From contig NZ_RBKX01000001.1 of the NCBI RefSeq assembly GCF_003634615.1, forward strand, positions 2,170,001 to 2,234,000: a DNA stretch of 64,000 bases, written 5' to 3'. Positions 1 to 64,000 of the stretch are shown in pieces. Origin of the DNA: Flavobacterium sp. 102. Its GTDB lineage: Bacteria; Bacteroidota; Bacteroidia; Flavobacteriales; Flavobacteriaceae. The notes under the pieces were generated by a model. It had not been told where the DNA came from. It did no database searches and saw nothing but the letters and a program-made list of their open reading frames with translations. A program made the translations under genes and the position numbers. Numbering within the stretch: position 1 is the stretch's first letter; each line of letters begins with the position of its first letter.

Positions 1-2037
1 TGGTATTTGGGTTTCAAACTCACGGATGTGTTGCGTGGCAATTGTTCCGTTGATTCCCGGTAAGTGGACATCCATCAGTACTAAATCAAAATCATTTTTG
101 GCTCGCATGACATTAATGGCTTCTTCACCGTTGTCGACGATTTTACATTTCATGCGTTTGTTTTCGAGCATTTTTTTGGTTACCATTTGGTTGATTTTGT
201 TGTCTTCTACAACCAAAATATTTTTACCGACTAAAATATCATCAGAATAAAGAAGTGGTTTTTCGACTTGAATTTCTTGATTTCCGTTGAGTAAATTAAG
301 TTCGAAGGCGAATGAAGTTCCTACGCCAACTTCACTTTTCAGCCCGATTTCGCCGCCTAATAAATCAACCAGTTTTTTTACGATAGTCAGACCTAAACCG
401 GTGCCGCCATATTTTCGGTTGATTTCGATAGAACCTTGGGAAAAACTGTCAAAAATGGTTTCTTGCTTTTCTTCCGGTATTCCGATTCCTGTATCGCGTA
501 TCTCAAAATTAATTCGGGAAAAATCACTGCCTTGATCAATCAATTTAGCAATCACATTTACTTCTCCGTTTTGGGTAAATTTCAAAGCATTATTGATTAA
601 ATTGATAAATATTTGAGACAATTTTGTTGGGTCACCAAGTAAAATTTCGGGGATGTTTTGGTCAATTTCTAAAGTGAATTTGTTGTTGTTTTTAGAAGCG
701 ATTTCATTCATCGAATTTTGAATGTTGGTTAACAATTGCTTCAGGTTGAAATGGATGTATTCAATTTCTATATTGCTCGAATCAATTCGGTTGATTTCCA
801 AAATTTCATTGATAAAAGTCATTAAATAATTCCCTGAAAACTTTAAGGAATTGAGATAATGTAATTGGTTTTGCTTCGGATTTTCTTCAATCAGCAAATG
901 TGTGATCCCATTAATTGCGTTCAAAGGAGTTCTTAATTCGTGACTTACGGTAGAAAGAAATTCGGCTCTGGCTTTAGACGCTTTTTCGGCTTTCTCTTTG
1001 GCCATTTGTAGTTCGATATTTTTTTCTTGCAGCAGTTCGTTTGATTTGCTTCGAATGATATTGTTTTTATATAAAGACAAACTTAAAAGCGATAAGATAG
1101 AGATTAAAGCGATTGCTAAAATGCTAATCAATTTTACAAACTTATTGGTTTTTTGTTGGGCTTCATTTTCTTTCGTCATTTGCTCAACGGCTTTCATTCG
1201 CTCACTTTCTTTGAACTCTTGGTAATCGTTGGCGTCTAATTTTTGGTTGCTCAAAAAGGAAAGGCTGTCTTTTATTACAAGATGCTCTTTTAAATAGTCA
1301 TGAGACTTTTTTAGATTTAATAATTTTTCATTGGTTCTGCTGAGTGACAATAAAATAGCTGCTTTTTGGTCTAAATTGGTATCTCTGGCATTCAAAACCA
1401 GTGCTCGGTTTAGATAGTTAACAGCAAGATTGTTATGGTTTAAGCTTTCTTCAATAGTACCCATTTGGTATAAAGCTTCTGCTTTGGATTTATAAATATC
1501 TTCAAGATCGGATTTTGAAATAATTTCATTAAATAATTTAGAAGCCAATTCGGTTTTGCCTTTGTTTTTATATAAAATTCCTTTTTGAAGTTTCAAAGGT
1601 TCGGAAGCATCTATTTTTAAAAGATTATAAATAGCTTGTGCTTTGTTGAAGTTGAGTTCAGCTTTGGTAAAATCATCCAAATTCATGTAGCACATTCCCA
1701 TATTGTAATAGCAAATTGCTTGTTGGCTTGTTGGTGGAATTGAACTTAATAAAGCTGCGCACTTTGAAAAAATTTCAACAGCATCACCATATTTTTTTAG
1801 TTCGAAATAAGTAGAGCCTAAAGAGTACCAAGCATCAGATTTTTGTTGGGTATTACCTTTAAATTTGGCATAATTAATCGCTTTTTGAGAGAAATAGAGC
1901 GAAGATTTGTAGTTGTTGATTTTTTTATTAAAATCGGCTAATTCTATGTAATAAGCCGTACTGTCTGTAGGTATTGCGACTTTTCTTTGACTAAAGCCAA
2001 GTGTTTGAAATAGTAATATAAACAATAACCATCTCAT
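1..2037 (-). CDS. Hybrid two-component sensor histidine kinase with TPR sensor region (3' end beyond window)
   Basis: Membrane sensor kinase; 679 codons are visible and only the end of the receiver domain is missing. Visible order: signal peptide (about residues 1-16, ending TLGFSQ), TPR-like helical repeats (about 20-285) expected outside the inner membrane, one membrane helix (about 298-320), a HisKA helix with H-box STVSHELRTPLN and phospho-acceptor His366, an HATPase domain (N-box INNALKFT, G1 DTGIGIP, G2 GGTGLGL), and a REC domain with acceptor Asp656 in LMDVHLP. Start ATG is preceded by a plausible promoter that overlaps the end of the neighbouring gap gene. TPR-hybrid kinases of this kind are common in Bacteroidota; the stimulus is unknown. 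No output domain is visible, so a further partner is likely. Confidence 0.93.
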   Translation of the reverse strand, partial: MRWLLFILLFQTLGFSQRKVAIPTDSTAYYIELADFNKKINNYKSSLYFSQKAINYAKFKGNTQQKSDAWYSLGSTYFELKKYGDAVEIFSKCAALLSSIPPTSQQAICYYNMGMCYMNLDDFTKAELNFNKAQAIYNLLKIDASEPLKLQKGILYKNKGKTELASKLFNEIISKSDLEDIYKSKAEALYQMGTIEESLNHNNLAVNYLNRALVLNARDTNLDQKAAILLSLSRTNEKLLNLKKSHDYLKEHLVIKDSLSFLSNQKLDANDYQEFKESERMKAVEQMTKENEAQQKTNKFVKLISILAIALISILSLLSLSLYKNNIIRSKSNELLQEKNIELQMAKEKAEKASKARAEFLSTVSHELRTPLNAINGITHLLIEENPKQNQLHYLNSLKFSGNYLMTFINEILEINRIDSSNIEIEYIHFNLKQLLTNIQNSMNEIASKNNNKFTLEIDQNIPEILLGDPTKLSQIFINLINNALKFTQNGEVNVIAKLIDQGSDFSRINFEIRDTGIGIPEEKQETIFDSFSQGSIEINRKYGGTGLGLTIVKKLVDLLGGEIGLKSEVGVGTSFAFELNLLNGNQEIQVEKPLLYSDDILVGKNILVVEDNKINQMVTKKMLENKRMKCKIVDNGEEAINVMRAKNDFDLVLMDVHLPGINGTIATQHIREFETQIP

Positions 2038-2069
2038 AGATTTCCGGGTTTAGAAAGGATTTAGATGTA

Positions 2070-2099
2070 TAAATGTAACGAAATTATTTTTCCAACAAA
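2070..2099 (-). promoter_or_regulatory. Putative promoter of the hybrid kinase
   Basis: On the minus strand TTTG (2099-2096), an 18-base spacer, then TACATTTA (2077-2070), one mismatch from the Bacteroidota -7 consensus TAnnTTTG. It lies 33 bases upstream of the kinase ATG and runs into the end of gap. Spacing equals that of the two best promoters in the window (ygiD, M28 peptidase). Confidence 0.45.
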
Positions 2100-3070
2100 A
2101 TAATCAGGTCAATTATTCGTGAAGAATAACCTATTTCGTTGTCATACCAACCTACAACTTTGACCATTTTACCAATGACAGAAGTAAGTTGCGCATCAAA
2201 CAAACAAGAGTTTTGGTTGCCCAATATGTCTACGGAAACGATTGGATCTTCTGTATAAGCGAGAATTCCCTTTAAGTTAGTAGCCGCTGCATTTTTGAAA
2301 GCCGAATTGATTTCTTCGATACTTACCTGTTTTTTGACATAACAAGTAATATCAGTTAGTGAACCATCAGGAACCGGAACACGAATACCGCTACCACCGA
2401 TTTTGCCTTCCATTTCCGGGAAAATTTTGGTTAAGGCTTTGGCTGCACCGGTTGTGGTTGGTACAATTGACTGGCTTGCCCCACGAGCGCGACGCAAATC
2501 TTTATGCGGTTGATCGTGAAGACTTTGGTCAGTAGTGTAGGAGTGAACCGTTGTAATATAGGCTTGTTCAATACCGCATAATTCATTGATGACTTTAATC
2601 ATCGGCGCGGCATTGTTGGTCGTGCAACTCGCATTGGAAACAATGAGTTCTGTCCCATCAAGAATATTTTCGTTGACGCCAAGAACTACGGTTTTAATTT
2701 CGGGCACTTCACTTGGTGCGGAAAGGATTACTCTTTTGGCACCGACCGATATATGTTGGTTGATTTCATCGAAAGTTTTGTATTTGCCGGTACTTTCTAC
2801 TACAAAATCGATGTTCTCCCATTGGAGCTTACTGATTTCTCTTTCGTGGAAAAAAGTGTAATGTTTTCCGCCAACAATTATCGATTGCTCATCAAACGAA
2901 ACATCATAAGGTAAAACGCCGTGTATGCTATCGTATTTGATTAAATGCGCCATCGTTCGATTGTCGGCAATATCATTGATAGCAACTACTTCAATACTTG
3001 GATGGTTTAAAAGTAATCGGAATAAGTTGCGTCCTATTCTTCCAAAACCGTTGATGGCAATTTTTGTCAT
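2084..3070 (-). CDS. gap: Glyceraldehyde-3-phosphate dehydrogenase, type I
   Basis: Cytosolic NAD(P)-dependent oxidation and phosphorylation of glyceraldehyde 3-phosphate (glycolysis or gluconeogenesis). The N-terminal Rossmann motif INGFGRIGRN and an acidic residue in AINDIAD (suggesting NAD preference) are followed by the catalytic Cys149 in SNASCTTN and the usual TTVHSYT and TGAAKA segments. At 328 residues it is slightly shorter than the usual 330-340. The segment DLRRARGASQSIVPTTTG resembles the Gap2/Epd-like branch more than classical GapA, so a second gap gene elsewhere in the genome is possible. Monocistronic as far as can be seen; it precedes the hybrid kinase gene on the same strand. 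Confidence 0.95.
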   Translation of the reverse strand: MTKIAINGFGRIGRNLFRLLLNHPSIEVVAINDIADNRTMAHLIKYDSIHGVLPYDVSFDEQSIIVGGKHYTFFHEREISKLQWENIDFVVESTGKYKTFDEINQHISVGAKRVILSAPSEVPEIKTVVLGVNENILDGTELIVSNASCTTNNAAPMIKVINELCGIEQAYITTVHSYTTDQSLHDQPHKDLRRARGASQSIVPTTTGAAKALTKIFPEMEGKIGGSGIRVPVPDGSLTDITCYVKKQVSIEEINSAFKNAAATNLKGILAYTEDPIVSVDILGNQNSCLFDAQLTSVIGKMVKVVGWYDNEIGYSSRIIDLIILLEK

Positions 3071-3147
3071 AAGTCTTAAAGTCTTAACGTCTTAAAGTGT
3101 TAAAGTCAATTTTTATGTCTTTCGACTTTTGACTTTACGATTTTCGA
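3071..3147. repeat. Short degenerate tandem repeat between lipA and gap
   Basis: The spacer consists largely of imperfect copies of AAGTCTTA-like units (3071-3107) followed by two TTTCGACTTTTGACTTTACG-like units. It has no coding potential. It resembles the low-complexity satellite-like spacers seen again at 10474-10509. Confidence 0.5.
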
Positions 3148-4017
3148 CTATAGTATATGTTTTTCAGCGTGATAAGAAGAACGTACCAAAGCACCGCTTT
3201 CCACATGACGGAATCCCATTTCCTTTCCGATTTTTTCGTATTTCTCGAATTGTTCGGGTCTGATGAATTCTTTTACGGGCAAGTGTTTTTTGCTCGGTTG
3301 CAAATATTGTCCGATAGTTACTATATCTACGTCATTGTCGCGCAAGTCTTGCATGGTTTGGATTACTTCTTCTTCGGTTTCGCCTAAGCCAAGCATGATG
3401 CCCGATTTGGTTCTTTTGATTCCTTGTTGTTTTAAGTATTTCAACACGGCCAAACTTCGGTCATATTTTGCCTGAATTCTAACTTCACGAGTTAATCGGC
3501 GTACTGTTTCTACATTATGCGAAACTACTTCCGGATTGGCTTCTACGATTCGGTCGATAATTCTTTCTACACCTTGGAAATCGGGAATTAAGGTTTCCAA
3601 AGTTGTTTCGGGATTCATTCTGCGAATGGCTTGTACGGTTTCGAACCAAATGATGGAACCCATATCTTTCAAATCATCGCGGTCAACGCTGGTGATTACG
3701 GCATGTTTGATTTTCATGATTTTAATGGAACGCGCAACTTTTTCAGGTTCGTCCCAATCTACCGTTTCCGGTCTTCCGGTTTTTACACCACAAAAACCGC
3801 ACGAACGCGTACAGATATTCCCTAAAATCATAAAGGTTGCGGTGCCTTCGCCCCAACATTCGCCCATATTAGGACAACTGCCCGAAGTACAAATCGTGTT
3901 GAGCTTATATTTGTCGACTAAACCACGAAGTTCAGTGTATTTTTGACCGATAGGCAATTTTACTTTTAACCATTTTGGTTTGCCGACCGGTTGGTTGCTT
4001 TCGAGTACTGATTCCAT
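3148..4017 (-). CDS. lipA: Lipoyl synthase
   Basis: Radical SAM enzyme inserting two sulfurs into octanoyl groups on E2 and H proteins to make the lipoyl cofactor. Two cluster motifs are visible: an auxiliary 4Fe-4S set ([12 protein letters not shown], near residues 45-56) and the radical-SAM CxxxCxxC (CTRSCGFC, near 70-77), plus the C-terminal RSSYHAE segment carrying the conserved serine. The reading frame opens at 4047, but I chose ATG 4017 (289 residues) because a good -7 element (4037-4044) lies between the two candidate ATGs and because MESVLE matches the usual N terminus. It is functionally linked to lpdA in this window, whose complexes use lipoyl groups. Confidence 0.96.
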
Positions 4018-4036
4018 AATTGCAATTTGCGAAATG

Positions 4037-4044
4037 CAAAGATA
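4037..4044 (-). promoter_or_regulatory. -7 element TATCTTTG of lipA
   Basis: Perfect TAnnTTTG on the minus strand, 19 bases before ATG 4017. No clear -33 TTG at the expected distance. It places the transcription start inside the longer open frame and so decides the start codon. Confidence 0.6.
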
Positions 4045-4106
4045 CAAAGGTTGGATTTAGAATTTGGGATTTTGAATTCAGAAATTGTTGTTAAAAGCGA
4101 GTTTTT

Positions 4107-5351
4107 TTACTCCACAAAATCCATATGCTTGTTATGAGTTTCACTGATCGTTAAAGTAGCATAAATTCCCAAAGAAAAGGCAATCAAACCTATGATGGCT
4201 GCGGAAAAAATTACGGTATTGTTTTGTTTTAAATAATCGAAACCTACCAACATAATTGGCACTGTGCCACGAACCATATTCGGAACACTAGTGGTTGCGG
4301 TACTTCGCATATTGGTGCCAAATTGTTCTGCAGAAACCGTAACAAACATCGCCCAAAAGCCACAACCTAAACCAATCCAACCACAATAAAAGTAATACAT
4401 GTTTTCGGTTTTATTACCACTAAAAAGGAGCAAAGCAACACCAACAAAAGTAAATAGCAACATGTATAGAATAGTTCTCTTTCGCGAATGCAATGCTTGT
4501 GAAATAAAACCACAAGAGAAATCACCAACAGAAGTTGAAATATAAGTCCACATAATGGCTTTTCCCGGATCGATGGATGTGATGCCCATTTCAGGGGCAA
4601 ATTGATTGGCCATAAAAACTAAAATTCCAATGCAATACCAAATGGGAACACCAATCAAAATGCACTTTATGTATTTGACAAAAAGCTTTTTTTGGGTAAA
4701 AAAAGCTAAAAAATCGCCTCTTTTAATCGAACTATTTTCTTTGACGATTTTAAACATACCACTTTCAGCCACACTAATTCTAAGTACGAGTAACATTAAC
4801 CCTAATCCACCACCAATGAAATATGCGGTGGTCCAACTTCCGGCGAGTTCGACTGTAAATTGTGCTACAACAGCACCTAAAACACCAAAACCGGCTACTA
4901 TAGAAGTTCCGATAGCACGTAATTCTTTGGGTAAAGTTTCGGAAACCAAAGTGATTCCGGCACCCAATTCTCCTGCCAAACCAATACCGGCAATGAATCG
5001 CAACCAAGCATAAATTACTCCTTTGTCAGCAAAATCCATTTGAGGTAAAAACCCACAGGCAATATTGGCTAAAGAATAAACGATTATGGAACCAAATAAA
5101 ACAGAAAGCCTGCCTTTTTTATCTCCGAAGATACCCCAAATAATACCGCCTAAAACCAAACCGACCATTTGATAATTGAGAATCATGGTGCCAACTGTAT
5201 CAGCTTCCAAACCCATGTCGTTCAAACTGGGAATTCGAACGATTCCAAATAACAATAAATCATAAATATCCACAAAATAGCCCAAAGAGGCAATGATAAC
5301 AGGAAAACCGAATAAGTGTTTTAGTTTTTCCTGACGGGTAAATTGTTGCAT
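4107..5351 (-). CDS. MFS transporter, metabolite:H+ symporter-like
   Basis: Inner-membrane secondary transporter of 414 residues with about twelve hydrophobic segments. The MFS motif A variant GDKKGRLSVLFGS follows the second helix, and RFIAGIGLAGELGAGITLVSE resembles the segment typical of the metabolite:H+ symporter branch (ProP/ShiA-like). The substrate cannot be told from sequence. It is transcribed divergently from the ygiD-like dioxygenase, with a 123-base region between the two starts holding promoters for both. Start ATG has no Shine-Dalgarno, as is normal here. Confidence 0.88.
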   Translation of the reverse strand: MQQFTRQEKLKHLFGFPVIIASLGYFVDIYDLLLFGIVRIPSLNDMGLEADTVGTMILNYQMVGLVLGGIIWGIFGDKKGRLSVLFGSIIVYSLANIACGFLPQMDFADKGVIYAWLRFIAGIGLAGELGAGITLVSETLPKELRAIGTSIVAGFGVLGAVVAQFTVELAGSWTTAYFIGGGLGLMLLVLRISVAESGMFKIVKENSSIKRGDFLAFFTQKKLFVKYIKCILIGVPIWYCIGILVFMANQFAPEMGITSIDPGKAIMWTYISTSVGDFSCGFISQALHSRKRTILYMLLFTFVGVALLLFSGNKTENMYYFYCGWIGLGCGFWAMFVTVSAEQFGTNMRSTATTSVPNMVRGTVPIMLVGFDYLKQNNTVIFSAAIIGLIAFSLGIYATLTISETHNKHMDFVE

Positions 5352-5375
5352 TTGTTTGGTTTAGATAGTAGCAAC

Positions 5376-5383
5376 CAAATATA
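5376..5383 (-). promoter_or_regulatory. -7 element TATATTTG of the MFS transporter
   Basis: Perfect TAnnTTTG on the minus strand, 24 bases ahead of ATG 5351. No TTG at the -33 distance. Confidence 0.5.
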
Positions 5384-5425
5384 TAATTTTTTGGGTTTGT
5401 AGTGTTAATTTTTCTGTAATGAGGA

Positions 5426-5454
5426 TTGGTTGTTAATCAGATGTTTTACATTTG
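5426..5454 (+). promoter_or_regulatory. Bacteroidota promoter of the ygiD-like gene
   Basis: TTG at 5426-5428, an 18-base spacer, then TACATTTG at 5447-5454, a full match to TTG-N18-TAnnTTTG. The -7 element is embedded in the 20-base palindrome at 5448-5467. Confidence 0.7.
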
Positions 5455-5467
5455 TATATACAAATGT
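5448..5467. promoter_or_regulatory. Perfect 20-base palindrome, likely operator
   Basis: ACATTTGTATATACAAATGT is its own reverse complement over all 20 bases. It covers most of the -7 element and the predicted transcription start of the dioxygenase gene, the usual place for a repressor site. No regulator gene adjoins it. It ends 7 bases before the ATG. Confidence 0.6.
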
Positions 5468-5474
5468 TGTAATA

Positions 5475-6353
5475 ATGAAACGAAGCAGTTTTATAAAATT
5501 AACGATAGGAGGAACTACAATGATGGCACTAAACCCTTTATACAATTGGACAAAAGACTTAAGGGAAACGGATATTAAACTTCCGGTTTTGTTTATAGGT
5601 CACGGTTCACCCATGAACGGAATTGAGGACAATGAATTTTCAAGAACTTGGACGAAATACGGAAATGAAATTCCTCGACCAAAAGCGGTTTTAGTGGTTT
5701 CAGCGCATTGGTTGACCAAAGGAACCCATATTACTGCTATGGAAAATCCGCAAACCATTCACGATTTCGGCGGTTTTCCTCAAGCTTTATTTGACGTGCA
5801 ATATCTTGCAAAAGGCAACCCAGAATTGGCTCTGGAAACGTCAAAATTAATTACTTCTACTCAGGTTGAACTCGACCACGATTGGGGTTTAGACCACGGT
5901 ACTTGGACGGTTGTCAGACATATGTATCCGGATGCAGATATTCCGGTATTGCAGTTGAGTATTGATTACAGTAAACCTCCACAATACCATTATGATTTAG
6001 CAAAAGAATTGACTTCATTACGCAAAAAAGGAGTTTTAATAATCGGCAGTGGAAATATGGTTCATAACTTGAGAATGGTTGCTTGGGATAAACTCAATAA
6101 ATCTGAATTTGGTTATGATTGGGCAAATGAAATCAATCAAGTTTTTAAAGAAAAAATAACTTCCGGAGATGCTAAATCGCTTATCGCTTATGAAAAATTA
6201 GGAAGTGCCGCCAAGTTGGCCATACCAACGCCCGATCATTATTATCCTTTATTGTATACTTTGGGATTGCAAGATGAAAAGGATGAAGTCAGTTTCTTTA
6301 ATGACAAAGCTGTTGGTGGTTCACTTACTATGACTTCGGTTAAATTCGGATAA
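5475..6353 (+). CDS. ygiD: 4,5-DOPA extradiol dioxygenase-like protein (LigB superfamily)
   Basis: Non-heme iron or zinc dependent ring-opening dioxygenase family, 292 residues. Conserved pieces: LFIGHGSPMNGIEDNEF near the start, VVSAHWLTKGTH, the DFGGFPQALFDVQY segment, DHDWGLDHGTWTVVRHM and IIGSGNMVHNLR, which together hold the metal-binding histidines. The N terminus is a hydrophobic leader (MKRSSFIKLTIGGTTMMAL), which could be a weak export signal; most relatives start directly at the PVLFIGHGSP segment. The frame opens earlier at a TTG (5430), but that lies upstream of the promoter, so ATG 5475 is the start. Substrate in vivo is unknown. Confidence 0.9.
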   Translation: MKRSSFIKLTIGGTTMMALNPLYNWTKDLRETDIKLPVLFIGHGSPMNGIEDNEFSRTWTKYGNEIPRPKAVLVVSAHWLTKGTHITAMENPQTIHDFGGFPQALFDVQYLAKGNPELALETSKLITSTQVELDHDWGLDHGTWTVVRHMYPDADIPVLQLSIDYSKPPQYHYDLAKELTSLRKKGVLIIGSGNMVHNLRMVAWDKLNKSEFGYDWANEINQVFKEKITSGDAKSLIAYEKLGSAAKLAIPTPDHYYPLLYTLGLQDEKDEVSFFNDKAVGGSLTMTSVKFG

Positions 6354-6367
6354 AAAGAATAGTTAAT

Positions 6368-7459
6368 TTACAATCGCAATAATTTTTTAGTTTTAGGCAT
6401 CAAACCACCTTTGTGCAGTAAAACGGAAATGGCTTTTGATCTTAAATAAGAAACACTCATGTAAACAAATCCATCTTTGCCCGATTGATTTCCCCAAGAG
6501 TTTTTGACTTTGTAATACACATTTCCCTTTTGATCTTTAACTTTCCCAACAATATGCATCAAATGGTCGTCCTGCGTATTGTAATTCTCAAATTCCGCTT
6601 GGCGAAATTCAGGAGTAATCGTCTTTTCGGGTTTAATTTCGTCCAAAATGGCTGTTGCATCTTCCGGTTTTTCAGGAATGACTGCGATGCCTTTGGTGCC
6701 GGAAAAAGTTGTTTCACTAACATCACTATCAAGGGCAAGGGTAAACCCTTTTTCAAGCGCATAATCAATGTTTTGAACAAACTCATCTAAAGGTAAATTG
6801 TAAAAATAACCGTTGGAAAAATTATCGGGTATGTTCAGAATGAATTTAGAGTAAAAAGGTTCGTGAGTAAAAGAAGTGATGGTTACATAGTCGTTTAGAT
6901 CGATCTTGTAATTAGTTAAAAATGTTTTGGCGTTGATTGGATTTGCATTTTCAGACTTGCCCATGTATTGGTCTAAAACAGCAATGTAATCCGCTTTCCA
7001 TGTTGGATATTTTGCAGGCGTTTCTGCAACTGTTTTTTTTAGTATTTCTTCCAATGCTACAACCATTTTGGAATGGTCATATTTGTCATCGGGGTTTAAT
7101 TTACCTAAAAAATCGCTTTGCAAAACAACACCATATTTTCGGGCGCTATTGATCACATCATGATTTAATCCGCCTTCACCGAATTGGGTTTTGCCTTGAC
7201 GCATGACATAATTATCCGCTTTGTCTATATAAGTATTTCTCACATTGTACATTTCAGATAAGTCTATTTTTATGCCTTTAGTACGAATGATTTCAGCTTC
7301 TAAAAAGGAAGTAGAGGAAAAGCTCCAACAGGTTCCGGTGTTTTGCTGTGTGATAACGGGAGTAATCTCTATGTTTGTAATGGGTTGAAAATCATATTTT
7401 TGAGAAAATGTATTTAAACTGAAAAAAAAGGATAAAAAAAGAAGCAATGTTTTATTCAT
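6368..7459 (-). CDS. Secreted C1-family (papain/bleomycin hydrolase-like) cysteine peptidase
   Basis: 363 residues with signal peptide MNKTLLLFLSFFFSLNTFSQ. The catalytic cysteine lies in QQNTGTCWSFSSTS, the histidine in DDHLMHIVGKV and the asparagine in VKNSWGNQSG, in the order expected for clan CA. The large middle region (about residues 90-270) fits the aminopeptidase C / bleomycin hydrolase subfamily, though those enzymes are usually cytosolic and this one has an export signal. No lipobox is visible, so it is probably periplasmic. It is monocistronic and divergent from menB. Confidence 0.9.
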   Translation of the reverse strand: MNKTLLLFLSFFFSLNTFSQKYDFQPITNIEITPVITQQNTGTCWSFSSTSFLEAEIIRTKGIKIDLSEMYNVRNTYIDKADNYVMRQGKTQFGEGGLNHDVINSARKYGVVLQSDFLGKLNPDDKYDHSKMVVALEEILKKTVAETPAKYPTWKADYIAVLDQYMGKSENANPINAKTFLTNYKIDLNDYVTITSFTHEPFYSKFILNIPDNFSNGYFYNLPLDEFVQNIDYALEKGFTLALDSDVSETTFSGTKGIAVIPEKPEDATAILDEIKPEKTITPEFRQAEFENYNTQDDHLMHIVGKVKDQKGNVYYKVKNSWGNQSGKDGFVYMSVSYLRSKAISVLLHKGGLMPKTKKLLRL

Positions 7460-7509
7460 AAGAATCTGATTTGTGATGACGCTAAAGTCAAAAAATGATT
7501 TATTTTTAC

Positions 7510-7529
7510 GCTAAAATAATAGTTTTAGC
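7510..7529. promoter_or_regulatory. Inverted repeat in the menB upstream region
   Basis: GCTAAAA, 6-base spacer TAATAG, TTTTAGC: a perfect 7-base inverted repeat midway between the divergent peptidase and menB genes. It may be an operator or chance in AT-rich DNA. A further partial GACGCTAAAG copy lies at about 7478-7487. Confidence 0.35.
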
Positions 7530-7585
7530 TTGCTAACGTTTATTTTTAACTAAAATATATGAATCCTATTTAAACCAAATTTTAA

Positions 7586-8428
7586 ATGAGCACAATCAAT
7601 TGGATTACCGCCAAAGAATTTGAAGATATCACTTATAAAAAATGTAATGGTGTTGCCAGAATAGCGTTTAACCGACCAAATGTTCGCAACGCTTTCCGAC
7701 CGAAAACCACTAGCGAATTATACAACGCTTTTTACGACGCTATGGAAGATACTTCTATCGGAGTGGTTTTGCTATCCGGCGAAGGTCCGAGTACCAAAGA
7801 TGGTGTTTGGTCGTTTTGTAGCGGTGGCGACCAAAAAGCACGCGGTCATCAAGGTTATGTTGGCGAAGACGGTTATCATCGATTGAATATATTGGAAGTC
7901 CAACGTTTAATTCGGTTTATGCCAAAAGTGGTGATTGCGGTTGTTCCCGGTTGGGCTGTTGGCGGCGGACACAGTTTGCATGTTGTTTGCGACTTGACAT
8001 TAGCCAGCAAAGAACACGCCATTTTTAAACAAACCGATGCTGATGTGACGAGTTTTGACGGCGGTTACGGTTCGGCTTATTTGGCCAAAATGGTTGGACA
8101 AAAGAAAGCCCGTGAGATTTTCTTTTTAGGTCGAAATTATTCCGCACAAGAGGCGCATGATATGGGAATGGTGAATGCCGTGATTCCGCATGAAAAATTG
8201 GAAGACACCGCTTATCAATGGGCACAAGAAATATTAGAGAAATCGCCAACGTCAATTAAAATGTTAAAATTCGCCATGAATTTAACCGATGACGGTATGG
8301 TAGGACAGCAAGTTTTTGCCGGAGAAGCTACGCGTTTGGCTTATATGACTGACGAAGCGATAGAAGGTAGAAACGCCTTTTTGGAAAAAAGAAAACCGAA
8401 TTTCGGAAAGAATAAATGGATTCCTTAA
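7586..8428 (+). CDS. menB: 1,4-dihydroxy-2-naphthoyl-CoA synthase
   Basis: Crotonase-fold enzyme closing the second ring in menaquinone biosynthesis (o-succinylbenzoyl-CoA to DHNA-CoA). Typical MenB features: RPNVRNAFRPKT near the N terminus, the CoA and oxyanion-hole segments VWSFCSGGDQKARG and VPGWAVGGGHSLHVVCDLT, and TSFDGGYGSAYLAKMVGQKKAREIFF-type active-site loop residues (here the key Asp and Gly-Tyr pair are present). 280 residues, normal length. It heads a plus-strand run leading through two PH-domain genes to menA and later menC; menD, menE and menF are not in the window. Confidence 0.96.
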   Translation: MSTINWITAKEFEDITYKKCNGVARIAFNRPNVRNAFRPKTTSELYNAFYDAMEDTSIGVVLLSGEGPSTKDGVWSFCSGGDQKARGHQGYVGEDGYHRLNILEVQRLIRFMPKVVIAVVPGWAVGGGHSLHVVCDLTLASKEHAIFKQTDADVTSFDGGYGSAYLAKMVGQKKAREIFFLGRNYSAQEAHDMGMVNAVIPHEKLEDTAYQWAQEILEKSPTSIKMLKFAMNLTDDGMVGQQVFAGEATRLAYMTDEAIEGRNAFLEKRKPNFGKNKWIP

Positions 8429-8949
8429 TGACTATGGAAAACTTTACAAACGAAACGATAGATACTTCAAACTTGCCAAGGTACGAAACCGTTGCTCTGA
8501 CCAAATTACATCCGAATTATTGGAAAGAAATTTTGATTTCTAGAGGTTTAGTGCTTTTGGTTTTAGGAATTGCCGTTGTTTTTGGAGTTGTTTTTATAGA
8601 AGAACTAACTGATTATAAAGGGCTTGTCGTTTCAATTTACGGCCTATTTGTTTTGGTGTTTTTTTTCTTCTCAAATATAGCTTACAAGAAAAAAGCCTAT
8701 GCTTTCAGAAACCACGATGTGATTTTTCGAAGCGGTATTATTGCCACCAACACGATGGTGATTCCCTATAATCGTGTTCAACACGTGGCACTTCATGAAG
8801 GTTTTATTGCTCGATTTTTTGGTTTAGCCAAAGTTGAAATTTTCACAGCCGGTGGTGTTTCCAGTGACTTGGAGATTCCGGGTATTGCCAAAGAAGAAGC
8901 CGAGAACATCAAACAATTGCTTATGGGCAAAATTCAAAAGCAATTGTAA
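8428..8949 (+). CDS. PH-domain (YdbS-like) membrane protein
   Basis: Short protein with two membrane helices (about residues 30-75) followed by a bacterial PH domain (bPH2), with the stretch FRNHDVIFRSGIIATNTMVIPYNRVQHV typical of the family. The frame is open from an ATG at 8416; I prefer ATG 8428, which overlaps the menB stop as TAATG, a translational-coupling arrangement; ATG 8434 is also possible. In other bacteria YdbS/YdbT pairs form membrane complexes of uncertain role. Its stop overlaps the start of the next gene, again as TAATG. Confidence 0.85.
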   Translation: MTMENFTNETIDTSNLPRYETVALTKLHPNYWKEILISRGLVLLVLGIAVVFGVVFIEELTDYKGLVVSIYGLFVLVFFFFSNIAYKKKAYAFRNHDVIFRSGIIATNTMVIPYNRVQHVALHEGFIARFFGLAKVEIFTAGGVSSDLEIPGIAKEEAENIKQLLMGKIQKQL

Positions 8950-10448
8950 TGGAAGCCAATTTTAATCAGCCACAGCGCCAGTCTTTGGTGGGTATTTTAG
9001 TAATTTTTCTGGAGATGGTTTTTCAGGTGCTAAAAGCCACTTGGCCGATTATTGTGATTTCTTTGTTGAAAGCCAATTCAAAATCAATTTTTATAGGTTC
9101 TTTGATTTTGCTTGGTATGATTATTTGGTTGGGTGTCTATTCGTATTTGAATTATCGAAATTTCACTTTCTATATTGATGAAGAAAATGAGGAGTTTATC
9201 GTTAATGATGGAATTATCAATAAAACTAAAACGTCTATCCAATTGCACAAAATCCAACAGGTTAATATCAAGCAAAATTTGATTCAAAGGCTAATCGGCG
9301 TTTACGCTTTAGATGTTGACACCGCCGGAAGTGATAAAAAAGAAGGCAATATCAAAGCCATATCTCATCAATTGGCGATTGTGTTAAAATCGAGATTGCT
9401 TGAAAATGAAGGTAAAAGGTCAATGGTCTCAGAAGATATAGTAGAAGCAAAGCCCGAATACAAAGCCATTCCGTTTCTTAAAATTAATTTGGTGAGTTTA
9501 CTCAAAATTGGAATTACTTCTAATTATGTAAAAAGTGTTGGATTAATTTTAACCTTCTTTTTCACGATTTATGAAAACCTACACCAAGCCGGAGCAGAAG
9601 ATGTAATCAATACCGAACGCTTGGAAGGTTTTGTTGACAACAATTCGCTGTGGTATTCAGGTTTGGTATTTGTCCTGATAATGTTCAGTATTGTCTTTTT
9701 AATCAATATCGGGCGAACACTCATTAAGTTTTTTGATTATACGGTAACCCAACAAAAAGGTTCGTTAATGTTGACTTATGGCTTAATAAACACCCAAAGT
9801 ACTATCCTGAAACCTGAGAAAGTCCAGATTGTCAAAGTGTCCAGAAATTATCTTCAAAAAAAGCTGAATGTGCTCGAAATAAAGATAAGGCAAGCCATCA
9901 GCAACGAACAAAAGGATAATAAATCACTTATCGAAATTCCCGGTTGTAATGCTTTTGAACGAGACGAAATTTTAAAATTATTGTTCAAGCAACTGCCGGA
10001 AAAAGGAGCCAAGATGCAACCTAATTTTCGAAAATTGGTGTTTTCTATATTCCTGACAATTGTATTACCTTTAACAGGTTATTTTTTGTTTGGAAAATAT
10101 GCAGAGCCGAAAGTGTTCGAATATGTAAATGTTGCGGTGTTTTACACTATTTTCATGTTGGTTTTACTGTTCTTCGGTTACAGAAATTATCGATTGTTTG
10201 TCAATGAAAATCATATTATCAAACAAAGCGGCGCTTGGGATATTGATAATGATATCATCCAAATTGAAAAAATACAAGCTATTACAACTTCGCAGTTGTT
10301 TTGGCACAAAAGTTTGAACATAGGTTCGTTGACGATGCATACCGCCGGCGGAAATATTACTTTTCAGTTAGGGAAATTTGATCAAATCAACGAGTATGTA
10401 AACCTTTGGCTGTATGAAATTGAAACCTCAAACAGCAATTGGATGTAA
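8949..10448 (+). CDS. PH-domain (YdbT-like) membrane protein
   Basis: 499-residue partner of the preceding gene. Three bPH2 units alternate with membrane helices: helices near 15-65, PH unit about 70-160, helices about 185-265, PH unit about 270-345, helices about 360-405, PH unit about 410-495 (ending NIGSLTMHTAGGNITFQLG). This layout is that of YdbT. Coupled by TAATG to the smaller subunit, so the two are probably made as a complex. Located between menB and menA, but no quinone-related function is shown by the sequence. Confidence 0.85.
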   Translation: MEANFNQPQRQSLVGILVIFLEMVFQVLKATWPIIVISLLKANSKSIFIGSLILLGMIIWLGVYSYLNYRNFTFYIDEENEEFIVNDGIINKTKTSIQLHKIQQVNIKQNLIQRLIGVYALDVDTAGSDKKEGNIKAISHQLAIVLKSRLLENEGKRSMVSEDIVEAKPEYKAIPFLKINLVSLLKIGITSNYVKSVGLILTFFFTIYENLHQAGAEDVINTERLEGFVDNNSLWYSGLVFVLIMFSIVFLINIGRTLIKFFDYTVTQQKGSLMLTYGLINTQSTILKPEKVQIVKVSRNYLQKKLNVLEIKIRQAISNEQKDNKSLIEIPGCNAFERDEILKLLFKQLPEKGAKMQPNFRKLVFSIFLTIVLPLTGYFLFGKYAEPKVFEYVNVAVFYTIFMLVLLFFGYRNYRLFVNENHIIKQSGAWDIDNDIIQIEKIQAITTSQLFWHKSLNIGSLTMHTAGGNITFQLGKFDQINEYVNLWLYEIETSNSNWM

Positions 10449-10473
10449 GTAAATAGATGATTTTTAGAAATGT

Positions 10474-10509
10474 AATCTAAGAAGTCTAAAAAATCTAAGA
10501 AGTCTAAAA
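10474..10509. repeat. Two exact tandem copies of an 18-base repeat
   Basis: AATCTAAGAAGTCTAAAA occurs twice back to back (10474-10491, 10492-10509) directly before menA. A diverged relative (CTAAGAAGGCTAATAATCTAAAA) lies at about 41648-41670 before the SafE-like gene. Non-coding. Confidence 0.75.
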
Positions 10510-10520
10510 ATTTGAATTAT

Positions 10521-11444
10521 ATGAAACATTGGGTTGAAGCCGCGCGAGTTAGAACATTGCCACTTTCGGTATCCGGAATTATCGTCGGAAGTTTTTATGC
10601 GATGTCACAAGGAATGTTCAATTGGAACATCGTTATTTTTGCTTTGCTGACTACTTTGGGATTGCAGATTCTATCCAATTTTGCCAATGATTATGGCGAT
10701 GGCGTTAAAGGAACAGATAACGAAGACCGGGTTGGACCAAAACGTGCCATTCAAAGTGGCATTATCACGCCGCAAGCCATGAAGAAAGCCATGGTGATTA
10801 CTTCATTGATTACTCTGGTTTTTGCGATTTTACTAATTTATTTTGCTTTTAAAGAAAGTTACTTGCTGTATTCTTTTATCTTTTTAATATTAGGGATTTT
10901 GGCCATAGCGTCGGCCATTCGCTATACTGTTGGAAAAGGTGCTTATGGATACCGAGGTTACGGCGATTTGTTTGTGTTTATCTTCTTTGGATTGGTAAGT
11001 GCTTTCGGAGTATATTTTATGTTCTCGAAAACCATTGATTGGTTGTTATTATTACCGGCAACAGCCATTGGCTTTTTGAGTGTCGGCGTGTTAAATCTAA
11101 ACAACATGCGCGATGAAGAAAGCGACAGAAGAGCCGGAAAAAACACTATTGTTGTAAAAATGGGTGGCGCAACGGCTAAAAAATATCATTTTTTCCTAGT
11201 GATTTTCGCTATGGTTTTGGTATTGTTGTTTGCTTTTTTAAATGACTTCCATATTGACCAATATATCTTCGTGGTTGCTTATTTTCCTCTGATAAGTCAT
11301 TTAATCACCGTTTATAAAAATAGAAACCCGAAACTATTAGATCCCGAATTGAAGAAATTAGCAATCAGCACGTTTCTACTTTCTGTTTTATTGGCGTTGT
11401 GTCTGATTTTCTTTATTTCAGATATGGTGATAAATTATGTTTAA
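10521..11444 (+). CDS. menA: 1,4-dihydroxy-2-naphthoate polyprenyltransferase
   Basis: UbiA-superfamily integral membrane enzyme attaching the isoprenoid tail to DHNA to give demethylmenaquinone. The first aspartate motif NDYGDGVKGTDNED and the second NNMRDEESDRRAGK, both Mg-diphosphate binding, are clear, and eight or so membrane helices can be drawn across 307 residues. The frame opens at a TTG (10512) but ATG 10521 gives the normal MKHWVEAARVRTLP start. Follows the PH-domain pair after a 72-base spacer containing the 18-base tandem repeat. Confidence 0.95.
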   Translation: MKHWVEAARVRTLPLSVSGIIVGSFYAMSQGMFNWNIVIFALLTTLGLQILSNFANDYGDGVKGTDNEDRVGPKRAIQSGIITPQAMKKAMVITSLITLVFAILLIYFAFKESYLLYSFIFLILGILAIASAIRYTVGKGAYGYRGYGDLFVFIFFGLVSAFGVYFMFSKTIDWLLLLPATAIGFLSVGVLNLNNMRDEESDRRAGKNTIVVKMGGATAKKYHFFLVIFAMVLVLLFAFLNDFHIDQYIFVVAYFPLISHLITVYKNRNPKLLDPELKKLAISTFLLSVLLALCLIFFISDMVINYV

Positions 11445-11459
11445 TTTAAAAGAACAGCT

Positions 11460-12137
11460 ATGAAAATTACATTTTACGGTCATTCATGCCTCGGAATTGA
11501 AGTTGGAGGAAAACATTTACTTGTTGATCCTTTTATTTCCGGAAATGAAAAAGCCGCTCATATTGATATTGCTGCTTTAAAAGCAGATTATATTCTAATT
11601 ACTCACGCTCATTTCGACCATATTTTAGACGTTGAAACAGTGGCAAAAAATAACAATTCAGTGATTATCTCCAATTGGGAAATCGCGACTCATTTTGGAA
11701 ACAAAGGTTTGTCATATCATCCGATGAATTATGGCGGAAGCTGGCAGTTTGATTTTGGTAAAGTGAAATATGTCGCCGCGGCACATTCCAGTTCGTTTCC
11801 CGACGGCAGTAACGGCGGTAATCCGGGCGGATTTGTAATCGAAGGCGAACATAAAAATATTTACATTTCAGGCGATACGGCTTTGACGATGGATATGAAA
11901 TTGATTCCAATGCGAACCAAACTCGATTTAGCCGTTTTTCCAATAGGGAATTGTTTTACCATGGATGTTGAAGATGCAATCATGGCGGCCGATTTTGTCG
12001 ATTGTGATAAGATTTTGGGCTGTCATTTTGATACCTTTGGGTTTATCGTAATCAACCATGACGAAGCCAAAAAGAAATTCTTCGACGCCGGAAAAGACTT
12101 GATGCTACTCGAAATAGGAGAAAGTATTTCGCTTTAA
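11460..12137 (+). CDS. UPF0173-type metal-dependent hydrolase (metallo-beta-lactamase fold)
   Basis: 225 residues. The metal ligands are visible as THAHFDH (about residues 49-55), a His in AAAHSSSFPDG, GDTALTMDM and the late Asp/His in GCHFDTFG. The family is cytosolic with unknown physiological substrate. It follows menA by 15 bases and may be co-transcribed with it. A hairpin that could end transcription follows at 12157-12190. Confidence 0.9.
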   Translation: MKITFYGHSCLGIEVGGKHLLVDPFISGNEKAAHIDIAALKADYILITHAHFDHILDVETVAKNNNSVIISNWEIATHFGNKGLSYHPMNYGGSWQFDFGKVKYVAAAHSSSFPDGSNGGNPGGFVIEGEHKNIYISGDTALTMDMKLIPMRTKLDLAVFPIGNCFTMDVEDAIMAADFVDCDKILGCHFDTFGFIVINHDEAKKKFFDAGKDLMLLEIGESISL

Positions 12138-12156
12138 TAAAATTTACAAAGAAAAT

Positions 12157-12190
12157 AAGAGTGTCAGTTTTGGCACTCTTCTTGTTTTAG
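12157..12190 (+). terminator. Possible intrinsic terminator after the hydrolase gene
   Basis: AAGAGTG / CACTCTT stem with a 10-base loop, followed by CTTGTTTT. The stem is modest and the U-tract interrupted, so read-through to the TPR gene is likely. Confidence 0.45.
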
Positions 12191-12203
12191 GAACGAAAAA
12201 CAT

Positions 12204-13406
12204 ATGATGAAATTTTCAATTTTAGGGTTATTATTGGTTTGTACATCTTTAGCTTTGGCACAAAGCAATGAGGGTTTTTGGGACAATATCAGAACGACCA
12301 ATGAAACCATTATTCTCAATGCCGGAAAACGCAAAGCCATTAAAACAGCCGATTTCCCTGTTGGTACCACCGAAGTAGTCTATCGCATTTCGCTTTTAGA
12401 TGACAATCAAAAAATCAGTTCGAGTTTGGTTTCGGTTTTAAAAGCCATTCCGGATCCAACAGGAATCAGCCAAGGCGCTGCCGGAACTGTATTTTTACTT
12501 TCTACCATTTCAGGTGATGATAAGTGCAAGTTTTATGTATTTACCAATGAAAATGACGCTTTGCAATACGAGAAAACCGGTGTTGTTAAAAATGCTTGTG
12601 TATCTCAAGACGAACCGGTAAATAAAGCGGTCAAACTCCTGACGGAAAAGTCAAGATGTATGAATCAAGGCGCTCAAAATCTGTGGTTTGGGTTTCAAAG
12701 CGACAATTGGGTGATGAAAGAAAAAATCATTTTGGAGGTTGTGCCGTGGGTGAATTATAGTTTGAGAAGCGGTTGGAAAGTGGAAAGTAAAAAAGAAATA
12801 CTAGCAATGGCTTCCAAATTAGAATTTGTGAACTATCTGGCTAAAAAAGATCAGTTTTATGGTTTGTTTCTGGAAAATATAACGGCAAAATACAAATATG
12901 CCGATTTTCAGAAACTATTAACTTCAGAAAAAAATAGAGCCATTGAAATTGCTGCCGAAGAAAGCTTGACCAAATCGGGTGAAATAAATAAATGGAGCCA
13001 AGTTATCTGCGATAAAGCGACAAAGCTGTTTAATGAAGGAAAAACCAATGAAGCCATTGATTTAATTCAATCGGAAGTCATTGCTAAGAATCGAGCGGAT
13101 TATAAGGGTTATAAAATATTAGGCGATTATTATTTGTTGTCAAAACAGTATTCAAAAGCTGAAGAAGCGTATAGCAAAGGATTAAAATTAAACCCTTCAG
13201 AAATCATTTTCAATCTTGATTTGGCGCATGTGTATTTGTTCACGGACAGACTTTCGAAAGCCAAAGACCTTCATAAAAAGTACCGCAATCAAAGTTTGTC
13301 CACCGGAAAATCTTGGGCAGCGCAAGTTAAAATTGATTTCTCTACCTTTGAAAAAAGAGGATTACCCACGAATGATTTTAAGAAGATTCTACGTGTTTTA
13401 GACTAA
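12204..13406 (+). CDS. Secreted TPR protein of unknown function
   Basis: 400 residues with signal peptide (MMKFSILGLLLVCTSLALA, cleavage near AQS); the second ATG at 12207 is equally possible. The first 220 residues show no family I recognise; they contain a pair of segments on stimulus-like beta structure and three cysteines. The C-terminal part (about 265-370) has at least two TPR units, one with the pattern GDYYLLSKQYSKAEEAYSKGLKLNP. Likely periplasmic. It sits between menA and menC, which start 4 bases apart from its stop, so it is probably co-transcribed with menC; a direct role in the pathway is not indicated. Confidence 0.8.
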   Translation: MMKFSILGLLLVCTSLALAQSNEGFWDNIRTTNETIILNAGKRKAIKTADFPVGTTEVVYRISLLDDNQKISSSLVSVLKAIPDPTGISQGAAGTVFLLSTISGDDKCKFYVFTNENDALQYEKTGVVKNACVSQDEPVNKAVKLLTEKSRCMNQGAQNLWFGFQSDNWVMKEKIILEVVPWVNYSLRSGWKVESKKEILAMASKLEFVNYLAKKDQFYGLFLENITAKYKYADFQKLLTSEKNRAIEIAAEESLTKSGEINKWSQVICDKATKLFNEGKTNEAIDLIQSEVIAKNRADYKGYKILGDYYLLSKQYSKAEEAYSKGLKLNPSEIIFNLDLAHVYLFTDRLSKAKDLHKKYRNQSLSTGKSWAAQVKIDFSTFEKRGLPTNDFKKILRVLD

Positions 13407-13410
13407 TAAA

Positions 13411-14457
13411 ATGAAAGCCACTTACCATAAATATATACTTCATTTCAAACAATCTTCGGGTACTTCTCGAGGTGTTTTGACCGACAAAGAAACGTGGTTT
13501 ATTGTACTTGAAAAAGACGGTAAAAAAGGCATAGGCGAGTGTGGCATTTTACGTGGATTATCGGCAGATGATCGTCCCGATTATGAAGAAAAATTGCAAT
13601 GGGTTTGTCAAAATATCCATCTGGGAGAATCAAAATTATGGCAAGAATTAATGGAGTTTCCTTCGATTCAATTCGGAGTAGAAATGGCTTTTTTGTCTTT
13701 TAAAAGCGAAAATCCGTTTGTTTTATTTCCGTCTAAATTTACTTCAGGTGACAAATCTATCGTCATTAACGGACTCGTTTGGATGGGTGATGAAGCATTC
13801 ATGAAGCGTCAAATTGAAGAGAAAATTGCCCAAGGTTTTACGTGTATAAAATTAAAGATTGGCGCCATAGATTTCGACAAAGAGTTGGCTTTATTGCGCT
13901 TTATTCGTCAAAATTTTGATGAAAATACTATTGAGATTAGAGTCGATGCGAATGGTGCTTTTTTTGAAAATGAAGCTTTAAATAAAATAAATCAAATAAC
14001 TGGTTTTAAGTTACATAGCATAGAACAACCGATTCAAAAAAACAATACTGACATGATGTCAGTTTTATGTAAAAAGACGCATTTGCCTATTGCTTTAGAC
14101 GAAGAGCTCATCGGTGTGTTTTCTTTTGAAGATAAGGAAGCTTTATTGCGAAAAATCCAACCGCAATACATCATTTTAAAGCCGAGTTTTATCGGTGGAA
14201 TTCGCGGTACATTGGAATGGATTTCCATTGCCGAAAAATTGAATATTGGTTGGTGGATTACTTCCGCTTTAGAAAGTAATGTGGGTTTGAACGCGATTGC
14301 CCAATTTACTTTTTTGCAAAATAATTTAATGCCTCAAGGTTTAGGAACGGGAAGTTTATATACTAATAATTTTGATTGTCCGTTGGAAGTTTCACATGGG
14401 CAACTTTGGTATCGAAAAGGGCTTGATTGGGAAATAGATTTCGACAATTTTAAATAA
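13411..14457 (+). CDS. menC: o-Succinylbenzoate synthase
   Basis: Enolase-superfamily enzyme dehydrating SHCHC to o-succinylbenzoate in menaquinone synthesis. The second catalytic lysine motif KLKIG (near residue 148), the metal-binding RVDANGAF, EQP and DEE acidic residues, and the late ILKPS lysine are in superfamily order. 348 residues, normal for the Bacteroidota form. Starts 4 bases after the TPR gene stop and is followed by a strong hairpin terminator. Confidence 0.93.
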   Translation: MKATYHKYILHFKQSSGTSRGVLTDKETWFIVLEKDGKKGIGECGILRGLSADDRPDYEEKLQWVCQNIHLGESKLWQELMEFPSIQFGVEMAFLSFKSENPFVLFPSKFTSGDKSIVINGLVWMGDEAFMKRQIEEKIAQGFTCIKLKIGAIDFDKELALLRFIRQNFDENTIEIRVDANGAFFENEALNKINQITGFKLHSIEQPIQKNNTDMMSVLCKKTHLPIALDEELIGVFSFEDKEALLRKIQPQYIILKPSFIGGIRGTLEWISIAEKLNIGWWITSALESNVGLNAIAQFTFLQNNLMPQGLGTGSLYTNNFDCPLEVSHGQLWYRKGLDWEIDFDNFK

Positions 14458-14490
14458 AAAAAAACCTGCTCGAATGAACAGGTTTTTTAG
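14457..14490. terminator. Bidirectional terminator between menC and creD
   Basis: AAAAAACCTG / CAGGTTTTTT stem with a 10-base loop (14469-14478). A-tract and T-tract on both sides serve both convergent genes. Confidence 0.85.
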
Positions 14491-14499
14491 TTTAAAAAT

Positions 14500-15864
14500 T
14501 TACTTTCCCCAATCAATTTTTCTGGAGAAATACATCACGGCACCAAGGATGAAAAACAAGCCAATACTTCCCACCAAAAGAGCATAATCTTCCATTTGGA
14601 TTATCACATAAATGAAGGTGTATAAAACAGAAAGTGACGTTGCGATAAACATCGGGAATTTTCTGTTTTTCAATATCGAAATCGAATAGAGCGTAATCAT
14701 AACCACTACCGCAATTCCCGAAATGGCATACGCCAAACTAAAACTACTGTGCTCGGTAATGGATATCAAAAGCGTGTAGAACATAATCAAGGCGATTCCA
14801 ATCATCGAGTATTGAAAAATATGAATGTTGATTTTGCTTATCGACTGAATTAAGAAGAAAATCAAGAACGTCAAACCGATTACAAGAAAGCCATACTTGG
14901 AAACCCTTTCGTTTTGCTGGTATTCGTCGACTGTATCGATTAATTTTACACCAAAGAGGTAATCATCCAAATTCGGTAAAACATTCGCGTATTGCTGAGA
15001 AAACGTGCGATTAATGTCTAAAACTTTCCAATCAACGTGAAAGCCTTCTTTGTTTATGATTTTGGTAGTGTCATTTGCGGCGAAGGAACCTTCAAAGCTT
15101 GGTGATTCCCAATCGGAGTCGATGGCCACATTGGTCACTTTTCCAATTGGAATAAAATTGATACTGTTGCTTCCGTTGTAAGTGATACCAAAGTTGAAAT
15201 TAATTTGATTATTTGTAGCTAAGACTTTGTAATTAAAAATATTGGTGGCCAAAACGCTGTAATTACTTTTGTCATCCGGTTGTGGTTCAAAAGTTAGTTT
15301 TTCATTATTTAACTGAATCTTTAGCTCGCTTTTGATGCTTTTGAGATTGGTGGTCTTGACGATAATGGTCGCTTTATCCCATTGAATACTTTCTTCCGGA
15401 ATATTGAGTTTGGCAAAATTCGGCGTACTGAAATTCCCTTTAAAATTCATGTCAGCGGTGAAAACCACCGGATTGAAAAGACCTCGTTTTAAAGATTCAT
15501 TTTTCTTTACTTTGGAAATATTGGCTAATTCATTCGGAAAGAAATAGGCGTAATTGGTGGTGGCTCTTCTTTGAAGTGTTGCTGTTCCGGTTTTTTGGTC
15601 GATGACATTTAAATTCTCATAAGTATTGTACGGCACTCGTAAAATCGGTCCGTAAAATGCCACATCACTTCCCCAAAGATTGGAGATTTCTTTGACGACT
15701 TCCGATTTTCGTTGGGAACGTTCGGAGATCAAATCTTGTACAAAAAAAAGCGGAATCAGTAAAAAGAGTGTGAGTAAACCCACCATAATCATTTTGGCGG
15801 TTGCCGATTGAAAGAATGTTTTTGCTTCTGTAATTGGGTGTTCTTGAAATTCTTGGTTTTCCAT
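14500..15864 (-). CDS. creD: Inner membrane protein CreD family
   Basis: 454 residues: one N-terminal membrane helix (about 20-45), a large extracytoplasmic domain (about 46-315) with VAFYGPILRVPY and the family's YAYFFPNEL and TADMNFKGNF-type segments, then five or six helices. CreD is a cell-envelope integrity protein controlled by the CreBC system in gammaproteobacteria; its molecular activity is unknown. Here no CreBC adjoins; instead the gene ends an operon headed by a Coq4-like gene whose upstream region carries the 19-base operator also found ahead of the winged-helix regulator operon. Confidence 0.9.
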   Translation of the reverse strand: MENQEFQEHPITEAKTFFQSATAKMIMVGLLTLFLLIPLFFVQDLISERSQRKSEVVKEISNLWGSDVAFYGPILRVPYNTYENLNVIDQKTGTATLQRRATTNYAYFFPNELANISKVKKNESLKRGLFNPVVFTADMNFKGNFSTPNFAKLNIPEESIQWDKATIIVKTTNLKSIKSELKIQLNNEKLTFEPQPDDKSNYSVLATNIFNYKVLATNNQINFNFGITYNGSNSINFIPIGKVTNVAIDSDWESPSFEGSFAANDTTKIINKEGFHVDWKVLDINRTFSQQYANVLPNLDDYLFGVKLIDTVDEYQQNERVSKYGFLVIGLTFLIFFLIQSISKINIHIFQYSMIGIALIMFYTLLISITEHSSFSLAYAISGIAVVVMITLYSISILKNRKFPMFIATSLSVLYTFIYVIIQMEDYALLVGSIGLFFILGAVMYFSRKIDWGK

Positions 15865-15884
15865 GATGTTGCGTTTAAATAGGG

Positions 15885-16199
15885 TTAAAATTTGTGAAAT
15901 ACGATGCAGAGGTAAAGTAATGCAATTGGAATATTAGCTAACATAATCAGCATTTTGATGGCTAAAGCTTCTCGTTCTTCGGGTTTTATCAAAAACTGAA
16001 AGAGCAAATTCAGAAAGACAAGTAGATTTACCAAAAAAGCGAAAAGCAAATAGAAATAACCAATTAAATAAAGTAATCCAAATTCCGGAAGAATGAAATG
16101 AATTAGAAAAAGAAAGGTGCCAATGCTAAAAGAGCCCATAGCCAGATAGGTTGAAAATCGTCCTGGAGTTTCGGTTTTGATAATGAGTTGTGTTTCCAT
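15885..16199 (-). CDS. Small membrane protein of unknown function
   Basis: 104 residues with three or four hydrophobic helices and no recognised motif. It lies 20 bases before creD and 11 bases after the DUF1361 gene, in the same minus-strand operon, so its product probably works in the envelope alongside CreD. Confidence 0.75.
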   Translation of the reverse strand: METQLIIKTETPGRFSTYLAMGSFSIGTFLFLIHFILPEFGLLYLIGYFYLLFAFLVNLLVFLNLLFQFLIKPEEREALAIKMLIMLANIPIALLYLCIVFHKF

Positions 16200-16210
16200 G
16201 AGTAAATAGT

Positions 16211-16855
16211 TTATGTTAAATTCTTTTTGATTAAAAAGGAGAAATAGATGAATACGCCAAAATGAATGGAGAATAGTATAGATTTAATTGAAATGATTAT
16301 TTGAAATAAATCAAAAGCCAAGTCAATAGGATTGCTGATGATATCCCAACTGTTATAACGAAGAATTCGTCCTATATAAATCCCTATTCCACAGAGAATG
16401 GAAATAGTAGGAATGAAAAAGTTGACTTTTTTAACAGGGATAAATTGTTGAGCTATTTTCTCAAAATGGTGCAATGACATTAATCCGAAGGCAAAACCGA
16501 TCAAAGCATGAGAACTTACAATAATGAGATCAAACCAAAAAATGTGTCCGTCAGATTTGGCCAAATGCACTAAATCGGTAATGATGTAAAACGCATTCGG
16601 TATAAAAGCCAACCAAATAGCTGAAATACCCAAGACTTTGAGTTTTGAAACTTTTTTTAAGTCTAAAGTCAATAAATGCGAAGAAATCACATAGGGAATA
16701 ACGGCAAGGAATAGATTCCAAATCAGGAAGAACAAGTAAATAGAATTGGTTAATTTGGCTCTGACCAGTAATAGCGAAAGACAATAAATACTATAAAGGA
16801 GCAACAATTGGTTGGTTTTTTTGTTTTGATTGAAAAGTTTTAAAACTATGTTCAT
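16211..16855 (-). CDS. DUF1361 membrane protein
   Basis: 214 residues, about six or seven helices. Segments such as WLAFIPNAFYIITDLVHL and the LRYNSWDI motif are typical of DUF1361, a family without a known function. Its ATG directly abuts the stop of the upstream Coq4-like gene (TAA then ATG), implying coupled translation. Confidence 0.85.
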   Translation of the reverse strand: MNIVLKLFNQNKKTNQLLLLYSIYCLSLLLVRAKLTNSIYLFFLIWNLFLAVIPYVISSHLLTLDLKKVSKLKVLGISAIWLAFIPNAFYIITDLVHLAKSDGHIFWFDLIIVSSHALIGFAFGLMSLHHFEKIAQQFIPVKKVNFFIPTISILCGIGIYIGRILRYNSWDIISNPIDLAFDLFQIIISIKSILFSIHFGVFIYFSFLIKKNLT

Positions 16856-17311
16856 TTATTTGATGTTAAAAGTGGATTGAATGGTTTTAACCGGAATATG
16901 AAGCATTTTTTCAAAATCTAAATCGTAGAAATGATGTGCCTTCTGACCTCTTTTGTAGTAATCCCAAAAGGTGTTAAATTGAGCAGGATAGAAGAGCGTG
17001 CCGATGAAAATCACCATATACATATAGGCGCTTTTTTTACCGTTGCCCCATAAATAATATTGCATCCCAATCTCTTCAATGACTGAAACGCCGGTGTTGG
17101 TCAATACATGAATGACATCGTGATCTTCGAGTTTGGGTTGCATTTCGAAATTGTATTTTAGTAGGAAGCAACCCATATGAAATCCCAGACTTTCTTGAGG
17201 ATACAAAATCAGCTCTTTAGGCGTAACATTCCAAGGTTCACTTTTTTTGAAGAATTTTTGGTAGGGCTTTTTGCTCCACTCATACATTTTTTCGATGATT
17301 AAATCTTTCAT
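16856..17311 (-). CDS. Coq4-family protein
   Basis: 151 residues counted from ATG 17311; the frame opens at a TTG (17341) that lies within the operator and is unlikely to be used. The segment from residue 64 shows His64-Asp65-x2-His68-x11-Glu80, the metal-binding HDxxH-x11-E pattern that defines Coq4, the protein required for coenzyme Q synthesis in eukaryotes and some proteobacteria. The C-terminal FWDYYKRGQKAHHFYDLDFE also fits. The neighbours are membrane proteins, not quinone genes, and this organism makes menaquinone, so its role is open. First gene of the operon ending with creD. Confidence 0.78.
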   Translation of the reverse strand: MKDLIIEKMYEWSKKPYQKFFKKSEPWNVTPKELILYPQESLGFHMGCFLLKYNFEMQPKLEDHDVIHVLTNTGVSVIEEIGMQYYLWGNGKKSAYMYMVIFIGTLFYPAQFNTFWDYYKRGQKAHHFYDLDFEKMLHIPVKTIQSTFNIK

Positions 17312-17326
17312 AAATAAAATTAAAAG

Positions 17327-17345
17327 TACTTTGTTTTTCAAAGTA
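17327..17345. promoter_or_regulatory. 19-base inverted-repeat operator ahead of the coq4-like/creD operon
   Basis: Minus strand reads TACTTTGAAAAACAAAGTA: perfect 7-base arms around five bases. It ends 16 bases before ATG 17311 and 19 bases after the regulator's stop. The same 19 bases occur at 18961-18979. Confidence 0.75.
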
Positions 17346-17364
17346 AATAGATAAAAAAATAGGT

Positions 17365-17661
17365 TTAGCTTTTTGATATTAATTTTTCAAGCGCTTCAAT
17401 ATGATCTTGAAAAGCTTTTTTTCCGGCTGCTGTGGCGATGTATTTGGTATTTGGTTTTTTACCGATAAATTGTTTTTCAATCATGATGTATTCTTCGGAT
17501 TCTAAGGCTTTGGTATGACTGGCTAAATTCCCGTCAGTGACACCAAGAAGTTCTTTAAGCATATTAAAATCGGCACTTTCATTCACCATCAATATTGACA
17601 TAATGCCAAGGCGTATGCGATGATCAAAAGCTTTGTTGATATTTTGGATGATGTTTTTCAA
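17365..17661 (-). CDS. Winged-helix transcriptional regulator (HTH_34 / MarR-like)
   Basis: 98 residues, a single winged-helix domain: helices around NINKAFDHRIRLGIMSIL and FNMLKELLGVTDGNLASHTKALE (recognition helix), then a wing with IEKQFIGKKPNTKYIATAAGKKAF. Such one-domain proteins in Bacteroidota often accompany creD and other membrane genes. It is the last gene of a three-gene operon; its ATG lies 2 bases after the YiiX-like stop. The identical operators before its own operon and before the coq4-like operon make it the obvious candidate binder. No ligand-binding domain is visible. Confidence 0.88.
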   Translation of the reverse strand: MKNIIQNINKAFDHRIRLGIMSILMVNESADFNMLKELLGVTDGNLASHTKALESEEYIMIEKQFIGKKPNTKYIATAAGKKAFQDHIEALEKLISKS

Positions 17662-17663
17662 AA

Positions 17664-18326
17664 TTAATAAGTGTCAATTACAGTTTCTAATAAGGGTGAA
17701 TCAACTAATTGTGATGGCGCAACTACTTTTTCTTCCAAAGGAATTTCATTACCATAACGTTCCTGCAATATGGCTTTTACTTTTGGGTTATCCAAATTAA
17801 AACTCTTCAAACTTTCCAATCCACAAAGTTCTACTCCGGCACCATTTTTATAGATTTTCCAAACCAATTCAGAACAATAGATTTTATCATCGGTCCATTC
17901 AAAATACAGATCGTAATTTTTGTTTTTAAACTGACTGCCATAGGCTTTCATTTTTTCAAGAACTGAAGTGTTTAGTATAGCGCTTGCGTTTTTTAATCTT
18001 TTAACCAAATAAGCATTGCCTTGACCATGTGAAATCCATTCTTTTAAGGGTGTAATTTTAACCGGCTGAACGGCTTCATAAACATATTTTTCGCCTTTAA
18101 TGTCATAAATAATTCCGCAGTGCGAGAATTTTGAATTGGTCGCAATTCTGACTGCTTCGCATTGTTTAGATTGTGAAGTTTGGAAAATGATGTCGCCGTC
18201 ACGCAATGACTCTTGGATATTTTGGTCTAATTTGACTAACGTTTTTTCAACTTGTGTTGCGTTAACCTTTGCCAAAACAAAAAAGGCAATCAACAAACCC
18301 GCGATTATTACAATTGCTTTTTTCAT
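17664..18326 (-). CDS. YiiX/YebB-like NlpC/P60-fold hydrolase (C92 family)
   Basis: 220 residues with an N-terminal signal or anchor helix (about 4-24). LRDGDIIFQTS, SKFSHCGIIYD (histidine) and IYCSELVWKIY (catalytic cysteine) are in the permuted order of this papain-like group, which probably cleaves lipid or peptide amides at the membrane; no substrate can be named. Middle gene of the regulator operon, separated by only a few bases from both neighbours. Confidence 0.87.
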   Translation of the reverse strand: MKKAIVIIAGLLIAFFVLAKVNATQVEKTLVKLDQNIQESLRDGDIIFQTSQSKQCEAVRIATNSKFSHCGIIYDIKGEKYVYEAVQPVKITPLKEWISHGQGNAYLVKRLKNASAILNTSVLEKMKAYGSQFKNKNYDLYFEWTDDKIYCSELVWKIYKNGAGVELCGLESLKSFNLDNPKVKAILQERYGNEIPLEEKVVAPSQLVDSPLLETVIDTY

Positions 18327-18329
18327 TAC

Positions 18330-18953
18330 TTATTTTCTATCATATTTAAAATACATAATGCTTCCGTATAAAATATTGCAAACACCAAAGCCTAAAGCCC
18401 AAAACAGCAAACCATAACTTAAAAACCAAGTAGAAAGCAAGCCTATCAATATTTGTGAAATGCCTAGGTAACGAACATCTCCTAAGGTATATTTACTCGC
18501 ATTCACACAAGCCAATCCATAAAAAATTAAGGTTAGGGGCGCAACAAGTTCCAATATGTTTTTCTCTATCAAGAATACTATAAAAAAGCCACCGGTTAAT
18601 AACGGAATTAAAAAATTAATCAATAATCTTCTAGACGTTGGGTTCCAAAATGCTTCTTTTTCTTTTGTCGCTTTTCTCAGACTTAAAAATAGTCCGGTTA
18701 AAATAGATAAAATCATAACCGAAGAACCGATAATCAATAATCGGTAAACCGCATCATAGGAAATGACTAAATCTCTATAAGAACCGCCAGTCGAAGTGTC
18801 AAAGTAAATGGTTTTATAGGCTAACCAAGCGCCGATTAAAGAATACACGCCCGCGAGTACACCTGACAATCCACTCAAGGATATAAATCGCGAAGATTGC
18901 GTCATCATTTGTTTGATGTCCTGAATGTCTTTTAAATAATCTTTAGTTTCCAT
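18330..18953 (-). CDS. Membrane protein of unknown function, first gene of the regulator operon
   Basis: 207 residues, six hydrophobic helices after a soluble N-terminal stretch (METKDYLKDIQDIKQMM). No recognised catalytic motif. It heads the operon with the YiiX-like hydrolase and the winged-helix regulator; its ATG lies 8 bases from the 19-base operator. It is divergent from the M28 peptidase. Confidence 0.78.
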   Translation of the reverse strand: METKDYLKDIQDIKQMMTQSSRFISLSGLSGVLAGVYSLIGAWLAYKTIYFDTSTGGSYRDLVISYDAVYRLLIIGSSVMILSILTGLFLSLRKATKEKEAFWNPTSRRLLINFLIPLLTGGFFIVFLIEKNILELVAPLTLIFYGLACVNASKYTLGDVRYLGISQILIGLLSTWFLSYGLLFWALGFGVCNILYGSIMYFKYDRK

Positions 18954-18960
18954 ATTAAAG

Positions 18961-18979
18961 TACTTTGAAAAACAAAGTA
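18961..18979. promoter_or_regulatory. 19-base inverted-repeat operator ahead of the regulator operon
   Basis: TACTTTGAAAAACAAAGTA, identical to the site at 17327-17345 (opposite orientation of the A5 centre). In the plus direction both sites share AAAG before and AAT after the core. It lies 8 bases upstream of ATG 18953 and about 17 bases from the -33 element of the divergent M28 peptidase promoter. Confidence 0.78.
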
Positions 18980-18995
18980 AATGAATATTTTTTCG

Positions 18996-19024
18996 TTGAC
19001 CAAATGTTTTTTCATTTATTTTTG
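18996..19024 (+). promoter_or_regulatory. Promoter of the M28 peptidase gene
   Basis: TTG (18996-18998), 18-base spacer, TATTTTTG (19017-19024): full match to the Bacteroidota consensus, 16 bases before ATG 19040. Confidence 0.7.
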
Positions 19025-19039
19025 ATAAAAATTATTCCT

Positions 19040-20413
19040 ATGAAAAAGCTTCTTTTCGGTGTTGCATTTTTTATCACAGTTTCAGGTTTTGCTCAAAGCA
19101 AAGACGAGCAAATGCTTAAAGATATTTACACATTGGCTTTAACGGATTCGAAATGTTATGCTTGGTTGGATGATCTGTCAAATAAAATTGGACAACGTTT
19201 GTCGGGTTCTGTAGGAGCTGAGAAAGGTGTGGTTTACACCAAGCAGCAATTGGAAACTTTGGGTTTAGACAAAGTCTATTTGCAAGAAGTGATGGTGCCA
19301 AAATGGGTTAGAGGTGAAAAGGAAACGGCTTATATTTTGGATAAAAAGAGTAAAATCAGCGTTCCGATTTGTGCGTTAGGTGGTTCTGTTGCCACGCCGA
19401 AAAATGGATTAACAGCAGAAATTATCGAAGTACAAAGTTTGGAAGAGCTCGAAACGTTAGGCGAAGCCAAAATCAAAGGTAAAATAGTTTTCTACAATCG
19501 CCCGATGGAACCCGAAAATATTGAAACCTTTAAATCTTACGGACATTGTGTAGACCAACGATATGCCGGAGCTAAAGAAGCAGCTAAGTTTGGCGCGGTT
19601 GCGACGATTGTGCGTTCGATGAATTTAAGATTAGATGATTTTCCACATACCGGAACGCAAAGTTATGGTGATTTGCCAAAAGAAAAGTACATTCCAACGG
19701 CTGCAATCAGTACGAATGGTGCCGAATTGTTGAGTCAAAAACTTAAAGAAAACAGCAAACTGCAATTCTATTTTAAACAATCTTGCCAGCAATATGACGA
19801 CGTGCTTTCCTACAATGTCATTGGAGAAATCACCGGTTCAGTGCATCCGGAAAAAATTATGGTTGTTGGCGGACATTTGGATTCTTGGGATTTAGCAGAT
19901 GGTTCTCATGATGATGGCGCTGGTTGTGTGCAAAGCATGGCAGTGGTGGAACTTTTCAAAAAACTGAATTACAAACCTAAAAATACCATCCGAGTAGTTC
20001 TTTTTATGAACGAAGAAAACGGTGGAAAAGGAGGAAAGCGTTACCAAGAATTGTCTCAAACGAATAAGGAAAACCATATTTTTGCACTAGAAAGCGATGC
20101 CGGAGGATTTACACCAAGAGGATTTTTCTTTGAATGTGATGACCATAATTTTGATAAGATTATGAATTGGAAAGCGTTATTTGAACCCTATCTCATTCAT
20201 AGTTTTGTCAAAGGCGGAACCGGTTCCGATATCAGTCCGTTGACTTCTGCCAAAATTGTAAAAGCCGGTTTGAAACCTGATTCGCAAAGGTATTTTGATT
20301 ACCATCATGCGGCTAATGATACTTTTGACGCTATCAATAAAAGAGAATTGGAATTAGGAGCCGCAACGATGACTGCTTTGGTTTATTTGTTTGATCAATA
20401 CGGAATCGATTAA
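19040..20413 (+). CDS. M28-family zinc aminopeptidase with PA domain, secreted
   Basis: 457 residues from ATG 19040 (the frame opens at TTG 18965 inside the operator, upstream of the promoter). Signal peptide MKKLLFGVAFFITVSGFAQ. A PA insert (about 110-240) precedes the peptidase core, where two-zinc ligands are visible: GGHLDSWDLADGSHDDGAG (His, Asp), NEENGGKGG (Glu pair), ESDAGG (Asp) and DYHHAANDTFD (His). Likely periplasmic or secreted exopeptidase acting on peptides; the exact specificity is unclear. Followed within 10 bases by a small membrane protein gene. Confidence 0.93.
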   Translation: MKKLLFGVAFFITVSGFAQSKDEQMLKDIYTLALTDSKCYAWLDDLSNKIGQRLSGSVGAEKGVVYTKQQLETLGLDKVYLQEVMVPKWVRGEKETAYILDKKSKISVPICALGGSVATPKNGLTAEIIEVQSLEELETLGEAKIKGKIVFYNRPMEPENIETFKSYGHCVDQRYAGAKEAAKFGAVATIVRSMNLRLDDFPHTGTQSYGDLPKEKYIPTAAISTNGAELLSQKLKENSKLQFYFKQSCQQYDDVLSYNVIGEITGSVHPEKIMVVGGHLDSWDLADGSHDDGAGCVQSMAVVELFKKLNYKPKNTIRVVLFMNEENGGKGGKRYQELSQTNKENHIFALESDAGGFTPRGFFFECDDHNFDKIMNWKALFEPYLIHSFVKGGTGSDISPLTSAKIVKAGLKPDSQRYFDYHHAANDTFDAINKRELELGAATMTALVYLFDQYGID

Positions 20414-20423
20414 TTCTTAAACG

Positions 20424-20642
20424 ATGAAGAAATTTTTATTTTATGTTTTGCAAATACTCAGTTTGTTTCTGTTTGTTGTTTTATTAAGTGGTGTTTACAG
20501 TACATTTAAAAAGCTAATCGACAGTCAAGAAGAAATGCTCTTCAATATTGGCTATGGTTTTGGAGCTGTTTTGATTTTCAGTTTGTTGTTTTGGCTTAAT
20601 ATAAGATTGTATAAATACGCTTCACTTAATAAAGCCAATTAA
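20424..20642 (+). CDS. Small two-helix membrane protein
   Basis: 72 residues, two hydrophobic helices (about 5-27 and 42-62) joined by a short polar stretch. No recognised family. Starts 10 bases after the M28 peptidase stop and is probably co-transcribed with it. Confidence 0.65.
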   Translation: MKKFLFYVLQILSLFLFVVLLSGVYSTFKKLIDSQEEMLFNIGYGFGAVLIFSLLFWLNIRLYKYASLNKAN

Positions 20643-20676
20643 TGCATCGGAGAATAATTATTGACAAAAGAAGTAA

Positions 20677-21027
20677 TTGAAACCAACGGAATTATACATA
20701 CTTAAGCAACCTGCAAAGTACCGAGATATTTTACTTCATATTGTCGCGGTTGTCGAGCATACTTTACCCGAAGTTACTTTGGAATACAAATGGGGAATTC
20801 CTTATTTTTATTATAAGAAGAAACCATTCTGTTATCTCAATGCAAGTCATAAGCATCAATTTGTGGATGTTGGTTTTGCTAAAGGTTTTCAATTGAAAAA
20901 CAATCAAGAATATTTGATTGCTGACAAAGGTCGAAATACGATTAAGTCATTGCGTTATTATAATTTAGAAAAGATTGACAATGCTATTTTGATTTCAGTA
21001 ATTGAAGAAGCCAAGGCATTATATTAA
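20677..21027 (+). CDS. DUF1801-family protein, TTG start
   Basis: 116 residues, soluble; YKWGIPYFYYKKKPFCYLNASHKHQFVDVGF is typical of DUF1801 (YdhG-like, fold related to frataxin-like and SufE-like small proteins; function unknown). The start is TTG 20677: an in-frame TAA stands directly before it (20674-20676) and MKPTELYIL matches the usual beginning, so no ATG alternative exists. A strong terminator follows. Confidence 0.85.
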   Translation: MKPTELYILKQPAKYRDILLHIVAVVEHTLPEVTLEYKWGIPYFYYKKKPFCYLNASHKHQFVDVGFAKGFQLKNNQEYLIADKGRNTIKSLRYYNLEKIDNAILISVIEEAKALY

Positions 21028-21056
21028 AAAAAAGCCCCGAATTTCGGGGCTTTTTA
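21026..21056. terminator. Bidirectional terminator
   Basis: A-tract, GCCCCGA / TCGGGGC stem with a three-base loop (21034-21050), T-tract. Serves both the DUF1801 gene and the convergent giant gene. Confidence 0.9.
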
Positions 21057-21061
21057 ATTGA

Positions 21062-24000
21062 TTATTGTTCACGATTGACATAAATCCAACCTGTTTTTGC
21101 AGCATCACCGCTATTAAATTCGATTACGTAATAATAAGTACCATCCGGTAATTCATCTCCTTTTTCTGATTGACCTTTCCATTCGTTTCGGTATTGGTTT
21201 TTACTGTAAACTTTCATTCCGTAACGATTGAAGATAGTAAGGTTTTTAACGTTCAATTGGGTCAAATCAAAGAAATCATTTTTACCGTCATTGTTTACTG
21301 AAATACCTTTTTGAATACTACAAGAGATTCTGTCTAATGTGATAGATTCATTTTTGGTACAACCGTTAGCATCAGTTACAGTTACAGAGAATGTTATTGG
21401 TAACTCTTCAACAATTGTTGTTGAATTAAGGTATTCACTAACATTAAAGGTGCTTGAATTGGTGCCTACTAATTGTTGGTCATTGGTAAACCAATTAAAA
21501 CTAGCGGTGTCAACATCAAAGGTGTCATTTACTGCTGTTACTTCAAGTACGAAATCATTACCGACACAATTTCCGGTGATTTCAAAATCAAAACCACTTT
21601 GTACCGTTACAGTTAAACTTCCATTGGTAGTACATTGATTTGCGCTAGGAACAAATGTATAAGTTCCAGAAGTTGTATTGTCAATTACCGCCGGTGTCCA
21701 TGTACCGGTTATTCCCTCGAGAGAGGTAAGCGGTAATGAAGGTGCTGTTTCTCCTATACACAAAGGAGCAATTGCATTAAATGTTGGTAGAACATTCGCA
21801 TTAACAGTAATCGTCAAAGTTGTTGGCAATGCACAACTACCGTTAGTTGGCGTGAATGTATAAGTAGTGGTTAGGGTATTATTCAAAACCGGAGACCAAG
21901 TTCCTGTAACGCCATTGTTGGAAGTCGTTGGAAGTGGATTCAATTGTCCACCATTACAAATTGCCGCAATTGGGTCGAATGTTGGAAGTATAGGTTGATT
22001 TACAGTTACAGTTACAGCACCCAAAGCAGCACACTGACCTGAAGTTGGCGTAAATATATAAGTGCCGTTTTGTGTATTATCAACTGTCGCCGGATTCCAT
22101 GAACCGCTAAATCCTTCTATAGAAAGGGTTGGTAACACTACAGCATCTCCACTACAAATGGTAATAGGAGTAAAGGTCGAAGCAGCTAATGGATTTACGG
22201 TTATAATTCCATTTAAGGTTACAGTATTACAACTAACAGAAGATGTAACAATATAATTAAAAGTACCGGTTACTGTAGGAGTTCCACTAATAGTAAATGC
22301 CCCTGTTCCTGAGTCAAATGTTCCGCTTACACCTGAAGGAAGGCCTGTAACGGTAACATCAGTTGCATTAGTTGAAGCATAACTAATAGTTGAAATAGGG
22401 GTATTTATACAAACTGTTTGTTCGTTATTGGCCGAAGTCAAATTCAAACTCACAGCAGGTGATAAACTTACAGTTCCTGTTACAGGAGATGAGCTACAAC
22501 CTGATGAAGTTACATTAACAGCATCTAGGAAATTACCCACAGACGGATCAAAACCTGCACTGGATACCGATACAAATCGTAAAGTATAATTATTTCCACC
22601 TACTTGTGGTGTAGTATACGTTAAATTGTGTAAAACCCATGCTGTGTTACCGTCAGTGAAATTCCCAATATTTATATAAGGACCACCAACAGGACCAATT
22701 TCAACGCCAACAGTATCATTGCCCTGACGACCTCTGTGCGCAAAAGAAATCTGTAATTGAGTGCCCGGTGAAGTGGTAAAATCTTGGAATACTGTGGCTG
22801 TGGTAGTTCCATTCATTTCTATAAACTGACTGCCTTGGTAGGCAAAGACATTTTCAAATCCGGCTGCCGGCCATACTTCCAAAATTCCGTCAGCGGCTGT
22901 TGTATCCCAACAAGGAACTGCATTTTCATTGAGCATATTCGGGAACTGACCTGTAGCCAATGGGTTCTCAAAACTACCATTGCAAAAAGTGGTTACTAAC
23001 GGTGTAACAACTACTGTATAATCACCCGGAACTGATGTAGTGAAAGTATCAACATTACCCGGATTTGCAAATCCGGCAGGAACAGTCCAAACATAGCTAT
23101 AAGTTCCCGGTACTTGAGGTGTGGCAGTAATAGTTGTACTTTGACCGTTACAAATGCTTTCACTGTTCACTGTAATTATAGGAGCTCCGGGATCAACTAA
23201 TGTTGTTGCTTGCGTTGAACTAAAAGTACAATTGGTATTGCCTAGGTTAAAATTGTTGTAAACACCGGCATTAAGTCCGGCTAATACAATTAATCCATTC
23301 GAGTCTGAAGTCAAATTTGTAGGGCCGACTAAGACAGTGTCATCTGTATAAGTAACAACGTAAGTTTGATTTGGAACTAAATTACCAATGGTAATTGTAC
23401 CTGTATTTCCGCCACAAGTCAAAGGATTTGTACTTGTTGTCAGAGCTGTTGAAGAGCCGCTTAAACTAATTACATTCGTGGTATTAATTGCACAACCGTT
23501 AACAGTCAAATTAAAGTTTGAATAACTACCATTATTTAATCCGGTTAAGGTATAGGTACCATTATTATCAGTTATAATTGTAATTAGTCCAATTGGTGCA
23601 CTATCATCAGAATACGTTAATGAATACGTTGTATTTGGAGCCAAACTTCCTATTGTAATAGTTCCGTCAGCAGTAGTACAATCAGATGGATTCGTGAATA
23701 TGAAGGTTGGATTGGCTTGTAAAGTATAAGTAGCTATAAAATTAGCACCATTGTTATTAATCAAAATGGTGTCATCACATTGAGATGTTGAATTTACATC
23801 ACCGGTAATGTCATAAAACACTTCTATCACATAATCACCAGCAGGGAATGCTGTCAAGTCAACCGGCAATTCAGCATCGGTTACTATTCTTTGCCATTTT
23901 TGATCACCTGCATTACATGGACCACCACTTGGGAATGAACCGCCACCGCATTCATCAAGGAATGGTAAGTTTATTACGGTAAACGTTCCCGGAGTACCTG

Positions 24001-27000
24001 AAGCTGGATAAATTCTATAATTTAATCGTGCGCTACAAACATTCGCTGTAGCACTTTTAAATGTTTTTAATTCGCCACCTCTTAATTTGAAGGTATTTGA
24101 ATTGGAAACATAAGTACCAAAATCAGTATTAGGGAAAATATTTTGAACTGGTCCAATAATAGAAGATCCTGAACCGACAGTATTAAAGAAGTTATCGGTT
24201 TCACAATTGTTTAACCATATCGCACTGGCGTAACTTCCAAATGCACAATTCTGATAAACGGTAACGACTAATGTTGTTTGATTAGCACACTGTCCTTCGT
24301 TAGGCGTAAAGGTGTAAGTTAAAGTTTGAGTATTATCTACAGATGCTGGCGACCATGTTCCCGCAATCCCATTCAATGAGGTTGTTGGTAATGTTGGCGC
24401 TGAATCTCCGCTACAAATTGGTGCCGGAGAAAGGAATGTAGGAGTAACGGTTAAATTTGCAATTAAATTAAAGGTTCTAATAGCATAACAACCGGTTACA
24501 TTATTTTCTATTCTAACATAAATGATTTGAGAGTTAGCTGTAGTATTGGTATATAATAATGGTAAAACATTTGTCTCAGCTATTGCATCTTCATTGGTTG
24601 TATAATAATTTACATTGTGCGTACCGGAATCTAAACCACCTAAAGCCGCACTATTATTTTCACCCAAATCAAATTGAGCAAAACCAGAAGCATTACAAAC
24701 CACTAAATTGTTAGGAGTTCCCGGTACAATTGGATCATAATATTCGATAGTAATTGAATCACTTGAGGTACAAGTTGTCCCTGTATATTGTATGGTAACC
24801 CCATAAACCCCAGGTTGGGTAATTGTTAAGTTTGGTCCTGTCTCATTAGGAATAATATCCACTCCATTGGTCCATACAAAACTATAAAGAGCAGGATTCA
24901 AACCTGATGTAATAGTGTAACTTGTCCCTGAACACAAAGCAGTATTATTAGCTTGAAGAAAGTCTTCGCCCAATTCAATATTTCCAATATCTAAACTACC
25001 GCCTTCAAGAAAAACTGCAGAGTCAAAACTGTTATCCAATCTATCTGCTATAACCAATTTAATATGGTATTGATTACCAGGTATAACAGGAGAAGTTGCT
25101 ACAAGAGGAACTGTAATCCCATTAAAATTGGTCGGGGAGCCCAAAGGATCTAATCCTCCAAATCCGTAAAAGGCATCAAAATATTGCTCGTTAACCGAAC
25201 CACAGGCATCATTATAAAGTTCATCTCTTATGGTTACTACTGAAACCGGAGTCGGTGTCCCAGGAATAACTGCTAAATTAGTAGTTACACCAGTTGAAAT
25301 ATCCGTTAGTAAAAAGGCAAAAGCATCGGAGTAATCACATTGGAATATTCCATATTCTTCTGAAGCAAAAATGAAATTAAAATTAATTTCAGTCACCAAA
25401 GGAACAAAATCAAACTCCAGTTTGGTGGCATTTCTTGAATTCATTGGGTTGCCTGTTGCTGCTAAAACAATAGCCTCTAAATCAGCATCTCCTGTCCAAG
25501 CTTCATTACCATCACCAAGACCGGTTGTATTTGGACCTGGCGCACTCATGGCATTTCCTGTTGTCAAAACGATTCCTTCACTAAAAGGAAATCCTGAGCC
25601 ATTCTGATTAAAATAGGCAATACCATTGGTAGAACCAAAATTATTACCTGTTGAAGAGGTCACGTTTGAAACACTGGCACAAGTAGAATTCAAGAACACA
25701 TCTTCTACCAACTGAAGTGTTGTATAGGTTGTGTTATTGGTTGAAATTGGCGGAGGAATTGTTCCGATACAAATATCAAAGGTAGAAGTTTGTCCGGGAG
25801 TTGAAGTCCATGAATATACTCTGACATAATAGGTTTGACCTACGACTAAGCCATTGGCAATGCTTTGGTTACTATCACTACAATACAATTGATTTAAAAG
25901 GTTACAATTTCCACTATAAACTGTATGTAATAAAAAGGTATCACTACCTAAAACATTGTTTAAAGTAACGGAATGATCAGTAGCGGTGGCAGTAAATGAA
26001 AACCAAACATCGTCATCACTTGTACCATCACAATTGTTCGGTTCAGATGAAGCTGTGGCTCCTATAATTGTTCCCGAAACAAATTGTGCACAAGAAGTAT
26101 CCGGATTTACCGGCACCACAATTGCATTGTCACATTCATCATTAGAAATTAAAGTGGCAAAAGTTACCGAATTTGACCATAAACTAATATCGGCATCACT
26201 ACAAAAAGCCCTTACATATACTTTATAAAGTGTTCCTGAACTTAATCCGTCATAAACAAAAGGATTAGTTGTTGCTGTTACCCAACCAGGGGTTGAAGCA
26301 TCCGGAGCTGGCGCACTAGCCGGTAAAAATAAAACTTGCCATGATGTAGCTGAACCATTTTCAGTCCAAGCTACTGTAGCACCTGTTTGGGTTACGTTTG
26401 AAACGACCAATGCTGTAGGTTTTGGACAAGTTGGAGGAGGATTACAAGTTATAGTAGCAATCCATCCAGGATTGTTAAATAATCCATCACTTCTAAATCT
26501 AAAAGTTAGACAACCATCAACACTTGATGAGGTAAAAGGACCAGGTATTTCTGTTCCCCAATAACCTCCGGCCAAACCACCGGGAACATTCCCCGCTGGA
26601 TTATCACTTGCTATTTGAGGGGCTGTAATTGAATTTCCGTCAAAAACATATAAGGCATCCCAATTGGTTTCCGTGTCAAATTCAGTAAAAGTAACGGTCA
26701 CTTGGTCACCGGGATTGGTTGGGCAAATGGTAACTGTAGAATCTGAATTGTTGGCATAATTGGCTGTAGGTCCTGCAGCATCTACAAAAGTGCCGCCACA
26801 AATAGGTGGTGTAACTTGAGTGGTGATGGTTCTTGGGCCTGCCCATAAACTTACCCCATCAGTTCCGCAATTGCCTCTTACATATATGTCATAACATGTT
26901 GTAGGATTCAATCCCGTTAATGTAAATGGGTTGGTGTCTGCAGTTATCCATCCTGTTGATGACGCTGTCGGTGCAGGAGAATTACACGGTAAGGCTATTA

Positions 27001-29044
27001 TTTCCCAAGAAGTGGCAATACCTACGTTTGTCCAGCTCACTATAGCTGAATTTGAAGTAACTGTAGTAGCCGTTATGCCTGTTGGTTGTTGACAAACCGG
27101 AGCAGGTGCACAGGTTATGTTAGCTATCCAACCCGGATTATTTGCAAAACCATCACTTCTGAATCTGAAGGTTAAACAGCCGGTCGGGCTTGAAGAAGTA
27201 AAAGGACCAGGTATAGCTGTTCCCCAAAAACCTCCGGCCAAACCTCCGGGAACATTTCCGGCAGGGTTGGTACTGGCAATTTGAGGTGCTGTAATCGAAT
27301 TTCCGTCAAATACATATAAGGCATCCCAATTGGTTTCAGTGTTAAATGAAGTAAAGGTTACAGTTACCAATTCACCCGGAATGGTTGGACAAATGGTAAC
27401 GGTTGAGTCTGAGTTATTAGGGTAATTAGCAGTTGGACCTCCTGTATCAACAAAATTTCCGCCACAAACCGGTGGCGCAACTAATGTTGTTATACTTCTT
27501 GGACCAGCCCATAAACTTACACCATCAGTATCACAATTGCTTCTTACATATAAATTATAGCAAGTGGCAGAAGTTAAATCTGTGATTATAAAAGGATTTG
27601 AAGTTGTTTCTGTCCAACCTGTTGTAGCTGCTGTTGGTGCCGGAGCATTACACGGTAAAGCTAAGACTTGCCATGAAGTACCAATTCCAACATTAGTCCA
27701 ACCAAACGAAACGGAGTTTGGAGTAATATCATTTGCAGTTAATGCAGTTGGTTGCTGACAAACGGGTGGTGGAGCACATGTAACATTGGATATCCATCCC
27801 GGATTATTTGCAAAACCATCACTTCTAAATCTAAAGGTTAAACAGCCATTCGGACTTGAAGCAGTAAAAGGTCCAGGTATTGCGGTACCCCAATAACCTC
27901 CCGCTAAACCTCCGGGAACATTCCCGGCAGGATTTGTACTGGCAATTTGTGGTGCTGTAATTGAATTTCCATCAAATACATACAAAGCATCCCAAGTGGC
28001 TTCAGTATTGAATGAAGTAAAAGTTACTGTAACTTGTTCTCCCGGAATTGTTGGACAAATGATAACCGTTGAATCTGAATTATTGGCATAATTTGTCGTT
28101 GGTCCGGCTTCATCCACGAAATTACCACCACATATCGGTGGTGCAGTAGAAGTTGTAAAAATAGTAGATGGACCAACCCATTCACTTAGATATCCAGTTG
28201 AACAAATTGCTCTAACATAAAATTTATAGGAAGTATTAGGAAGTAATCCGTTGACTACATAAGGAAGAGTTCCTGTATAAACGACTCCAACACCGGTTGG
28301 TGTTCCGGCTGCTGGGACAACTTCAATTTCCCATGAAGTGGCACCACTTGGATTTCCCCAACTTAAACTTACAGTACTTTCTGAAGTTACTGTTGCTGTT
28401 AATGTTGTTGGATTTAAACACTGTTCATTAATACTAACATTGTCCACTAACCAACGATCTCCAGAGCCAGTTAGACCGGCTACTTGCTGGTTATGTACTT
28501 TAACAAAGGAAACATAAACTTGTTGGTTGTGATAAATGGCCGGAAAATTGACCACTTTTTCTTCGTATAAATTAAAAGTTGCAGTTAAATCTGCTTCTGT
28601 CCATTGTTGAATTATGGTATAAGCTGCCGGATCAGTTTGTGATGCCGTAGCCGGCGCAACCCTAATCTGATAAACGGTTCCTTGATTTCCCGAAGCAAAT
28701 GAACGGGTATAAAAATGAAGTTGTCCATTTACAGGAATAGTAACTAAAGGAGTAGCTAAAAAGTCCTCGGAAATGTCTCCAATATTCATTGTTTCTCTAT
28801 TGATGTAAGCCGAGTTTGTGCCTTGATATACTATCGGAGGATCGTTGATCGTATTGTTGATTCCCCAACGTTGTGCTGTTCCAATGCCATTGTCAAAGAC
28901 AGCCCAATTTCCTGTTCCTAATGTCCAAGTTGTGCCAGGAAGAGCATCAGGTCCTGTTGTGGATTCAAATCCTTCCAGGGCTAATTGAGAATAACCCTGG
29001 AGTGAAAAGAAAAAGATTAATAGTAGTAAGGTAATTTTTTTCAT
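21062..29044 (-). CDS. Giant secreted T9SS protein with anchor J, FN3, CUB-like, anchor L and gliding-type C-terminal domains
   Basis: 2660 residues from ATG 29044 (an upstream in-frame TTG is not convincing). Order: signal peptide (1-20); choice-of-anchor J-like domain (about 21-205); FN3; then three near-identical modules of about 222 residues, each a CUB-like domain beginning CGG-F-D and an FN3 domain (starts near 303, 526, 748); a further FN3; a pre-peptidase-like domain (about 970-1095); a choice-of-anchor L domain (about 1105-1360); many Ig/PKD-like repeats (about 1360-2540); and the gliding-motility-type T9SS sorting domain (about 2574-2660, with NDGKNDFFDL and FNRYGMKVY). Such proteins are exported by type IX secretion and held on the cell surface as adhesins; ligand unknown. 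It follows a barrel-protein gene by 35 bases. Confidence 0.93.
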   Translation of the reverse strand: MKKITLLLLIFFFSLQGYSQLALEGFESTTGPDALPGTTWTLGTGNWAVFDNGIGTAQRWGINNTINDPPIVYQGTNSAYINRETMNIGDISEDFLATPLVTIPVNGQLHFYTRSFASGNQGTVYQIRVAPATASQTDPAAYTIIQQWTEADLTATFNLYEEKVVNFPAIYHNQQVYVSFVKVHNQQVAGLTGSGDRWLVDNVSINEQCLNPTTLTATVTSESTVSLSWGNPSGATSWEIEVVPAAGTPTGVGVVYTGTLPYVVNGLLPNTSYKFYVRAICSTGYLSEWVGPSTIFTTSTAPPICGGNFVDEAGPTTNYANNSDSTVIICPTIPGEQVTVTFTSFNTEATWDALYVFDGNSITAPQIASTNPAGNVPGGLAGGYWGTAIPGPFTASSPNGCLTFRFRSDGFANNPGWISNVTCAPPPVCQQPTALTANDITPNSVSFGWTNVGIGTSWQVLALPCNAPAPTAATTGWTETTSNPFIITDLTSATCYNLYVRSNCDTDGVSLWAGPRSITTLVAPPVCGGNFVDTGGPTANYPNNSDSTVTICPTIPGELVTVTFTSFNTETNWDALYVFDGNSITAPQIASTNPAGNVPGGLAGGFWGTAIPGPFTSSSPTGCLTFRFRSDGFANNPGWIANITCAPAPVCQQPTGITATTVTSNSAIVSWTNVGIATSWEIIALPCNSPAPTASSTGWITADTNPFTLTGLNPTTCYDIYVRGNCGTDGVSLWAGPRTITTQVTPPICGGTFVDAAGPTANYANNSDSTVTICPTNPGDQVTVTFTEFDTETNWDALYVFDGNSITAPQIASDNPAGNVPGGLAGGYWGTEIPGPFTSSSVDGCLTFRFRSDGLFNNPGWIATITCNPPPTCPKPTALVVSNVTQTGATVAWTENGSATSWQVLFLPASAPAPDASTPGWVTATTNPFVYDGLSSGTLYKVYVRAFCSDADISLWSNSVTFATLISNDECDNAIVVPVNPDTSCAQFVSGTIIGATASSEPNNCDGTSDDDVWFSFTATATDHSVTLNNVLGSDTFLLHTVYSGNCNLLNQLYCSDSNQSIANGLVVGQTYYVRVYSWTSTPGQTSTFDICIGTIPPPISTNNTTYTTLQLVEDVFLNSTCASVSNVTSSTGNNFGSTNGIAYFNQNGSGFPFSEGIVLTTGNAMSAPGPNTTGLGDGNEAWTGDADLEAIVLAATGNPMNSRNATKLEFDFVPLVTEINFNFIFASEEYGIFQCDYSDAFAFLLTDISTGVTTNLAVIPGTPTPVSVVTIRDELYNDACGSVNEQYFDAFYGFGGLDPLGSPTNFNGITVPLVATSPVIPGNQYHIKLVIADRLDNSFDSAVFLEGGSLDIGNIELGEDFLQANNTALCSGTSYTITSGLNPALYSFVWTNGVDIIPNETGPNLTITQPGVYGVTIQYTGTTCTSSDSITIEYYDPIVPGTPNNLVVCNASGFAQFDLGENNSAALGGLDSGTHNVNYYTTNEDAIAETNVLPLLYTNTTANSQIIYVRIENNVTGCYAIRTFNLIANLTVTPTFLSPAPICSGDSAPTLPTTSLNGIAGTWSPASVDNTQTLTYTFTPNEGQCANQTTLVVTVYQNCAFGSYASAIWLNNCETDNFFNTVGSGSSIIGPVQNIFPNTDFGTYVSNSNTFKLRGGELKTFKSATANVCSARLNYRIYPASGTPGTFTVINLPFLDECGGGSFPSGGPCNAGDQKWQRIVTDAELPVDLTAFPAGDYVIEVFYDITGDVNSTSQCDDTILINNNGANFIATYTLQANPTFIFTNPSDCTTADGTITIGSLAPNTTYSLTYSDDSAPIGLITIITDNNGTYTLTGLNNGSYSNFNLTVNGCAINTTNVISLSGSSTALTTSTNPLTCGGNTGTITIGNLVPNQTYVVTYTDDTVLVGPTNLTSDSNGLIVLAGLNAGVYNNFNLGNTNCTFSSTQATTLVDPGAPIITVNSESICNGQSTTITATPQVPGTYSYVWTVPAGFANPGNVDTFTTSVPGDYTVVVTPLVTTFCNGSFENPLATGQFPNMLNENAVPCWDTTAADGILEVWPAAGFENVFAYQGSQFIEMNGTTTATVFQDFTTSPGTQLQISFAHRGRQGNDTVGVEIGPVGGPYINIGNFTDGNTAWVLHNLTYTTPQVGGNNYTLRFVSVSSAGFDPSVGNFLDAVNVTSSGCSSSPVTGTVSLSPAVSLNLTSANNEQTVCINTPISTISYASTNATDVTVTGLPSGVSGTFDSGTGAFTISGTPTVTGTFNYIVTSSVSCNTVTLNGIITVNPLAASTFTPITICSGDAVVLPTLSIEGFSGSWNPATVDNTQNGTYIFTPTSGQCAALGAVTVTVNQPILPTFDPIAAICNGGQLNPLPTTSNNGVTGTWSPVLNNTLTTTYTFTPTNGSCALPTTLTITVNANVLPTFNAIAPLCIGETAPSLPLTSLEGITGTWTPAVIDNTTSGTYTFVPSANQCTTNGSLTVTVQSGFDFEITGNCVGNDFVLEVTAVNDTFDVDTASFNWFTNDQQLVGTNSSTFNVSEYLNSTTIVEELPITFSVTVTDANGCTKNESITLDRISCSIQKGISVNNDGKNDFFDLTQLNVKNLTIFNRYGMKVYSKNQYRNEWKGQSEKGDELPDGTYYYVIEFNSGDAAKTGWIYVNREQ
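26440..28440 (-). repeat. Three tandem ~667-base coding repeats (CUB-like + FN3 modules)
   Basis: Inside the giant gene, equivalent CGG codons fall near 28137, 27470 and 26803, i.e. about 667 bases apart. Long stretches, such as the part encoding NPAGNVPGGLAGG, are nearly identical at DNA level between the copies, pointing to recent duplication or ongoing recombination. Confidence 0.8.
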
Positions 29045-29079
29045 AATGGTGGTTTTTTGGTCGGTTGTCAATAGAAAAA

Positions 29080-29925
29080 TTATACTTTAAAAATGCCTCC
29101 AAAAGCTATAATTCTTTGTAAAAAGAAAAAGTGCTGCGAAGCTTTATCTGAATCATTGTGTGTTGTTTTAATGTTATTCATATCAATATATCCTCCTTTT
29201 AATTCAGTTTGAATAAAAAAGTGTTTAAAAAAGGTAAAATTTAGTCCCACTTTAGCAGAAAGTCCGTAACCGGCAACATTGAAATCGTCATGTCTTTCTT
29301 TGCCTAATAACATGGCATTTGTTTTGGGATATAAAAAACCGGCTCCAATTCCTTCTGTAATATTCAGCTGAAATTTATCGGTATTGCTAATATTAAGCAA
29401 CTTCGAAATATCATCAACTCTTGAAAATTCAGTATTTACATAATTCAAACCATCAGTATGCTCAAAAGTTAAAAAACTTTCTGTGAGCTGGATAAGTTCA
29501 TTGTTATAAGTACCATCAAAAGCAGTTCCGTCGTTAATTTCACCAGTTATATTTACGAATTGATTTTGATCCATAACATATTTCATGTGGTCAAATCCAA
29601 TTGAAATATTATAATGGTCATTAATAAAATAGCCAATTCTTAAATTGGTTTGCGGGATGGTCATTCGGGCTGGATTTATATAATCAATTTGCCAACCTTT
29701 AGGTTTGTCACTCGCACCAACATTGTGTAAGGTAAAATTGTAATTGTCTCCTTTAAAATGGATATCTGATTTTGAAAAGCTTTCTCGATTTCCACCCCAA
29801 AACACATAAAACTTTCCTTTGTTATGGGCAGTATATTTATCTGGGTTGGCTATTTTTTCCTGCGCAGAAACAGTTTGTATCAACGCGAATAATGTCACGA
29901 ATGAAAATAAAAATGTCTTTTTCAA
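29080..29925 (-). CDS. Outer membrane beta-barrel protein, TTG start
   Basis: 281 residues with signal peptide MKKTFLFSFVTLFALIQTVSA and many alternating aromatic beta strands ending in a C-terminal IIAFGGIFKV strand, as in small outer membrane barrels. The first codon is TTG 29925; an in-frame TAA lies at 29935-29937, so no upstream start is possible. It does not look like PorP/SprF, the usual partner of T9SS adhesins, but the gene directly precedes the giant adhesin gene (35 bases) and follows kdsA (15 bases). Confidence 0.82.
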   Translation of the reverse strand: MKKTFLFSFVTLFALIQTVSAQEKIANPDKYTAHNKGKFYVFWGGNRESFSKSDIHFKGDNYNFTLHNVGASDKPKGWQIDYINPARMTIPQTNLRIGYFINDHYNISIGFDHMKYVMDQNQFVNITGEINDGTAFDGTYNNELIQLTESFLTFEHTDGLNYVNTEFSRVDDISKLLNISNTDKFQLNITEGIGAGFLYPKTNAMLLGKERHDDFNVAGYGLSAKVGLNFTFFKHFFIQTELKGGYIDMNNIKTTHNDSDKASQHFFFLQRIIAFGGIFKV

Positions 29926-29940
29926 GGCTTGTAATTAAAA

Positions 29941-30759
29941 TTAAAAAGAATTAATTGTTTTTCTGATGGCTACCAATCGGGTCATTAAACCTTCAAAATA
30001 GTCTAAATGTAGCATATTCGCTCCGTCACTTTTGGCATTCGCCGGATCAAAATGCGTTTCAATAAAAATCCCGTCTACGCCAACAGCAATTCCTGCTTTG
30101 GCAATTGTTTCAATCATATCGGGTCTTCCGCCGGTTACACCCGTGGTTTGATTTGGTTGTTGTAAAGAATGGGTAACATCAAGTACGGTTGAAGCATACT
30201 GTTGCATCGTTGGAATACCACGAAAATCAACAATCATGTCTTGATAGCCAAACATAGTTCCTCTATCAGTAACCATTACGTTTTGGTTGTTGCAATCTAA
30301 GACTTTTTGAACGGCGTGCTTCATGCTTTCCGGACTCATGAATTGTCCCTTTTTCAAGTTGACCACTTTTCCGGTATTGGCTGCAGCTACAACCAAATCG
30401 GTTTGGCGAACTAAAAAAGCAGGGATTTGTAGTATATCCACATATTGCGCCGCCATATCGGCATCTTCATTGGTGTGAATGTCGGTAACTGTCGGAATAT
30501 GAAATGTTTCTGAAACTTTTCTAAGGATTTTTAAAGCTTTTTCATCGCCAATTCCCGAAAAACTGTCAATTCTGGAACGATTTGCTTTTTTAAATGACCC
30601 TTTAAAAACGTATGGAATTTCTAATTTATCAGTTATAGCAACTAATTTTTCGGCAATTCTCATCGCCATGTCTTCTCCTTCGATGGCACAAGGACCAGCT
30701 AATACGAAGAAATTTCCACTATCGGTATTTTTGATTTGTGGAATGGTGTTTATATTCAT
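29941..30759 (-). CDS. kdsA: 3-Deoxy-8-phosphooctulonate synthase
   Basis: 272 residues; condenses arabinose 5-phosphate and phosphoenolpyruvate to KDO 8-phosphate for lipopolysaccharide. Conserved elements include AGPCAIEGEDMAM near the N terminus, GSFKKANRSR, DIHTNEDA and the C-terminal GVDGIFIETHFDP. The N-terminal FVLAGPC and late histidine pattern fit either the metal-free or metal type; I did not decide. Followed by the barrel-protein and giant adhesin genes on the same strand. Confidence 0.95.
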   Translation of the reverse strand: MNINTIPQIKNTDSGNFFVLAGPCAIEGEDMAMRIAEKLVAITDKLEIPYVFKGSFKKANRSRIDSFSGIGDEKALKILRKVSETFHIPTVTDIHTNEDADMAAQYVDILQIPAFLVRQTDLVVAAANTGKVVNLKKGQFMSPESMKHAVQKVLDCNNQNVMVTDRGTMFGYQDMIVDFRGIPTMQQYASTVLDVTHSLQQPNQTTGVTGGRPDMIETIAKAGIAVGVDGIFIETHFDPANAKSDGANMLHLDYFEGLMTRLVAIRKTINSF

Positions 30760-30825
30760 AAATTTTGGATTTAAAAATCGCTAAGTTATGAATAATTTGG
30801 TAATTTTTATAGTTATTTTGTCAAG

Positions 30826-31284
30826 TTATTTTTGGGTTGAAAGTCCAATAGGAACAAGCAAATAACCTCTTTCATAAATGTTTATGTAAAGTTTTATCGG
30901 TTTTTTTTGACCCTCCCACTGCAATTCGTAAATGTCCAGAAAACCGGCACCCACTTCAGTTCTTTTGGTCGGAAACGGACAGCAACTTTCTATTTTAGTA
31001 AAGGTTATTTTTTCTCCATTTGGGCCTGTTAAAGCTTTGAGATATCTTTCTGCGTTGAGGTTTTCGTCTTTAGCACTTTTATAGAAAACATTTACAGGAT
31101 AATCCGGGTCATATCCGTATTTTTTATCCTTACTGTATTCAGTTAAAACAAAGACGTTTTCTTTTAATGTTGGGTTAGGCGCAGTATTATCCACATTTTT
31201 CAAGGTTGAACGTGTGCTTACGCAAGAAGAACAAAGTGAAATGAATACAGCTAAAAGGGTAAAATGAACTATTTTTTTACTCAT
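30826..31284 (-). CDS. Putative lipoprotein of unknown function
   Basis: 152 residues from ATG 31284 (the frame extends to 31359, but that extension includes an interspersed hairpin repeat and no signal sequence). MSKKIVHFTLLAVFISLCSSC is a lipoprotein signal ending in a lipobox-like CSSC. The body has an unusual CC pair (ESCCPFPTKR) and a C-terminal IYERGYLLVPIGL strand pattern. I do not recognise the family; copies adjacent to kdsA are familiar in flavobacteria and are sometimes labelled after kdsA by proximity only. Confidence 0.72.
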   Translation of the reverse strand: MSKKIVHFTLLAVFISLCSSCVSTRSTLKNVDNTAPNPTLKENVFVLTEYSKDKKYGYDPDYPVNVFYKSAKDENLNAERYLKALTGPNGEKITFTKIESCCPFPTKRTEVGAGFLDIYELQWEGQKKPIKLYINIYERGYLLVPIGLSTQK

Positions 31285-31315
31285 TAATAAATTATTTTTT
31301 TTTTGGTATTCGTGA

Positions 31316-31343
31316 CCCGAGCCTAAAAGGCGAACTGACGTAG
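31316..31343 (+). repeat. Interspersed mini-hairpin repeat, copy a
   Basis: CCCGAG, stem CCT, AAA loop with an extra A, stem AGG, CGAAC, TGACGTAG. Intergenic, upstream of the lipoprotein ATG. Member of the family also seen at 55448, 56691, 57724, 57808, 57909, 58008 and 59329. Confidence 0.7.
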
Positions 31344-31400
31344 TAATCTTTGATTTCATGGTTGATTATTTTTTTTCGGTAATACAATAACCGTGCAATT

Positions 31401-31892
31401 TTATTTTTTGTTTCGCAAGAGTAATGAAACAAGAGCTCCGGTAATAATTCCCATTGACAATCCACTGAAGACGCCTTGAATCATATAACTTTTTAAGTTA
31501 AAATAACTTTGAGCATCTTTCAAAGTGACGTGACGTGATAATAAAGGACTTTTGGTTTTGTACTCAATGATGGTTTCGAAAAAATGGGGACTGATACTTT
31601 TGTAAATCACAAATTGTGCAATGGGCATCAATAAGGCAATAAAAAATGATAACACAACACCACTTGCAAAACCTTGAGACCAAGTGATATTGTTGTTGTA
31701 AACATATTTTTTCTTTTCTTTTAGGGCTAAATAATAAAACAGCAAAGCAGGAATAGCAAAAAGATTAGTATAAAGCGCATATTGATCGATATGTTGGTCA
31801 TGTAATCCGGTAAATTTTTCTCCAATTGCCCAAGCCAATACCAATAATATAAAGCGAAGTGTCCATTTTATCTCTATGGAATAGTTTTTCAT
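31401..31892 (-). CDS. DUF4199 membrane protein
   Basis: 163 residues with four membrane helices and the family's middle segment ITWSQGFASGVVLSFF. DUF4199 proteins are common in Bacteroidota and of unknown function. Divergent from the YeeE-like genes; has its own -7 element. Confidence 0.85.
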   Translation of the reverse strand: MKNYSIEIKWTLRFILLVLAWAIGEKFTGLHDQHIDQYALYTNLFAIPALLFYYLALKEKKKYVYNNNITWSQGFASGVVLSFFIALLMPIAQFVIYKSISPHFFETIIEYKTKSPLLSRHVTLKDAQSYFNLKSYMIQGVFSGLSMGIITGALVSLLLRNKK

Positions 31893-31912
31893 TGTCTTAT
31901 TTAATTTAAAGT

Positions 31913-31920
31913 CAAAAATA
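31913..31920 (-). promoter_or_regulatory. -7 element TATTTTTG of the DUF4199 gene
   Basis: Perfect TAnnTTTG, 20 bases ahead of ATG 31892; no TTG at the -33 distance. Confidence 0.5.
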
Positions 31921-31964
31921 CTTTATTTCAATAAATTTTATGTCACGAAACACTTTAATATTTC

Positions 31965-31972
31965 TATTTTTG
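31965..31972 (+). promoter_or_regulatory. -7 element TATTTTTG of the YeeE/YedE operon
   Basis: Perfect TAnnTTTG, 15 bases ahead of ATG 31988; no -33 TTG and no Fnr-type box at the activating distance. Confidence 0.5.
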
Positions 31973-31987
31973 TAAAAAAATAGGTGC

Positions 31988-32545
31988 ATGGAATTGATCA
32001 CACATACTTGGCATTGGGCTGTTTCCGGTTTCCTTATCGGAATGATAATGCTGACTCTTAATTATTTTGGAAAAGTATTCGGTATGTCTTCTAATTTACG
32101 TTCGTTATGTTCGATGACCGGAATTGGAAAAAAAGTAGCTTTTTTCGATTGGGACTGGAAATCACAACGCTGGAATTTGGCTGTAGTTGCCGGAGCAATG
32201 CTTGGTGGTTTTGTTGCAGTACATTTTTTGAGTGATGCTTCGAATGTTGATTTGAATCCAAAAACTATTGAACAATTAACAGCAATGGGAATTGAGGCAC
32301 CCAATGGAAAATTGTTACCTGACGCACTTTTCGGAAATGCAATATTCCAATCCCCTAAAATGATAGCGATTTTAATTATCGGTGGGATTTTGATTGGATT
32401 TGGTTCGCGATATGCCGGAGGTTGTACATCGGGTCACGCCATTTCGGGATTGAGTAATCTGCAATTACCATCTTTAAAAGCCGTGATGGGCTTTTTTATT
32501 GGTGGCTTAATTATGGCTCATTTTATTTTACCTCTAATTTTCTAA
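31988..32545 (+). CDS. YeeE/YedE (DUF395) sulfur-compound transporter, first half
   Basis: 185 residues, four or five helices, with the signature SRYAGGCTSGHAISGLS that carries the conserved cysteine of the thiosulfate-uptake YeeE family. Works presumably as a pair with the next gene, 3 bases downstream; together they make up the equivalent of one full-length YeeE. Transported species (thiosulfate or another sulfur compound) is inferred from the family. Confidence 0.88.
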   Translation: MELITHTWHWAVSGFLIGMIMLTLNYFGKVFGMSSNLRSLCSMTGIGKKVAFFDWDWKSQRWNLAVVAGAMLGGFVAVHFLSDASNVDLNPKTIEQLTAMGIEAPNGKLLPDALFGNAIFQSPKMIAILIIGGILIGFGSRYAGGCTSGHAISGLSNLQLPSLKAVMGFFIGGLIMAHFILPLIF

Positions 32546-32548
32546 GAT

Positions 32549-32962
32549 ATGAAATTATTAAAATATATAATCGTTGGTTTTATTTTCGGAATTGTTTTGA
32601 CCAAAGCTGAAGCTGTTTCTTGGTACCGAATTTATGAAATGTTCCATTTCCAATCTTTTCATATGTATGGTATAATTGGAGTGGCTGTGGTAACAGGTTT
32701 GATTGGTATTCAAATTATCAGAAGAAAAAAATTGAAAGACATTGATGGCAACTCAATTTATATTCAGGACAAAGAAAAAGGCAATATCCGTTATTGGATT
32801 GGCGGCACTCTTTTTGGTTTAGGTTGGGCTATGGTTGGTGCTTGTCCCGGACCAATTTTTATCCTTCTTGGTGCCGGATTTATAAGTGTGGGTTTAATTT
32901 TACTAGGGGCAATTTTTGGGACATTTTTATACGGACTTATAAAAGATAAGTTGCCTCATTAA
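32549..32962 (+). CDS. YeeE/YedE family transporter, second half (DUF6691-like)
   Basis: 137 residues, four helices, with GLGWAMVGACPGPIFILLGAG, the second cysteine signature of the family. Starts 3 bases after the first-half gene. Convergent with the Crp/Fnr regulator gene, with 22 bases between the stops. Confidence 0.87.
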   Translation: MKLLKYIIVGFIFGIVLTKAEAVSWYRIYEMFHFQSFHMYGIIGVAVVTGLIGIQIIRRKKLKDIDGNSIYIQDKEKGNIRYWIGGTLFGLGWAMVGACPGPIFILLGAGFISVGLILLGAIFGTFLYGLIKDKLPH

Positions 32963-32984
32963 TAGATTTTGCTAGAAGAGAAAA

Positions 32985-33665
32985 TTAATCGGCTATACGA
33001 CGGAGTTTGTTTTTGTCGACAATTTTGATTTTTTTACCTATCAAATCAATCAAGCCACTTTTCTTAAGTTCAGAAAGTAATCTAATACAACTTTCCGTAG
33101 CTGTACCAATAATTCCGGCCAATTCTTCACGAGATAGTTGAAGCCTAAGCGCACCGTCAGTATCATTACCGAAATTTTCATCTAAATAAATTAATGTTCC
33201 GGCTAAACGCTCTTTTACATTCTTTTGGGCCAAACTAACCATGTGATCATCAGCATCTTTCAAATCACCACAAATGGTTTTCATTAAATTCATTGAAAAC
33301 TGATTGTTTTGATTGAAGAACTGAATAATCTCGTTTTTCGGAATAAAACAAACTTCCATGTCTTCTAAAGCTACAGCACTTAAGTTTGCCGGTTCTTCGC
33401 TAATCATGGAACGTTGTCCTAACAATTCTCCGGGTTTGACCAATTTTACAATTTGATCTTTACCATTGGAACTCAATTTGGACAATTTACAAACACCGTC
33501 TTTTATACAATAAATACCATTAGTCACTTCGCCTTCTTCAAAAATAGGATCTCCTTTCTTAATGGTATAAGAAGTTTTACAGTCGGCCATTTTGAGCAAC
33601 TCATCTTTTGTCAATGCCTTTAGAGAACTAAATTGCCTCACGATACATTGTTCACATTTACTCAT
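32985..33665 (-). CDS. Crp/Fnr-family transcriptional regulator
   Basis: 226 residues from ATG 33665 (the frame opens at 33710 but that lies upstream of the -7 element at 33688-33695). A cyclic-nucleotide-binding-like beta domain (about 20-140) is followed by a winged helix with recognition segment LSREELAGIIGTATESCIRLLSELKKSG. Cysteines Cys4, Cys7 and Cys29 in MSKCEQC and ADCKTSY suggest an Fe-S or redox role like FNR, but a full FNR four-cysteine set is not evident. Its boxes lie at 33703-33718 (beside its own promoter) and 36155-36170 (before the ccoS operon), which makes it the likely oxygen or redox regulator of the cbb3 cluster. Confidence 0.9.
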   Translation of the reverse strand: MSKCEQCIVRQFSSLKALTKDELLKMADCKTSYTIKKGDPIFEEGEVTNGIYCIKDGVCKLSKLSSNGKDQIVKLVKPGELLGQRSMISEEPANLSAVALEDMEVCFIPKNEIIQFFNQNNQFSMNLMKTICGDLKDADDHMVSLAQKNVKERLAGTLIYLDENFGNDTDGALRLQLSREELAGIIGTATESCIRLLSELKKSGLIDLIGKKIKIVDKNKLRRIAD

Positions 33666-33687
33666 ATTGATTTTGGGTTTGTTTTTA

Positions 33688-33695
33688 CAAATATA
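33688..33695 (-). promoter_or_regulatory. -7 element TATATTTG of the Crp/Fnr regulator
   Basis: Perfect TAnnTTTG on the minus strand, 22 bases before ATG 33665. The Fnr-type box 33703-33718 overlaps the region between -7 and -33, a position that would repress rather than activate. Confidence 0.55.
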
Positions 33696-33702
33696 TTGAA
33701 AG

Positions 33703-33718
33703 TATGACAATTATCATA
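33703..33718. promoter_or_regulatory. Fnr-type box between the regulator and the CcoI-type ATPase
   Basis: TATGACAATTATCATA: dyad TATGA-N6-TCATA. On the plus strand its first base lies 37 bases before a GACCTTTG -7-like element (33740-33747) of the ATPase gene. Confidence 0.7.
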
Positions 33719-33739
33719 TTTTAATTTTAGTATTTACTT

Positions 33740-33747
33740 GACCTTTG
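33740..33747 (+). promoter_or_regulatory. -7-like element GACCTTTG of the ATPase gene
   Basis: One mismatch from TAnnTTTG, 22 bases before ATG 33770. No -33 TTG; the Fnr-type box sits at the distance of a class II activator site. Confidence 0.45.
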
Positions 33748-33769
33748 TCCAAGGTAAAATGAGCAAATT

Positions 33770-36145
33770 ATGAATACATCACAGTGTTTCCATTGTGGTA
33801 ATGATGTCATAAAAAAAGACGAGATTCTTTTTGACGACAGAAGTTTTTGTTGTAACGGTTGTAAAACAGTTTACGAAATCTTTAGTCAAAATGACTTGTC
33901 TTGTTATTATGATTTTCAATCGGCGCCGGGCGCTACACCACAAGATATTAAAGGCAAATATGATTTTTTAGCCAATGAAGAAATTGTCAACAAACTTCTC
34001 GAATTCCAAGAAAGTACAACAGCTATTGTTTCACTTTACATTCCTCATATTCACTGTAGTTCGTGTATTTGGATTCTGGAAAATCTACAAAGGCTTCAGC
34101 CGGGAATAGGTGCTTCTCAAGTTAATTTTCCCCATAAGAAAGTAAGAATCACTTACAATCCTGAGCAGACCAATCTCAAACAAATTGTTGAGATACTTTG
34201 TTCTATTGGCTACGAACCCTACATCAGTTTAGAAAATTTTGACGAAGGCAAAAAGAAGATTGACCGTTCCCTAATTTATAGGTTAGGAGTGGCATTCTTT
34301 TGTTTTGGAAACATCATGTTGTTATCGTTTCCCGAGTATTTTGAAGTCAATGAATTTTGGATTGAGCAATACAAGGGATTTTTCCGCTGGCTGACTTTTG
34401 CTTTGTCACTTCCGGCATTTTTGTATTCGGCTTCCATCTATTATGTGGCGGCGTGGAAAAGTATGAAACAAGGCATGTTAAACATCGAAATTCCTATCGC
34501 TTTAGGAATTGTAGTGATGTTTATTCGAAGTACAGTAGACATCGCATTTGGTTATGGTCAAGGCTTTTTTGACAGTATGTGTGGTTTGATTTTCTTTATG
34601 TTGTTGGGAAAATTGTTTCAGAAAAAAACCTATGATTTTCTTTCTTTTGAGCGCGATTATAAATCTTATTTTCCAATCGCAATCACTAAAATTTTACCCG
34701 ATGGAAAAGAAACAGCAGTTCAGGTTTACGATATAAAAAAAGGCGATAGGCTATTAATTCGCAACCAAGAATTAATTCCGGTAGACGGTATTCTGATTTC
34801 TGAAAAAGCTTCCATAGATTACAGTTTTGTAACCGGAGAAGCAGTTGCTATTGATAAAAAATCAGGCGATAAGATTTTTGCCGGCGGAAAACAATTGGGT
34901 AAAGTCATCGAAATGGAAGTCTTGTTTTCGGTGTCCCAAAGTTATTTAACCCAATTGTGGAGCAACGATGTTTTCCAGAAGAAAGTCGACCAAAAACACA
35001 AATCCATTACCGACAAAATCAGTCGTTATTTTACACCGACTTTGTTGCTATTGTCTGTAGTGTCTTTTATTTATTGGATTTTTATTGATGTTTCCACAGC
35101 TTTTAATGTATTCACTGCTATATTGATTGTTGCCTGTCCGTGTGCATTAGCGTTAACTGCTCCATTTACTTTAGGCAATGTATTACGGATTATGGGTAAC
35201 CGAAAATTATACCTTAAAAATGCCATTGTCATAGAGCAATTAGCAAAAGTGGACACCATTGTTTTCGACAAAACCGGAACCATTACCACCAATGAAAAGA
35301 CATCGATAACCTATGAAGGTATCGCTTTAAATGATTTCGAAATGAAATTATTAAAGAATGTACTAAGAGGTTCCAATCATCCGTTGAGCAGAAGATTATA
35401 TGATTTCATTCCACCACAAGATAAAATGGAAACAACTTCTTTTGAAGAGGTCATTGGGAAAGGAATTTTCGCCGAAATCGGACAGGATACGATCAAATTA
35501 GGTTCCTCACAGTTTTTGCAGCACATGAGTGAAAACACCCATAAGAAAACCAAAGTCCATGTTGAAATCAACGGCTTATATAAAGGTAGTTATGTTTTTA
35601 ACAATCAATACAGAAAAGGATTAGAACAATTGTTTGAGAATTTGGACAAAAAGTACAATTTAATTGTATTATCAGGAGACAACGACGGCGAACGCAGCAT
35701 TTTAGAAAAAATGCTTCCCGAAAAAACTACTTTGGCCTTTAACCAAAAACCCGAACAGAAATTAGCTTACATCGATAACCTTCAAAAAGAAGGTAAAAAT
35801 GTATTAATGATAGGCGATGGTCTCAATGACGCCGGTGCCTTGGCACAAAGTAATGTTGGGATTTCTATTTCTGAAAATGTGAATGTGTTTTCACCGGCTT
35901 GTGACGGAATTTTAGATGCAAGTCAGTTTGAAAAGATTGATTTCTTTTTGAAATATTCTAAAAACGCTATGATAACCATTTACTTGAGTTTTGGATTGTC
36001 ATTGCTTTATAATGTAGTCGGCTTAAGCTATGCCGTAACCGGTAATTTATTGCCAATTGTCGCTGCCATCATAATGCCCTTGAGTACGATAACCATAGTA
36101 AGTTTTGTAACCATTATGAGTAATGTTTTTGCCAACAGAAAATAA
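33770..36145 (+). CDS. ccoI: CcoI/FixI-type heavy metal P1B ATPase
   Basis: 791-residue inner-membrane copper ATPase needed for metal insertion into cbb3 oxidase. N-terminal Cys-rich segment (CFHCGNDVIKK and SFCCNGCKTVYEIF, about 5-40) is the metal-binding domain seen in these ATPases, followed by an HMA domain with HIHCSSC (about 95). Core motifs: CPC (ACPCALALTAPF), DKTGTITT with the phosphorylated Asp, and GDGLNDAGALA. The ATP-binding HP motif is present in NHPLSRRLY. Lies immediately upstream of ccoS and the oxidase genes, 73 bases apart, with an Fnr-type box at both its own promoter and the next. Confidence 0.95.
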   Translation: MNTSQCFHCGNDVIKKDEILFDDRSFCCNGCKTVYEIFSQNDLSCYYDFQSAPGATPQDIKGKYDFLANEEIVNKLLEFQESTTAIVSLYIPHIHCSSCIWILENLQRLQPGIGASQVNFPHKKVRITYNPEQTNLKQIVEILCSIGYEPYISLENFDEGKKKIDRSLIYRLGVAFFCFGNIMLLSFPEYFEVNEFWIEQYKGFFRWLTFALSLPAFLYSASIYYVAAWKSMKQGMLNIEIPIALGIVVMFIRSTVDIAFGYGQGFFDSMCGLIFFMLLGKLFQKKTYDFLSFERDYKSYFPIAITKILPDGKETAVQVYDIKKGDRLLIRNQELIPVDGILISEKASIDYSFVTGEAVAIDKKSGDKIFAGGKQLGKVIEMEVLFSVSQSYLTQLWSNDVFQKKVDQKHKSITDKISRYFTPTLLLLSVVSFIYWIFIDVSTAFNVFTAILIVACPCALALTAPFTLGNVLRIMGNRKLYLKNAIVIEQLAKVDTIVFDKTGTITTNEKTSITYEGIALNDFEMKLLKNVLRGSNHPLSRRLYDFIPPQDKMETTSFEEVIGKGIFAEIGQDTIKLGSSQFLQHMSENTHKKTKVHVEINGLYKGSYVFNNQYRKGLEQLFENLDKKYNLIVLSGDNDGERSILEKMLPEKTTLAFNQKPEQKLAYIDNLQKEGKNVLMIGDGLNDAGALAQSNVGISISENVNVFSPACDGILDASQFEKIDFFLKYSKNAMITIYLSFGLSLLYNVVGLSYAVTGNLLPIVAAIIMPLSTITIVSFVTIMSNVFANRK

Positions 36146-36154
36146 AACCCGAAG

Positions 36155-36170
36155 TATGACAAATGTCATA
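36155..36170. promoter_or_regulatory. Fnr-type box ahead of the cbb3 oxidase genes
   Basis: TATGACAAATGTCATA: perfect 7-base arms TATGACA / TGTCATA around AA. First base is 37 bases before the -7 element at 36192-36199, the same spacing as the box at 33703. Both boxes are followed by TTTTAA. Confidence 0.8.
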
Positions 36171-36191
36171 TTTTAAGAATAATCGCAGAAG

Positions 36192-36199
36192 TAATTTTG
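36192..36199 (+). promoter_or_regulatory. -7 element TAATTTTG of the ccoS-ccoNO operon
   Basis: Perfect TAnnTTTG, 19 bases before ATG 36219. No -33 TTG, consistent with dependence on the activator bound at 36155-36170. Confidence 0.65.
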
Positions 36200-36218
36200 T
36201 CTAACACAAATTAGAGGT

Positions 36219-36413
36219 ATGAGTGTCATTTATATGTTAATCTCGATAAGTATTGTAGTCGCTGTATTCTTTCTCTACGCTTTTATCAAAGCAGTAAGAG
36301 GCGGTCAATATGATGACGACTATACACCATCCGTCAGAATGCTTTTTGACGACGAGCTAGTAAAAGAAACTAACAAAAATCAAATTAATATAACCGAAGA
36401 AAAACAATTATAA
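36219..36413 (+). CDS. ccoS: cbb3 oxidase assembly protein CcoS
   Basis: 64 residues, a single membrane helix (about 3-25) followed by a charged tail containing RGGQYDD, the family hallmark (conserved Gly-Gln-Tyr-Asp-Asp). Needed for cofactor insertion into the cbb3 catalytic subunit. First gene after the Fnr-controlled promoter; 2 bases before ccoNO. Confidence 0.88.
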   Translation: MSVIYMLISISIVVAVFFLYAFIKAVRGGQYDDDYTPSVRMLFDDELVKETNKNQINITEEKQL

Positions 36414-36415
36414 TT

Positions 36416-38587
36416 ATGGAAATGCAACAATTTCAGTATGACAACAAAATTGTAAGGAACTTCATTTACGCCAGTATCGTTTTTGGTATTGTAGGTATGC
36501 TAGTTGGGCTATTATTAGCATTTATGTTTTTATTTCCCAACCTAACCAGCGGAGTTTCCTTTTTAAGTTTTGGGCGTCTTAGACCTTTACACACTAATGC
36601 AGTGATTTTCGCATTTGTGGGTAATGCCATGTTTGCCGGAGTGTACTACTCAATGCAACGTTTGTTAAAAGCCAGAATGTTTAGCGACTTGTTAAGCAAA
36701 CTTCACTTTTGGGGGTGGCAATTAATTATAGTAGCCGCGGCGATTACGTTACCGTTGGGCTATACAACTTCAAAAGAATACGCCGAATTAGAATGGCCGA
36801 TTGATATCGCTATTGCTTTGATTTGGGTTGTATTTGGTATCAATATGATTGGTACAATTATCAAAAGAAGAGAACGTCATATTTATGTGGCCATTTGGTT
36901 CTACATTGCGACTTTCGTAACTGTTGCCGTCCTTCACATATTTAACAGTTTTGAATTACCTGTTTCTGCCATGAAATCTTACTCTGTTTATGCCGGAGTG
37001 CAAGATGCCTTGGTACAATGGTGGTACGGACACAACGCTGTTGCCTTTTTCTTAACTACGCCATTCTTGGGAATGATGTACTATTTTGTGCCAAAAGCGG
37101 CTAATAGACCTGTTTATTCATACCGACTTTCTATCATTCACTTTTGGTCACTAATCTTCATCTATATTTGGGCAGGACCACACCATTTATTGTACTCTTC
37201 TTTACCTGATTGGGCACAAAACTTGGGTGTCGTATTCTCAGTAATGTTGATTGCACCGTCTTGGGGTGGTATGATTAATGGATTATTAACCCTTCGTGGG
37301 GTTTGGGATAAAGTAAGAACTGATGCAGTATTGAAATTCTTCGTAGTAGCGATTACCGGTTACGGTATGGCAACTTTTGAAGGCCCAATGCTTTCCTTGA
37401 AAAACGTAAACGCTATTGCCCACTTTACCGATTGGATTATTGCCCACGTACACGTTGGAGCTTTAGCTTGGAACGGATTTTTATCTTTCGGTATGATTTA
37501 TTGGTTGATTCCAAGAATGACTAAATCGAAATTATATTCTGAAAAATTAGCCAACTTCCACTTTTGGATTGGTACTCTAGGGATTATTCTTTATGCATTG
37601 CCAATGTATGTAGCCGGATTTACTCAGGCTTCAATGTGGAAACAATTCAAACCGGACGGCACTTTACAATATGGTAACTTCTTGGAAACGGTGACTCAAA
37701 TTATGCCAATGTACTGGATGCGTGCTATCGGTGGTACTTTGTATTTAATAGGTGTAATTGTTTTGGTTTTCAACATTGTGAAAACAGTAAAACAAGGTTC
37801 AGCAATTCAAGACGAACCAGCAGAAGCTCCGGCACTAGCTGTCATTAGTCCAAACCGTTTGAAAGGTGAAAAATGGCATGCTTGGTTAGAAAGAAAACCG
37901 GTAAGATTTATGATTTACACTACCATAGCTATTTTAATTGGTGGTTTGATTCAAATTCTGCCTACTATTTTAGTAAAATCAAATATTCCAACGATTGCCG
38001 CTGTAAAACCATATACGCCGCTTGAATTACAAGGTAGGGATTTGTATATCAGAGAAGGTTGTGTAAGCTGTCACTCTCAAATGATTCGTCCTTTCCGTTC
38101 AGAAGTTGAACGTTATGGTGAATATTCTAAATCAGGTGAAAATGTTTATGACCATCCATTCCTTTGGGGTTCTAAACGTACCGGTCCGGATTTAGCAAGA
38201 GAAGGTGTTCCAGGAAAACCATTCAATGGAGGTAGAGATGATGTTTGGCATTTCAATCATATGTATGACCCGCAAAGTATTTCTCCGGGATCAATTATGC
38301 CAAGGTACCAATGGTTGATTAAAGACAAATTAGACAATTCAACATTACAAGCTAAATTGGAAGCGATGGTAACTTTAGGAGTTCCTTATTCTGAAGAAGA
38401 AGTGGCAAATGCTCTTAAAATTTCTGATGAACAAGCGTCTAAAATAGAAGCCAAATTATTAGCAAATCCGGATATCAAAAAATCTTTTGGAAATGCAACG
38501 GTTCCGTTGAAAGACAGAGAAATTGTAGCCTTGATTGCTTATCTGCAAAGATTAGGAACAGACACACAAGTAAAATCTAAAAAATAA
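36416..38587 (+). CDS. ccoNO: cbb3-type cytochrome c oxidase subunits I and II fused (CcoN-CcoO)
   Basis: 723 residues. Residues 1-480 are a CcoN-type catalytic subunit of about twelve helices with the expected His-rich metal sites (LHTNAV, WWYGHNAVAFF, WAGPHHLLY, AHVHVGALAW). A short linker leads into CcoO (about 515-723), a membrane-anchored c-type cytochrome with heme motif CVSCH (Cys549) and the QMIRPFRSE segment. In proteobacteria CcoN and CcoO are separate; fusion is usual in Bacteroidota. High-affinity terminal oxidase under low oxygen. Confidence 0.95.
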   Translation: MEMQQFQYDNKIVRNFIYASIVFGIVGMLVGLLLAFMFLFPNLTSGVSFLSFGRLRPLHTNAVIFAFVGNAMFAGVYYSMQRLLKARMFSDLLSKLHFWGWQLIIVAAAITLPLGYTTSKEYAELEWPIDIAIALIWVVFGINMIGTIIKRRERHIYVAIWFYIATFVTVAVLHIFNSFELPVSAMKSYSVYAGVQDALVQWWYGHNAVAFFLTTPFLGMMYYFVPKAANRPVYSYRLSIIHFWSLIFIYIWAGPHHLLYSSLPDWAQNLGVVFSVMLIAPSWGGMINGLLTLRGVWDKVRTDAVLKFFVVAITGYGMATFEGPMLSLKNVNAIAHFTDWIIAHVHVGALAWNGFLSFGMIYWLIPRMTKSKLYSEKLANFHFWIGTLGIILYALPMYVAGFTQASMWKQFKPDGTLQYGNFLETVTQIMPMYWMRAIGGTLYLIGVIVLVFNIVKTVKQGSAIQDEPAEAPALAVISPNRLKGEKWHAWLERKPVRFMIYTTIAILIGGLIQILPTILVKSNIPTIAAVKPYTPLELQGRDLYIREGCVSCHSQMIRPFRSEVERYGEYSKSGENVYDHPFLWGSKRTGPDLAREGVPGKPFNGGRDDVWHFNHMYDPQSISPGSIMPRYQWLIKDKLDNSTLQAKLEAMVTLGVPYSEEEVANALKISDEQASKIEAKLLANPDIKKSFGNATVPLKDREIVALIAYLQRLGTDTQVKSKK

Positions 38588-38592
38588 GCGTC

Positions 38593-38760
38593 ATGTTGAA
38601 ATATGTAAAACACAATTTAGAAACGATTGCGGGTGTAGAAATCTACCCAATTATTTCTCTGACGATTTTCTTTACCGCTTTTGTCTTGTTCACCGTTTGG
38701 GCAATGACCTACAGCAAGGAAACTATCAAAAAAGTAAGTAACCTTCCGTTGGAAGACTAA
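38593..38760 (+). CDS. ccoQ: CcoQ-like small cbb3 oxidase subunit
   Basis: 55 residues (MLKYVKHNLETIAGVEIYPI start, ATG 38593, TAA 38758-38760), too short for simple ORF lists. One helix (about 18-40) ending VWAMTYSKE, then a basic tail, in the ccoN-ccoP interval where ccoQ normally lies. Assigned by size, helix and position. Confidence 0.78.
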   Translation: MLKYVKHNLETIAGVEIYPIISLTIFFTAFVLFTVWAMTYSKETIKKVSNLPLED

Positions 38761-38785
38761 TTATTCCAACTTTAAAAGTATAAAA

Positions 38786-39724
38786 ATGAAAAAATTATTT
38801 CCATCATACGTAAGAGTTCCACTGATTTTCGCCTTTGTTTTTGGTGCTTTGGAATATTTCATAGACTCAGGAGACCGTCCGGCTTTCATTAAGTTCCCAA
38901 TGGTTTCTCTATTTCTAGTAGTCTTCTTGTTCTTGTTGGTTGCCATCGAGATTGTGGTTAGTGCAGTTGATAATGTAACTTATCACATGCTGACTGACGA
39001 ACAACGCAAGCAATTGGAAGAAGCTCAATCGGTTTCTTTTACCGAAAGTAAATGGGTGCAAAACATCATGAAAAGCATGACCCGTTCTAAATCTATCGAA
39101 CAAGAAGCTGATGTAATGCTCGATCATGATTATGACGGTATCAAAGAATTAGACAATGTGTTGCCGCCTTGGTGGGTGAACTTGTTCTATGCAACCATTA
39201 TTTTCGGAGTGATTTACTTGGTGAGATTCCATGTAATGGATGACTACACTCAAGCTCAGGAATACGATCAGGAAGTAGCTGCAGCCAATATTGAAATTGA
39301 AAAAAACAAGCTCAATTCGCCTAAAGAGGAGATCACTTTTGACAAAGTAACTTTACTAACCGATGCTGAGAGTTTGGCTAAAGGAAAAGAAATCTATACT
39401 AATGCTTGTGCCGCATGTCACAAAGCTGATGGTGGTGGTGTTGTTGGGCCAAATTTAACTGATGACCATTGGATAAATGGAGGCGGAATTAAAAACGTTT
39501 TCAAATTAATATCCGAAGGAAGTAAAAACAACCCAACTATGGTAGGCTGGGCAAAAACTCTTGGTACTAAAGAAGTCCAAAAAGTAGCGAGTTATGTACT
39601 TAGTTTACAAGGTACAAAACCTGCTGGAGGTAAAGCAGCCGAAGGAGAAAAATGGGTAGAAGAAGCAGCGCCAAAAGCGGAAGCAGCAGTAACAACCGAC
39701 AGCACTACTGTAGTGGCAAAATAA
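38786..39724 (+). CDS. ccoP: cbb3 oxidase cytochrome c subunit CcoP
   Basis: 312 residues: two helices near the N terminus (about 10-55), the CcoP hallmark DGIKELDNVLPPWWVNLFYATIIFG-type segment with a third helix (about 120-150), and a cytochrome c domain with one heme motif CAACH (near 210) and a methionine in NPTMVGW. Classical CcoP has two hemes; only one CxxCH is present here. The tail after about 290 is rich in Ala, Glu and Lys. Confidence 0.92.
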   Translation: MKKLFPSYVRVPLIFAFVFGALEYFIDSGDRPAFIKFPMVSLFLVVFLFLLVAIEIVVSAVDNVTYHMLTDEQRKQLEEAQSVSFTESKWVQNIMKSMTRSKSIEQEADVMLDHDYDGIKELDNVLPPWWVNLFYATIIFGVIYLVRFHVMDDYTQAQEYDQEVAAANIEIEKNKLNSPKEEITFDKVTLLTDAESLAKGKEIYTNACAACHKADGGGVVGPNLTDDHWINGGGIKNVFKLISEGSKNNPTMVGWAKTLGTKEVQKVASYVLSLQGTKPAGGKAAEGEKWVEEAAPKAEAAVTTDSTTVVAK

Positions 39725-39754
39725 TTCGAATTAAATCTTTAATTCAAAAACAAA

Positions 39755-41176
39755 ATGGAAAACAATATACCGGATGAAAGTTTTAGAGACAGTATCTCCA
39801 CTATTGATGAGAAAGGGAAGCGAGTATATGTCCATCCCAAAAAGCCTTCGGGGCCGTTTTATAATAAACGAAAAATAGTCAGCTATTTATTGTTAGCCTT
39901 TTTGCTATCAGCACCGTTTATCAAAATCAATGGCAATCAGTTCTTACTCTTTAATGTAATCGACAGAAGGTTTAATATTTTCAGTTTCCCATTTTGGCCA
40001 CAAGATTTTCACCTTTTCGTAATCTCCATGATTATTGGAGTAGTGGGATTGGCCTTATTTACCGTAGCGTTCGGACGTATTTTTTGCGGTTGGTTTTGTC
40101 CGCAAACTATTTTTATGGAAATGGTTTTTCGCAGAATTGAGTTCTGGATTGATGGTGATAGAGCACAGCAAATTCGCTTGTCAAAACAGTCTTGGGATGC
40201 TGAAAAAATCAGAAAGCGTGTAACCAAATGGATAGTATTTTTCATCATTTCGTTTGTCATTGCCAATGTGTTTTTGGCCTACTTAATCGGAAGTGATGAA
40301 CTAATTGAATTCATCAAAGAAGGACCGGCGCAAAATACCGGTACGCTCATTGCTTTATTGATTTTTACAGGGGTTTTCTACTTCATTTACGCTTGGTTCA
40401 GAGAGCAAGTTTGTATAATTGCTTGCCCTTATGGTAGAATGCAAGGTGTTTTATTGGATAATAAAACCATCAATGTCGCTTATGACCATGTTCGTGGCGA
40501 AGGAGAAATCGGTCGGGCCAAATTCAATAAAAATGAAGACCGAAAAGCTTTAGGCAAAGGTGATTGCATTGATTGCAAAGTCTGCGTGCATGTTTGTCCA
40601 ACCGGAATTGACATTAGAAACGGCGTACAATTAGAATGTATCAATTGCACCGCTTGTATTGATGAATGCGATTCCATTATGGAAAAAGTTGGTTTGCCGA
40701 AAGGGTTGATTCGTTATGCAAGTGAAGATGAAATCGTAAAGAAAGAACCGTTCAAATTAACGACTAGGATGAAAGGTTACATAGCCGTTTTGACTATCTT
40801 AATTGGTGTTTTTATCGGAATGTTATTTTTGCGAAATGATGTCGAGGCCACTATTTTACATGCGCCGGGACAAATGTTCCAACATGATGGTGACAAGATT
40901 AGCAACATTTATAATTACGATATTATCAATAAAACCGAAAAGGAATTTGAGCATGTCACTTTCAAGTTAGTAGAGCCCAAAGGCGAAATCAAACTCGTAG
41001 GTAGTCCATTTGCTAAAGTGCCAAAACAAGGAATGACCAAAGGAACTTTCTTCGTCAAAATTCTGGAAAGCAATTTACAAGGCGAAAAAGTTGAATTGAA
41101 AATTGAGGTTTACAATAACAATAAATTAATCGAAACGGCGACGACCAATTTTGTGGGTCCGAGAAATTTCAACTAA
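39755..41176 (+). CDS. ccoG: Cytochrome c oxidase accessory protein CcoG (RdxA/FixG-like)
   Basis: 473 residues. Membrane helices near 40-60, 85-110, 155-180, 200-215 and 335-360 flank two 4Fe-4S motifs (CIDCKVCVHVCP and CINCTACIDECD, about 270-310), after a NapH-like FCGWFCPQT segment. The C-terminal domain (about 370-473) is Ig-like. CcoG takes part in copper reduction during cbb3 assembly. Part of the cco operon, 30 bases after ccoP. Confidence 0.94.
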   Translation: MENNIPDESFRDSISTIDEKGKRVYVHPKKPSGPFYNKRKIVSYLLLAFLLSAPFIKINGNQFLLFNVIDRRFNIFSFPFWPQDFHLFVISMIIGVVGLALFTVAFGRIFCGWFCPQTIFMEMVFRRIEFWIDGDRAQQIRLSKQSWDAEKIRKRVTKWIVFFIISFVIANVFLAYLIGSDELIEFIKEGPAQNTGTLIALLIFTGVFYFIYAWFREQVCIIACPYGRMQGVLLDNKTINVAYDHVRGEGEIGRAKFNKNEDRKALGKGDCIDCKVCVHVCPTGIDIRNGVQLECINCTACIDECDSIMEKVGLPKGLIRYASEDEIVKKEPFKLTTRMKGYIAVLTILIGVFIGMLFLRNDVEATILHAPGQMFQHDGDKISNIYNYDIINKTEKEFEHVTFKLVEPKGEIKLVGSPFAKVPKQGMTKGTFFVKILESNLQGEKVELKIEVYNNNKLIETATTNFVGPRNFN

Positions 41177-41187
41177 AAAATAGAGTC

Positions 41188-41634
41188 ATGAAAATCAATT
41201 GGGGAAAAGGAATTGTCATAGCTATTGCACTATTCATGGGCTTCATTTTATACTTTGTGGTCAAAGTACAATCAGACAGTCAATATGATAACGAAATGGT
41301 TACTGAGCAATATTATAAAAAAGAGAAACTGGTTCAGGGTAATATTGAAAGCATTCAAAATGCCAACAATCTAACAGAGAAAGTAGCTATTGATAAAAAC
41401 GCTGCAGGAGTAACAGTCAATTTCCCCAAGAATTTAGACTATTCAAAAATTAAAGGAAAAGTATCCCTATATAGACCGTCTAACCAAAAACTGGATTTTG
41501 AAATCCCTATTTCTCTGTCCGGTTTTGATTTGCTCATACCTAAAAACAATCTGGTTGACGGTCTTTGGGGTATTACTGTCGCGTGGGAATACGAAGGAAA
41601 AAGTTATTTGAATAAGGAAGAAATCTATTTCTAA
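41188..41634 (+). CDS. ccoH: FixH/CcoH family protein
   Basis: 148 residues, one N-terminal helix (about 7-25) and an extracytoplasmic beta domain. The usual segment DSQYDNEMVTEQYYKKEK follows the helix, which fits FixH. Needed for cbb3 assembly and copper delivery in other bacteria. 11 bases after ccoG. Confidence 0.85.
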   Translation: MKINWGKGIVIAIALFMGFILYFVVKVQSDSQYDNEMVTEQYYKKEKLVQGNIESIQNANNLTEKVAIDKNAAGVTVNFPKNLDYSKIKGKVSLYRPSNQKLDFEIPISLSGFDLLIPKNNLVDGLWGITVAWEYEGKSYLNKEEIYF

Positions 41635-41671
41635 CAGGTCTAACCATCTAAGAAGGCTAATAATCTAAAAA

Positions 41672-42373
41672 ATGCTTTACACCGCACTTATCTTCGGCTT
41701 AATTTCCAGTTTGCACTGTATTGGCATGTGTGGACCGATTGCTATGATGTTGCCGGTAGACAGAAATGATTCAACAAAAAAAGCATTCCAAATTCTACTT
41801 TATCACACCGGAAGATTAACATCTTACGCGACTTTAGGATTGCTTTTCGGATTATTGGGAAGAGGATTGTATCTCGCGGGAATGCAACAACGATTTTCAA
41901 TTGTCTTAGGTGTTCTGATGATTTTAATTGCGATAATTCCGGAAAAAATATTTGCCCAATACAATTTTTCTAAACCAATTTATAAAGTCATATCTAAAGT
42001 AAAAAGTAGTTTAGGAAGTCAATTCAAACGCAAAACACCTGATGCTTTTTTTACTATTGGTATTTTCAACGGCTTATTGCCTTGCGGATTGGTTTATGCA
42101 GCTTTGTTTGGTGCTATAGCGATGCAAAATGTGACTTTAGGAGTAACTTATATGGTACTTTATGGGGTAGGAACTATTCCGTTAATGAGTGCAGTGGTTT
42201 ATGTAAGCACAATTTTGTCGTTACCATTTAGAAACAAATTGCAAAAAATAGTACCTTTAATAACCGTTATTATAGGCCTTTTATTTGTATTGCGAGGCAT
42301 GGGTTTAGATATCGCTTATGTTTCACCCAGCAATTTAAATTTATTTGTCCAAGCAAATGCCAATTGTCATTAG
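41672..42373 (+). CDS. SafE/UreH-like membrane protein (TauE-type), cco operon
   Basis: 233 residues, six helices; two half-repeats, the first with SLHCIGMCGPIAMMLP, the second with NGLLPCGLVYAALFGA (cysteines typical of UreH/DsbD-like transporters). Often lies at the end of cco clusters and may handle copper or cysteine-related export; this is inferred from position. A degenerate copy of the AATCTAAGAAG repeat lies before it. Confidence 0.82.
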   Translation: MLYTALIFGLISSLHCIGMCGPIAMMLPVDRNDSTKKAFQILLYHTGRLTSYATLGLLFGLLGRGLYLAGMQQRFSIVLGVLMILIAIIPEKIFAQYNFSKPIYKVISKVKSSLGSQFKRKTPDAFFTIGIFNGLLPCGLVYAALFGAIAMQNVTLGVTYMVLYGVGTIPLMSAVVYVSTILSLPFRNKLQKIVPLITVIIGLLFVLRGMGLDIAYVSPSNLNLFVQANANCH

Positions 42374-42419
42374 TAAACAAACCACTTTAAACAATAATTA
42401 ACACTTAAACTCCCAACCC

Positions 42420-42650
42420 ATGGAAAAACACGATTTATTACATGAATTTCCTGAATTTAAAGATAGAATTCACGAACTGAAAATTTCAGATGCACACTTC
42501 AGAACTTTATTTGATGAGTATCACGAAATTGAACACCAAATTCACCGAATCAATATGGGTTCGGAAATAGCCAACGACAATTTTGTGCATGAATTAAAGG
42601 CCAAATTGTTATTCCTCAAAGACGAACTTTACGCCCATTTGAATAAATAG
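42420..42650 (+). CDS. DUF465 (YdcH-like) small protein
   Basis: 76 residues, all helical, with two charged amphipathic helices and a long heptad-like pattern (HELKISDAHFRTLFDEYHEIEHQIHRIN), typical of DUF465. Function unknown. Downstream of the cco operon and followed by a strong terminator. Confidence 0.82.
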   Translation: MEKHDLLHEFPEFKDRIHELKISDAHFRTLFDEYHEIEHQIHRINMGSEIANDNFVHELKAKLLFLKDELYAHLNK

Positions 42651-42674
42651 ATTGATAAGTTAATTGAGTTGTTA

Positions 42675-42702
42675 GCCACGTTGAAAGACGTGGTTTTTTT
42701 AT
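42675..42702 (+). terminator. Intrinsic terminator after the cco/DUF465 genes
   Basis: CCACGT / ACGTGG stem with a six-base loop (42677-42694) followed by a run of T. Confidence 0.9.
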
Positions 42703-42745
42703 GGTGATTTTTCTTTTCCTACCACCAACTTTAAACTCAAAAATT

Positions 42746-43106
42746 TCACCATAAAAATAAACTCGCTAATCCTAATATCGCAGGAACCGCTTGTACGTAA
42801 AAAATTCTTTTAGAAGCGGTTAATGCTCCGTAAATTCCGGCTACAAGTACACAACTTGAAAAATAATGCTATATTTTTACTCCAATCAGTATTAGTAATT
42901 ATTAGTGACCAAATCAAACCGGCGGCGAGAAAGCCGTTGTATAAACCTTGATTGGCAGCCATGACTTTAGTTTTTTCAAATTGGTCTGCGGGAATGGTTT
43001 TAAAAACTTTGCGTCCGCGAGTCGTCCAAGCAAACATTTCGAGCCATAGAATGTAAAGGTGTAATGCCGCTACAAATCCAATGATAATCTGTGATGGTAA
43101 ATTCAT
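42746..43106 (-). pseudogene. DUF1304 membrane protein, frameshifted
   Basis: The open frame ends early at 42810 with an unlikely tail after NIALFF. Reading one base on (around 42855-42862) restores a normal DUF1304 C terminus, SCVLVAGIYGALTASKRIFY and on to the stop at 42746-42748, for about 120 residues. So a one-base insertion, or a sequencing error in a T-rich stretch, breaks the gene. Otherwise it is four helices, first MNLPSQIIIGFVAALHLYIL. It lies 2 bases after the TMEM175 gene. Confidence 0.8.
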
Positions 43107-43108
43107 GG

Positions 43109-43690
43109 TTAGTCATTTTCGTTAAAAATCCGCTCAATTCTTTTATCGGGTATTAACCACATCAAAGCTACAAAAATGTAGATTCCACCAGCGATAGAAG
43201 GGAATTTATAAGCGCAAAGCATAGCAATTAAATACAAAATAGGAGAAGATTTTCCTTTGTAATCTTTGCCCAATGCTTTTGACAATAAAGAGTCTTTACC
43301 GTGGTGACTTAGGATTAAATTTTGTAAAATGAAGTAGGCCAAACCATTCATAAGAAGAATAAATCCGTAAAACATCATCGGAAAAGGAGCGAAGTGATGT
43401 TCACCAATCCAAGCGGTGGCAAAAGGTATTAACGATAGCCAAAACAGCAAATGCAAATTGGCCCAAAGAATTTTCCCATTAACTCTTTTCACCGTATGCA
43501 TCATGTGATGGTGGTTATTCCAATAAATACCAACATAGATAAAACTCAAGACATAACTCAAAAATTTATGCAGTAACGGAACTATAGCTTCGTAACTGAC
43601 ACTATTCGGAACTTTAAATTCCAATACCATAATGGTGATGATAATCGCTAAAACACCATCGCTAAAGGCTTCGAGTCTGTTTTTATTCAT
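43109..43690 (-). CDS. TMEM175-family ion channel (DUF1211)
   Basis: 193 residues from ATG 43690 (an open extension to 43750 overlaps rimK and lacks conservation). Six helices; EAFSDGVLAIIITIMVLEFKVP is the FSDG-containing pore helix of this potassium-permeable channel family. Bacterial members form tetramers. Lies downstream of rimK. Confidence 0.87.
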   Translation of the reverse strand: MNKNRLEAFSDGVLAIIITIMVLEFKVPNSVSYEAIVPLLHKFLSYVLSFIYVGIYWNNHHHMMHTVKRVNGKILWANLHLLFWLSLIPFATAWIGEHHFAPFPMMFYGFILLMNGLAYFILQNLILSHHGKDSLLSKALGKDYKGKSSPILYLIAMLCAYKFPSIAGGIYIFVALMWLIPDKRIERIFNEND

Positions 43691-43727
43691 AATTTCTGCT
43701 TTCTGTTGTCTGTGTTCTGATTTCTGC

Positions 43728-45095
43728 CTACTTCTTAAAATTCTTCTCAATCGCCTTTATCATTTCTCCGGCAATGTCTTTATTAGTAGCGCCTTCTATA
43801 CCTTCTAATCCGGGTGAAGAGTTTACTTCTAACAATAACGGACCTTTGGACGAACGAATAATGTCAACACCGGCCACTTTCAAATCCATGGCTTTAGCAG
43901 CCTTGATGGCTATTTTCTTTTCTTCAACTGTTGGTTTAATCACCGAAGCAGTGCCGCCCATATGGATGTTGGCTCTAAATTCTCCCGGAGCGGCTTCACG
44001 TTGGATTGCGGCTACGACTTTGCCATCTACAACAAATAAGCGCAAATCTTTTCCGTTGGCTTCTTTAATAAATTCTTGTACCAAAATATTGGCATTTAAA
44101 CTTTTGAACGCATTGATTACCGATTCGGCTGCTTTTTTGGTTTCGGCTAAAACAACGCCTTTTCCTTGAGTGCCTTCCAATAATTTTACGATTAATGGCG
44201 AACCGCCAACCATTTTAATCAAATCGTCTGTATCCAATGGTGAATTTGCAAATCCGGTTGTGGGAATATCTACGCCGTGGTGTAATAACAATTGAAGCGA
44301 AAAAAGTTTGTCTCGTGATTGGGTTATCGCTGCCGCGGAATTTAAACAAAAGACTTTCATCGCTTCAAATTGGCGTGTCAAAGCACAACCGTAAAAGGTA
44401 ATACTCGGACGAATTCTTGGGATAATCGCATCGAAATTGTCTAATATTTTTCCGCCGCGATAATGTATTTCGGGTTTATCAGCATCGAGTTTCATGTAAC
44501 ATTCCTTGATGTTCAAAAAGCGCATTTCATGACCACGCATTTCGCCGGCTTCCATGATGCGTTTGTTGCTGTACAGTTCCGGATTACTGGCCAAAACACC
44601 AATGCGCAAACCTGATTTAATGGCGATAGCATCTTGGTATAAATCCTTTAAATTTTCGATTGAGGTATGTCCTAATAAATATTTTTGTTCCGGGTCGACT
44701 AATATTCTGCCGCTCATCGCTTCCCGACCTAACAACATTCGGAAACCCATGGAATCTCGGTTGGTTAAAGTCATTTCGATTTCCCAAATATCGGTTCCGA
44801 TAGATAAATTGGTTTTGATTACATACCGTTGTTCGCGAAAGCCACTCGAGCTTTTGACAATGCGTTTGTCGACTAATTTGGCTTCACAATGAATCACGGT
44901 TTTGAGGTTATTCTGAATAGGGTTGATGTCAAATTTTACCCAGTTTTCACCATCTTTCAGGAATGGAGCAATGTTGATGGCGTGTAGTGCCGAAGTTTTC
45001 GCACCCGAATCAACACGGGCTTTGATAGCAGGAATTCCGAGTTCGGGAAAAGAACACCATTCTTCGGAACCTAATATGATTTTGTTTATTGGCAT
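43728..45095 (-). CDS. rimK: RimB-like protease domain fused to RimK ATP-grasp ligase
   Basis: 455 residues. Residues 1-140 form a RimB/aspartyl-protease-like domain ([25 protein letters not shown] active site, and MLLGREAM). Residues about 155-455 are the ATP-grasp RimK, with [38 protein letters not shown] and [13 protein letters not shown]. RimK adds glutamates to ribosomal protein S6 or makes poly-glutamate; RimB is its modulator. Here both are one chain. Followed by TMEM175 and DUF1304 genes; a 22-base inverted repeat lies before it. Confidence 0.93.
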
Positions 45096-45109
45096 TTGAT
45101 AAAAAATTT

Positions 45110-45171
45110 AAGCCACAAATTACTCAAATTCTCACTGATTAAATGGCGTGAATTTGAATAATTTGTGGCTT
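45110..45171. repeat. Long inverted repeat between clpC and rimK
   Basis: Arms 45110-45131 and 45150-45171 (AAGCCACAAATTACTCAAAT and on) match at 21 of 22 positions, with an 18-base loop. Could act as terminator for clpC or be a copy of a dispersed palindromic element. Confidence 0.75.
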
Positions 45172-45189
45172 TTAAAGATTAAAATGATC

Positions 45190-47733
45190 TTATTTTGTTG
45201 GCTTTTCAGCTTTTTGAATCGTAACGGTCAACTCTTGAGAAGCTTCGTCTAAATCCATAAAAATTTCATCGCCTGACGCTATTTTAGAAGTGATAATTTC
45301 TTCGGCTAAAGCATCTTCTACATATTTTTGAATCGCTCTTTTTAATGGACGAGCTCCAAATTGTTTGTCGAAACCTTTTTCAGCGATAAATGCCTTGGCA
45401 GTATCAGAAAGGTTCAATTTATAACCTAATTCTTCTACACGAGCAAACAATTTTTTCAATTCGATTTCGATAATCAAATCGATGTCGTGTTTTTCTAACG
45501 GGTTGAATACGATTACGTCGTCAATTCTGTTTAAGAACTCAGGCGCAAAAGTTTTTTTCAAAGCGTTTTCTACTACACTTTTCGAATGATCATCGGCTTG
45601 TGCTACTTTCGCAGCCGTACCAAAACCAACGCCTTGTCCGAAGTCTTTCAATTGGCGTGCTCCAACATTCGAAGTCATGATGATAATCGTATTTTTAAAA
45701 TCGATTTTTCGGCCTAAACTATCCGTCAAATAACCATCATCTAACACTTGTAACATCATATTAAACACATCAGGATGCGCTTTTTCGATTTCGTCTAAAA
45801 GCACTACGCAGTATGGTTTTCTTCTAACTTTCTCCGTCAATTGTCCGCCTTCTTCATAACCAACGTAACCCGGAGGCGCACCAATTAATCTTGAAATTGC
45901 GAACTTTTCCATGTATTCACTCATGTCGATTCTAATCAAAGCATCTTCTGAGTCAAATAATTCTTTGGCCAACACTTTCGCCAATTGGGTTTTACCAACA
46001 CCGGTTTGACCTAAGAAAATAAACGAACCAATCGGGCGATTCGGATCTTTTAATCCGGCGCGATTGCGTTGAATAGAACGGGATATTTTCAAAACCGCAT
46101 CGTTTTGACCAATCACTTTTCCTTGAATCAATTCAGGTAAATGAGCCAATTTGTTGCTTTCCGTTTGGGCAATACGATTCACCGGAATTCCGGTCATCAT
46201 CGATACTACATCGGCTACATTGTCTTCGGTTACCCGAATTCTGTTGTTTTTTGAATCTTCTTCCCATTGTTCTTGCGCAATGGCTAAGTCTTTTTCTAAG
46301 CGTTTTTCGTCGTCGCGTAATTTTGCTGCTTCTTCGTATTTCTGTTTTTTAACGACAGAGTTTTTCAAGTCACGCACTTCTTCCAACTGGCGTTCCAAAT
46401 CCAAAATTTGTTTCGGAACATCAATATTAGTAATGTGAACTCTCGAACCGGCTTCGTCTAAAGCATCTATCGCTTTGTCCGGAAGGAAGCGCTCCGACAT
46501 GTATCTGTTGGTCAATTTAACACACGCTTCGATGGCTTCGTCGGTGTAAATCACGTTATGATGGTCTTCGTATTTGTTTTTGATGTTGTTCAAAATGGTA
46601 ATCGTTTCTTCCACCGAAGTAGGCTCTACAATTACTTTTTGGAAACGTCTTTCTAACGCACCATCTTTTTCAATATACTGTCTGTATTCATCAAGTGTTG
46701 TAGCACCGATACATTGTATTTCGCCACGCGCTAACGCCGGTTTGAACATATTCGATGCATCTAGCGAACCTGTGGCACCACCGGCTCCAACAATGGTATG
46801 GATTTCGTCAATGAATAAAATGATATCGTCGTTTTTCTCCAATTCGTTCATCACGGCTTTCATTCTTTCTTCAAATTGTCCGCGGTATTTTGTACCGGCA
46901 ACAAGCGAAGCCAAATCAAGCGTTACGACTCTTTTGTTGAAAAGAATACGCGATACTTTCTTTTGAATAATACGCAAAGCCAAACCTTCGGCGATGGCAG
47001 ATTTACCAACACCTGGTTCACCAATGAGTAACGGATTGTTTTTCTTTCTTCGGCTTAAAATTTGAGACACACGCTCAATTTCTTTTTCACGACCAACTAC
47101 CGGGTCGAGTTTGCCTTCTTCAGCCAATTCGGTTAAGTCACGACCAAAATTATCCAATACCGGAGTTTTCGATTTTTTATTAGTCTTATTAGCCGGATTA
47201 TTGAAACTACCTTCTTTTAAACTGTCATCTTGACCAGAATCATCATTGAATGACTCATTTCTAGGCAGGTTATCTGTAAAATCTTCTTCGTTTGGTGTCA
47301 TATTCAAATACTGTTCTTTAACTACGTTATAATCTATTTTCAGACGATGCAATAGTTTGGTTGTAGGATCATTTTCGTTTCTTAGAATACACAAAAGCAA
47401 ATGTGCAGTACTTATGGAAGTCGCTTGGAATACCTTTGCCTCTAAGAATGTTGTTTTTAAGGCACGTTCGGCCTGACGTGTCAAGTGTAAATTCTTTTTT
47501 TCGTTGCTTATTTCAACGTTTGGATTCGCCGGGCTTAAGATTTCGACCTTCTTTCGCAAATGCTCTAAATCTATAGACAGGTTATTTAAAATGGCAATTG
47601 CTTTACCATTTCCATCTCTGAGGATACCCAGCATCAAATGTTCAGTGCCAATAAAATCATGGCCCAAACGTAATGCTTCTTCCTTGCTGTAGGTTATAAC
47701 ATCTTTGACTCTTGGTGAAAAATTATCATCCAT
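45190..47733 (-). CDS. clpC: Clp protease ATP-binding subunit ClpC
   Basis: 847 residues from ATG 47733 (the frame is open to 47787, but MDDNFSPRVKDVI is the usual start). Clp N-terminal repeats (about 1-150), an acidic, Ser/Asn-rich linker, AAA-1 with GEPGVGKSA, a UVR-like coiled segment (EEAAKLRDDEKRLEKD) in the middle, AAA-2 with GQTGVGKTQ, and the C-terminal D2-small domain. Unfoldase feeding proteins to ClpP; clpP is not in the window. Divergent from gyrA. Confidence 0.96.
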   Translation of the reverse strand: MDDNFSPRVKDVITYSKEEALRLGHDFIGTEHLMLGILRDGNGKAIAILNNLSIDLEHLRKKVEILSPANPNVEISNEKKNLHLTRQAERALKTTFLEAKVFQATSISTAHLLLCILRNENDPTTKLLHRLKIDYNVVKEQYLNMTPNEEDFTDNLPRNESFNDDSGQDDSLKEGSFNNPANKTNKKSKTPVLDNFGRDLTELAEEGKLDPVVGREKEIERVSQILSRRKKNNPLLIGEPGVGKSAIAEGLALRIIQKKVSRILFNKRVVTLDLASLVAGTKYRGQFEERMKAVMNELEKNDDIILFIDEIHTIVGAGGATGSLDASNMFKPALARGEIQCIGATTLDEYRQYIEKDGALERRFQKVIVEPTSVEETITILNNIKNKYEDHHNVIYTDEAIEACVKLTNRYMSERFLPDKAIDALDEAGSRVHITNIDVPKQILDLERQLEEVRDLKNSVVKKQKYEEAAKLRDDEKRLEKDLAIAQEQWEEDSKNNRIRVTEDNVADVVSMMTGIPVNRIAQTESNKLAHLPELIQGKVIGQNDAVLKISRSIQRNRAGLKDPNRPIGSFIFLGQTGVGKTQLAKVLAKELFDSEDALIRIDMSEYMEKFAISRLIGAPPGYVGYEEGGQLTEKVRRKPYCVVLLDEIEKAHPDVFNMMLQVLDDGYLTDSLGRKIDFKNTIIIMTSNVGARQLKDFGQGVGFGTAAKVAQADDHSKSVVENALKKTFAPEFLNRIDDVIVFNPLEKHDIDLIIEIELKKLFARVEELGYKLNLSDTAKAFIAEKGFDKQFGARPLKRAIQKYVEDALAEEIITSKIASGDEIFMDLDEASQELTVTIQKAEKPTK

Positions 47734-47809
47734 ATAAATTAGGGTTGTTGGTAATGTAAATTTAGTTATTATGAATGGTTCTAACAAAAATCATTCCGCC
47801 TAAATGTAC

Positions 47810-47825
47810 TGTCAGCTAATTGACA
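47810..47825. promoter_or_regulatory. TGTCA inverted repeat upstream of clpC
   Basis: TGTCA, six bases, TGACA; 77 bases before the clpC ATG. Its arms match the core of the repeat found upstream of dnaK (TTGTCAG/CTGACAA). Confidence 0.45.
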
Positions 47826-48000
47826 AAAAAAAAGCCAATAATAAAAGTAGTGGTGTAACTATTTTATTAACCAAAAAAAGAGCCTATTTTGTTAATAAAT
47901 CATTGAAATTTGTGGGCTAAAATTAGTACTAAAAGCTATAAATATTCTATATTAGCACGTTTTGAATTTAAACTAATTTTTTATTAATAATTTATAAAAT

Positions 48001-50568
48001 ATGTCTGACGGAGAAAAGTTAATTCCTATTAACATCGAAGATGAAATGAAATCAGCTTACATCGATTATTCGATGTCTGTAATTGTCTCAAGAGCGCTAC
48101 CTGACGTGCGTGACGGTTTAAAGCCGGTACACCGAAGAGTGTTATATGGAATGTATGATTTAGGCGTTTTTTCAAATAGAGCTCACAAAAAATCCGCAAG
48201 AATTGTTGGAGAAGTATTGGGTAAATATCACCCGCACGGCGATACTTCAGTTTATGACGCCATGGTTCGTATGGCACAAGAATGGAGTTTACGTTATTTA
48301 TTAATTGACGGTCAAGGTAACTTTGGATCTGTTGATGGCGATAGTCCTGCAGCGATGCGTTACACTGAAGCCAGAATGAAAAAAATGTCAGAGGACATTA
48401 TGGCAGATATCGACAAAGAGACAGTTGATTTCCAATTGAACTTTGACGATACTTTATATGAGCCAAAGGTAATGCCAACCAGAGTTCCGAATTTATTGAT
48501 TAACGGAGCATCCGGTATTGCTGTTGGTATGGCGACCAATATGGCGCCGCACAATTTAACAGAAGTAATTGATGGTACTTTAGCGTACATTGACAATAAT
48601 GATATAGAAATTGACGAATTAATCACACATATCAAAGCACCGGATTTTCCAACCGGAGGTGTGATTTATGGTTATGAAGGTGTTCGTGAAGCTTTCAAAA
48701 CAGGACGTGGTAGAATTGTGATTCGTGCCAAAGTTGCTTTTGAAGAATCCAATGGAAGAGAAGCAATTATTGTTTCTGAAATTCCATACCAAGTCAACAA
48801 GGCAGACATGATTAAAAAAACTGCCGATTTGATCAATGACAAAAAGATTGAAGGTATTTCCAATATTCGTGACGAATCGGATAGAAACGGAATGCGTATC
48901 GTTTACGAATTGAAACGTGACGCGGTTCCAAATGTGGTTTTAAATACACTTTACAAATTTACCTCATTGCAGTCTTCTTTCAGTGTAAACAATATCGCAT
49001 TGGTAAACGGAAGGCCTCAAATGTTGAACGTAAAAGAATTAATCCATTATTTCGTTGAACACCGTCATGATGTTGTCATCAGAAGAACGAATTTTGAATT
49101 GCGCAAAGCGGAAGAAAGAGCGCATATTTTAGAAGGGTTAATCATTGCTTCAGATAATATTGACGAAGTAATTGCATTGATTCGTTCATCGAAAGACGGT
49201 GATGAAGCAAGAACCAAATTGATTGAGCGTTTTACTTTATCTGAAATCCAAGCGCGTGCGATTGTTGAAATGCGTTTGCGTCAATTAACCGGTCTGGAAC
49301 AAGACAAGTTAAGAGCGGAATACGATGAAATCATGAAGTTAATTCAACACTTGAAAGATTTATTGGCAAGTAAAGAATTAAGAATGCAATTGATTAAAGA
49401 TGAATTAGTAGAAATAAGAGATAAATATGGTGATGCTCGTCGTTCTGTAATTGAATATTCCGGTGGCGATGTGAGTATCGAGGATTTGATTGCCGATGAA
49501 AATGTAGTAATCACAATTTCTCACGCCGGTTATATCAAACGTACTAATTTATCAGAATACAAAACGCAGAATAGAGGTGGCGTTGGACAAAAAAGTGCCG
49601 GTACTCGTGACCAAGATTTTTTGGAACATTTATTCGTGGCAACCAATCACCAATACTTGTTATTCTTCACGCAAAAAGGAAAATGTTTCTGGATGCGCGT
49701 TTACGAAATTCCGGAAGGAAGCAAAACGAGCAAAGGTCGCGCGATTCAAAACTTAATCAATATCGAAAGTGATGATAAAGTAAAAGCTTTCATTTGCACG
49801 CAAGACTTAAAAGACGAAGAATACATCAATAGTCATTATGTAATCATGGCGACCAAACAAGGGCAAGTGAAGAAAACGCCGTTGGAGCAATATTCACGTC
49901 CGCGTCAAAATGGTATCAATGCCATTACAATTAGAGAAGATGATGAATTAATGGAAGCCAAATTGACCAATGGAGAAAGCCAAGTTTTAGTGGCGGTGAA
50001 ATCAGGTAAGTTGGTTCGTTTTGAAGAAGGGAAAACGCGTCCAATGGGAAGAACCGCTTCCGGAGTACGTGGAATTACCTTAGCTGACGATAAAGATGAA
50101 GTAATTGGTATGGTTTCTGTCAACAAAGATGACATCAATGATACGCAACTTTTAGTAGTAACTGAAAATGGTTACGGAAAAAGAACGAAGTTGGTAGATG
50201 AAGATGGAGAAGATGTTTACCGTATCACCAACAGAGGTGGAAAAGGAGTTAAAACCTTAAACATCACTGAAAAAACCGGAGCGTTAATTTCTATTAATGC
50301 CGTGACTGATGAAGATGATTTGATGATTATCAACAAATCAGGATTGACCATCAGAATGGAAGTGTCTGATTTAAGAGTTATGGGAAGAGCTACACAAGGA
50401 GTTCGTTTGATTAATATCAAAGGAAATGATTCGATTGCAGCAGTAACCAAAGTAATGAAAGAAGACGAAGTGGAAGATGTAGAAGGAGAAATCGTTGACG
50501 GTGTTGAGGCCGAAGAAAGTAACGATGCCGAAACTTCTGAAGACAGTCAGGAAGAAACTCAAGAATAA
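48001..50568 (+). CDS. gyrA: DNA gyrase subunit A
   Basis: 855 residues: breakage-reunion domain with [10 protein letters not shown] and the catalytic Tyr121 in AMRYTEAR, a coiled-coil and gate region, and a C-terminal six-bladed beta-pinwheel with the [16 protein letters not shown] GyrA-box. In the quinolone-resistance region [10 protein letters not shown] the position equivalent to E. coli Ser83 is Thr82 and Asp87 is Asp86, as in wild-type F. psychrophilum. Acidic tail after about 820. Followed by a TPR gene 16 bases downstream, probably co-transcribed. Confidence 0.97.
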
Positions 50569-50584
50569 TTTAAAATAATACCAC

Positions 50585-51901
50585 ATGAAAATTAAACACA
50601 TTGTATTGGCTTCAACAATACTAGTTTCTGTTTCCGCTTTTGCTCAAAAAGACGAGCTTAAGACGTTAAAGAAAATTTATACCAAAGAAGCGCCTAAACC
50701 GGGTGATGTCATAGAGTATAAAAGTACTTTGGCAAGACTTGAAGGATTGGCTACTGAAGAAGGCGATAAAGTTTCAGCCGGATTTTACAAAGCCATGTTG
50801 CCTTTGGTAGAGATTATGTCTTTTGGACCAACTGTTACAGAAGCTCAAAAAGCCCAAGTAGTGAGTGCCAAAACGGTTGTTGATATTGAGAAAGGACTGA
50901 ATGGTACTTTAGAATATGAGAAAAAGACCGGTAAAAAAGTTTATACTGATGATATTTTGAAAAAAGTAGAGTTGTATAAATCTGATATTATCAATTTGGC
51001 GATTGCTTTGGGTCAACAACAAAAATTCCAAGAAGCTTCGGATGTATTGTACTCTTTGTACCTTTTAGATAAAAAAGATGCAGACAAATTATTTTTCGCA
51101 GCGAGTTATGCCGTTAGTGCTGCTAATTATGACAAAGCTTTCCAATATTACAGTGAATTAAAAGCACTTAATTATACTGGTGAAGGAACACTTTATTTTG
51201 CCTTTAACAATACTTTAAAGCAAGAAGAGAACTTCGGAACTAACAAAAGCCTTCGTGATATTTCTGTAAATACTACAAAAACGCATTCAAAACCTAGAGA
51301 TGAGAAAACCGAATCAAAACGTGGTGAAATTTTCAAAAATATTGCGCTGATATTAGTGCAAAAAGGCAAAGTAGAAGAAGCTAAAGCAGCAGTTCAAGAA
51401 GCACGTCAAGCCAATCCGGAAGACACATCTTTGATATTGACGGAAGCCGATTTGTATTTAAAAATGAATGATTTTGAAACCTATTCAAAATTAGCTAATG
51501 AAGCACTTAGTAAGAATCCTAATAATGTAGATTTGGTATTCAATTTAGGCGTAATCAGTGCCAATGCGAATAAGTTAGACGAAGCTGAAAAACATTATAA
51601 AAGAGCTTTAGAAATTAACCCTAATTATTTCAATGCTCATTTGAATTTAGCCGAATTAAAATTAAGAGCTGACGAAAAATGGGTTACTGAATTAAACAAA
51701 TTAGGGACTTCTGAAAAAGACAACAAACGCTACGAAGTGATTAAAAAATTAAGAGAAGATAATTTCAAATTGATTTTGCCTCATCTTGAAAAAGCGGTAG
51801 AATTAGAGCCTACCAATGAACCGGCTAAAAAGACATTGTTAAGTGTTTATAATGCTTTGGAAATGACTGATAAGTACAAAGCTTTAAAAGCTAAAATGTA
51901 A
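50585..51901 (+). CDS. Secreted TPR protein
   Basis: 438 residues: signal peptide MKIKHIVLASTILVSVSAFAQ, then at least six TPR-like units spread along the protein, clearest at 255-350 (GVISANANKLDEAEKHYKRA, ALEINPNYFNAHLNLA). Likely periplasmic. It directly follows gyrA; this neighbour pair appears common in flavobacteria, but no function is known to me. Confidence 0.85.
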   Translation: MKIKHIVLASTILVSVSAFAQKDELKTLKKIYTKEAPKPGDVIEYKSTLARLEGLATEEGDKVSAGFYKAMLPLVEIMSFGPTVTEAQKAQVVSAKTVVDIEKGLNGTLEYEKKTGKKVYTDDILKKVELYKSDIINLAIALGQQQKFQEASDVLYSLYLLDKKDADKLFFAASYAVSAANYDKAFQYYSELKALNYTGEGTLYFAFNNTLKQEENFGTNKSLRDISVNTTKTHSKPRDEKTESKRGEIFKNIALILVQKGKVEEAKAAVQEARQANPEDTSLILTEADLYLKMNDFETYSKLANEALSKNPNNVDLVFNLGVISANANKLDEAEKHYKRALEINPNYFNAHLNLAELKLRADEKWVTELNKLGTSEKDNKRYEVIKKLREDNFKLILPHLEKAVELEPTNEPAKKTLLSVYNALEMTDKYKALKAKM

Positions 51902-51920
51902 TCTTTCAATTTGATTCAAT

Positions 51921-51952
51921 AAAAAAACCATCCAATATCGGATGGTTTTTTT
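51921..51952. terminator. Bidirectional terminator between the TPR gene and lpdA
   Basis: A-tract, ACCATCC / GGATGGT stem with a six-base loop (51928-51946), T-tract. Confidence 0.9.
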
Positions 51953-51972
51953 ATGCTTTATTTTTTCGAATA

Positions 51973-53361
51973 CTATAAGTGAATCACTTCTCCATAAGCA
52001 TCGGCTACTGCTTCCATCACCGCTTCACTCATCGTTGGATGTGGATGAACCGCTTTTAAAATTTCGTGTCCTGTAGTTTCTAATTTACGAGCTACAACTG
52101 CTTCCGCAATCATATCGGTTACACCGGCACCAATCATGTGACAACCTAACCATTCGCCATATTTGGCATCAAAAATTACTTTGACAAAACCATCCGGAGT
52201 TCCGGCGGCTTTCGCTTTACCTGAAGCAGTGAAAGGGAATTTACCAATTTTTAATTCGTATCCTTTTTCTTTGGCTTGTTTTTCAGTCATACCTACAGAA
52301 GCAATTTCAGGCGTTGCATAAGTACAGCCCGGAATGTTTCCGTAATCTAAAGGTTCAACGTGCAAACCTTTGATTTTTTCCACACAAAGAATTCCTTCTG
52401 CTGAAGCAACGTGAGCCAAAGCTTGTCCTGGCGTTACATCACCAATGGCGTAATAACCCGGAACATTAGTTTGGTAAAAATCGTTGACTAAAATTTTATC
52501 TTTATCGGTTTTGATTCCGGTTTCTTCTAATCCTATGTTTTCAATGTTGGTTTTGATTCCAACGGCTGAAAGCAAAATATCCGCTTCTAAAACTTCTTCG
52601 CCTTTAGCAGTTTTTACAAATGCTTTTACGCCTTTTCCGGTAGTGTCGATTCTTTCTACAGAAGAATTGGTCATAATGGTAATGCCTGATTTTTTCATAG
52701 AACGTTCCATTTGTTTCGAAATGTCTTCGTCTTCAACCGGAACAATGTTGGGTAAAAACTCAACAATAGTTACTTCTGTACCCATTGAATTGTAAAAATG
52801 AGCAAACTCAACGCCAATCGCACCTGAACCCACGACAATCATTTTCTTTGGTTGTGTTGGTAAAGTCATCGCTTGTCTGTAGCCAATTACTTTTATACCA
52901 TCTTGTGGCAAATTCGGCAATTCTCTCGAACGAGCACCGGTAGCAATGATAATGTGGTCACCTGAATATTCAGTTACTTTTCCGTCTGCTGCCGTTACAG
53001 CAACTTTTTTGCCCGGTTTTATTTTACCAAAACCATCTATAACGTCAATTTTATTTTTCTTCATTAAGAATTGAACTCCTTTACTCATGCCATCAGCTAC
53101 GCCACGAGAACGAGCGATAACAGCGTTGAAATCTTTGTCAAATTCCTTCACGGTCAAACCGTAATCTGAAGCATGTTTTAGGTAATCAAAAACCTGTGCC
53201 GATTTTAAAAGTGCTTTCGTTGGAATACAACCCCAATTTAAACAAATTCCACCAAGGTTTTCTTTTTCGATAACGGCTACTTTAAAGCCTAATTGTGACG
53301 CGCGAATCGCAGTAACATAACCGCCCGGACCACTTCCTAAAACAATAATATCGTATTTCAT
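51973..53361 (-). CDS. lpdA: Dihydrolipoyl dehydrogenase (E3)
   Basis: 462 residues; reoxidises dihydrolipoamide of the 2-oxoacid dehydrogenase and glycine-cleavage complexes. FAD motif GSGPGGYVTAIRASQLG, redox-active pair CLNWGC (near residues 40-45), NAD motif VVGSGAIGVEFAHF and the active-site His in HPHPTMSEAVMEA are all present. Single gene on this strand; lipA in the same window makes the cofactor of its partners. Confidence 0.96.
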   Translation of the reverse strand: MKYDIIVLGSGPGGYVTAIRASQLGFKVAVIEKENLGGICLNWGCIPTKALLKSAQVFDYLKHASDYGLTVKEFDKDFNAVIARSRGVADGMSKGVQFLMKKNKIDVIDGFGKIKPGKKVAVTAADGKVTEYSGDHIIIATGARSRELPNLPQDGIKVIGYRQAMTLPTQPKKMIVVGSGAIGVEFAHFYNSMGTEVTIVEFLPNIVPVEDEDISKQMERSMKKSGITIMTNSSVERIDTTGKGVKAFVKTAKGEEVLEADILLSAVGIKTNIENIGLEETGIKTDKDKILVNDFYQTNVPGYYAIGDVTPGQALAHVASAEGILCVEKIKGLHVEPLDYGNIPGCTYATPEIASVGMTEKQAKEKGYELKIGKFPFTASGKAKAAGTPDGFVKVIFDAKYGEWLGCHMIGAGVTDMIAEAVVARKLETTGHEILKAVHPHPTMSEAVMEAVADAYGEVIHL

Positions 53362-53474
53362 TTTTTTTGTAATTATTTATTTAATGTAAAAATGCAGTCG
53401 CTAATGTTCTTGCTATTTTTATAAAATTTATTTGATTATTTGAGATTGCGAATTTACGGAATTATTTTGAAAAT

Positions 53475-55229
53475 TTAGCTTTCTACGGCAAACTGTGAAT
53501 CGTATAAATTTTTGTAATAACCTTGTGCTTTGTTGACCAATTCCTGATGTGTTCCTTCTTCTACAATTTGGCCTTTGTCCATCACAATGATTTTATCTGC
53601 ATTTATAATGGTAGCCAAACGGTGTGCAATGATGATAGAAGTTCTGCCTTGCGTGATTCGCTCAGTCGCTTTTTGGATTAACTCCTCGCTATACGTATCA
53701 ATGGATGAAGTCGCTTCGTCTAAAATCAAAATACTCGGATTACTCACATAAGCCCTAAGAAAAGCAATCAATTGACGTTGGCCGGAAGACAACATCACAC
53801 CTCGCTCTTTAACGTCATAATCATAACCACCGGGCAATGTTTTGATGAATTTATGAACGCCGATTTTTTTTGCTGCTTCAATCACTTCTTCCCGTGAAAT
53901 ATTCGGATTGTTAAGCGTAATGTTGTTGTGAATTGTATCGGCAAAAAGAAAAACATCTTGTAAAACGATGGCAATTTGTTGGCGTAAGCTTTCCAATTGG
54001 AAGTCGTTAATATTTTGGTTATCGACATAAATTGTCCCCGAATTAATTTCATAAAAACGATTCAGCAAATTGATAATGGTAGATTTTCCGGCACCGGTGG
54101 CACCAACGATAGCGATAGTTTCACCTGCTTTAACGTTTAGATTGATACCTTTTAATACTTCTTCTTTATCGTTATAACCAAATCGAACATTCTCAAATCG
54201 GATATTGCCTTTGAAATGGCTGGCCACAACACTTCCGTCTTCCTGAACGTCTTTATCGGTGTCTAAAATGTCAAAAACACGATTGGCGGCTATCATTCCC
54301 ATTTGCATCTCGTTGAATTTATCCGCAATTTGACGCAATGGGTTAAACAACATCCCGATGAACATTGTATAGGAAAACAAATCACCAAAAGTGGTAAACT
54401 TATCACCATCTAAAATATGAAAACCGCCATAAAGTACCACGGCGCCTAACGTTAATGACGAAATGATATCGGCGATAGGGAAGAAGATAGAGTTGTAAAG
54501 AATGGTTTTAATCCAAGCTTTGTTGTGCTTTTGGTTGATTTCCTTAAATTTTTCGTATTCGATTTCTTCGCGGTTGAAAAGCTGAACGATTTTCATTCCG
54601 GTAACGCGCTCTTGTACAAACGTATTCATATTGGCCACCTGATTTCGAACATCTTCAAAAGCCACTTGCATTTTTCGCTGAAAGATTCTAGTGATATAGA
54701 CTAAAACGGGCATCGCCAAAATCACTATCCATGTCAGTCGCCAGTTCATATAAAACATAAAAATCAGTATCACAATCATTTTCAACATATCACTGATGAT
54801 CATGAATAAACCTTGGCTAAAAATACGAGCAATTTGTTCAATGTCAGATACAGAACGAGTTACCAATTGTCCGACAGGTGCATGGTCAAAATATTTCATT
54901 CTGAAACTGAGCATATGCTTGAATAACTTGGTTCGAATGTCTTTAATAATATCTTGTCCTAACCAATTCGCCCAATACACAAAATAGAATTGGGATAGGG
55001 TTTCTAAAATCAACACAACGCCCATAATGGTTACATAAAACAATAAACCATGTTCGTCCTTCGGTGCTATATATTCATCAACGGTTTGTTTTAACAAATA
55101 AGGACGAAGTGCTGCAAAAACGGAAAGCAATACGGCAAACAAAATCACACCGTAATACCTTTTTTTATAAGGCTTGGTGTATTTTAAAATGCGTTTGAAT
55201 AAATTAGTATCGAATGCTTTTGCTTGCAT
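53475..55229 (-). CDS. MsbA-like ABC exporter, fused permease and ATPase
   Basis: 584 residues: six-helix membrane domain (about 15-320) with coupling-helix segments, then an ABC domain with Walker A VGATGAGKSTI, Q-loop, signature LSSGQRQLI, Walker B LILDEATSSID and H-loop. Half-transporter that acts as a homodimer, exporting a hydrophobic or lipidic substrate; lipid A transport is possible but not shown. Starts 1 base after the truA stop, so the two are co-transcribed. Confidence 0.93.
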   Translation of the reverse strand: MQAKAFDTNLFKRILKYTKPYKKRYYGVILFAVLLSVFAALRPYLLKQTVDEYIAPKDEHGLLFYVTIMGVVLILETLSQFYFVYWANWLGQDIIKDIRTKLFKHMLSFRMKYFDHAPVGQLVTRSVSDIEQIARIFSQGLFMIISDMLKMIVILIFMFYMNWRLTWIVILAMPVLVYITRIFQRKMQVAFEDVRNQVANMNTFVQERVTGMKIVQLFNREEIEYEKFKEINQKHNKAWIKTILYNSIFFPIADIISSLTLGAVVLYGGFHILDGDKFTTFGDLFSYTMFIGMLFNPLRQIADKFNEMQMGMIAANRVFDILDTDKDVQEDGSVVASHFKGNIRFENVRFGYNDKEEVLKGINLNVKAGETIAIVGATGAGKSTIINLLNRFYEINSGTIYVDNQNINDFQLESLRQQIAIVLQDVFLFADTIHNNITLNNPNISREEVIEAAKKIGVHKFIKTLPGGYDYDVKERGVMLSSGQRQLIAFLRAYVSNPSILILDEATSSIDTYSEELIQKATERITQGRTSIIIAHRLATIINADKIIVMDKGQIVEEGTHQELVNKAQGYYKNLYDSQFAVES

Positions 55230-55230
55230 A

Positions 55231-55998
55231 TTATTTTATATAGTCGTAATCAATTTGGGTTAGGTACAAACCGTGCGCAGGCACAGAAAATCCCGCTTGA
55301 CCTCGGTCTTTACTTTCAATTATTTTTTCAAAATCTTCTAAGTTTATTTTGCCTAAACCGATATTAATCATGGTTCCGACAATGGCACGAACCATATTAC
55401 GTAAAAAGCGATCAGCGGCTATGGTGAACACTAATTTGTTGCCGTTTGACTCCGTCCTGTTCGCCTTTGGCTCGAGTTGTTGCCAGTGTGCTTCAAAAAT
55501 AACACAATTAAACGTTCTGACGTCTGTATTGGTTTTAGAAAAACATTCAAAGTCAGTATACTTGAAAAGGATTTGGCACGCTCTGTTCATTTTGTCTACA
55601 TCCAAAGGCAATTGGTGCAACCAACTCCCGTCGTTTTCAAAAGCATCTTTGAAAGTGTGAATGTGGTATTCATAAGTTCGTTTCGTAGCATCGAAACGGG
55701 CATGAGCATCATCGTGTACTTTTCGGATATCAAAAATGACAATGTCTTTGGGTAAAAAAGAATTGAGTTTGTGAACTATGAGTTTACTGTCGATATCGGT
55801 TTCATAATCAAAATGCGCATACATTTTTTTGGCATGAACGCCGGTATCGGTTCGGCCTGCACCAACAATATCAATCTCTTTTTTTAGAATGATGGATAAA
55901 GCCTTATTGAGTGTTTCTTGTACGGAACTTGCATCGGGTTGGTACTGCCAACCGTGGTAATTTGTTCCTTTATAAGCTAATTCAATAAAATATCTCAA
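55231..55998 (-). CDS. truA: tRNA pseudouridine(38-40) synthase, TTG start
   Basis: 255 residues; makes pseudouridine at 38-40 of tRNA. Catalytic Asp in GAGRTDTGVHA and FFDIRKVHDDAHARFDA are visible. Start is TTG 55998 (MRYFIELAYKGTNYHGW): the earlier in-frame TTG at 56028 overlaps the -7 element. Between the usual EAHW and KLVFTIAADRFLRNM segments it carries an extra QQLEPKANRTESNGN, encoded by an interspersed mini-hairpin repeat (55448-55476); the family has a loop there. Confidence 0.93.
   Translation of the reverse strand: MRYFIELAYKGTNYHGWQYQPDASSVQETLNKALSIILKKEIDIVGAGRTDTGVHAKKMYAHFDYETDIDSKLIVHKLNSFLPKDIVIFDIRKVHDDAHARFDATKRTYEYHIHTFKDAFENDGSWLHQLPLDVDKMNRACQILFKYTDFECFSKTNTDVRTFNCVIFEAHWQQLEPKANRTESNGNKLVFTIAADRFLRNMVRAIVGTMINIGLGKINLEDFEKIIESKDRGQAGFSVPAHGLYLTQIDYDYIK
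55448..55476 (-). repeat. Interspersed mini-hairpin repeat, copy b, inside truA
   Basis: Minus strand CTCGAG, stem CC, AAA, stem GG, CGAAC, AGGACGGAG. Encodes LEPKANRTES in frame in a loop of TruA. Confidence 0.7.
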
Positions 55999-56025
55999 TG
56001 TGGATGTTCCTAGTTTTATGAGGTG

Positions 56026-56033
56026 CAAAGGTA
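56026..56033 (-). promoter_or_regulatory. -7 element TACCTTTG of truA
   Basis: Perfect TAnnTTTG on the minus strand, 27 bases before TTG 55998; it covers the alternative TTG at 56028. Confidence 0.6.
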
Positions 56034-56080
56034 CAAAGGATTTTAAATTGGATGTTTAAAGTTTTCATAATTTCATTGAT

Positions 56081-56088
56081 TATATTTG
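56081..56088 (+). promoter_or_regulatory. -7 element TATATTTG of the phosphoesterase gene
   Basis: Perfect TAnnTTTG, 43 bases before the TTG start at 56132. Divergent to the truA promoter, 48 bases away. Confidence 0.55.
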
Positions 56089-56131
56089 TAACCTCAAAAC
56101 CTAGTGCCTCAGCACCTCAGTACCTTTTACC

Positions 56132-56626
56132 TTGAAAAAAATCTTATTACTTTCCGATACCCATAGTCATATTGATGATACTATTTTGAAATATGTTCAC
56201 CAAGCTGATGAAGTCTGGCATGCCGGAGATATTGGAGATTTAAATGTGACTGATACGATTAAAGCAATCAAACCTTTGCTAGCGGTTTACGGCAACATAG
56301 ACGATGACAAAGCCCGAATGGAATTTCCGTTGAACAATAGGTTTTTCTGTGAAGGTGTTGACGTTTGGATAACTCATATTGGCGGTTATCCCGGAAAGTA
56401 CAATCAGGCCATTCGAACTGAAATTCAAACCAGTCCACCGAAGCTTTTCATTTGTGGGCATTCGCACATACTGAAAGTACAATTTGATAAAAAACTCAAT
56501 TTATTGCATATGAATCCGGGAGCTTGTGGGATTTACGGATTTCATCAGGTGCGAACGATGTTGCGTTTCGAAATTGATGGCGATAAAATTCAGAATTTGG
56601 AGATTATTGAAATAGGGAAGAAGTAG
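56132..56626 (+). CDS. YfcE-type metallophosphoesterase, TTG start
   Basis: 164 residues, single calcineurin-like domain: LLSDTHSHID, AGDIGDL, VYGNIDD, GHSHILKVQ and MNPGACG, all metal-binding positions of the YfcE/MJ0936 group (phosphodiesterase activity on small substrates). TTG 56132 is the only start codon after the predicted transcription start and before the DTH motif; the in-frame stop upstream is TAG 56102-56104. Divergent from truA. Confidence 0.9.
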   Translation: MKKILLLSDTHSHIDDTILKYVHQADEVWHAGDIGDLNVTDTIKAIKPLLAVYGNIDDDKARMEFPLNNRFFCEGVDVWITHIGGYPGKYNQAIRTEIQTSPPKLFICGHSHILKVQFDKKLNLLHMNPGACGIYGFHQVRTMLRFEIDGDKIQNLEIIEIGKK

Positions 56627-56630
56627 TTTT

Positions 56631-56730
56631 AAACACAGATTTCACAGATTATCACAGATTTGTGTTTAATTATTAATTTGTAAAAATTTACTTCGTCAGT
56701 TCGCTTCGCTCGGGTGTGTAATCTGTGTTT
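56631..56730. repeat. Inverted-repeat element with embedded mini-hairpin (copy c)
   Basis: AAACACAGATT (56631-56641) and its reverse complement AATCTGTGTTT (56720-56730) bound a segment containing CACAGATT repeats and, at 56691-56715, mini-hairpin copy c (minus strand ACCCGAGCGAAGCGAAC, then TGACGAAG). The whole block fits the gap between the phosphoesterase gene and its terminator and may be a small dispersed element. Confidence 0.55.
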
Positions 56731-56746
56731 AATATAAATGATTCAA

Positions 56747-56781
56747 TAAAAAACCCGTCTGTTTAAAAAGACGGGTTTTTC
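56747..56781. terminator. Terminator between the phosphoesterase and DUF4293 genes
   Basis: A-tract, ACCCGTCT / AGACGGGT stem with an eight-base loop (56753-56776), T-tract. Serves both convergent genes. Confidence 0.9.
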
Positions 56782-56809
56782 GCAGCACTAAAAAACTAAG
56801 TTTATAGGT

Positions 56810-57217
56810 TTATCGCAATCGATCCACAGATTTTACGAGATCTTCATCCTTTTTAATGGCTTTGTTGGCCAAAACCAAAAGTACGATAGAAAGAATAGGT
56901 AAGAACATCCCAACACCTTTCTCAGAAACAATAGCTTCTCCAGATGCAGTTAGTGTTCGGTACACAAATAATCCTAATAAAATTAAATTCAATATGATAT
57001 TCAATCTGCCCATGACAAATTGTTGTTGTCTTTTTGCGTGTGATAAAATGCTCAATAATGACAGCGTGCTGCTCAATCCGAATAGCGCGGTGTAAGCAAT
57101 ATCCATCATAAAATAGATTGATTTACCCGATGCGTCATTCCACAAAGGAAACACAAATGGTAAAACACCAGTTACGATTAGGCAAGCTATCAAATAATAA
57201 GTCTGTATTCTAAACAT
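56810..57217 (-). CDS. DUF4293 membrane protein
   Basis: 135 residues, four helices, with the family start MFRIQTYYLI and an acidic-basic tail. Function unknown; it lies beside rho in flavobacteria. Own -7 element at 57238-57245. Confidence 0.83.
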   Translation of the reverse strand: MFRIQTYYLIACLIVTGVLPFVFPLWNDASGKSIYFMMDIAYTALFGLSSTLSLLSILSHAKRQQQFVMGRLNIILNLILLGLFVYRTLTASGEAIVSEKGVGMFLPILSIVLLVLANKAIKKDEDLVKSVDRLR

Positions 57218-57237
57218 AGTTCTTGAAAAATGTTGTA

Positions 57238-57245
57238 CAAAAATA
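57238..57245 (-). promoter_or_regulatory. -7 element TATTTTTG of the DUF4293 gene
   Basis: Perfect TAnnTTTG, 20 bases before ATG 57217. Confidence 0.5.
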
Positions 57246-57404
57246 TAGTTTCTTTTTAAAAAATACTATTGCATGGTAAAAATTTATTTGTATTATTGCA
57301 TAACAAATCCGCAAGTACTTCATCTTCGGACTTTTCTATACCAATATTTTCTACCCACATTTGTAGTATTTTCCAAAGAACAAATTTAAATCAAAACAAT
57401 ATTG

Positions 57405-59243
57405 ATGTTTGATATTTCCGCCTTAAAAGAAATGAAGCTTTCTGAGCTTCAAGACATTGCCAAGTTGGCAAAAACTATTAAAGTCACCGGTGCCAAAAAA
57501 GATACGCTAATTGCAAAAATTTTGGAACACCAAAACAATACTGTAACCGAAGAGAAACCCAAAGTTACTTCAGACCAGAATGATAGCGAATTGGCTAAGC
57601 AAAAAGCAGCAGTTGATAATAAAAGTAAACGCGCCCGAATTACGCCTGAAACCAAAAAAGCACCTGAAACCAATCAAAATGATTTGTTTGCCAATGAGGA
57701 ACCGATAGCGGTCGTAGCCGAAGCCCCGAGCGATAGCCAACGGGCGGAGCAAAAGCCGGCTTTTGAAAGCAAAAACCCTAAGTTTAAAAAACCTTTCGAT
57801 AAAAAAACTCGAGGCGGAGCCGAACAGAACGAAGCTAAACCCGGCAATACACCTTCACAGCAATCAAGCGATAGCGAAGTTGAAGAAAAGCAACGGGCTG
57901 TTGAAGTTCCAAGCGATAGCGAACAGACGCAACAAACTGAAGCCAATCCAAACCAAAATAAGGATGGTAACCGTCTGCAAAAGCCTAAAAATCCGAACCA
58001 AAATCAACACGAGCGTAAGCGAACTGACGAAGTAAACCAAAATGGCAATGGTAACGGTAATGCAAACAATAACAACCCTAATTTTAAAGGAAAGAAACAT
58101 AGTAATTTCCGCGATTCCGATTATGAATTTGACGGAATTATTGAAAGCGAAGGTGTTTTAGAAATGATGCCTGATGGCTACGGTTTCTTGCGCTCTTCTG
58201 ATTATAACTACTTAGCGTCTCCCGATGATATTTATTTATCGACTTCTCAAATCAGATTATTCGGTTTGAAAACCGGTGATACCGTAAAAGGAGTAGTACG
58301 TCCGCCTAAAGAAGGTGAAAAATTCTTCCCATTGGTTCGCGTTTTAAAAATCAATGGACATGATCCGCAAGTCGTTAGAGATAGAGTTTCCTTCGAACAC
58401 TTAACGCCAATTTTTCCAAAAGAAAAATTCAATATAGCCGATAAACAAGCCAGCGTTTCCACCAGAGTAATCGATTTGTTTTCGCCAATCGGTAAAGGAC
58501 AACGCGGTATGATTGTGGCCCAACCCAAAACAGGTAAAACAATGTTGTTAAAAGACATTGCCAATGCCATTGCGGCCAATCATCCTGAAGTTTATTTGAT
58601 AGTGTTACTAATTGACGAACGTCCGGAAGAAGTTACCGATATGCAACGTAGTGTTCGTGGTGAAGTAATTGCTTCTACTTTCGACAGAGAACCAATGGAA
58701 CACGTAAAAATTGCCAATATTGTTTTAGAGAAATCAAAACGTTTGGTAGAATGTGGTCATGATGTAGTGATTTTGTTGGATTCGATTACGCGTTTGGCCA
58801 GAGCTTATAATACGGTGCAACCGGCATCCGGTAAAGTACTTTCGGGTGGAGTTGATGCGAATGCGTTACAAAAACCAAAACGTTTCTTCGGTGCGGCTCG
58901 TAACGTAGAAAACGGTGGTTCACTCAGTATCATCGCAACAGCTTTAACGGAAACCGGTTCTAAAATGGACGAAGTAATCTTCGAAGAATTTAAAGGAACA
59001 GGTAATATGGAGTTGCAATTGGACAGAAAAATTGCCAACCGAAGAATTTTCCCGGCTATCGATTTGACTTCATCCAGTACGCGTCGTGATGATTTATTGT
59101 TAGACGAAAAAACACTACAAAGAATGTGGATTTTGCGCAAGTTCTTAGCTGATATGAATCCGGTAGAAGCGATGGATACCATTAATGATAAGATTAAGAA
59201 GACCCGAAATAACGATGAGTTCCTCATTTCGATGAACGATTAA
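57405..59243 (+). CDS. rho: Transcription termination factor Rho with long disordered insert
   Basis: 612 residues from ATG 57405 (an overlapping TTG three bases earlier is less likely). Rho-N-like segment at 1-45, then a disordered, Asn/Gln/Lys/Glu-rich insert (about 50-240), then the OB-fold RNA-binding domain and the RecA-like motor with P-loop [11 protein letters not shown] and the secondary site. Insert-bearing Rho is typical of Bacteroidota, and in Bacteroides such an insert drives Rho condensates. Here the insert carries at least four copies of the interspersed mini-hairpin repeat, giving peptides such as [19 protein letters not shown] and PSDSEQTQQ, and HERKRTDE. Confidence 0.96.
57724..57749 (+). 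repeat. Interspersed mini-hairpin repeat, copy d, inside rho
   Basis: CCCCGAG, C, GATA, G, then CCAAC, GGGCGGAG. One arm of the closing pair differs from the consensus. Read in frame as APSDSQRAE. Confidence 0.6.
57808..57834 (+). repeat. Interspersed mini-hairpin repeat, copy e, inside rho
   Basis: ACTCGAG, stem GC, GGA, stem GC, CGAAC, AGAACGAAG. Read in a different frame from copy d, as [10 protein letters not shown]. Confidence 0.55.
57863..57932 (+). repeat. Interspersed mini-hairpin repeats, copies f and g, inside rho
   Basis: Two copies: 57863-57887 (diverged, CAAGCGATAGCGAAG) and 57909-57932 (CCAAGCGATAGCGAAC, then AGACGCAA). Both read in the same frame as copy d ([13 protein letters not shown]). 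Confidence 0.55.
58008..58032 (+). repeat. Interspersed mini-hairpin repeat, copy h, inside rho
   Basis: CACGAG, C, GTAA, G, CGAAC, TGACGAAG: almost identical in its 3' half to intergenic copy c. Read in a third frame, HERKRTDE. Confidence 0.6.
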
Positions 59244-59247
59244 ATAT

Positions 59248-59280
59248 TGAATCCCAACTTAACGGTTGGGATTTTTTTTA
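59248..59280 (+). terminator. Intrinsic terminator after rho
   Basis: AATCCCAAC / GTTGGGATT stem with a six-base loop (59250-59273), followed by a run of T. Confidence 0.9.
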
Positions 59281-59315
59281 GCAAATATTTATCATAATGC
59301 AACATTTTCATTCTT

Positions 59316-59323
59316 TACTTTTG
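59316..59323 (+). promoter_or_regulatory. -7 element TACTTTTG of the EamA transporter gene
   Basis: Perfect TAnnTTTG. The ATG at 59297 lies upstream of it, so it cannot be translated from this promoter; the next in-frame start is GTG 59372. Confidence 0.55.
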
Positions 59324-59328
59324 CAGCA

Positions 59329-59355
59329 CCCGAGACCGAAGGTCGAACGGAATGA
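59329..59355 (+). repeat. Interspersed mini-hairpin repeat, copy i, in the EamA leader
   Basis: CCCGAG, stem ACC, GAA, stem GGT, CGAAC, GGAATGAA. It starts about where transcription should begin, so it would form the 5' leader of the mRNA. Confidence 0.65.
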
Positions 59356-59371
59356 AATTAAAATTTACTTC

Positions 59372-60271
59372 GTGCAAATCAATAAATATTACCTGTCTGC
59401 TTTATCCGCTTTTATTATTTGGGGATTTTTTAGTTTGCCACTAAAACCGCTTCACGATTATCCGTCGTTGGACATCTTATTTTACAGAGTTTTTTTAGCT
59501 ACGGCTTTACTGTTGTTAATCAATGTTTCGTTTAGATATGATGTTGTCAAAGAAAATGTAAAAGTGTTTAGGTCATTGAGTCAAAAAGATAAAAGAAAGT
59601 TCTTGACTTTAACGGTTGTAGGCGGATTTTTATTGGTGCTGAATTGGTATCTTTTTATGTTCGCCCTTAACCATGTGAGTCTGAATTCGGCTTCTTTTGC
59701 TTATCTGATTTGCCCAATCATCACTACTATCTTAGCGTTTTTTATCTTAAAAGAAAAGCTGAGTTTCTGGCAATGGTTTTCGGTGGTTTTATGTTTGATC
59801 AGTTGCGCGATTTTATCCTATGGAGATTTAACCGGATTGGTGTACAGCTTGATTATTGCGGTTTCCTTTGCTTTGTACTTAATCAGTCAGCGAAAGAATA
59901 ACCTTTTTGATAAGTTCATCGTGTTGTCTATTCAAATGATCATTGCTTCCATCGTATTAGCACCGTTTTTTCCACTCTATAGCGGAACCACACCAAACGA
60001 ATCGATATTCTATATACTGATGATTGTAATTGTAGTATTGTTTACCATCATTCCGTTGTTTCTGAATTTGTATGCTTTAAAAGGCATGAATTCCTCGGCG
60101 GTTGGAATATTGATGTACACCAATCCGTTAATCAACTTCTTGTTGGGTATATTTTATTTCCATGAAAAAATGACAACGGCGCATATTATTTCATTCAGCC
60201 TCATTTTACTATCGATCGTTATTTTTAACGAAAGAATCTTGTTTAAGAGGAAATCGCTAAGTGAGAAATAA
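59372..60271 (+). CDS. EamA (drug/metabolite transporter family) permease, probable GTG start
   Basis: About 300 residues from GTG 59372 (frame also open from ATG 59297, which precedes the promoter). Ten hydrophobic helices in two EamA halves, with WGFFSLPLK in the first and the PLINFLLGIFYFHEK segment in the last. Resembles RarD. Substrate unknown. Follows rho on the same strand after a terminator. Confidence 0.85.
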   Translation: MQINKYYLSALSAFIIWGFFSLPLKPLHDYPSLDILFYRVFLATALLLLINVSFRYDVVKENVKVFRSLSQKDKRKFLTLTVVGGFLLVLNWYLFMFALNHVSLNSASFAYLICPIITTILAFFILKEKLSFWQWFSVVLCLISCAILSYGDLTGLVYSLIIAVSFALYLISQRKNNLFDKFIVLSIQMIIASIVLAPFFPLYSGTTPNESIFYILMIVIVVLFTIIPLFLNLYALKGMNSSAVGILMYTNPLINFLLGIFYFHEKMTTAHIISFSLILLSIVIFNERILFKRKSLSEK

Positions 60272-60321
60272 GTCAAATACTCCCGGCTCAAAACTCCAAA
60301 CGCCATACTCAAAATGTCATC

Positions 60322-60352
60322 TTGTCAGCATAATCTATCCCAAAACTGACAA
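60322..60352. promoter_or_regulatory. Inverted repeat upstream of dnaK
   Basis: TTGTCAG (60322-60328) and CTGACAA (60346-60352) form perfect 7-base arms around 17 bases, 20 bases upstream of the sigma-54-like element. Probable activator site. Confidence 0.55.
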
Positions 60353-60371
60353 TTTATTCCCAATGGCCACT

Positions 60372-60386
60372 TGGCACAATAGTTGT
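60372..60386 (+). promoter_or_regulatory. dnaK: Sigma-54-like promoter of dnaK
   Basis: TGGCAC, five bases, TTGT: matches TGGCAC-N5-TTGC at nine of ten positions. The predicted start would lie about 70 bases before the ATG. No good TAnnTTTG is present in the 196-base interval. Confidence 0.5.
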
Positions 60387-60467
60387 CATTCTCGAAATCG
60401 TACAACACAAAGTACTATTCACTCGTAGAGGAATAATCAAAGAATAAATTAAAAGGAGAAAATAAAA

Positions 60468-62342
60468 ATGGGAAAAATTATTGGTATCGACTTAGGTACA
60501 ACCAACTCTTGTGTGGCCGTTATGGAAGGTGGAGAACCAGTTGTAATTGCTAACGCAGAAGGTAAAAGAACAACGCCATCTGTAATTGCTTTTGTAGAAG
60601 GTGGAGAAATTAAAGTAGGTGATCCTGCGAAAAGACAAGCGGTGACAAACCCAACCAAAACCATAGCGTCTATTAAACGTTTTATGGGGAACAAGTACAC
60701 AGAAAGTGCTAAAGAAGCATCAACTGTTGCGTACAAAGTAATGAAAGGCGATAATGACACACCACGTGTTGATATCGACGGAAGATTGTATACACCACAA
60801 GAATTGTCAGCGATGACACTTCAAAAAATGAAAAAAACAGCTGAAGACTATTTAGGTCATACGGTTACCGAAGCAGTGATTACTGTTCCGGCTTACTTTA
60901 ACGATGCACAACGTCAGGCTACGAAAGAAGCAGGAGAAATTGCAGGTCTTAAAGTAATGCGTATCATCAATGAGCCAACCGCTGCGGCATTAGCTTACGG
61001 ATTAGACAAACAAGGAAAAGACCAAAAAATTGCCGTTTACGATTTAGGTGGAGGAACTTTTGATATCTCTGTACTTGAATTAGGCGATGGTGTTTTCGAA
61101 GTATTGTCTACAAACGGAGATACTCACTTAGGTGGAGATGACTTTGACCAAGTAATCATCGATTGGATGGCTAACGATTTCAATACCGAAGAAGGTGTTG
61201 ATTTGCGTAAAGACCCAATGGCATTACAACGTTTAAAAGAAGCAGCTGAAAAAGCTAAAATCGAGTTGTCGTCTTCAACACAAACAGAAATCAACTTACC
61301 ATACGTTACGGCTACGGCTTCAGGACCAAAACACTTAGTGAAAACTTTGACTCGTGCTAAATTCGAGCAATTGGCTGAATCTTTAGTAAAACGTTCTATG
61401 GAACCGGTTGTTAAAGCGTTGAAAGATGCAGGTTTAACGACTTCAGATATCGACGAAGTAATCTTGGTTGGTGGTTCTACAAGAATCCCGGTTATCCAAG
61501 ATCAAGTAGAAAAATTCTTTGGTAAAAAACCATCAAAAGGAGTTAATCCTGATGAAGTAGTAGCAATTGGAGCTGCGATTCAAGGTGGTGTTTTATCCGG
61601 TGATGTAAAAGATGTATTGTTATTAGATGTTACGCCTTTATCATTAGGAATTGAAACTATGGGTAACGTAATGACTAAATTAATCGAGTCAAATACGACT
61701 ATTCCAACTAAAAAGTCACAAGTGTTCTCTACGGCTGCGGACAACCAACCAAGTGTTGAAATCCACGTGATTCAAGGAGAAAGAACGATGGCTGCAGATA
61801 ACAAAACTATTGGTCGTTTCCACTTAGAAGGAATTCCACCGGCACCTAGAGGTGTTCCTCAAATTGAAGTAACTTTTGACATCGATGCCAATGGTATCAT
61901 CAAAGTATCAGCTACAGATAAAGGAACAGGAAAATCTCATGATATTCGTATCGAAGCGTCTTCAGGATTGACTCCGGAAGAAATCGAAAGAATGAAAAAA
62001 GATGCTGAATTAAACGCTGAAAGCGATAGATTGGCTAAAGAAAAAGCAGATAAATTAAACGAAGCTGACGGTATGATTTTCCAAACAGAAAGTCAATTGA
62101 AAGAGTTGGGTGAGAAATTATCTGACGAACATAAAACAGCTATCGAATATGCTTTAACCGAATTGAAAATGGCCTACCAATCACAAGATTTGGAAGCGAT
62201 TCAAAAAGGGTTAGACAATGTAAATGCCGCTTGGAAAACAGCTACAGAAGCAATGTATGCTCAAGGTGACGCTGGTCAGGCTCAGGAAGCAGAAGCGCAA
62301 GGCGATAATACTCAGGATGTAGAATTCGAAGAGGTAAAATAA
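60468..62342 (+). CDS. dnaK: Chaperone DnaK (Hsp70)
   Basis: 624 residues. N-terminal ATPase domain with [28 protein letters not shown] and [10 protein letters not shown] motifs; substrate domain with [23 protein letters not shown]; and an acidic helical tail ending EEVK. ATG is preceded by a purine-rich AAAGGAGAA, an unusually good ribosome-binding site for this genome. dnaJ is not adjacent. Confidence 0.97.
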
Positions 62343-62356
62343 TATAATTCCCGTAG

Positions 62357-62376
62357 AGACGCGATTAATCGCGTCT
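62357..62376. repeat. Perfect palindrome AGACGCGATTAATCGCGTCT
   Basis: All 20 bases are self-complementary; with one G-T pair the hairpin extends to GTAG / TTAC at 62353-62380. GC-rich in an AT-rich genome, 15 bases after the dnaK stop. Resembles palindromic dispersed elements known in cyanobacteria. Confidence 0.75.
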
Positions 62377-62390
62377 TTACAATTAAATAA

Positions 62391-62424
62391 AAAAACCGTT
62401 CCATTTTTTGGAGCGGTTTTTGTT
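62391..62424 (+). terminator. Terminator after dnaK
   Basis: A-tract, ACCGTTCC / GGAGCGGT stem (one G-T pair) with a seven-base loop, T-rich tail. Confidence 0.85.
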
Positions 62425-62490
62425 TTTAACACACATCGAATTGATTATTTTGTATATTCGATTCCTGTTTAAACCAAAAAATTGTATCAA

Positions 62491-63078
62491 ATGAAAAGAA
62501 TCGTTTTATTGGCGTTAATCGCTATGTTGAGTGTCAATACTTACAGTCAGAAAAAGAAACCCGTAGCGAAGAAACCAACCACAACGGCTGCTTCAGGATT
62601 AGCCAAAGTAGATAACTTGGTAGCCGAAGTGAAGAAAGGAAATTTCCAAGTAACCATTAATGAAAACGGTAAAGAAAAAGACGCTATGATTGTCAAAGCG
62701 GTCGATGCTGGTTTTAAGCCAACGAATTGTAAACTATCTTCATTCACCGCAAGCGGAACTAAATTATATTTATTGACTTGGACCGAAATAGTGCAAATCA
62801 AAACCAATAAGAAAACAGAAGACATTACAAATGTTTATTCAGTGATTTATGAGATTACCAATAAAAAACAAGTATTTTCAAATACCCAAACGACCAATCA
62901 CATTACTGAAATAGTTTCTTTGGGCGGAACAGCCGCTACGGAAACACAGGAAAAAATAAGAAGAGATGGCTTTGAGTTTATCCTGAATCCTGATGGTTCT
63001 GTTACTCAAAAAAGCAAGAAGCAGGAAAATAAGTTGGTTTATGATGCCACTAAAATGGAATTTGTAACCAAGAAATAA
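62491..63078 (+). CDS. Secreted protein of unknown function
   Basis: 195 residues from ATG 62491 (frame open from TTG 62482). Signal peptide MKRIVLLALIAMLSVNTYS, then a Lys-rich stretch (KKKPVAKKPTTTAA) and a beta-rich body. I recognise no domain; strands around 90-170 suggest a small beta fold. Own terminator follows; convergent with the cyclase gene. Confidence 0.7.
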   Translation: MKRIVLLALIAMLSVNTYSQKKKPVAKKPTTTAASGLAKVDNLVAEVKKGNFQVTINENGKEKDAMIVKAVDAGFKPTNCKLSSFTASGTKLYLLTWTEIVQIKTNKKTEDITNVYSVIYEITNKKQVFSNTQTTNHITEIVSLGGTAATETQEKIRRDGFEFILNPDGSVTQKSKKQENKLVYDATKMEFVTKK

Positions 63079-63080
63079 AT

Positions 63081-63115
63081 AAAAAACCTCTCGATTAAAA
63101 CGAGAGGTTTTTTTA
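63081..63115. terminator. Bidirectional terminator
   Basis: A-tract, AACCTCTCG / CGAGAGGTT stem with a seven-base loop, T-tract. Confidence 0.9.
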
Positions 63116-63139
63116 TAAATGCTTCTGAAATCTGAATTC

Positions 63140-64000
63140 TTATTCCTGCACTCTGATTTCAAAAGCTTTATTCCAATTTTTACCGGTTACGAATATCGTG
63201 TTAGTGGTTTTGCGAAATGCAATTCCGTTTAAAACTTCCGCTTCTTTATTGGTTACTTTCGCTCTCAAAGCTGTCAAATCCAATACTGCTTCCACAGCAC
63301 CGGTTTGCGGATTAATTACAGCAATCGCATCTTTCTGCCAAATATTACCATAAATTTTTCCGTTAATCCATTCTATTTCATTGACACTTTTTATTTTACT
63401 GTCATTGGTATAAACGTTTACATGATCAATAAGCTTTTGGCTTTCCGGATCCATTTTCCAAATTTTTTCTGTACCATCTGATTGGTAAAGATATTTTCCG
63501 TCATTAGTCAAACCCCAACCTTCAATTTTTTTGTCATAGGGGAATGATTTGATTGGCTTTAACGTTTTGGCATCATAAATAAAGCCTTCAGCATTTTGCC
63601 AAGTTAACTGATAAATTTTATCGTTAAGAACCGTAATCCCTTCGCCGAAGTATTGCTGATTTAAATCCGTTTTCTGATATGTTTTTCCGGTCTTATAATC
63701 GGTTTTGGCTACATACGATGTTCCTTCACGTCCTGTGCTTTCCATTAAAGTATCCTTATAGAACTCATAACCTTGCGTAAAGGCATTCACATCATGGTCA
63801 TAAGTATTGACAACGGTATACTTTAATAGTTTGGGAGCAATCGCCGCAGCGACTTCTATTCGGGTTTGGGTCGAAATGGTATCGCCTTCAAAATATACCA
63901 AAGCTTTAATGTTTTGGTAGCCCAATTTTTTTCCGTTCAAATCAAAACTGAATTTACCATTGCCTTTTACCGAAGTAATTCTCTCGTTATTGGCAAAGTA
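63140..64000 (-). CDS. Glutaminyl-peptide cyclotransferase (N-terminus beyond window)
   Basis: Partial: the frame remains open at the window end, with 287 residues visible. Repeated beta-propeller blades carry the motifs FTQGYEF, GEGITVL, GWGLTNDGKYLYQSDG and NEIEWINGKIYGNIW typical of the bacterial QC-like five-bladed propeller, which cyclises N-terminal Gln to pyroglutamate. Exported in relatives; the signal peptide lies outside the window. The start cannot be placed here. Confidence 0.9.
   Translation of the reverse strand, partial: YFANNERITSVKGNGKFSFDLNGKKLGYQNIKALVYFEGDTISTQTRIEVAAAIAPKLLKYTVVNTYDHDVNAFTQGYEFYKDTLMESTGREGTSYVAKTDYKTGKTYQKTDLNQQYFGEGITVLNDKIYQLTWQNAEGFIYDAKTLKPIKSFPYDKKIEGWGLTNDGKYLYQSDGTEKIWKMDPESQKLIDHVNVYTNDSKIKSVNEIEWINGKIYGNIWQKDAIAVINPQTGAVEAVLDLTALRAKVTNKEAEVLNGIAFRKTTNTIFVTGKNWNKAFEIRVQE

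What the first reader, a model, noticed from the sequence alone, without database searches (positions are those of the whole stretch)
31316..59355. A family of interspersed mini-hairpins with covarying stems
About nine copies share CCCGAG, a 1-3 base stem, a 3-4 base A-rich or GAA loop, the matching stem, CGAAC and about eight more bases (nGAnnGAAG). The stem changes between copies (CCT/AGG, CC/GG, GC/GC, ACC/GGT, C/G) while pairing is kept: covariation that points to selection on a folded nucleic acid rather than a protein. Copies lie between genes (31316, 56691), in the leader of the EamA gene (59329), and inside truA and rho coding sequence.
Basis: seen in the sequence. Interest (0 to 1): 0.78.

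Follow-up and report, generated by a model that had tools for sequence, protein, structure and literature searches.

The report
Thirty-base mobile double-hairpin DNA element
This Flavobacterium genome carries dozens of copies of a piece of DNA only about 26 to 43 letters long that folds into two tiny hairpins and seems to have jumped into gene starts and even into essential genes without breaking them, which would make it one of the smallest mobile elements known.

Summary
The copies and their covariation are real, but the unit is larger than described and appears to be mobile. It reads A-CNCGA-[hairpin 1]-GAACNG-[hairpin 2]-A, 26-43 nt; the supposed fixed tail is a second covarying mini-hairpin. 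A covariance model finds 73 copies in the 3.8-Mb genome. 91 of 150 congeneric genomes have exact matches (406 in all; 1 for the backwards control pattern). Close relatives usually lack it at the same site: at truA all 7 relatives that aligned (of 9 given) have an exact 30-bp-shorter empty site; of 16 further copies, 14 have an empty site in at least one relative, 11 with tidy borders. No target duplication beyond one ambiguous A; insertion is usually just 5' of an A-run. 22 of 24 in-ORF copies are sense; 11 of 49 noncoding copies start 0-6 nt after a TAnnTTTG promoter box, but 0 of 63 noncoding copies from other genomes do. Best reading: a folded single-strand micro-element moved in trans, closest in behaviour to cyanobacterial small dispersed repeats. 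The enzyme is unidentified; the RAYT genes inspected have other palindromes.

The parts
31315..31344 (+). element copy, ACCCGA[GCCT AAA AGGC]GAACTG[AC GTA GT]; lies inside a longer inserted repeat of about 77 nt (about 31291-31367, ends blurred by T-runs) upstream of a minus-strand gene
   Evidence: gap in relatives; longer repeat aligned
56690..56715 (-). intergenic element copy, ACCCGA[GC GAA GC]GAACTG[AC GAA GT], between the metallophosphoesterase and DUF4293 genes
   Evidence: the relatives' intergenic region did not align cleanly
59328..59359 (+). element copy in the leader or N-terminus of the EamA gene, ACCCGA[GACC GAA GGTC]GAACGG[AAT GAA ATT]; TACTTTTG just upstream
   Evidence: no orthologous site recovered
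55447..55476 (-). element copy inside truA: 30-bp in-frame insertion, CTCGA[GCC AAA GGC]GAACAG[GAC GGA GTC]A
   Evidence: empty site in all 7 relatives that aligned of 9 given (G119, G148, G133, G040, G141, G013, G048); domain; coordinates
57724..57750 (+). rho copy 1, degenerate
   Evidence: not seen in the 5 relatives (alignment loose here)
57807..57836 (+). rho copy 2, ACTCGA[GGC GGA GCC]GAACAG[AACGAAGCT]
   Evidence: not seen in 5 relatives
57907..57933 (+). rho copy 3, decayed; shared with G119; borders approximate
   Evidence: (E 0.24)
58007..58033 (+). rho copy 4, ACACGA[GC GTAA GC]GAACTG[AC GAA GT]
   Evidence: not seen in 5 relatives

Best explanation
It is a very small non-autonomous mobile element of 26-43 nt. 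SHOWN by comparison: it is present or absent as a unit at orthologous sites, with sharp ends and no target duplication beyond one ambiguous A, and its two hairpins are kept while their letters change. INFERRED: the moving form is a single strand (more likely DNA than RNA) folded into two adjacent mini-hairpins that an enzyme acting in trans recognises by shape plus a few fixed bases (CnCGA, GAACnG). It is joined into another exposed single strand just 5' of an A-run, often the non-template strand of transcribed DNA; in this genome the transcription start region is a favoured spot. The enzyme is not identified. A HUH/Y1 single-strand transposase acting on a non-cognate hairpin is the kind I think most likely (my estimate 0.35 for that step alone).
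For: Empty sites: truA; 14 of 16 further copies, 11 tidy, e.g. TTATCTTTGTT^AAAATTT and GAGAATG^AAAAATTCG in G119. Copies inside REP palindromes beside two RAYT genes have the same ends, by eye (L213, L218). Two-hairpin finder: 44 hits in own loci (43 convincing by eye) against 1 in reversed sequence; named Bacteroidota loci 90 against 8; other loci of unnamed relatives 23 against 3; other phyla 5 against 3. Covariation with tested columns free. Bursts with one stem: G121, 15 of 17 copies CGATAG; G013, 5 of 8 GCTTTTGC. In-ORF lengths are multiples of three in 18 of 19, noncoding in 17 of 35. Sense bias 22 of 24 here and 13 of 15 elsewhere, although antisense has more stop-free frames (mean 2.16 against 1.31 of 3). 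TAnnTTTG just upstream in 11 of 49 noncoding copies, 0-1 in each control window; the box is mostly present in relatives without the element. Loop 2 is GNA in 46 of the 54 own copies whose hairpin 2 resolves; GNA loops are reported as extraordinarily stable in DNA mini-hairpins (title seen only as a cited reference; content recalled).
Against: No enzyme is tied to it. Energy models give no special stability: z 0.50, 0.27, -1.11, 1.20 as DNA and -0.42, 0.28, -2.00, -0.58 as RNA for four copies. Promoter placement: 0 of 63 noncoding copies from other genomes. Hairpin loops as target: not supported. Replication-strand bias depends on where the origin is put (p 0.035 with dnaA as origin; sampled GC skew turns elsewhere). 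The sense bias inside genes could be selection on the encoded peptide. In three of the 14 empty sites the borders are untidy (285173, 175913, 3422778).
Confidence: 0.7

Rival explanations
1. It is an ordinary REP, mobilised by a RAYT (REP-associated tyrosine transposase) of the genome.
For: Size and hairpins fit. The RAYT model NF047646 hits 14 of 16 chosen genomes (own and 15 others, most with many copies) at E up to 10, 7 of 16 over its cut-off. Genomes with Y1_Tnp have more copies by rank (p 0.034) though not by mean (2.61 against 2.95). Some Y1/RAYT loci do hold a copy: L201, L213, L214, L218.
Against: Of 11 RAYT loci printed, 10 show by eye a different palindrome around the gene (L224 unclear), and in two of them the element is inserted inside that palindrome. 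A first scan of 30 RAYT-hit loci (some overlapping) found one convincing copy, about 860 bp from the gene, and two weak ones. The two highest-copy genomes, G016 (40) and G145 (28), have no PF01797 match, only sub-cut-off NF047646 hits; G100 (12) and G148 (10) have neither (for G100, G145 and G148 the PF01797 absence is read from their not being among the 108 matches). No GTAG in the consensus.
Confidence: 0.15
2. It spreads through an RNA copy that is inserted or joined at RNA level and reverse transcribed, as proposed (recalled) for cyanobacterial SDRs.
For: Sense orientation and placement near 5' ends of transcripts; A-run on the 3' side of the target, which would suit priming from a T-run.
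Against: The complete own genome has no RVT_1 match, and copy number does not go with RVT_1 over 150 genomes (p 0.32). Loop 2 is GNA with any middle base in most own copies rather than GNRA.
Confidence: 0.1
3. It is a cis-acting 5'-leader hairpin kept because it tunes mRNA stability or translation.
For: 11 of 49 noncoding copies begin 0-6 nt after the -7 box; two copies shared with G119 keep paired stems after change, one by a G-C to A-T double change.
Against: Relatives run the same promoters without it; 24 of 73 own copies lie in ORFs; no promoter link in 63 copies elsewhere; no Rfam match in the window at gathering scores.
Confidence: 0.1
4. The sense bias and in-frame lengths are only survivorship: insertion is random in strand and place and harmful copies are lost. 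(This concerns placement and can hold together with the best explanation's mobility.)
For: In-ORF copies are 27 or 30 nt in 18 of 19; sense peptides such as PSDSEQTQQ or HERKRTDEV are polar and sit in the variable rho linker.
Against: Stop codons alone would favour antisense (35 of 39 pooled sense, p 2e-11 against the stop-free expectation). It does not explain the tight TAnnTTTG spacing.
Confidence: 0.35

Closest known systems
Small dispersed repeats (SDRs) of Nostoc, Elhai et al. 2008, Genome Res 18:1484 (recalled; the paper is not held; cited in PMC3116915 and PMC2884548, passages seen)
   Same: Recalled: 21-27 nt, mobile, predicted fold supported by compensatory changes, often inside heptameric tandem repeats. 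Here too, in other genomes, 18 of 77 copies sit in a tandem repeat with a run of 10 or more against 3.3% of control sites, period 7 or 14 in 14 of the 18 (several of these from one genome); in the own genome 0 of 54.
   Different: Other phylum; two adjacent hairpins; A-run target; sense-strand and, in this genome, promoter placement; in-frame copies in truA and rho; orthologous empty sites shown here.
REP / REPIN with RAYT (PMC3116915 and PMC6006769: passages, and section 25 of the latter)
   Same: Tens of nt, hairpins, spread within a genome; PMC6006769 gives Bacteroidetes a RAYT subclass of their own with atypical flanking structures.
   Different: No GTAG, not the palindrome around the RAYT genes inspected, mini-stems of about 2-7 bp instead of one long imperfect palindrome.
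CGTC REPs and Rickettsia RPE-4/RPE-6 (PMC3733652: abstract, section 6 and passages seen)
   Same: No transposase known; intragenic copies occur; reported from Bacteroidetes among five phyla.
   Different: The CGTC head, 8-9 bp stem and CCA tail are absent here. The CGTC core as I recall it also contains GCGAG...GCGACGAAG, so a distant link is a lead only.
IS200/IS605 ends (recalled)
   Same: Strand-specific hairpins at both ends, no target duplication.
   Different: No coding region between the hairpins in any copy seen; no conserved tetranucleotide on the 5' side of the site.
REP-like sequences counted by RepRanger in two Flavobacterium genomes (PMC12306157, one passage seen)
   Same: Same genus; thousands of automatically called REP-like sequences.
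   Different: Whether that list includes this element could not be seen.

Membership tests
Small dispersed repeats (very small mobile repeats) | Tens of nt, dispersed, many copies | tested here: met
   73 model matches; 26-43 nt in the 54 of 73 whose second hairpin resolves
Small dispersed repeats (very small mobile repeats) | Fold kept by compensatory change | tested here: met
Small dispersed repeats (very small mobile repeats) | Evidence of mobility | tested here: met
   empty sites
Small dispersed repeats (very small mobile repeats) | Sequence kinship with the Nostoc SDR families | not tested
   SDR sequences not held
RAYT-associated REP | Copies bracket a RAYT gene | tested here: not met
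   11 loci printed, 30 scanned
RAYT-associated REP | GTAG-like tetranucleotide at the foot of a palindrome | tested here: not met
   consensus has none
RAYT-associated REP | RAYT present where copies are many | tested here: inconclusive
   G100 (12 copies) and G148 (10) have no PF01797 (E 0.001) or NF047646 (E 10) match, but most high-copy genomes have one; a lost gene cannot be excluded
CGTC REP | CGTC head, 8-9 bp stem, CCA tail | tested here: not met
   consensus against the description in PMC3733652 section 6
MITE | Terminal inverted repeats and target-site duplication | tested here: not met
   insert ends, at most 1-nt ambiguity
IS200/IS605-derived element | Recognised by a Y1 transposase in trans | not testable with these tools
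   needs binding or cleavage assay
Known structured RNA | Match to an Rfam family | tested here: not met
   0 matches in the window at gathering scores

The most novel reading that the evidence does not exclude
A 26-43-nt folded single-stranded DNA element is inserted into the non-template strand of transcription bubbles, above all at open promoters, so that new transcripts begin at or near the element; an as yet unknown enzyme reads two mini-hairpins and joins them 5' of A-runs. This would be a mobile element that uses transcription, not replication, as its source of single-stranded target.
Probability: 0.2. Interest if true: 0.92.

Novelty: new variant of a known kind. Interest (0 to 1): 0.72.

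Why it matters
If right, a unit of about 30 nt is enough to be mobile, and it can be dropped into conserved genes (truA, rho) in frame and into transcription start regions. That makes the lower size limit of mobile DNA, and how such an element finds its enzyme and its target, directly testable in a cultivable genus. It also offers a simple source of new 5' leaders and of insertions in variable protein linkers.

Tried and rejected
RAYT as the obvious partner: searched by PF01797 and NF047646; the RAYTs inspected have other palindromes. Reverse transcriptase: no RVT_1 in the own genome and no link to copy number. Hairpin loops as preferred target: looked striking by eye, but stems of 6 or more around the site in 4 of 77 against 3.3% of controls, own 1 of 54 against 2.7%. 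Replication-strand bias: p 0.035 for 73 copies (0.007 for the 54 best, 0.23 for the 26 best) only if dnaA at 72 kb marks the origin; sampled GC skew turns near 0.75 and 3.0 Mb, so dropped. Kink-turn: considered from the G.A step, no suitable second helix by reading; not tested. Promoter rule as general: not seen in other genomes. Rfam: none in the window. The loop-2 tally (GNA in 105 of 113) is not used as evidence, because the pattern that fetched most of those loci itself asks for GAAG; the own-genome tally replaces it. Literature: eight listings showed no description of this element in their titles and abstract starts; they cover open-licence full texts only, and one search showed 15 of 201. 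PMC12306157 counts REP-like sequences in two Flavobacterium genomes (one passage); its list was not seen.

Rows dropped before counts: L010, L012, L013 (unpaired) and L021 (near-duplicate) of the 30 exact matches before building A1; the L153 array reduced to one copy; one more copy whose end did not fit; 19 of 73 own copies without a resolvable second hairpin left out and of the own set; 2 of 73. Two MAG loci labelled Bifidobacterium breve (L094, L181) were kept in the 'Bacteroidota' set (73 of 119 loci). The coding class goes by ORF length of 150 aa or more, not annotation; the EamA copy (sense) and the 31316 copy (antisense) in that class are probably leader copies. Of 24 sites prepared, 16 were sent.
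Full report
WHAT WAS CLAIMED AND WHAT IS THERE. The exact motif occurs three times in the window against 0.11 expected, and a covariance model built from 26 genome-wide copies finds eight credible window copies: 31310+, 56686-, 59323+, truA 55445-, and four in rho (57719, 57802, 57912, 58002; the third weak, E 0.24). Genome-wide there are 30 exact matches against 4 for the backwards pattern and 73 model matches at E up to 1, with 150 of 660 first-look candidates scored. Printed with their flanks, nearly all look like one family.

ANATOMY. Reading the copies together shows a second hairpin where the finding saw a fixed tail. The unit is A C N C G A [stem 1, loop, stem 1'] G A A C N G [stem 2, three-base loop, stem 2'] A. 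A finder that demands both hairpins gets 44 hits in 211 kb of own loci and 1 in the same sequence reversed; one of the 44 looks like chance. In 73 named Bacteroidota loci it gets 90 against 8, in 46 loci of other phyla 5 against 3, in 149 loci of unnamed relatives 23 against 3. Because such a finder selects for pairing, covariation was tested on copies found by a pattern that leaves the tested columns free: 74 of 78 paired in hairpin 1 and 77 of 78 in hairpin 2, against shuffle maxima of 53 and 58; 45 matches from other phyla show nothing. In the first alignment the covariation score also beat all shuffles, while two coarser measures did not. The shuffles ignore relatedness. The second base of CNCGA covaries with the base after GAAC (35 of 71, shuffle mean 20.9). 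Stem 1 runs from 2 to about 7 pairs. The G.A/A.G step that flanks stem 1 is read from the sequence, not computed.

MOBILITY. At truA the own genome has exactly 30 bp more than seven relatives (G119, G148, G133, G040, G141, G013, G048), which share the empty site; two further relatives given (G065, G071) did not align on both sides. For 16 other copies whose flanks were sent to G119 and G133, 14 are empty in at least one of them, 11 with tidy borders; 285173, 175913 and 3422778 are untidy; 962637 and 1239208 are filled in G119. Nothing is duplicated beyond a single A that cannot be assigned. The target is typically N^A, mostly an A-run. In rho, copies 1, 2 and 4 are not seen in five relatives and copy 3 is shared with G119, but the linker aligns loosely. 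Copies also interrupt palindromes beside RAYT genes in two other genomes with the same ends, by eye.

WHERE IT LANDS. Of 24 own copies inside an ORF of 150 aa or more, 22 are in the sense direction; in other genomes 13 of 15. Stop codons cannot explain it, since antisense has more open frames, but peptide quality might. In-ORF lengths are multiples of three in 18 of 19, noncoding in 17 of 35. Of 49 noncoding own copies, 11 start 0 to 6 nt downstream of an exact TAnnTTTG box and none shows it in antisense there, with 0 or 1 in each control window. The box is mostly kept in relatives that lack the element (an exception is 175913 in G119), so it predates the insertion. TAnnTTTG as the Bacteroidetes -7 box is recalled. 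This promoter habit was not found in 63 noncoding copies from other genomes; those are instead often inside short tandem repeats, 18 of 77 with a run of 10 or more against 3.3% of control sites, some of them from one genome; in the own genome 0 of 54.

WHO MOVES IT. Unknown. The own genome has one Y1_Tnp gene, embedded in a different repeat, and a longer RAYT-like frame beside yet another repeat. Across 150 congeneric genomes, copies are commoner by rank where Y1_Tnp is present (p 0.034) though not by mean, and the two highest-copy genomes lack it; RVT_1 shows no link and is absent from the own genome. In 395 genomes of the order the strict pattern occurs in 5, own included, in 3 of 108 genera, so the burst is mostly a feature of this genus. 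The genus is taken as Flavobacterium because G016, in the same genus, has a contig of the same length and element positions as NKJD01000008.1, Flavobacterium sp. BFFFF2.

DNA OR RNA. Loop 2 is GNA in 46 of 54 own copies, with any base in the middle; GNA loops are the ones reported (title seen in reference lists; content recalled) to make extraordinarily stable DNA mini-hairpins. Standard energy models do not reproduce special stability in either chemistry. I lean to DNA, without proof.

COMPARISON. In behaviour the closest thing is the small dispersed repeats of Nostoc (recalled; the paper is not held; two papers that cite it were seen in passages). It fails tested defining features of RAYT-linked REPs, CGTC REPs and MITEs. 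I therefore file it as a new variant of the very-small-mobile-repeat kind.

VERDICT. The strongest open questions are the enzyme and whether transcription supplies the target.

Noticed in passing
window about 31291-31367; L296-L300, L024: The 31316 copy is part of a longer repeat (TTTTTTTGGTATTCGTGA-element-TGnAATAATCTTnGATTTCATGA) found in several places of own, G119, G148 and G065; the own copy is a gap of about 77 nt in five relatives and lies antisense before a start that reads ATGAGTAAA.
   Followed up: partly
G000:C1:1044472-1047816 (L031): A 153-aa Y1_Tnp gene sits in a long array of CCCTGACGGGATTTTGTTGTTG repeats, a separate REP-like family.
   Followed up: partly
G000:C1:2635443-2638598 (L230): By eye, a 268-aa RAYT-like frame carries internal repeats (VETRLI) that resemble the GAGACGCGAT...ATCGCGTCTC palindromes beside it, as if that repeat also inserts in frame.
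   Followed up: no
L153 (Paenimyroides tangerinum contig NZ_RQVQ01000081.1): Thirteen near-identical copies of the element on one strand of a 4.7-kb contig.
   Followed up: no
L083 (contig labelled Candidatus Nitrotoga MAG): One perfect two-hairpin copy under a non-Bacteroidota label, perhaps a mis-binned contig.
   Followed up: no
loci L212-L218: The Flavobacterium RAYT genes printed there each have their own palindrome on both sides, a tidy set of REP/RAYT pairs.
   Followed up: partly
window 21062-29071: A 2669-aa minus-strand open frame, not examined.
   Followed up: no
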